Part shown: one piece after another, positions 1 to 23,590 of the stretch | Position numbering within the stretch: position 1 is the first letter of the stretch | Layout of the letters: each line of letters opens with the position of its first letter | Notes under the pieces: generated by a model | What the model saw: only the letters and a program-made list of their open reading frames with translations | Databases searched by the model: none | Told to the model about the DNA's origin: nothing | Position numbers and translations under genes: made by a program | Origin: Anaerolineae bacterium | GTDB lineage: Bacteria > Chloroflexota > Anaerolineae > Aggregatilineales > Phototrophicaceae | DNA: 23,590 nt | NCBI GenBank assembly: GCA_028284565.1 | Contig: JANQRM010000452.1 | Span: 1 to 23,590, forward strand | Direction of reading: 5' to 3'

Positions 1-91
1 TTCATTGTCCCCGGTCCAGATACGAATACGCTCTCCAGTTATTGGATGTGGCAGTGTCCAACTAGGTGTGGTTTCTTCGCCTGTATCGGTG

Positions 92-795
92 CTTTCCCAT
101 TTATCAGAAAACCATTCGTCACTTCAAAGGCTAATATACGGAGTATGTTCAACAGCACTTGAGTGCCGAATTTCCCAACTTGGTGAGCTACGAGCGGTTT
201 GTGGAACTGATGAAGCGGGTGGGGGTTGCCTTATATGTCTATCTGCATCATTGTCTAAGCGACTGCACGGGGGTATCGTTTATTGATATTACGGCTCTGG
301 CAGTCTGCCATAATCGTCGGATTCATCAACATCGGGTCTTTGAGAGCTATGCTTAACAGGGGAAGACGAGTTTAGGTTGGTTTTATGGCTTTAAGTTGCA
401 TTTGGTGGTCAATGAGTAGGGGGAGATCGTCCTCTTTGACCTCATCTCTGGTAATGTCCATGATGCCCATATGCTGGATCAAGTCGCCGGGTGGCTCTTC
501 GGCAAACTTATCGGCGAGAAAGGCTCTCTCGCAACCGAAAACCACCTCTCTTGCTGATAAAGGCATAGAATTGATTACCTCTACTCGACGCAATTGAAAC
601 AACTGCTCATCTCATTAGAGAGCAAGGTCTTATTGCGAAAGCGAGGCATTGTCGAAAGTGTCAACAATCTACTCAAAAACTGGGTGCAGATTGACCATAC
701 GCGACATAGAAATCCCAACAACTTCTTTGTCAATCTCATGGCGGGCTTAATTGCCTATTGCTGGAAACCACGAAAACCTACCATTTGTATTGATG
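92..795 (+). pseudogene. IS982-family transposase, frameshifted remnant
   Basis: Translated pieces in several frames line up as one DDE transposase of the IS982 type. They include a YVQQHL-like stretch running into LSAEFPNLVSYERFVELM (about 147-212), FIDITALAVCHNRRIHQHRVF (about 279-341), WFYGFKLHLVVNE (about 378-416), NVHDAHMLDQVAGWLFGKL, and near the end LLRKRGIVESVNNLLKNW and FVNLMAGLIAYCWKPRKP (about 630-780). In-frame stops follow the FESYA segment (about 354) and the VNE segment (about 417), and at least two frame changes separate the pieces, so no functional protein can be made. The C-terminal half survives as one open frame. Terminal inverted repeats were not identified; the left end may lie outside the window. 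The following 280 bases (796-1077) show no recognisable gene. Confidence 0.8.
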
Positions 796-1077
796 AGCAG
801 GAACTGGTTTTGCTTCACCAACTCTCTACTTTTCCTTCTATGGGCGCATTATTGTCGATCCGGTCGATTTTCTGCGTACCAGTCTTTGCAAAGGTTATGT
901 CTCAGTCTAGTTTTCTACACAAAAATAGATTAATCACCATAAACATAATCTCAAGAAGGAAGTTTTCCTTCAATTTTCAAGTTCTGATCAACATTGTTCT
1001 GATGAGAGTGTTTTGGGTATAGTGATCTGTGGTTTGGAGTTTTGCAAGAAATTAAAGCCCAGTCTGGAGGTATTCCG

Positions 1078-2481
1078 ATGACAATCGCATCAACTTTAGA
1101 AGGCATAACTCATTCTCAATTCAAACACGTCTGTACATTACTGGTTGAGGCAATGGAAGCGTATCAGGTTCCTGGTGTGACCATCGGCATTCAGAACAGA
1201 GATAAGGAGTATGTAGCCGGTTTCGGCATCACCAGTGTGGAAAACCCTCTGGCCGTGACACCTGACACATTGTTTCGGATTGGTTCTGTTACGAAGACCT
1301 TCACTGGAACCCTTGCAATGACTCTCGTTGAAGAAGGGCGACTGGATTTAGATACACCGATTCAATCTTATATGCCGAATTTTCGCCTCTCAGATCGAGA
1401 GACTACTAAACGGGTTACGATGCATCATCTCCTGACCCATGTTGGGGGCTGGAGCGGGGATTACTTTGATGATTCTGGCGAGGGTGATGATGCGTTGGCT
1501 ATCATGGTGGAGAGGATCGCTCGCTTGCCTCAGATCTTTCCATTGGGTGCTTACTGGTCATATAACAACACTGGATTTCAGATTGCAGGGCGTGTGATCG
1601 AAACGATCACGGGACAGACGTTCGAGTCGGTATTACAGGAACGTATTCTGGACCCACTGAGTATGAGCCAGACCTTTATCAAGAGTTCTGATGTCATCAC
1701 ACATCGCTTTGCTGTTGGACATGAGCATCTTCATGAGGCACCTCGCCCCGTAGTGAATCGCCCCTACGCTATCCCACGTGCCAGAGGTCCCGTCGGCAGA
1801 ATCATATCGACTGTAGCTGATCTACTGAAATATGCCCGTTTCCATATGGGCGAATCGGGTAACCACATTCTCTCTCCAGAGGGGCTTCAATACATGCAAT
1901 CGATGCAGGTCGAAGTTGGAGCAGGCACATTTGACGCGACAGGGCTGACATGGATGATTAGCAAGGTAGGCAACGATACCGTTGTTGGACACTCTGGTGG
2001 CACTAAGGGGCAGAGAGCAACTCTAATGATGGTGCCAGAAAAACACTTTGCAATCATAATTTTGACTAATTCTTCACGTGATTATCAACTACACAACACA
2101 GTGAATGATGCCGCTTTCAAAACCTTCCTCGGTATTAAGCCAGCACCTAAACCAGAACCGATTGAGATGACTAAAGCCGATTTATTACCCTATGTTGGTG
2201 AATATGATCGGGAGCTGACACATATTAGGCTGACGATCAAAGATGGAAAAATGATGGCACACATCACGCCCAAGGGCGGGTACCCCACGCTAGACACACC
2301 ACCACCGCCTGCACTATCCCCTGTCGAACTGAATTTTTACGGAGATGATCGGGTTGGTATCGCGGATGGAGCGATGAAAGGGACACGGGGAGAATTTATT
2401 TACGATGATATAGGGCGGTTATTTGGGCTACGGTTCGCCGATCGGATTCTACCTCGAAGTGTGCAGGAGCACCCGAACTAA
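1078..2481 (+). CDS. Serine hydrolase, class C beta-lactamase / penicillin-binding fold
   Basis: This is a 467-residue protein of the beta-lactamase class C / D-aminopeptidase superfamily. The three catalytic motifs are in order: SxxK (S70-V-T-K73), YxN (Y162-N-N164), and H305-S-G-G where class C enzymes have KTG. The last motif is common in the EstB, AmpH and D-aminopeptidase-like branches. A C-terminal extension of about 100 residues (from about 365) is consistent with the small beta domain often appended to such hydrolases. I chose ATG 1078 over the upstream TTG 1042 because GGAGGT at 1065-1070 sits seven bases in front of it. No signal peptide is visible, so it is probably cytoplasmic. 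The substrate (peptide, ester or beta-lactam) cannot be told. It is the only intact long gene in the decayed left flank, flanked by transposase and kinase debris. Confidence 0.88.
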   Translation: MTIASTLEGITHSQFKHVCTLLVEAMEAYQVPGVTIGIQNRDKEYVAGFGITSVENPLAVTPDTLFRIGSVTKTFTGTLAMTLVEEGRLDLDTPIQSYMPNFRLSDRETTKRVTMHHLLTHVGGWSGDYFDDSGEGDDALAIMVERIARLPQIFPLGAYWSYNNTGFQIAGRVIETITGQTFESVLQERILDPLSMSQTFIKSSDVITHRFAVGHEHLHEAPRPVVNRPYAIPRARGPVGRIISTVADLLKYARFHMGESGNHILSPEGLQYMQSMQVEVGAGTFDATGLTWMISKVGNDTVVGHSGGTKGQRATLMMVPEKHFAIIILTNSSRDYQLHNTVNDAAFKTFLGIKPAPKPEPIEMTKADLLPYVGEYDRELTHIRLTIKDGKMMAHITPKGGYPTLDTPPPPALSPVELNFYGDDRVGIADGAMKGTRGEFIYDDIGRLFGLRFADRILPRSVQEHPN

Positions 2482-3008
2482 AGGTATGGTGATAACCGCG
2501 ACTGGCTTCGAACCGGAACGCGTTTTTGTAATCGGGAGATAGAGTGCCAAATGAGCATCGACATGTTAAGTTGGTTGGGTACGGATTCGGTTTCAGCTTA
2601 TTCTTCGCGGCTAATGCGCATTGCAAAGAAGATGTTACGCTTCGGACATGGTTTTAACAGTGAGGCGCACATTCGGGTAATCTCCTCGTGTAACTGTATT
2701 GAGTGCAGCGTATCAAAGTGAGGATACTTCACTCCTGAAATTTCAGGCTTCGCCTAGTAATTTCCGAAATCCGGTCGCAAAACAATCAAACATAAGTTTA
2801 CTTTCTCATCAGCATCACAAATCTCCGCAATTGCTACGGTTAATGTGTAGCTTTTGTTACACATGAAGATAGCTCTTACTACTTCGTCAGGCAGAAGCGA
2901 ATTCCGTGCCAATTCAGTCACTAACTCGTCAATTAGAGGGGTGGTAAAAAGTTGGTAATATCACTAAAAGAGTGTTTCCTTCGCCTATAATGTCTGCAAG
3001 CGGGGTTA
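2482..3008. other. Gene-free stretch between serine hydrolase and kinase remnant
   Basis: There are 527 bases with no ORF that looks like a gene. A 76-codon minus-strand ORF overlaps the end of the hydrolase and has no recognisable family features. The only structure I can point to is an inverted repeat near 2843-2864, listed separately. It may hold the former promoter of the kinase at 3009. Confidence 0.5.
2843..2864. repeat. Perfect 7-bp inverted repeat, 8-nt spacer
   Basis: ATGTGTA and TACACAT face each other across eight bases. This is the size of a dimeric helix-turn-helix operator, but it also fits a small hairpin. It lies 145 bp before the kinase start. No regulator is linked to it in this window. 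Confidence 0.35.
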
Positions 3009-3215
3009 ATGGAACAGCAAATTAAGGATTACAAACTATCTGAAGAAATTGCACAGGGTGGTTTCGACAAGGTTTACCGTGCATTTCAATCGGCTATCAA
3101 CCGGGAAGTTGCTGTTAAAGTCATCCATCCACATTTAGCGAACCAACCAGAATTTATTCGTCGCTTTGAAGCAGAGGCACAAATCATTGCCCGGCTGGAA
3201 CATCCCTTCATCATC
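3009..3215 (+). pseudogene. Ser/Thr protein kinase (PknB-type), N-terminal remnant
   Basis: The first 69 residues match the N-lobe of a bacterial Hanks-type kinase: a glycine-rich loop region (IAQGGFDKVYRA), the VAIK-type lysine motif (EVAVKVIHPHL) and an alpha-C helix (FIRRFEAEAQIIARLEHPFI). After LEHPFII at about 3215 the similarity stops. The open frame continues to 3434 but encodes nothing kinase-like, so the hinge, HRD and DFG motifs are all gone. The glycine loop is also damaged: where intact relatives have GxGxxG, this copy has Ala in place of the first Gly and Asp in place of the third. Truncation plus loss of invariant residues points to a dead gene. The kinase style is one commonly seen in Chloroflexota. 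The 170 bases after it (3216-3387) are unassigned. Confidence 0.75.
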
Positions 3216-3387
3216 TGGCACGCCTCGCAAGACGTTCTCGCAGTTTTTCGCGTTGAATCAAGGCTCTACGACAAGCGATTAAGCTCTTTGTCTACGCTTG
3301 ACACTCTCGATAACTCTATCGCAAACGCTTTCCTGATTATCCTGCTCACCTCATGGCTTTCATATGACCGCCTATTTCCCCCACTCC

Positions 3388-3966
3388 CTGAGTTTGCATG
3401 TTTTTCCTACCTCACCCATGTTAGAAAATGCTGAAAGGGAATTGACTGGTGTAGCCGGCACACCTTATCGGCTGGCTGAACCCCTCTCTAAGATTGCTCC
3501 CCATTATGCTGCAATCGTCATCGACACGCCCCTCCTTTTCATTATTGACAGAAATGGGCTTGCTGGCAGCTACGGATGCGATTGTGCCGGTTGAACCGCG
3601 TTATTTAGAACAGTCGGTTTGTTGAGCGTTATCAACAAGATCCTTGATATCCGAGAAGATTGGCGACATCCCAACTTGCATGTGAGCGGTATTCTCGTGA
3701 TGAAGTTGAACCAACGAATGAAGGGGCATCAGCAACTGCTTGCTGAACTCAAAGCGTATCCCATCTTGGGTTCGCTGGTATGTGGGGTGATTCCACAAAA
3801 TGAAGCGGTGTCCTATTCTCACCATCACCATATGAGTGTCTTCCACTACGATCCACAAGCGGTGGCGAGTCAGGCGTACGCTCAGCTTTTCAGCGACCTT
3901 GTGCGCCAGCTAGCTAGTACGTCGGAAGGCGAGGTGGTCGATGGCTCGCAAATACACAAAATCTAG
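3388..3966 (+). pseudogene. ParA-type ATPase, truncated and frameshifted
   Basis: The conserved C-terminal two thirds of a ParA/Soj-like ATPase are present in three pieces. The first runs from a VFPTSPML stretch through AGTPYRLAEPLSKIAPHYAAI to VIDTP (Walker B region, about 3526). The second, in another frame, reads GLLAATDAIVPVEPRYLE (about 3554-3607). The third starts at GLLSVINKI (about 3619) and runs to the stop at 3964-3966, including GILVMKLNQRMKGHQQLL and GVIPQNEAVSYSHHHH. Two frameshifts separate the pieces, and the N-terminal deviant Walker A lysine motif is missing altogether, so the protein cannot bind ATP normally. A small ORF overlaps its last 26 bases. This was probably a chromosomal or plasmid partition-type ATPase; the present copy is not functional. 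Confidence 0.78.
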
Positions 3967-4087
3967 CCTACTCGATAGCGTCACCGCTTATATGCTCGGC
4001 GGTGATGACACGGACTTTTTTCAGGAGGATGGCCTTAGACCCATCACCATACACAAGATGAACAGGAATAGCAAAATTAGTTTGTAG
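3941..4087 (+). CDS. Small unknown protein overlapping the ParA remnant
   Basis: A 48-codon ORF starts with ATG inside the end of the ParA remnant, a 26-base overlap in a different frame typical of translationally coupled genes. It encodes a basic start (MARKYTKSSLLDSV), an acidic centre (GGDDTDFFQED) and LRPITIHK near the end. The position directly after parA and the LRPI-like ending would fit the N-terminus of a ParB-type or other ParA partner cut short by a stop. That is a guess from context. The 160 bases after it contain nothing recognised. It may be a remnant rather than a real gene. Confidence 0.4.
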   Translation: MARKYTKSSLLDSVTAYMLGGDDTDFFQEDGLRPITIHKMNRNSKISL

Positions 4088-4246
4088 ATAAATCGCATAT
4101 ATCATATCCGTCATACAAAGATTTGTTTGAGTACAGCTCCATCGTAACGGTGGCAACGCAAACAACCCTGCAGAATTATCAGTTTTGAGGAATCAGTTTT
4201 TCAGGAAAGCGAAGAAAAATTACAGCTTAACCTTCGTGGTTATTGC

Positions 4247-4884
4247 CTAAACCAGTCTCTCGTGCTTCAAAATGGCTTGTGCGTGATCAACAATCTGTAA
4301 CTTGCTGAAGATATTGGACACATGATTTCTTACGATTTTGAGGGAGATATTCAGTTGCTGGGCGATTACTCCGTTCGATAGATGACTCGCAATTAGATTC
4401 AATATTTCGCATGCACGTTCCGTCGGTTCAGAGAAGATAAATTGCAAATGTTTCTTCGGTTGTTGAACATCCGCAAAGAAGGTCATCAACCGACGCGCAA
4501 TGGCTACCCCGAAAATTGCTTCTCCACTCGCGACCGCTTGAAAAGCTCGCATTAAGTCGGCTTTCATTGTGCCTTTCAGCTGATAGCCTCGTGCACCCGC
4601 ACGCAAAGCCGAAAATACAAAATCGTCATCTTCAAACATCGTTAGGGCTATGATGGCAATTTGCGGACTTGTGTGTAGAATGCGCCGTGTAGCTTCAATG
4701 CCGTTGATATCAGACATTTGTATCAAAAAGATATCAGGCTGTAACTTTATCGCCGGCTCTACGGTTTCACTTCCAGTGCCAACCTCACTGACTATAGCAA
4801 TATCCTGAGATGACTCCAATAAGGACGAAGACCAGATCGAAATAGTGCATTGTCATCGGCAATTAAAACTGTAATTTTCTCCAT
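4247..4884 (-). pseudogene. NarL/LuxR-family response regulator, frameshifted
   Basis: Reading leftward from ATG 4884 gives a receiver-domain start (MEKITVLIADDNALFRSGLR) with the acidic pair ADD. The frame then breaks. One base appears to be missing before the segment LLESSQDIAIV, which continues open to 4247 with the rest of the receiver domain and a C-terminal LuxR-type helix-turn-helix (LSNGVIAQQLNIS, then IVRNHVSNIFSKL). The phospho-acceptor aspartate is also gone: the usual LMD-x-x-MPG box reads LIQMSDINGIE, with Gln at the Asp position. The later lysine (YQLKGT) is kept. The start lies eight bases after the end of the sensor kinase remnant at 4893, so the two formed an operon. Frameshift plus loss of the key Asp indicate a pseudogene. 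Confidence 0.8.
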
Positions 4885-4892
4885 ATCGTGAC

Positions 4893-5222
4893 CTATTCTC
4901 TGCATAAAGAGACAAAAATTTTTGTACCTGCACCGGGTTCAGATTGAATAATACACAAGCCGCCGAGTTCTGCCGCTCGTTCGTGAATTGAGTTAAGCCC
5001 GACTCCAGCGTGACGCTTTGTAGGTAAGCCAACGCCATTATCTTTGATTTCGATATCCAATTTGCCATTGAGTTGTAAACAAGCAGTACAATTATGTGCG
5101 TGAGGGGGATAGATAAAGCCTTCAGTAGTAGCATGCTGTATAAAGTGTTCATTTTTTGCACCGAAGCGACGGCGCAGTTTCTCGCGTTCCCAATATACAC
5201 GGTGCTTAGTGATGCCCAACAC
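4893..5222 (-). pseudogene. NarL-type sensor histidine kinase, C-terminal remnant
   Basis: The last part of a HATPase domain is clear: DIEIKDNGVGLP (G1 box), then GVGLNSIHERAAELGG (G2 box) and a final SEPGAGTKI strand. In related NarL-type kinases the stretch before HAHNCTACLQLNG carries the N box (an ALTNVVRHA-like motif). Here it reads TTEGFIYPP, so the Asn that coordinates Mg-ATP is lost. Upstream of about 5200 there is no dimerisation domain, sensor domain or membrane segment. It is paired with the equally broken response regulator to the left. The bases between it and the ligase debris (5223-5309) are unassigned. Confidence 0.75.
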
Positions 5223-5309
5223 CTAATTTGTCAACAACACTCACATACCGGAAAAGCAACTCACATCCGGAAAGCTGTACGAGTAAAAATAGCGTTAGCC
5301 GAACAGCGT

Positions 5310-5692
5310 GGTTCGATAGGGGATGCCGGGTTGCCTTGTTCTGGTAAACGCTATTTCACGACAGCGATGATTACAAGTTAGATGCTTTTAAGGCGTGTGG
5401 GAATAACTTGCGAAAAGTCAGTCGCAGAGGTGGCAATGTTTTCGAGCGAAGATACGTGTACATTGGCTCGCGGTATGGTTTCTGCATTTATGAGCGCGGT
5501 ACAATCATCAAAGCCTTTATCGTACTCCGCGATAATGTTGTTGGTAATGAGGCACTGGTTCAGGAGTTACAAGATTTTGTCAAAAATAGAATCGCACCGT
5601 ATAAATATCCGCGTGCCATAGAATTTATCGATTCTCTACCTCGTACGGATACCGGCAAGTTACAGCGATATGTCTTGCGGGCGAAGGGATAA
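5310..5692 (+). pseudogene. Aryl/acyl-CoA ligase (AMP-binding), C-terminal remnant
   Basis: From about 5498 the frame ending at 5692 encodes the C-terminal subdomain of an acyl-CoA synthetase: ERGTIIKAFIVL, then ELQDFVKNRIAPYKYPR, AIEFIDSLPRTDTGKLQR with the catalytic lysine of the TGK motif, and RYVLRAKG. The wording resembles benzoate and 2-aminobenzoate CoA ligases. Upstream, degenerate pieces of the hinge region are scattered over other frames (a GDAG-like piece near 5320 and VAEVAMF near 5424), with stops between them. The large N-terminal domain is absent. Only three bases separate its stop from the start of the RidA gene, so the two were probably neighbours in one operon. Confidence 0.75.
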
Positions 5693-5695
5693 GCT

Positions 5696-6085
5696 ATGCA
5701 GATTTTACAACCTCCCGGCTGGGCAAAACCCCGTGGCTATGTGAATGGAATCGTTGTGAGTGGTCAATGCGTGTTTGTAGCAGGGCAAATTGGCTGGAAT
5801 GCGAATCAAGAATTTGAAACACAGGACTTTGTTGGGCAAACCCGCCAAGCCCTAGAGAACATCGTGGTGATCTTAGCCGAAGCCAACGCACAACCCAATC
5901 ACATTACGCGGATGACATGGTATGTTATTGATAAACGTGTGTATCTGGCAAACGCGAAAGCCATTGGAATAGCTTACCGAGAGATCATAGGCAACCATTA
6001 TCCAGCGATGACCGCAATTGAAGTGTCTGGCTTATTGGAAGATGAGGCACAGGTCGAGATCGAAGTGACCGCTGTCATTCCTTAA
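5696..6085 (+). CDS. RidA/YjgF-family protein (non-canonical, lacks active-site Arg)
   Basis: This 129-residue protein spans the whole Rid (YjgF/YER057c/UK114) domain: an early VFVAGQIGW strand, a helix with QTRQALENIVVILAEA, and the closing VEIEVTAVIP strand. True RidA enamine/imine deaminases carry an arginine near residue 105. Here that position is Met (PAMTAIEV, M105), so classic 2-aminoacrylate deaminase activity is not expected, although the nearby Glu of VEIE is kept. This puts it in one of the Arg-less Rid branches of mostly unknown role. It follows the CoA-ligase remnant by three bases, in the order seen in some aromatic (for example 2-aminobenzoate) degradation clusters. It is open and full length, so it may still be made. 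It converges with the Nif3-like gene; no clear terminator lies in the 87-base gap. Confidence 0.87.
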   Translation: MQILQPPGWAKPRGYVNGIVVSGQCVFVAGQIGWNANQEFETQDFVGQTRQALENIVVILAEANAQPNHITRMTWYVIDKRVYLANAKAIGIAYREIIGNHYPAMTAIEVSGLLEDEAQVEIEVTAVIP

Positions 6086-6172
6086 CTCTTAAAAAGGCGA
6101 TTGGCACGTTATTGGTGAGGGAGCAGTACAGAACCCATATTTTCCCAAATGTATCTATCACTCTAAGCGCAG

Positions 6173-6961
6173 TTATATAATGAGTTGATACATACATTGT
6201 TGTTGTAGGTGATGGAAGCGAATGTCTGGGAATTGGTGTCGCAGATGTTCAAATAAGGATTGAACACCGATAATTTCGCTCACAGGATGATTGACAACAA
6301 CCATTGCCAAATTCATATCAACGGCAAAGGCTCCATCGCGCCAATATTCAATGCCGTCGTCGGTGCAGATACCCAAATCTATATCATAATCTTTCACCCA
6401 ATCAATGAACGGTGAGATCGCCCCTGTTCCAATGCATAGACGCTTCACCATCTTCTCAGGGGCGCCGATTAACTGAACGGCTTGCTGACCATAAGGTTGG
6501 GTACAGTTTGCAACGTGCCGAGCAACGTCAAGTGCCGACCCGAAATCTTGTTCATAAACTCGGAAATGCTCGGTGACAATCGTTGGCTCGTGCCATTCAA
6601 ACAATTTGCCCCATGAGTCGGGGATACCTAGCACAGGATATTGATCCCAGAGGTCATGACAGCGAAAAATAATCAGGTTTTGTTCCTCAATAAAACGTTG
6701 CTTAGCTTGTACTGATTCAAAGCGTTGAATTTCAGCATCTGTATCAAAGTGATTATAGTAGGTCGGTTCATGTGTTATGAATACATTGCAACCCAATTCG
6801 ACTGCTTGCTCTAGTGCAGAGGTATAGCTCATCCAAGCGATGGCAACCCCTGTGATCTCTGTTTCTGGATTGCCTGATTTGAAAGTATCTACCGTATTGT
6901 CTGGATAGCTCCAATCACCGCTTAACGATTGTAAATAGGTTTGCAATTCAATTGCCTTCAT
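6173..6961 (-). CDS. Nif3-like dinuclear metal-centre protein (DUF34/NIF3)
   Basis: This 262-residue protein has the pattern of the Nif3/DUF34 family. H64 in FITHEPTYY and H102 with D103/D106 in CHDLWD form the first half of the metal site; H225 and E229 in VVNHPVSEIIG form the second half. These match the spaced His, Asp and Glu ligands of the two-metal centre in known structures. Family members form ring-shaped hexamers; their reaction is not settled. GTP cyclohydrolase annotations for the family are doubtful. The gene follows the CehA-like gene by 26 bases on the same strand, so the two are probably co-transcribed and may act on the same compound. A Nif3 protein inside a carbohydrate locus is uncommon. 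The start codon is the only ATG before the conserved N-terminal helix; its ribosome binding site is weak. Confidence 0.85.
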   Translation of the reverse strand: MKAIELQTYLQSLSGDWSYPDNTVDTFKSGNPETEITGVAIAWMSYTSALEQAVELGCNVFITHEPTYYNHFDTDAEIQRFESVQAKQRFIEEQNLIIFRCHDLWDQYPVLGIPDSWGKLFEWHEPTIVTEHFRVYEQDFGSALDVARHVANCTQPYGQQAVQLIGAPEKMVKRLCIGTGAISPFIDWVKDYDIDLGICTDDGIEYWRDGAFAVDMNLAMVVVNHPVSEIIGVQSLFEHLRHQFPDIRFHHLQQQCMYQLII

Positions 6962-6987
6962 AACAAGACTTTCATGAAATAAGTGGT

Positions 6988-9534
6988 TTAATGAGGAATG
7001 CCCAATTGATGCAGACGGCGATGCAGGATTTCGAGGGCTTGATGAAAGGGTTCTTCGAGATAAGCAATATGGTCGGAAAGATTATGAGCATGTGTGACCT
7101 GTTCAGGATGGTCATGTAAGGCGTGATTGCGAATATAGGACAGGTTGCCAGAAATGAGCGTCAGCATATATTGAATCGTCTCTGCATCGGCAAGTTGATA
7201 GTCTCTATCGCAGGCAATATAAATTGGTGAGGTATGTGCCATGATACCCCGTCGTCGCAGATCATAATGTCGTCGCGCTGTGTAATTGAGACCTGCACAA
7301 CGGGCGGCTAACCATGTGTTACCGTTAACTTTCACACGGAGATTGAGGCTTAACTGCTGACTCCCCTTCTTTTCTTGAGTTTCTGCAACGACCTGCCCTT
7401 CCTGAACAATCTGTAGAGTGTGGAGTGGAAAGATAGAAGAAGCACGTGCTTCAATTTCAACTGTCCCACCACCTTTGATGTTGAGCATACTCCCAATGGG
7501 CTGTCCATTGACCTTAAACCAGATGAGCGCACCCCCACTGACAAACGTGTTTCCACTTTGCAGGGCTTTACACCAATTGGTATAGGTGAATTCTTGATTG
7601 TGTGGAATGTGGGCATAGGTTCGGTAAAGTCCAACGGGTGTACTCGACGACATTTTATCTGTACCACCGACAAGCGGGAGTCGATAGCCAGCATTGAGAT
7701 AGCGATAATACTCCTGATGTTCAAAGGGCATGGAGTCCAGCATTTCTACAGCATCAGCGCGACCAGTGGCGATGAGCGTGGCAATTTCACCATTTGGTGT
7801 TGGGAAATGGGGTGCAATCACGAGTGCATCTTGTTTATGCGCTTCATCTGCCCAGTGACTGAGTGTCGTTTCTAGTGATCCACCCAGTTCAGCTTCTGGC
7901 GGTCCTCCACTGCCCCACGGCATGATGGGTGATTTTAAGCCCAATAAGCTCAGATGCCCTAAAATATGCTGGCGATTTTCTTGTGAGACATAGACGAGAG
8001 TTTGCTTATCGGAAGATTGATGGACATGTCCTGTAAATTCTTCTGTGTTGGTATACAAATGCCCCCACTGACTTTGCAGGAGATTGACAATCTGTAAATC
8101 TTCTCCCTGCGCTTCGTTCATCGCGCCCTGTGCAGAGAGAAAGTGAACGTGGGTGTCGGCACTATAATACCCCTCGGTTTTCATATCGAGGTGGCGTTTT
8201 AATGTCAATTGCAGATGGGTTTGACCGGGTTCAATTTGCACCCATTGTCGAATGGGTTCATATTCATAGCCGCGCGCAATATCCACTAGCACCTTTCCAC
8301 GTGGCAACCATCCTTGACAGGTACCATCTATATAAGCGTAGGTCATTTGCCCCAAGCGGACATCTCCGCCCACGTCGATATGCCATGTGCCAAAATTGGA
8401 GAATAAGGGCGCATGATGACCATGTGGTGCATAGGGAATCCCGTCTTCCGAATGGAAGGCAACTCGACAGGGAATTGGCTGGTTGGTCGCTTCATCAAGC
8501 ACTTCAACCTGCACCCAATTGCGTCCTGTTTCGATGCGCTCGATTCGGATGTGGGATGTTTCAACCTGCCCCGTTGCTTCGAGGTCACGCCACGCCACAG
8601 TGTCGATGACTTGTTCGTCACTTTTTATTGTTAAGGTTGCGGAGGGAATACCGGTGACTTTGGCATAAGCTGGGCTATTTGACTTGTTTTTGGGCGCACC
8701 ATAGCCCCACATGGATGGGTCTGCCTTGTCAAGTGGTGTCGCGGGTAAGGGATAGGTATAGGTCGCAATCCCTCGGTCAATTTCCACATCGAGATTGAAG
8801 GGTTGCTCTGCGGATTGGGAATCGAGGAGTGTAATTTTGATGGGCTGGACTGGCGTTTTCACCAAGGGATATTCGTCCTGATACCCAAGTGTTATGCCAC
8901 CAATCACAAATGTCTGCTCTTGGGGATGGATATGGATTGCTTGAATCACCTTCTGAGGGCTGGGGTTCTTCCATACCCAGATGTAGTAGCCCTGTGGTAA
9001 GGGGGTAATCACTTCTGTTTGACGTAATCCTGTATCTTGCCAATGTCCATCTGTACGGGGCAAGGTGGTGGCTTGCTGGTCAGGTACACTGAGGAAGGGA
9101 TCATGTCCCCATGGAAGTGGAACATTGCCGATTTCAAAACGTTCTCGGATACTCGTAGGAACACTCGTGTTATCGTCATATTGAAATTCATAACGGGCAA
9201 TCTCAACACCAAGGGGTCCGCCCTGCCAGAGTTTGGTTTCCAAGACCGCGTGAGCAAAGAGGAGATAATAAGCGGGTTTGTTCACAGATAACGTGACGGT
9301 TTCTTGATACAAGCCAACCCGACCAAAGCCCAGCAAACAAGACGAGAAATCAGGTGGTTCTGTCCCGATTAAGAAAGGCAGTCCATGGAACACTTGCTTG
9401 CCGATTGGCGGCTCTTTTGGACGGGGTTCAAGATAGGTTCCGCCAGATGTATAAGTTGCGGGATCATAGAGTGATACACCTGCATTACAATAGGCTGAGA
9501 GGTCAAGAGGTTCATAGTCAATCGGTGTGGACAT
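6988..9534 (-). CDS. CehA/McbA-family metallohydrolase with long N-terminal beta region
   Basis: This is a large protein of 848 residues. Residues 1 to about 340 look like beta-sandwich material without known motifs, and about 340-450 resemble a carboxypeptidase-regulatory-like fold (VQVEVLDEATNQPIPCRVAF). After that comes a PHP-type metallohydrolase domain of the CehA/McbA kind: YYSADTHVHF (H462, H464), a HILGH segment (H523, H527), IAPHFP (H576) and VGGTDK (D626). A C-terminal tail follows, with beta strands to about 770. The metal ligands appear complete, so it should be active. Named relatives cleave carbamates such as carbaryl, but most CehA-like proteins in sugar loci have unknown substrates. 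No signal peptide is present. It heads a two-gene operon with the Nif3-like gene and diverges from the GH31 gene across 112 bases. Confidence 0.83.
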   Translation of the reverse strand: MSTPIDYEPLDLSAYCNAGVSLYDPATYTSGGTYLEPRPKEPPIGKQVFHGLPFLIGTEPPDFSSCLLGFGRVGLYQETVTLSVNKPAYYLLFAHAVLETKLWQGGPLGVEIARYEFQYDDNTSVPTSIRERFEIGNVPLPWGHDPFLSVPDQQATTLPRTDGHWQDTGLRQTEVITPLPQGYYIWVWKNPSPQKVIQAIHIHPQEQTFVIGGITLGYQDEYPLVKTPVQPIKITLLDSQSAEQPFNLDVEIDRGIATYTYPLPATPLDKADPSMWGYGAPKNKSNSPAYAKVTGIPSATLTIKSDEQVIDTVAWRDLEATGQVETSHIRIERIETGRNWVQVEVLDEATNQPIPCRVAFHSEDGIPYAPHGHHAPLFSNFGTWHIDVGGDVRLGQMTYAYIDGTCQGWLPRGKVLVDIARGYEYEPIRQWVQIEPGQTHLQLTLKRHLDMKTEGYYSADTHVHFLSAQGAMNEAQGEDLQIVNLLQSQWGHLYTNTEEFTGHVHQSSDKQTLVYVSQENRQHILGHLSLLGLKSPIMPWGSGGPPEAELGGSLETTLSHWADEAHKQDALVIAPHFPTPNGEIATLIATGRADAVEMLDSMPFEHQEYYRYLNAGYRLPLVGGTDKMSSSTPVGLYRTYAHIPHNQEFTYTNWCKALQSGNTFVSGGALIWFKVNGQPIGSMLNIKGGGTVEIEARASSIFPLHTLQIVQEGQVVAETQEKKGSQQLSLNLRVKVNGNTWLAARCAGLNYTARRHYDLRRRGIMAHTSPIYIACDRDYQLADAETIQYMLTLISGNLSYIRNHALHDHPEQVTHAHNLSDHIAYLEEPFHQALEILHRRLHQLGIPH

Positions 9535-9646
9535 AAGGTATCATTCAACGGCAACAAGGTGTGTTTTTTATTCGTCAAAAGCAGAACGATTCGTCTAGTT
9601 TCGAGTGTACCCCATTATTTACATTTCGGCATGATTTGAGGACAAT

Positions 9647-12052
9647 ATGGCAGACTCCGCAATTGGTAAGGTCACCCAACATACGATTAAACAGCATCAA
9701 GTCTTGCTTCAGTGTGGCGATGCAAATGTCTCTGTTACGGCACTCTCACCAACCATGATTCGTGTACGGATGTCGCCACAGGGGGGCCTTGCCTACCGAC
9801 GGTCATGGGCGGTGCAACCGGCTGATGAGCATTTTCCATTGGCAACAATTCAGGTTACAGAAACCGAGTCATCGTTCACGATTCATTCAGGGGTAATGTT
9901 GGTGCGTGTGTGGCGTTCACCCTGTCGTATTGAATTCCTGTCATCCGATGAGCAGGTATTTTGTGCTGACCAAACGGGGTTGCGTTGGGACGAAACGACC
10001 CTGTACTTGGCAAAAACCATTCCAGAATCTGAGCATTATTATGGCTTTGGTGAGCGCACTGGTTCGCTGGACAAATTAGGCTATCGCATGACGAATTGGA
10101 CGAGTGATGCTGGTGAAACAGTCGGCATTTTACATGATTTGAATACTGACCCCATGTATATGGCAGTGCCAATTTATATGGGCTTGCGACAAGGTTTGGC
10201 ATATGGTGTCTTTTTGAATAGCACATGGCGGAGTGCCTTTGATGTTGGTAAGACACATGCGAGACAATTAGTGATTGAAACCGCTGGAAGCGAATTGGAT
10301 TATACCGTCGTTTTCGGTCCCCGTCCGGCACAAGTCCTACAGCAAATCGGACAGCTTGGTGGCACGATCCCCATGCCACCACTCTGGTCACTCGGTTATC
10401 ATCAAAGTCGCTGGGGTTATCGAACCGAGCAAGAAGTCCGTGAACTGGCGAGTGAGTTTCGTCAACGCGACATCTCGTGCGATGTCATCCATCTGGATAT
10501 TGATTACATGGATGGCTATCGCGTGTTTACTTGGAATCAGGAGCGTTTCCCTGCACCTAAGCAATTGCTGGATGAGTTGCACGAGGCAGGCTTTCATGTC
10601 GTTAGCATCGTCGATCCCGGTGTAAAAGTGGACACTGATTATGCGGTTTATCAAACAGGCTTATCACAAGATGTCTTTATCCGACGAGCCGATGGCAGTG
10701 TATTCACGGGCTATGTCTGGCCCGATGAGTCTGCCTTTGCTGATTTTTTGCATCCCACAGCGCAGACATGGTGGCGTGAGCATCTGGCGACCTTTACCTC
10801 AGTTGGAATTGATGGCATCTGGAATGATATGAATGAGCCGACGGTGTTTGAGAAACCCTTCAGCGAGGGCGATGGTAATATTGGCACGATTGACCTAGAT
10901 GCGTTACAAGGTCTACCAAACGAGCGTACCACCCACGCTGAAGTACATAATCTCTATGCCAATTTGATGGCAGAAGTCACCTACCAAACCCTCCGTGAGC
11001 AAAAGGGAGTAAGACCTTTTGTCTTGTCACGCGCAGGATTTGCTGGCATTCAGCGATGGGCGACGATATGGACAGGTGACAACAGTTCGTTTTGGGAACA
11101 TCTGGAATTGGCAATGCCTCAGTTGCTCAATCTAGGGCTATCAGGCGTTCCCTTTGTCGGGGTGGATATTGGCGGGTTTGGAGACAATGCCACGCCGGAG
11201 TTGTTCGCCCGTTGGATGCAGTTTGGCATCCTGATGCCCTTCTGCCGCGCACATAAAGAAACAGGGACAGAACGCCATGAACCATGGGCATTTGGGGAAG
11301 AGATAGAAGCAATCGTCCGCCAGTATTTACAGATTCGATATCGCTGGTTGCCCTATCTGTATACCCTCTTCTGGGAAGCTCACAAACACGGGACACCTAT
11401 TCTACGACCACTTCTCTATGAATTCCCAGATGATAAACAAACGTATTCGCTTTACGATCAGCTCCTTCTGGGTCCCTACCTGATGGCGGCTCCAGTGTAT
11501 CAAGCAGGTTGTGAAGAACGTCAGGTTTATCTACCCGCCGGAAGCTGGACAGATTATTGGACGGACAAGGCGTTGATGGGACCAACAATACTCACGGTCA
11601 AAACACCACTCACTCATCTGCCTCTCTATGTGTGGGCAGGAGCCTGTATACCATCCACTCAGGCTGTCCAAACAACACGTGATTACCAACTCAAGCCCCT
11701 CATTCTGGATATTTATCCCGACAAGAAAGGTGCTTTTACACTCTATGAAGGTGGTGGTCTCTCCTTTGAATTTGAACAGGGTGTTTATGCGACAACCACT
11801 ATCGAGATGCAAGTTGAAAATGACCAGTTCACCGTGTTGATTGCTCCGCGCGATGGGTTGTATGAACCACCTCAGCGTGTCCTTGTGCTACGGATTCATG
11901 GCTTGTTCGACGGAGACTTCCCCTTGCAAGAGATCAAATCGACTCAATCTGCATTGGAACAAACTGTCGAGAGACGAATCTTAACCCTGCGCTTGCAAGA
12001 TACAGGTGATGCGATGGCAATCTCATTACCTGCTAGGTACTTGCAGATTTGA
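9647..12052 (+). CDS. GH31 alpha-glycosidase (alpha-glucosidase-like)
   Basis: This 801-residue glycoside hydrolase of family 31 is a retaining exo-enzyme for alpha-linked sugars. The catalytic nucleophile lies in GIWNDMNEP (D394) and the acid/base in WTGDNSSFW (D478). Other family signatures are YYGFGERTG (about 131-139), HQSRWGYR (about 252-259), HLDIDYMDGYRVFTW (about 282-296) and HEPWAFG (about 544-550). The arrangement is an N-terminal beta-sandwich, the TIM barrel, and two C-terminal beta domains. No signal peptide is seen, so it should act on a sugar already imported. ATG 9647 has GAGG five bases upstream. The motifs fit alpha-glucosidase better than alpha-xylosidase, but the specificity cannot be fixed from sequence. 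The gene ends two bases from the convergent oxidoreductase gene, with no terminator between them. Confidence 0.92.
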   Translation: MADSAIGKVTQHTIKQHQVLLQCGDANVSVTALSPTMIRVRMSPQGGLAYRRSWAVQPADEHFPLATIQVTETESSFTIHSGVMLVRVWRSPCRIEFLSSDEQVFCADQTGLRWDETTLYLAKTIPESEHYYGFGERTGSLDKLGYRMTNWTSDAGETVGILHDLNTDPMYMAVPIYMGLRQGLAYGVFLNSTWRSAFDVGKTHARQLVIETAGSELDYTVVFGPRPAQVLQQIGQLGGTIPMPPLWSLGYHQSRWGYRTEQEVRELASEFRQRDISCDVIHLDIDYMDGYRVFTWNQERFPAPKQLLDELHEAGFHVVSIVDPGVKVDTDYAVYQTGLSQDVFIRRADGSVFTGYVWPDESAFADFLHPTAQTWWREHLATFTSVGIDGIWNDMNEPTVFEKPFSEGDGNIGTIDLDALQGLPNERTTHAEVHNLYANLMAEVTYQTLREQKGVRPFVLSRAGFAGIQRWATIWTGDNSSFWEHLELAMPQLLNLGLSGVPFVGVDIGGFGDNATPELFARWMQFGILMPFCRAHKETGTERHEPWAFGEEIEAIVRQYLQIRYRWLPYLYTLFWEAHKHGTPILRPLLYEFPDDKQTYSLYDQLLLGPYLMAAPVYQAGCEERQVYLPAGSWTDYWTDKALMGPTILTVKTPLTHLPLYVWAGACIPSTQAVQTTRDYQLKPLILDIYPDKKGAFTLYEGGGLSFEFEQGVYATTTIEMQVENDQFTVLIAPRDGLYEPPQRVLVLRIHGLFDGDFPLQEIKSTQSALEQTVERRILTLRLQDTGDAMAISLPARYLQI

Positions 12053-12054
12053 TA

Positions 12055-13299
12055 TTAGGTTGCCATCCGAACAACCAGAGGCTCAGATGATGCACCTACC
12101 GAATGCACCCAATGACCGGAAAGATGATAAGTTTTATTGGGTTGCATAGTGCGAAAATGCTGTTGAAATAACACGCGGTCTCCTTGGCAAATCAACAGGA
12201 CAACCGATTTCAAGAATTGGGACACACGAAATGAGAACTTGCGCGCCATAGAAAGGTCGGAAATACAATTCGGCGTAATCCAATAGATTGGCTGTTTAAT
12301 GTGAATCGGTATAGGCTGTTTTACCCAGTTCCCTTCACTGAGATATTCTCGGATATGGAGAGCCGAGTGCCTGCCTTCCAGTGCGCTAATATCCGCAGTT
12401 TCTGCCCCATGTAAGAGATTCCCTGCCGCAAAAATTCCGGGAATTGATGTTCGGTATGCGGAATCGATACGTGGTCCTTTGGTGCCAATGTCAATCGTCA
12501 AGCCACCCCGACGCGCTAGTTCATTTTCGGGTATCCATCCCCCTGTAAACACCATTGTATCACAGTCGATTATGTCGGTTTCGCCAGTTTCCCTGTGGAT
12601 GATCTCCACCCCTTCAACCCGCCGTTTGCCAAAGATGTTGCTGATTTTGGCATTCGTTACAATCCCTGTTCGCGCGTAAGTATCCATCAACAACCAGCGA
12701 ATTGGGACATAGGGCAAATAGATTTGATGCTTTGGATACTCTGTTATCATCTTCGTGACTTTGACTCCCGCTTGTCGAAGTGTAATCAACGCAGACAGAC
12801 TGACCAACTCCGCACCCACGATGACAGCTTGTTTCCCAATCGGAAGGTGATGCTCATCCACAAAGCGTTGTAAAGAACCTGTCGTGAAAATGCCGGTTGG
12901 ACGACTACCGGGAATCAAGCGACTACTACGTGGACGTTCCCGACAGCCGGTTGCCAGTAGAACGGTTTGTGCTTCTATCGTACCGATTCCTTGTGGACTA
13001 GAGTAAGTCAGCGTGGTCGTATCGTCCCAACCCGTAATCGTCGTGGAGGTGCGGAGGGGAATATCTTTTTTGTAAATTTGTTGGACATAATATCGAGCAT
13101 AGCGCGGTCCACTTGTGGCACGATGCAAATCTCGCAAACCAAAACCGACATGATGGCAAAGTCGTGGAATACCGCCTGCTTCGGGTTCTCGCTCAACAAT
13201 CAGTACATCCTTCACACCCAGCTCATGCAGTTGAAGTGCCGCCGCCAACCCTGTGGGACCTGCCCCGACGATTAAGACCTTGACCTTTTCAACTGGCAT
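12055..13299 (-). CDS. FAD/NAD(P)-dependent oxidoreductase, partner of the GlpA-like oxidase
   Basis: This 414-residue pyridine-nucleotide-disulfide-type oxidoreductase has a first dinucleotide fold at the start (VLIVGAGPTGLAAALQ), an ATGCRERPR motif, an IPGSRPTGIFTTG turn, and a second FAD contact in SIPGIFAAGNLLHG. The signature matches the NAD(FAD) subunits found next to GlpA-like and opine-oxidase-like proteins. There it is thought to pass electrons between NAD(P) and the partner flavoprotein. The ATG lies inside the last codons of the preceding oxidase gene (11-base overlap), a strong sign of coupled translation. The small DUF1667-type third subunit of some glpK-glpA clusters is not found here. 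The last 60 residues are unlike the family core and contain no cysteine pair for an iron-sulfur site. Confidence 0.85.
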   Translation of the reverse strand: MPVEKVKVLIVGAGPTGLAAALQLHELGVKDVLIVEREPEAGGIPRLCHHVGFGLRDLHRATSGPRYARYYVQQIYKKDIPLRTSTTITGWDDTTTLTYSSPQGIGTIEAQTVLLATGCRERPRSSRLIPGSRPTGIFTTGSLQRFVDEHHLPIGKQAVIVGAELVSLSALITLRQAGVKVTKMITEYPKHQIYLPYVPIRWLLMDTYARTGIVTNAKISNIFGKRRVEGVEIIHRETGETDIIDCDTMVFTGGWIPENELARRGGLTIDIGTKGPRIDSAYRTSIPGIFAAGNLLHGAETADISALEGRHSALHIREYLSEGNWVKQPIPIHIKQPIYWITPNCISDLSMARKFSFRVSQFLKSVVLLICQGDRVLFQQHFRTMQPNKTYHLSGHWVHSVGASSEPLVVRMAT

Positions 13300-14710
13300 T
13301 AACCGTTTCCAAACCCATCAGCGAATAGGGATTCAAGCCTGCTTCCTTCACCATAAGATCGACCAACCGCGCCTGACAATTAAAACCCTGACACCGCCCC
13401 TGCAACGCACGTGTTCGCCGCCGCAAGCCATCGAGTGAGCGTGCTGGAATATCGCTCTGTAACGCATCCACAATCTCACCACGAGAGACTTGTTCACAGT
13501 GACAAACGATCTCTCCATAATCTGGATTTTGTTGGATGAGGTCATCGGATTGGAAGGGACGTGACGCGATCTGTCCAATATAGGGCATTTTGACCGATTC
13601 AAAATTGGCTTTGGCGTTGAGGCTTAATCCCGCATCGTCGAGCAATTCAAGGACATATTCGGCAATCCCCAAGCAGGCAGAGACACCCGTTGAGCGAATC
13701 CCGCCGACACAAATGTAGTGCTGGTCAGCATGGAGATGAATTTGGTAATCTGCATGTTCAGTCGCGGCACGTAAACCCGCATAGGTCGCAACGACTTCTT
13801 CTTGCACGAGTGCAGGTAAAATCGCCTCCCCTTTGTCCATCAGCATCGACAATCCCACTTCGCTGGTGCGCGTGTTCGATTTATCGAGCAAATCCTCAGC
13901 CGTAGGACCCAGCAACACATTGCCATACACAGTTGGGCTAATCAGCACCCCTTTTGTTATCGATGTCGGGACAGGCAGAATAATATGGTTAACGAGTGAC
14001 CGTGCCAATTTGTCAAAGACGATGAGTTCACCGCGACGTGGCGTGACCGTAAATTCATTGTGTCCCAGTTGGCGGTTGAGTTCATCCGCATATAATCCGG
14101 CAGCATTTACCAGATAATGACACGCAATATTTCCCGACGAGTTGTGTAAATAAATGACCCCATTTTTCGATTCCTCTATAGTCTGGACTGGGAAATTCAA
14201 GCGCGAGGTGACACCATTACGAACTGCCTGTGTTGCCAGTGCCAGTGGGATGGAGAAGGTACAGAGAATGCCCTCCCCCGGTACAAAGAGACCGCCCATT
14301 GCACCCGACTGCAAATGTGGTTCACGTGCTACAATCTCATCGGCACTGATGAGGTGAGCATCCGTGTCTCCGTTATGATGGGCGCGTTCTAGCAAGTGTG
14401 GAAGTTCTTCATATTGCTCGGCTGTCCATGCCACCAGTAACCCGCCAATCTCCTCAAAGGGAATGCCAGCTTGTGGCATATAGTCTTGATACAGTTCGTA
14501 ACTCCGTCGTAGCAATCGGGCTTCTAAGGTATTGGGCTTCGCGTCAAAACCCGTATGCCAGATAGCGGTATTGGCTTTGGATGTCCCAACGCCAACATCG
14601 TCTCCTGCTTCCACAAGGACACAATTCAGATCATATTGAGATAGGGCGCGCGCAATCGCACTGCCGACCACACCTGCACCCACCACTGCCACATCATAGA
14701 CCTTATCCAT
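13289..14710 (-). CDS. GlpA-like FAD-dependent oxidase with C-terminal BFD [2Fe-2S] domain
   Basis: This protein of the DAO (D-amino-acid/glycerol-3-phosphate oxidase) superfamily has about 473 residues. The FAD-binding GxGxxG is in VAVVGAGVVGSAIARAL at the start, and YICVGGIRSTGVSACLGIAEY is the second FAD contact. After about residue 395 comes a bacterioferritin-associated-ferredoxin-like domain with four cysteines (C403-H-C405 and C440-x4-C445 in CQGFNC). This layout is that of anaerobic glycerol-3-phosphate dehydrogenase GlpA and its relatives, which oxidise a phosphorylated polyol at the expense of another flavoprotein or quinone. I prefer ATG 14710, which overlaps the kinase stop by eight bases; ATG 14725 is possible but adds five non-conserved residues. 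Kinase, oxidase and partner oxidoreductase form one overlapping operon. Confidence 0.85.
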   Translation of the reverse strand: MDKVYDVAVVGAGVVGSAIARALSQYDLNCVLVEAGDDVGVGTSKANTAIWHTGFDAKPNTLEARLLRRSYELYQDYMPQAGIPFEEIGGLLVAWTAEQYEELPHLLERAHHNGDTDAHLISADEIVAREPHLQSGAMGGLFVPGEGILCTFSIPLALATQAVRNGVTSRLNFPVQTIEESKNGVIYLHNSSGNIACHYLVNAAGLYADELNRQLGHNEFTVTPRRGELIVFDKLARSLVNHIILPVPTSITKGVLISPTVYGNVLLGPTAEDLLDKSNTRTSEVGLSMLMDKGEAILPALVQEEVVATYAGLRAATEHADYQIHLHADQHYICVGGIRSTGVSACLGIAEYVLELLDDAGLSLNAKANFESVKMPYIGQIASRPFQSDDLIQQNPDYGEIVCHCEQVSRGEIVDALQSDIPARSLDGLRRRTRALQGRCQGFNCQARLVDLMVKEAGLNPYSLMGLETVNAS

Positions 14711-16199
14711 TGGGATTAACTTCATTTGAGTGGAAATGTTGAACGCTGGCTATCGCCTGTTGCCAACGAGCCAATCGCGTTTCTCGCTTGTGTTCAGGCA
14801 TCTGGGGTTGATAAGTTGTCTCCGCCTGCCATTGGGAACGTAATTCATCAAGTGAAATCCCGAAGGCTGTATGTCGCGCAAGATTAGCCATACCAATCGC
14901 TGTCGATTCATGCGCTTTGGCGACTTGAATCTCCACATTCAAAATGTCTGCCAGATACTGCATTACATAGGGGTTGGCACTGATTCCGCCATCGACCTTC
15001 AAATACGGTGGAGTCAGGTCGGTATCTGCAATCATGGCTTGAACCACCTCATAAACACGATGAGCAATCCCTTCAAGCGTCGCACGAACAATATCGGCTG
15101 GAGATGTCGCACGGGTTAAACCGAACATCGCTCCTCGAACTTCACTTTTCCAATAAGGAGCCGCCAAACCCGCCAGTGCAGGCACGACGACAACCGCCGC
15201 CGATTTGGATTGCTCTGCAACATCCGCACTTTCCTGTGGTGTCGATAAAAAATTCAGACTTTCCACCAACCATTGTACCGCCGCCCCCGTGACGAAGATA
15301 CCACCATCCAGCGCATAACTTCGCCGACCTACCAATTCCCAAGCGACTGTTGTTAACAACCCCTGATTGGACAATTGAGGCGTATCTCCAATGTTCATCA
15401 AGAGAAAACTACCCGTACCAAACGTACACTTCACATCCCCTTGTTGAAAACAAGCCTGCCCAAATAATGCCGCCTGCTGGTCAACTAATAAGCCGTACAA
15501 AGGCAACGTCATTCCATCAGCGAAAGGAACATCGCCATGTAAACTCGCCGAGGGTTGGATGTCGGGCAACAGGCTTCGGGGAATATCAAATAACTTGAGC
15601 AAGTCCTCGTCCCAATCAAAGGTGTGCATATTAAAGAGTAAGGTACGGGATGCGGTTGATGGGTCCGTGATATGCAATTGACCGCCTGTCAATTTCCAGA
15701 GGACCCATGTCTCCGTCGTCCCAAATAGAATATTGCCCTGTTCTGCCGCCTTCCGTAAATCTGGTTCCTCTTGAAAAACATACCGCAACTTGGGTGCAGA
15801 AAAATAACTATCCAGCAACAAGCCTGTTTTCTCGCGTAACCACATCTTGTCTATGTCCTGCGCGAGTTGGCTACAAATTTCAGCTCCACGCTTATCTTGC
15901 CAGACGATGGCGGGTGTCACAGGTTGTCCTGTAACTTTATCCCACAAGAGAAATGTCTCACCTTGATTATCAAACCCGAAGGCTTGAATGGGATAGGACT
16001 TCAACAAAGGTGTAACCGCTTCTTGAACCGTCTTCAAAATATCGTGAGGATTTTGCTCCACCCAACCGGGTCGCGGGAACTGTATCGGCACTTCGACACT
16101 GTTCTTTGCCACCAACGCCCCCGCTCCATCCAGCACAACCGCCGTGGTCTGGGTCGTACCCTGATCGATACCGAGAGTGTATAATGAGTGCTGATTCAT
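14703..16199 (-). CDS. FGGY-family carbohydrate kinase, glycerol-kinase-like
   Basis: This 498-residue kinase follows glycerol kinase along its whole length: phosphate-binding IDQGTTQTTAVVLDG (about 11-25), PGWVEQNP, AIVWQDKR, LFGTTETWVLWKLTGG, TDPSTASRTLLFN, DQQAALFGQ, CTFGTGSFLLMN and YLKVDGGISANPYVMQ. In glycerol kinases an Arg-Glu pair in the NQRET motif, a Tyr and an Asp hold glycerol. Here Glu (E81), Tyr (Y132) and Asp (D240) are kept, but the Arg is Gly (NQGET, G80). The preferred substrate may therefore be another polyol or a ketose; that is inference. I chose ATG 16199 because the conserved start begins just after it and GGGTGAAG lies in front; ATG 16223 would overlap the divergent gene. 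It is the first gene of a three-gene operon with overlapping ends. Confidence 0.87.
   Translation of the reverse strand: MNQHSLYTLGIDQGTTQTTAVVLDGAGALVAKNSVEVPIQFPRPGWVEQNPHDILKTVQEAVTPLLKSYPIQAFGFDNQGETFLLWDKVTGQPVTPAIVWQDKRGAEICSQLAQDIDKMWLREKTGLLLDSYFSAPKLRYVFQEEPDLRKAAEQGNILFGTTETWVLWKLTGGQLHITDPSTASRTLLFNMHTFDWDEDLLKLFDIPRSLLPDIQPSASLHGDVPFADGMTLPLYGLLVDQQAALFGQACFQQGDVKCTFGTGSFLLMNIGDTPQLSNQGLLTTVAWELVGRRSYALDGGIFVTGAAVQWLVESLNFLSTPQESADVAEQSKSAAVVVVPALAGLAAPYWKSEVRGAMFGLTRATSPADIVRATLEGIAHRVYEVVQAMIADTDLTPPYLKVDGGISANPYVMQYLADILNVEIQVAKAHESTAIGMANLARHTAFGISLDELRSQWQAETTYQPQMPEHKRETRLARWQQAIASVQHFHSNEVNPNG
16180..16185 (+). promoter_or_regulatory. Probable -10 box of the amidohydrolase gene, inside the kinase gene
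   Basis: A perfect TATAAT on the plus strand, preceded directly by TG, lies 36 bases before the amidohydrolase start codon. No good -35 hexamer is seen at 17 bases. It falls within the first codons of the divergent kinase gene, because only 22 bases separate the two start codons. Further on, GGAGA (16210-16214) serves as the ribosome binding site for ATG 16222. Confidence 0.5.
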
Positions 16200-16221
16200 C
16201 GCTTCACCCGGAGACTCTCGC

Positions 16222-17520
16222 ATGTCTGACTTGGCAATGCATATTCAGCAAACCCCCTTGAGTGATACGCATGAGCATTTGAGAAATGAACGTGATTTTA
16301 TCGACAATCCGCCTGATGTGTTGCAAAATCTCTTCGATAATTATGTGATTGATGATCTTGTGGTAGCAGGAGCGTCCATAGAAGCGGTTCAGGCATTGAT
16401 AAATCCCGATAGTACAGATATTGCGGAACGCTGGGTGGGCGTGGCGCATTATTGGCAATACGTTCAATATACAGGCTATGGACGGGCGGTTCAGTGGGTC
16501 GCCGAACACATCTACGGCATAACCCAACTCACGCCCTCCGCGATGGAAGCGACGACGGATGCGCTGAAAGCCCGCCAGCAATCGGGAGAACGCCTGCGAA
16601 TTTTGCGCGACGAAGCAAACCTGAGTCATGTGCAGACAGATAATTTCACTTGGGAATGCCTGCCCGATGCGTCGGGTCTTGACTTCTTCTTTTATGATTT
16701 GTCGTGGCTGAGCTATGCCAACGGACACATTGATCCAGTGGCAATTCATGAGGCAGTTGCAGTTGATGTTCATGATGTACCCACTCTCAAACAAGCCATG
16801 CAAGCTCTCTTCGCCAAATATGCACCCGTCGCCATTGCGGTGAAAACACAACATGCCTATGACCGCACCTTACACTGGTCAGCAAGAGACGAAAGCGATG
16901 TCGCCTCGCTCTTACAAAAATCCTTGCAAGGCACACCACTGACCCCCATCGAGCAACAGTGTCTAGGCGATTGGTGTTTGGGATTTGGGGTCGAACTTGC
17001 CATCGAATATCAACTCCCCATTAAAATACATACCGGTTACTATGCTGGTCATAGCCGAATGCCTCTCGATTGGATTCGTCCGTCCAACCTAGATGCCTTA
17101 TTGCGAGCCTATCCACAAGCCCGCTTTGTCTTGATGCACCTCGCCTATCCCTATCTGGACGAATTAATTGCACTGGCAAAACATTATCCCAATGTCTATG
17201 TCGATTTCTGCTGGGCTTGGAGCATTAATCCTTATTCTGCCAGCCAAGCCTTACGCCAGCTATTACATTCCGTCCCCATCAATAAGCTCTTCATCTTCGG
17301 TGGAGACTCCGATTTTCCCGATATTGTCCGCGCCTATGCCACCCAAACCCGCGATTGGCTGACCCGCACCCTACAAGCTGAAATAGACGACCAGCATCTT
17401 AGTGAACAACAAACCATTTCCATTGCCACACGCCTCATGCACAACAACCAGCACGACTGTTTTGATATCGACGGGACAAGGTTGGCAATTCATAAATCCA
17501 AATCAACTACTGACCGCTAA
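16222..17520 (+). CDS. Amidohydrolase-superfamily enzyme of unknown substrate
   Basis: This 432-residue TIM-barrel protein resembles the amidohydrolase-2 / uronate-isomerase-like group. The metal-binding pattern is visible in order: HxH after strand 1 (H17-E-H19 in LSDTHEHL), a possible lysine or histidine site (AVKTQHAYDRTLHW, K208/H211), H270 in IKIHTGYYAG, H306 in FVLMHLAYPY, and the aspartate of FGGDSDFPD (D362 or D364). A helical insert with several Trp and Tyr (about 70-100) may shape the substrate pocket. Relatives isomerise uronates, decarboxylate, or hydrolyse lactones and amides; I cannot choose between these. The gene diverges from the kinase and meets the permease gene tail to tail with a 14-base overlap. 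It is the only plus-strand gene between the transporter and kinase operons. Confidence 0.8.
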   Translation: MSDLAMHIQQTPLSDTHEHLRNERDFIDNPPDVLQNLFDNYVIDDLVVAGASIEAVQALINPDSTDIAERWVGVAHYWQYVQYTGYGRAVQWVAEHIYGITQLTPSAMEATTDALKARQQSGERLRILRDEANLSHVQTDNFTWECLPDASGLDFFFYDLSWLSYANGHIDPVAIHEAVAVDVHDVPTLKQAMQALFAKYAPVAIAVKTQHAYDRTLHWSARDESDVASLLQKSLQGTPLTPIEQQCLGDWCLGFGVELAIEYQLPIKIHTGYYAGHSRMPLDWIRPSNLDALLRAYPQARFVLMHLAYPYLDELIALAKHYPNVYVDFCWAWSINPYSASQALRQLLHSVPINKLFIFGGDSDFPDIVRAYATQTRDWLTRTLQAEIDDQHLSEQQTISIATRLMHNNQHDCFDIDGTRLAIHKSKSTTDR

Positions 17521-18364
17521 GTGCACCTGCTGTAATTCCTTTAATAAACTGCCGTTGGAAGAGAAAGTACACCACAATAATAGGCAAGAAGGAGATAGTC
17601 GCGCCTGCCATGAGCAAGGGAAAATCCGTCGAGAAACGTCCACGGAAGAAACTCAACCCCAATGGCAAAGTCCGTGCCGACTCCGATTGCAACAAAACAA
17701 CGGGTAACAAAAACTCATTCCAACTCCACATAAAGTCAAAGACCAACAGTGTCAACAAAGCGGGGCGCGTCAAGGGCAGGACGATATGAATCATCAAGGT
17801 GAAGTGGTTACAGCCATCCACCAGAGCTGCATCGAGTATTTCTCCAGGTATCTCTTGGATAAAACTCCGCAAGAGCAAGATTCCAAAAGGCAAGACAATC
17901 GCAATCTGAGGCAGGATAATCGCCCAGTGCGTATCCAACAGCTTCAAATCCAGCATCTCATAATAGAGGGGAATCACCAGCACCCCCAGCGGAATCGTCA
18001 AGCCGATTAAAAACAGCACAAACAGCACGTTCTTACCAGGGAACTGATACAACGCAAAGGAATAGGCGGCAAGCATCGAAAAAGTCAACACGCCCAGCAC
18101 CGTTGGCACAGCTACAAATATACTGTTCTTGAAGTATAACCCAAACTTACCAGTGTCCCATGCTTCAGGATAATTTTCCCATCGCAACACGGGTGGCGGA
18201 CCTAGCGGGTCACTGACCACTTCCTTGCGGGTTTTGAACGAGGTCGAAAGCACCCAGAACATCGGAATGACCACAACCAATGATAGAAATCCAGCCAATG
18301 CCGTGGTCATGACGGAATGTACCAGCTTGTTATGGCGGTATGAAGTCGATGATGCTACCGTCAT
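17507..18364 (-). CDS. Carbohydrate ABC transporter permease, MalG/UgpE-like
   Basis: This 285-residue inner-membrane permease of the CUT1 sugar importer class has six predicted membrane spans, the first at about 21-43 (ALAGFLSLVVVIPMFWVLST). The cytoplasmic EAA loop that contacts the ATPase reads ILDAALVDGCNHFTLM, followed by HIVLPLTRPALL. The start is ATG 18364, one base after the stop of the preceding permease, with AGGAAGG at the proper distance inside that gene. The open frame extends 40 codons further upstream, but those residues are not permease-like. It is the last gene of the gntR-led operon. With the upstream permease it forms the heterodimeric channel; the ATPase must come from elsewhere in the genome. 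Confidence 0.9.
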   Translation of the reverse strand: MTVASSTSYRHNKLVHSVMTTALAGFLSLVVVIPMFWVLSTSFKTRKEVVSDPLGPPPVLRWENYPEAWDTGKFGLYFKNSIFVAVPTVLGVLTFSMLAAYSFALYQFPGKNVLFVLFLIGLTIPLGVLVIPLYYEMLDLKLLDTHWAIILPQIAIVLPFGILLLRSFIQEIPGEILDAALVDGCNHFTLMIHIVLPLTRPALLTLLVFDFMWSWNEFLLPVVLLQSESARTLPLGLSFFRGRFSTDFPLLMAGATISFLPIIVVYFLFQRQFIKGITAGALSGQ

Positions 18365-18365
18365 A

Positions 18366-19259
18366 CTATCCTTCCTCAAAGTTGCCTCGTATCCAAAGGA
18401 GTAAAATCGACAAGACCAGAATAAACGCGCCGAGTGCAACCGCAATCGTGGAGCCATACCCCACATTATGGAAACTGAAGGCATTATTCAGCATGTGGAG
18501 AGGCAAGACCAACGACGAATTGGCGGGTCCGCCTCGTGTTAGCACGAAGACCAGATCAAATACTTGGAAAGAGAAAATCGTCGTGACCAACACGACCGTT
18601 GTCAATGGACCACGAATGAAGGGAAGCAGAATATGACGGAATTGTTGCCACCAATTGGCTCCATCAACCTTCGCTGCATCAAAATAGACCTCATCAATGT
18701 TGTCCAACGCAGCGATGAATATCACCATCGTAAAGCCATAGTGAATCCAGCTCCATGCGATAAACAACGCCCAGATTGCCAGCGACTTGTCACCCAGCCA
18801 AAGCTGTTGCAACTCCTCCAGACCCACACCACCAAGCAACTTATTCAATGCGCCATGTCGTGGCTCATAAATCCAACCCCAAATAATTGCAACGGTCACT
18901 GACGACAACACCTGTGGCAAAAAGTAAATCGTCCGAAACAGCACCTTCCCGTGCATCGGACTCCGGGACAGCATAATCGCCAGCATCAACCCAATGATTA
19001 CGGGTACGACAATGCCTCCGCCCATCCACAAGATGTTATTCTTAAATGCCAGCCAGAACAGCTCATCTTGCAACAACGAAGCATAATTTTCTAAGCCAAT
19101 AAACTCTCTCGGATTTAAACCATCCCATTTATGCAAGCTCAACCATACCAATTGCGTCGCCGGATACAGAAAAAACATGGCGTAAATGATGAACGCAGGC
19201 AAAATGTAGCCGTAGGCGATGAATTTATTCTTACGCCAATTTTGTGGCTTGGATTTCAC
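18366..19259 (-). CDS. Carbohydrate ABC transporter permease, MalF/UgpA-like
   Basis: This 297-residue permease has a short basic N-terminus (KSKPQNWRKNKF) followed by the first membrane span (GYILPAFIIYAMFFLYPATQ). The EAA loop is VYFDAAKVDGANWWQQF, then HILLPFIRGPL, typical of CUT1 importers for oligosaccharides and glycerol-3-phosphate-type substrates. The start is a GTG at 19259 with AAGG about nine bases in front. A 94-base gap with a stem-loop separates it from the binding-protein gene; the following permease starts one base after its stop. Short relatives of MalF lacking the large periplasmic insert, like this one, are the norm outside enterobacteria. Confidence 0.9.
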   Translation of the reverse strand: MKSKPQNWRKNKFIAYGYILPAFIIYAMFFLYPATQLVWLSLHKWDGLNPREFIGLENYASLLQDELFWLAFKNNILWMGGGIVVPVIIGLMLAIMLSRSPMHGKVLFRTIYFLPQVLSSVTVAIIWGWIYEPRHGALNKLLGGVGLEELQQLWLGDKSLAIWALFIAWSWIHYGFTMVIFIAALDNIDEVYFDAAKVDGANWWQQFRHILLPFIRGPLTTVVLVTTIFSFQVFDLVFVLTRGGPANSSLVLPLHMLNNAFSFHNVGYGSTIAVALGAFILVLSILLLWIRGNFEEG

Positions 19260-19296
19260 GTCTCAGACCTTGATGATAACGGAGTGATGAGAGTGA

Positions 19297-19328
19297 GGCT
19301 GGCAACCCTACCAATGGAATTGCCAACC
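19297..19328 (-). promoter_or_regulatory. Intercistronic stem-loop after the binding-protein gene
   Basis: On the minus strand GGTTGGCAA and TTGCCAGCC can pair as a nine-base stem with one G-U pair and a 14-base loop. There is no T-run after it, so it is not a classical terminator. Such hairpins between binding-protein and permease genes often protect the upstream mRNA and raise binding-protein levels. Confidence 0.45.
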
Positions 19329-19353
19329 TTAATAAAACTAGTTTGAGCAGACC

Positions 19354-20622
19354 TTATCCTTCCATAGCTTCGGCGGCTTGCTCTTCATAGACAGCTTGGA
19401 CATCTTGCATCGCTTGTTCAGGCGTGATGTCACCTGCGACCATTTCTTGCATCTTCGCCCATATCGTTTGTTGAACTTCTGGACTGATATTCCCTTCAAA
19501 CAAACCGGGACCTGACTGTTGCATCGCGCTGAAAATATCCACTTGCAGTTGATCCACGGCATCGGGCAATTCGTCAAATTGGAACGGGACAAGCAAACCA
19601 TTTTCCCAGAAGAACGCCATGTTTTCTTCACTGACCAGATAATCAATGAGATCGACAACAATATCAAGGTGTTCAGTGTTAGCGACGATGACGAAATCAT
19701 CATATGGTGTAAATCCACCCATATGATACGGTAAGTCAGGATTCATCGGCGGTGTACGGAAGAAACCCACTTCAAAATCGGCTAGACGGAAGTCGGCTTG
19801 AACCCATGTTCCACCGATATTCATCGCGGCTTCCTCATTCACAAACAAGTTATTGGCATCTACAAAGCTAGAAGCTAGCATATTCGGGTCCAGATAGCCT
19901 TTTTCTGTCCACTCGACAATCTTCTCTCCAGCTTCGATTAATCCCGGAGCAACATAACTGACCGTCGGGTCAAGCTGTTCCAATGCCAAGAGATGATCGT
20001 ATTCGATGTTAGTATGCACCAATTGCGACCAAACATGCTGGAGGGGCCACGCATCACGCCCGCCAACCGACACAGGGACATATCCAGCATCAAGGGTGGC
20101 TTGCATCACTGCCTCAAATTCCTCAATTGTTGTTGGAATTTCTAAGCCCAGTTCCTCAAAGATGCCTGTATTGTAATAAACACCTACACCTGTCCACTCA
20201 TATGGAATCCCATAGATTTCGTTTTCAAAAGGCATGTTGTTGACTTCGATGGCTTTTGGATCAAGGTTATCGAGCCAGCCACGCTCTTCCGCAATCGGTG
20301 CCAAATCAACGAGATGTCCAGCTTCGGCATAAAGCCATGTACCGACAGAGACAGGTGGTACGGTAGCGGAATCGGGTCCAGTTCCTCCATCAAGGGCTAA
20401 GGGCAAGGTACGGACCATATCTTCAAATGGAAAACCCACCAGCTCAATTGTCACGCCGGGATTTTCTGCTTCAAACCGATCAAACGCCTCGCGGAAAATG
20501 TCCAACGTTGCCGGAGCTTCCCCTTCAAACCAAAAGGTCAAGGTTACATCCTGTGCGCCAGCCACCAACGACGAAAAAAACAAAATCAGACTAATCAGAC
20601 AAGTAAAAAATGACTTTTTCAT
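19354..20622 (-). CDS. ABC transporter sugar-binding protein (CUT1)
   Basis: This 422-residue extracellular solute-binding protein of family 1 starts with a clear signal peptide: MKK, a hydrophobic stretch (FFTCLISLILFFSSLV) and AGAQD as a probable signal peptidase I site. There is no lipobox cysteine at the cleavage point. The mature part opens with VTLTFWFEGEAPATLDIFREAF, a typical family start, and contains YGIPYEWTGVGVYYNTGIFEELG, the usual hinge motif. GGGGGGAG six bases before ATG 20622 is a strong ribosome binding site. It is encoded 60 bases after gntR and ahead of the two permeases. The ligand is unknown; the linked GH31 enzyme suggests an alpha-linked glycoside. Confidence 0.92.
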   Translation of the reverse strand: MKKSFFTCLISLILFFSSLVAGAQDVTLTFWFEGEAPATLDIFREAFDRFEAENPGVTIELVGFPFEDMVRTLPLALDGGTGPDSATVPPVSVGTWLYAEAGHLVDLAPIAEERGWLDNLDPKAIEVNNMPFENEIYGIPYEWTGVGVYYNTGIFEELGLEIPTTIEEFEAVMQATLDAGYVPVSVGGRDAWPLQHVWSQLVHTNIEYDHLLALEQLDPTVSYVAPGLIEAGEKIVEWTEKGYLDPNMLASSFVDANNLFVNEEAAMNIGGTWVQADFRLADFEVGFFRTPPMNPDLPYHMGGFTPYDDFVIVANTEHLDIVVDLIDYLVSEENMAFFWENGLLVPFQFDELPDAVDQLQVDIFSAMQQSGPGLFEGNISPEVQQTIWAKMQEMVAGDITPEQAMQDVQAVYEEQAAEAMEG

Positions 20623-20653
20623 ATCATACTCCCCCCACTTGAATCAAAAAGAA

Positions 20654-20678
20654 CGAAAAAAATCAATTACCGTTGATT
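20654..20678 (-). terminator. Weak hairpin with T-run between gntR and the binding-protein gene
   Basis: On the minus strand AATCAA and TTGATT form a six-base stem with a six-base loop, followed directly by a run of T. The stem is all A-T except one pair, so read-through is likely. It might thin out transcription coming from gntR, or be chance. Confidence 0.3.
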
Positions 20679-20682
20679 GCTT

Positions 20683-21429
20683 TCATAGTCCCACCTTATA
20701 CTCTTCGGACTCGCGCTGACGTAAATTGGTTCGCGCAACGAAATGGCTACGGTCCCCCCGATAGATATCCCGCGCATATTCAATGGGTGTATCATCCATA
20801 TCAAATGCGACCCGTTTCACGAGCATCAATGGCTCACCGACCTCTATTTGCAAGGTGTCTGCCTCATACTCGTTGGCAACAATTGGCTCAAGGATGTTTT
20901 CTGCCATCTTTAAATGGATGTCATATTCTTCTTCAAGTAAGGTATAAATTGAGAGAGTTGTCAGGTCAAAACGATCGATATTCGGACAATGCTCAATTGG
21001 AAAATAGGAATTTTCGAGGGCAATCGGTTCGCCATTAGCTGTACGAAGACGATGAATATAGTAAAGCGGATGCCCGATAGTCACATTGAGCTTGTCTGCG
21101 AGTTTGATGTGTGCAGAAATCTTTTCAAGCTCTAGTAACTTCGCTCCCGGAATCAAGCCTTTTTTTCTCATACTCTCTGAAAAGCCCACCAACGTATCGA
21201 CTTGCTGTTCCAACTTGGGTTCTGCAATAAACGTCCCACTCCCTTGCCGTCGTTCCAAAATGCCTTCCCGATAGAGAACATTTAATGCGTGACGTACAGT
21301 CATCCGACTCACGCCGAGCTGTTCACTGAGTTTTCGTTCCGAGGGCAGTTGGTCGCCGGGTTGCAATAATCCAGATTCAATCTGGTTGATGATCGACTCA
21401 GAAATTCGAGAATAAACAGGCTTATCCAA
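20683..21429 (-). CDS. GntR-family transcriptional regulator, HutC subfamily (UTRA domain)
   Basis: The N-terminal winged helix reads RISESIINQIESGLLQPGDQ, LPSERKLSEQLGVSRMTVRHAL and GILERRQGSGTFIAEP. A UTRA ligand-binding domain follows, with IHRLRTANGEPIALENSYFP, then EPLMLVKRVAFDMDDTPIEYA and RDIYRGDRSHF at the end. I start it at TTG 21429 (248 residues, the usual HutC size). The longer frame up to 21543 would begin inside the inverted repeat of the IS1 element and cross the promoter and operator, so it cannot be the real start. The gene heads the transporter operon. A dre-like operator over its own promoter suggests that it represses this operon and is released by a sugar phosphate or the imported sugar, as in NagR/DasR-type regulators. 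Confidence 0.87.
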   Translation of the reverse strand: MDKPVYSRISESIINQIESGLLQPGDQLPSERKLSEQLGVSRMTVRHALNVLYREGILERRQGSGTFIAEPKLEQQVDTLVGFSESMRKKGLIPGAKLLELEKISAHIKLADKLNVTIGHPLYYIHRLRTANGEPIALENSYFPIEHCPNIDRFDLTTLSIYTLLEEEYDIHLKMAENILEPIVANEYEADTLQIEVGEPLMLVKRVAFDMDDTPIEYARDIYRGDRSHFVARTNLRQRESEEYKVGL

Positions 21430-21466
21430 AATAGATTGTCCAAAAAGTCTTTTCGCTAAATTGATA

Positions 21467-21482
21467 TAGTGGTCTATACCAA
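21467..21482 (-). promoter_or_regulatory. Probable GntR (dre-like) operator
   Basis: The minus-strand sequence TTGGTATAGACCACTA contains the near-palindrome TGGTATAGACCA, which fits the TGGTCTAGACCA core known for HutC-type regulators such as NagR (YvoA) and DasR. It overlaps the downstream end of the -10 box and the expected start of transcription, so binding should block RNA polymerase. I found no second copy elsewhere in the window by eye. Confidence 0.7.
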
Positions 21483-21510
21483 TATAAAGGAGAATTAGAC
21501 GATTTGTCAA
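21481..21510 (-). promoter_or_regulatory. Promoter of the gntR-ABC transporter operon
   Basis: On the minus strand a perfect -35 box TTGACA (21510-21505) and a -10 box TATATT (21486-21481) are separated by 18 bases. Transcription would begin near 21474, downstream of which the first usable gntR start is TTG 21429. The dre-like operator overlaps the -10 box. The IS1 end lies 16 bases upstream of the -35 box. Confidence 0.7.
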
Positions 21511-21526
21511 GCAATGAGTAATACAC

Positions 21527-21546
21527 GGAGTGGTGAATTTCATGGA
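21527..21546 (+). repeat. IS1-type terminal inverted repeat, left
   Basis: GGAGTGGTGAATTTCATGGA matches the inverted right repeat at 16 of 20 positions. It overlaps the last codons and stop of the transposase remnant. Confidence 0.65.
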
Positions 21547-22199
21547 TAGACAAAATCAATGAGGTGAGTGGGGTATTAGGGATAGCGTTGACGATATAAT
21601 TGTCGTCGGTTCCACGCAAAGACAAAGAGCTTGAGGGTGCGCTCCACGCGATGGGTTTCACGCTTATTCGGCATAGGCGTGTGCGTTCCGGGTGAATAAA
21701 TCAAGGTTTTGTAAGTGACAAACAGGTCACTATAGTACCAAATCGCTTGAGGACTGGCATCAAGGAGGGTTTGAAGATTGGCTTCATCTCGTTCCGGGGT
21801 GACACACCACCCAACAATGCAACTGTTGGCACTTTCAACGAATGTTACAAGGTAGTATCGGTTTTTTCTTGCCGACAAAAGTGTACAACTCATCCATTTC
21901 GACGGTATGCAGGGGCTTTTCAGCTGGCAAGGGAGCATCTGGCAACTGTACAGTACGAGCCTTCACCCAAATCATAATCGTGACTTGATCCACCCCTAGA
22001 TGACGGCAATCCGACGATAGCCAAGCCCATCGGCAGACAGCTTGACAGCTAGCTGGCGCGTTTCATCACTATACATTTGGCTTGGCTCTGGCGTGTAACG
22101 TCGCTGACAGGGTTTGCAGAGCATCCGTTGACTCCCCGCTCCTGTTTTGCCTGATTTAATCTTTTTTTCACTTGCTTGACAGTACGGACACTTGTTCAT
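21540..22199 (-). pseudogene. IS1-family transposase, frameshifted with internal deletion
   Basis: Reading leftward from ATG 22199, the first frame gives the InsA-like zinc finger (MNKCPYC with a later CKPC) and DGLGYRRIA, then loses frame at about 22014. A second frame continues RHLGVDQVTIMIWVKARTV and the first catalytic Asp (VEMDELYTFVGKK). At an A-run (about 21868) the frame changes again: NRYYLVTFVESANSCIVGW, the second Asp (YYSDLFVTYKT) and the catalytic Glu (THRVERT). Directly after this Glu the sequence jumps to LKLFVFAWNRRQLYRQRYP. The arm with the conserved basic helix (about 30-35 codons in relatives) is missing. An internal stop follows RYP before the final IDFVYP. The first break and the deletion cannot be rescued by the programmed frameshift that IS1 uses. 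Confidence 0.8.
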
Positions 22200-22218
22200 C
22201 CTCTCACTTTATCCCATC

Positions 22219-22238
22219 TCCATTTATTTCACTACTCC
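22219..22238 (-). repeat. IS1-type terminal inverted repeat, right
   Basis: The minus strand reads GGAGTAGTGAAATAAATGGA, pairing with the left repeat at 16 of 20 positions. It lies 20 bases before the transposase start codon. Confidence 0.65.
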
Positions 22239-22615
22239 CGATAACTGTTGCCTTGAAGTTTGTATTTTAGGAGATGTAAGTAGCGGTAAATGTTGTCAAA
22301 TATAGTTAGAAAAAGCTTAGCTTGTCTTGATGATTTGAAGCGTTGCATGTTTTTATTGCTCGCTACCGTACCCGACGAACGGGATACTCAATTATGTTGT
22401 TGAGCCATTTGTATCGGCGATGTTCTACAGTGGACAAAAAGTTTGTTTGAGCGAATGTGTAGGTGCAAAGCTTGGTAGTAATAATACCCTGACATATATA
22501 GGTAGCCTACTAAGAGCTTGCAGTAGAAGTGGATTGCCACAATTAGTGAAGGCGGCACTGCCTATCGATCACATTACGAATATTACAAAGGCCTTGCCAC
22601 TCAGCATAACGAAAA
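22239..22615. other. Unassigned stretch between IS1 remnant and aldolase remnant
   Basis: There are 377 bases without a gene I can recognise. The 69-codon plus-strand ORF at 22420-22629 has no family motif. The last 70 bases may be the worn-out start of the dehydrogenase part of the next pseudogene. Confidence 0.4.
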
Positions 22616-23268
22616 GCAACATTTTCTAGGTGCTTGGATGTGGAGGTAGCGATTGTAATTGGCAAGAGCTTCGCTGCAATCACCAAGTGCCACATAAACA
22701 TCATCGTCACAGCGGGTGTCTTCATAGCACCAGATTATGACGGGCCACATCTCAGATGAGAATTGGCACCTCAGCCTTTGATGTTAATGTAATGTGTGAC
22801 TATATCGTTGGTGATGAAGACCGCAAAATCTGGGAAGCTCAGGGTTTGCGAGGCATTCTCGTCCTGACAACTAGCGTCAATGCAGTAGTTTCCAAGAGAG
22901 GATCAGTTGCCTACGATACCAGCAAAACTGGCGCCAACCACCTCGTTCGCGAACTAGCGATCGAACTCTCGCCACTGGTGCGTGTCAACGGACTTGGACT
23001 CGCTACTGTCGTTGAAGGTATTAGCATGTTTCCGCGTGATCGCATGATTAGCTCGCTAACCAAGTATGAGATTGATTTCAACGAATCAGAGAATATAGAG
23101 ACATTTCGTACCAGTTAACAAATTTCTACGCCAAACGTACACTCACAATGCAGGCAATTACACCGAACGATCAAGCTGAAGTCGCCTTTTTGCTGAGTTC
23201 CAGTGCGTTCAGCAAGACAATCGGTCAAATTTTCAGTGTGGATGTGGTCTACACGAAGCCTTCCTGAG
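22616..23268 (+). pseudogene. Rhamnulose-1-P aldolase/alcohol dehydrogenase, C-terminal remnant
   Basis: The short-chain dehydrogenase half of the bifunctional rhamnose enzyme is present in pieces. CLDV, FAAIT and INIIVTAGVFIAPDYDG (about 22631-22742) end in a stop. Next come FDVNVMCDYIVGDEDRKIWE, GILVLTTSVNAVVSKRGSVA with YDTSK (catalytic Tyr and Lys), NHLVRELAIELSPLVRVNG, SMFPRDRMISSLTKYEIDF and SENIETFR to the stop at 23118. A frame change then leads to FYAKRTLT, ITPNDQAEVAFLLSSSAFSK and IGQIFSVD with a stop at 23268. A segment after the PDYDG piece, normally linking to the FDVNV strand, is shortened. The aldolase half is absent. This indicates that a rhamnose catabolic locus once lay here. 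Confidence 0.75.
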
Positions 23269-23590
23269 ATAATCTCGATAAAGAAGTGGAAGCAAATACA
23301 TGTTCTTGAATTTCGAGAAAGTTTGTTTGTATTTACAAACGCCCATCTCCCAAATATCAGCTCTTTTCGCTCTTGGGAACTTGCATTGCCGATGTGATTT
23401 GCCCCTGATACACGCATGTCTGTCGTGAAACATTGGAGCACATCGGCATTGGAGCCGTTTCGCGATGCCGCAAGTTCGTTCGATAGTAATTACATGATGA
23501 TCGAAGGCAGCCAGCTTAAACAGAATACTGATTGAGTAGATTTAGCAAGTCGAAGTACAAAACCCGAAACTATATACCAAAGACCACCGC
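23269..23590. other. Right edge, no recognised gene
   Basis: There are 322 bases after the aldolase/dehydrogenase remnant. A 39-codon plus-strand ORF (23416-23535, starting MSVVKHWSTSALEPFRDA) could be a truncated start of the next gene, but I do not recognise its family. Nothing else stands out. Confidence 0.4.

What the first reader, a model, noticed from the sequence alone, without database searches (positions are those of the whole stretch)
6173..21510. Intact, regulated catabolic locus with an unusual gene set and unknown substrate
Ten genes form a plausible unit: GntR/dre control, CUT1 importer without ATPase, GH31 hydrolase, GlpK-like kinase, GlpA-like oxidase plus FAD/NAD partner, amidohydrolase, CehA/McbA hydrolase and Nif3. 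The sequence shows these families and their order. From family knowledge, GH31 releases alpha-linked sugars and the kinase/oxidase pair handles a polyol. My inference is a pathway for an alpha-glycosylated polyol (for example a glucosylglycerol-like compatible solute) or a related rare sugar. No described pathway that I know combines all these parts.
Basis: partly seen in the sequence, partly recalled or inferred. Interest (0 to 1): 0.72.

Follow-up and report, generated by a model that had tools for sequence, protein, structure and literature searches.

The report
Glycerol-kinase-like operon for another substrate
This stretch of bacterial DNA is a real, conserved nutrient-breakdown locus whose core kinase and oxidase look like the glycerol pathway but carry matched changes at substrate-contacting positions and sit beside ethanolamine genes in some relatives, so they probably handle a different small molecule, perhaps an amino alcohol.

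Summary
In detail: window 6173-21543 carries eleven intact genes of the named families. The would-refute test does not refute. One other genome (G316, Anaerolineae class) has CehA, reductase, oxidase, kinase, amidohydrolase and one permease on one contig; GntR, binding protein and second permease lie on another, behind an identical operator. GH31 is not shown to belong: it was not found in G316. The kinase is a paralogue of glycerol kinase with Gly where glycerol kinases have the glycerol-contacting Arg83; 11 of 11 genomes with this type also keep an ordinary copy. The neighbouring oxidase switches signature in step: 21 Gly/GIRSTG pairs, 5 Arg/GIESPG, none mixed. The core recurs in Streptomyces and Proteobacteria. 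Neighbours in part of these loci are APC permeases, EutABC, EutBC, EutH and, once, a choline/ethanolamine-kinase-family protein in the kinase's place. Best reading: phosphorylation and oxidation of a small amino alcohol, here with a sugar-type importer and two hydrolases. The substrate is inferred, not shown; no eut gene was seen among the window genes scanned, and no EutB in G316.

The parts
6173..6961 (-). Nif3/DUF34-family protein, 262 aa
   Evidence: PF01784 58.7 bits; 56-58% orthologue directly after CehA in 6 of 6 loci L001-L006; 52% orthologue beside a CehA copy in G316
6988..9534 (-). CehA/McbA-family metallohydrolase, 848 aa
   Evidence: NF038032 158.8 bits, cut-off 80; 1960 relatives among 7997 candidates scored; 62% copy next to the core in L132
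9647..12052 (+). GH31 alpha-glucosidase-type hydrolase, 801 aa; membership in the unit not shown
   Evidence: PF01055 428.8 bits; MalA model is the best but under its cut-off; not found in G316
12055..13299 (-). FAD/NAD(P) reductase, probable partner of the oxidase, 414 aa
   Evidence: PF07992 88.8 bits; next to or fused with the oxidase in relatives
13289..14725 (-). DAO-type flavin oxidase with C-terminal BFD [2Fe-2S] domain, GIRSTG type
   Evidence: PF01266 213.5 and PF04324 40.6 bits; motif comparison and tree
14703..16199 (-). FGGY kinase, glycerol-kinase paralogue of the Gly83 type (frame listed to 16223; probable start 16199)
16222..17520 (+). Amidohydro_2 TIM-barrel hydrolase, 432 aa, divergent from the kinase with about 22 bases between the starts
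   Evidence: PF04909 71.5 bits; metal-ligand-like His and Asp invariant in 19 rows; same layout in L132, 53%
17507..18364 (-). CUT1-type permease (GlcU/UgpE-like); frame listed to 18484, probable start 18364
   Evidence: PF00528 74.8 bits; 73% in L132; 53-59% in L001-L006
18366..19259 (-). CUT1-type permease (GlcT/UgpA-like)
   Evidence: PF00528 56 bits; 72% in L206; 58-61% in L001-L006
19354..20622 (-). Extracellular solute-binding protein (signal-peptide-like start, read by eye)
   Evidence: PF01547 104.6 bits; nearest solved relatives are chitin-oligosaccharide binders NagB2 and NagB1; orthologues in 2 of 396 class genomes at E<=1e-70: G316 at 74% and G002 at 49%
20683..21429 (-). GntR-UTRA regulator (frame listed to 21543; probable TTG start at 21429)
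   Evidence: PF07702 140 and PF00392 82.8 bits; nearest solved relatives YvoA and DasR; 62% in L206
21470..21481 (.). Palindrome TGGTCTATACCA, probable operator just upstream of GntR
   Evidence: only exact match of TGGTNTANACCA in the window; identical site in front of GntR in G316

Best explanation
The locus is one conserved catabolic unit of a Chloroflexota bacterium, joined from two parts that also exist apart.

Part 1 is a core of GntR, FGGY kinase, flavin oxidase and FAD/NAD reductase. This core is a parallel version of the glycerol pathway for another substrate. The kinase phosphorylates a small molecule. The oxidase then removes two electrons from the carbon next to the phosphate-bearing CH2 group and passes them through its [2Fe-2S] domain to the reductase. 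The substrate is most likely a small amino alcohol, such as ethanolamine or a C2-C3 relative. It would be oxidised as its phosphate to an aldehyde or ketone phosphate, with release of ammonia.

Part 2 is a CUT1 importer with an amidohydrolase, a CehA/McbA hydrolase and Nif3. It would import a larger conjugate and cut out the core's substrate.

Shown: the gene set, its conservation in one other genome, the identical palindrome, the paired kinase/oxidase signatures and amine-related neighbours in part of the relatives. Inferred: the substrate, the reaction, the roles of the hydrolases, and any part played by GH31.
For: Unit: in G316, L132 holds CehA 62%, reductase 55%, oxidase 66%, kinase 62%, amidohydrolase 53% and permease 73%, with the same kinase(-)/amidohydrolase(+)/permease(-) layout. 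L206 holds permease 72%, binding protein 75% and GntR 62% behind the identical 12-base palindrome.

Kinase: 12 of 12 members (window plus 11 genomes) have Gly at the Arg83 position and Asp and Gly at the Glu306 and Ser308 positions, against 19 of 19 ordinary copies with Arg, Glu and Ser; 11 of 11 genomes with the Gly type also have an ordinary copy. All 120 listed database rows, one of them the window's own, are Gly type (the list is the top 120 of 8000 scored). In a tree of 42 kinases the two types part at one branch, SH-aLRT 99. Thirteen further kinases from L118, L154 and plasmids also have Gly there, 13 of 13. Arg83 hydrogen-bonds glycerol and is part of a signature reported as identical among glycerol kinase clusters (PMC3245297, passages).

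Pairing: 21 Gly/GIRSTG, 5 Arg/GIESPG, 0 mixed among neighbours within 2.5 kb; 46 loci were given.

Amine context: EutA, EutB, EutC and a BMC protein with APC permease, kinase and oxidase in L134 and L135; EutBC in L197 and EutH in L199; a choline/ethanolamine-kinase-family protein directly before the oxidase in L195 and others within about 4-7 kb of the kinase in L139 and L140. EutB is in 6 of 19 core-bearing genomes against 14 of 199 in a class draw (Fisher p 0.0035).
Against: No amine gene is among the 20 window frames scanned, and G316 has no EutB, so the amine reading is carried over from relatives. EutB is absent from 13 of the 19 core-bearing genomes. The window's importer is of a sugar type. 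The four residues that I recall as catalytic in type 2 glycerol-3-phosphate oxidase (His, Lys, Arg, Ser) are kept in the rows shown, so glycerol 3-phosphate is not excluded for the oxidase. Seven loci pair the oxidase with a phosphoesterase and no kinase, which also fits glycerophosphodiesters. Where EutBC is present, a second route for ethanolamine itself would be redundant. The loss of Glu306, a reported salt-bridge partner of Arg83 (PMC2680290, passages; mapped here by motif), is not general: 6 of 11 plasmid kinases keep Glu. The protein before the oxidase in L195 scores higher as APH (58.3) than as choline kinase (46.6). APC permeases were seen in 6 of 12 GIRSTG-type plasmid loci opened; in L193, L200 and L201 no amine gene stands out. 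The sequences are related, so the 21 pairs are not 21 independent events; the EutB test does not correct for kinship, and the two groups share genomes.
Confidence: 0.45

Rival explanations
1. Glycerophosphodiester or phospholipid head-group pathway. The oxidase is a glycerol 3-phosphate oxidase fed either by a phosphodiesterase or by the kinase. The ethanolamine genes nearby handle the other half of the molecule.
For: Seven kinase-less loci have GntR and a metallophosphoesterase beside the oxidase, with genes of a Pot-type ABC importer where the contig reaches far enough (L124, L125, L127-L131; the phosphoesterases of L124 and L131 typed by Pfam). Recalled catalytic residues of glycerol-3-phosphate oxidase are kept. 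The phosphoesterase resembles SpdA and cyclic-AMP phosphodiesterase models, below their cut-offs.
Against: It does not explain why the kinase lacks Arg83 while each of the 11 genomes keeps an ordinary glycerol kinase, nor why a choline/ethanolamine-kinase-family protein stands in the kinase's place in L195.
Confidence: 0.22
2. One reading: uptake of an alpha-glycosylated polyol, cut by GH31, with the aglycone phosphorylated and oxidised.
For: CUT1 importer with a sugar-oligomer-like binding protein and an intact GH31 of alpha-glucosidase type beside the core. Loss of Arg83 could make room for a substituted glycerol (inference). A 34-codon stub starts just behind the operator in G316 and lines up start to start with the window's GH31.
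Against: That stub match is weak: 19 of 300 shuffles score as high, and CehA and RidA do better against their shuffles (5 and 7 of 300); tblastn of the stub against plasmids gave no GH31. GH31 was not found in G316, and no GH31 hit lies in the 18 class loci around the core, several of them short.
Confidence: 0.15
3. Two unrelated cassettes that happen to lie together: importer/hydrolases with one job, kinase/oxidase with another.
For: Both parts occur apart: CehA-Nif3-importer in L001-L006 without kinase; no window-type importer gene in 17 of the 18 class loci around the core, several of them short.
Against: The interleaved order kinase(-)/amidohydrolase(+)/permease(-) and the palindrome are kept in G316 at 53-75% protein identity.
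Confidence: 0.13
4. The kinase is still a glycerol kinase that has drifted; the locus is an ordinary second glycerol operon.
For: Glycerol-kinase models score it highest and databases name many of its relatives glycerol kinase.
Against: The change is fixed in the members aligned, paired with a change in the oxidase, and an ordinary copy co-exists in 11 of 11 genomes checked.
Confidence: 0.05

Closest known systems
GlpK plus GlpA/GlpB-type glycerol pathway (kinase, DAO/BFD oxidase, FAD/NAD partner, DUF1667)
   Same: Same protein families and reaction logic: phosphorylate, then oxidise beside the phosphate, electrons to a second flavoprotein (logic recalled)
   Different: Gly for Arg83 in the kinase, GIRSTG for GIESPG in the oxidase; DUF1667 detected in 6 of 9 GIESPG stretches but 2 of 37 GIRSTG stretches (stretches differ in length)
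Ethanolamine utilisation (eut) loci
   Same: EutABC, EutBC or EutH share loci with the same core in L134, L135, L197 and L199
   Different: No eut gene among the window frames scanned. Kinase/flavin-oxidase steps are not among the pathways named in the passages I saw of PMC5821096, PMC9397018 and PMC6529630
Erythritol pathway (FGGY kinase EryA; the EryB oxidase is recalled, not looked up)
   Same: FGGY kinase followed by a GlpD-like flavin oxidase (recalled)
   Different: EryA is reported only in Alphaproteobacteria (PMC3245297, passage); not compared by sequence here
Glucosylglycerol use
   Same: Sugar-type importer and an alpha-glucosidase family enzyme
   Different: GH31 not shown to be a conserved part; kinase not of the glycerol type

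Membership tests
Glycerol kinase (GlpK) | Signature Arg83, Glu84, Tyr135, Asp245, Phe270 (PMC3245297) | tested here: not met
   Glu84, Tyr135, Asp245 and Phe270 present, Arg83 replaced by Gly in 12 of 12 members and 13 of 13 further ones
Glycerol kinase (GlpK) | Score over the NCBI equivalog cut-off TIGR01311 | tested here: not met
   548.6 against 590.35; the broader PRK00047 subfamily cut-off is met, 564.7 against 498
Glycerol kinase (GlpK) | Phosphorylates glycerol | not testable with these tools
   needs an assay
Type 2 glycerol-3-phosphate oxidase / GlpA | NCBI equivalog cut-offs | tested here: not met
   NF033460 252.8 against 460; TIGR03377 120.3 against 552.8
Type 2 glycerol-3-phosphate oxidase / GlpA | Catalytic His, Lys, Arg, Ser (positions recalled, no paper found) | tested here: met
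   kept in the alignment to the solved oxidase 4x9m and in the rows shown
Ethanolamine utilisation locus | EutB/EutC present | tested here: not met
   none among the 20 window frames scanned; no EutB in G316
CUT1 sugar importer | Binding protein plus two MalF/MalG-type permeases; ATPase may be shared (recalled) | tested here: met
   no ATPase found in the window frames scanned
NagR/DasR-type GntR regulator | GntR plus UTRA domains and a dre-like palindrome in front (dre consensus recalled) | tested here: met
   binding itself not tested
GH31 alpha-glucosidase MalA | NF040948 cut-off 800 | tested here: not met
   536.9 bits; GH31 family membership itself is clear

The most novel reading that the evidence does not exclude
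A widespread, often mis-named bacterial pathway that breaks down amino alcohols without B12: a glycerol-kinase paralogue makes the phosphate ester, a Glp-like flavin oxidase deaminates it, and the aldehyde or ketone phosphate enters central metabolism. The window adds an importer and hydrolases that would release the amino alcohol from a larger conjugate.
Probability: 0.3. Interest if true: 0.8.

Novelty: new variant of a known kind. Interest (0 to 1): 0.6.

Why it matters
Genes of this type are often named glycerol kinase. One position separates them from the ordinary glycerol kinases aligned here and goes with the type of oxidase beside them, so many annotations could be re-examined cheaply. 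If the substrate is an amino alcohol, it adds a further bacterial route for lipid head-group nitrogen beside the eut and gamma-glutamyl routes, and makes the question testable with two purified enzymes. For the window it replaces an unknown substrate by a short, ordered list of candidates.

Tried and rejected
Glucosylglycerol: downgraded because GH31 was not found in the one syntenic genome and the kinase lacks Arg83.

Arg83-Glu306 as a co-varying pair: holds in the 31 class and phylum kinases, but not in general; 6 of 11 plasmid kinases have Gly83 with Glu kept. Only Ser308 is lost in all 13 of that set.

RidA (5696-6085) as an imine-handling part of the locus: not claimed. It lies beyond Nif3 on the other strand, behind what reads by eye like the end of an acyl-CoA ligase.

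CehA alone as an anchor: 74 of 80 loci kept show CehA and no other window gene at E<=1e-8, so CehA is uninformative by itself.

Amidohydrolase as an anchor: found in 3 of 56 genomes of the order at E<=1e-100 (one is G316); in the other two (L152, L153) no other window gene lies within the 20 kb opened.

Completing G316: contig L211 (Nif3 and the CehA N-terminus) and L132 overlap end to end by 570 bases at only 83% identity. I did not treat them as one contig, so Nif3 is not proven to be in that locus.

Operator elsewhere: among the 140 loci held an exact match occurs only in L017 and L113; in L113 it lies upstream of a GntR of another type, so I make nothing of it. Of ten GntR loci scanned, L206 has an exact site, L154 and L127 have sites with 2 mismatches, the rest 3 or more.

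First scan of genome contigs with the single CehA sequence found nothing; the alignment A1 then worked. Rfam: no match at gathering thresholds.


Full report
What is there. Between 6173 and 21543 lie eleven intact genes: Nif3, CehA/McbA, GH31, FAD/NAD reductase, DAO/BFD oxidase, FGGY kinase, Amidohydro_2, two CUT1-type permeases, a solute-binding protein and GntR-UTRA. The flanks hold partial genes: a transposase piece, a protein-kinase-like piece (under the Pfam cut-off), a truncated response regulator and a short-chain-dehydrogenase piece. No whole genome is held for the window, so relatives had to carry the analysis.

Is it one unit? An alignment of CehA relatives found 281 relatives in genome contigs, of which the best 80 were kept. 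Six of the 80, all labelled Chloroflexi or Anaerolineae, have CehA-Nif3-binding protein-permease-permease-amidohydrolase in a row (26-32% for the amidohydrolase, 49-62% for the others); 74 show CehA only. So an importer/hydrolase cassette exists without the kinase. Searching the oxidase in 396 genomes of the class of one of these (G002) gave 18 close relatives at 60-68% identity; at most four candidates per genome were scored, so this is a lower bound. Their neighbourhoods show that kinase, oxidase and reductase travel together: nine of 18 have the kinase adjacent. One, G316, has CehA, reductase, oxidase, kinase, amidohydrolase and permease in one contig (L132), with the window's divergent kinase/amidohydrolase layout. 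The binding protein is rare, 2 of 396 genomes at E<=1e-70. Its G316 copy sits with the second permease and GntR behind the same 12-base palindrome as in the window. I read this as the same locus in a distant relative, broken over contigs. GH31 was not found there. A 34-codon stub behind the operator might be its start, but the match is not significant.

The kinase is not an ordinary glycerol kinase. It scores over the broad glycerol kinase model but under the equivalog cut-off. Published work lists Arg83, Glu84, Tyr135, Asp245 and Phe270 as the signature that contacts glycerol and calls it identical among glycerol kinase clusters (PMC3245297, passages). The window keeps four and has Gly for Arg83. 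Among 31 kinases from the class and phylum the split is complete: 12 of 12 (window plus 11) have Gly, with Asp and Gly at the positions that I map by motif to Glu306 and Ser308; 19 of 19 ordinary copies have Arg, Glu and Ser. Every one of the 11 genomes with the Gly type also has an ordinary copy (the script labels the last position S307). All 120 listed database rows are Gly type, the window's own included. A tree of 42 kinases needs one change, SH-aLRT 99; one ordinary copy, L090, has a very long branch, and the plasmid kinases are not in that tree. A structure paper reports an Arg83-Glu306 salt bridge (PMC2680290, passages). The loss of both partners together is not general: of 11 plasmid kinases, all with Gly83, 5 have Asp and 6 keep Glu.

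The oxidase changed in step. It keeps the catalytic residues that I recall for type 2 glycerol-3-phosphate oxidase, but differs in the loop after the conserved Arg and at the conserved Ser: GIRSTG instead of GIESPG. Where kinase and oxidase are neighbours, 21 pairs are Gly/GIRSTG, 5 are Arg/GIESPG and none is mixed; 46 loci were given, 19 lacked one gene or motif and one Gly/GIRSTG pair (L154) lay 4.1 kb apart and was left out of the count. DUF1667, a neighbour of this oxidase in two Clostridia loci, one of them with a glycerol-3-phosphate antiterminator, is found in 6 of 9 GIESPG and 2 of 37 GIRSTG stretches. A tree of 47 oxidases puts the nine GIESPG rows on one side of a branch, SH-aLRT 100; the GIRSTG rows need not be a clade. 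These rows were found by similarity to the window, so they are not an even sample.

What the neighbours say. In Chloroflexota relatives: an APC permease beside the kinase in six of nine kinase loci (L134, L135, L137-L140); EutA, EutB, EutC and a BMC protein around the core in L134 and L135 (in L134 EutA scores under the NCBI equivalog cut-offs but is 74% like the L135 one); choline/ethanolamine-kinase-family proteins and a HAD hydrolase near L139 and L140; GntR and a phosphoesterase, with Pot-type importer genes where the contig allows, instead of the kinase in seven loci. In the plasmid collection 24 records have relatives of the Streptomyces oxidase at E<=1e-60; I opened 15 of the 24. Twelve are GIRSTG: L191 and L192 Streptomyces, L193 Roseomonas, L194 Ensifer, L195 Mesorhizobium, L196 Agrobacterium, L197 Chelatococcus, L198 Paracoccus, L199 Pseudomonas, L200 Tistrella, L201 Rhizobium, L202 Roseateles. 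Six of these have an APC permease (L191, L192, L194, L196, L199, L202; in L192 and L194 by tblastn at 33% and 26%). L197 has EutBC, L199 has EutH, L198 has a glutamine-synthetase-family gene with aldehyde and alcohol dehydrogenases. L195 has a choline/ethanolamine-kinase-family protein in front of the oxidase (APH 58.3 bits, choline kinase 46.6) and no FGGY kinase in the stretch. L193, L200 and L201 show no amine gene that stands out; L201 is thinly annotated. Three are GIESPG (L203-L205), two of them with DUF1667. EutB occurs in 6 of 19 core-bearing genomes and in 14 of 199 genomes of a class draw (p 0.0035; the groups share genomes and kinship is not corrected).

How it most likely works. 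Shown: gene content, joint conservation in one genome, palindrome, paired signatures, context. Inferred: the kinase phosphorylates a small amino alcohol (loss of a positive residue while Glu84 stays suits an ammonium group); the oxidase takes two electrons next to the phosphate-bearing carbon; the BFD domain and the reductase carry them on; CehA and the amidohydrolase cut a conjugate brought in by the CUT1 importer; GntR, close to YvoA and DasR, senses a phosphorylated intermediate. The main doubt is that no amine gene was seen in the window and the importer is of a sugar type. The chief rival is a glycerophosphodiester pathway with a true glycerol-3-phosphate oxidase.

Compared with what is known. 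Same logic as GlpK-GlpA/B, different signatures, so filed as a new variant and not as glycerol catabolism. The passages I saw of three ethanolamine papers (PMC5821096, PMC9397018, PMC6529630) name eut, amination, gamma-glutamylation and biosynthetic routes, no kinase/flavin-oxidase route. My ten paper searches brought up no description of this operon in their listings; the library lacks most subscription journals. The last search used Pseudomonas gene numbers that I recalled.

Noticed in passing
window 5696-6085: Intact RidA/YjgF-family gene (PF01042) next to Nif3 on the other strand, behind what reads by eye like the end of an acyl-CoA ligase (5408-5692)
   Followed up: no
window 1042-2481: Intact gene of the beta-lactamase superfamily (PF00144 serine hydrolase)
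   Followed up: no
window 594-1022, 3009-3434, 4247-4819, 22756-23118: Flanks hold partial genes (transposase, protein-kinase-like, response regulator, short-chain dehydrogenase), so the intact locus sits in partly decayed DNA; the frame 21576-21938 matched no family
   Followed up: partly
L007-L080: CehA/McbA relatives at 51-58% are common in Poribacteria, Latescibacterota and others, sometimes two loci in one genome, with no other window gene detected
   Followed up: partly
L124, L125, L127-L131: A kinase-less version of the core: GntR, metallophosphoesterase, Pot-type ABC importer genes, oxidase, reductase (as far as each contig reaches)
   Followed up: partly
L135 and L137-L140: Oxidase and reductase appear as one fused open frame of about 790-920 aa
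   Followed up: partly
L196, L199, L202: DUF1937 protein recurs beside the core in Proteobacteria
   Followed up: no
L196 12989-14994: Fructose-bisphosphate aldolase and fructose-bisphosphatase next to the APC permease and kinase; could act on an aldehyde or ketone phosphate product
   Followed up: no
L133 6905-7789: A small (294 aa) CehA/McbA-domain protein divergent from the same kinase core
   Followed up: no
L211 1-570 and L132 1-570: End-to-end overlap of two contigs of one genome inside CehA at 83% identity; two copies or strain mixture
   Followed up: partly
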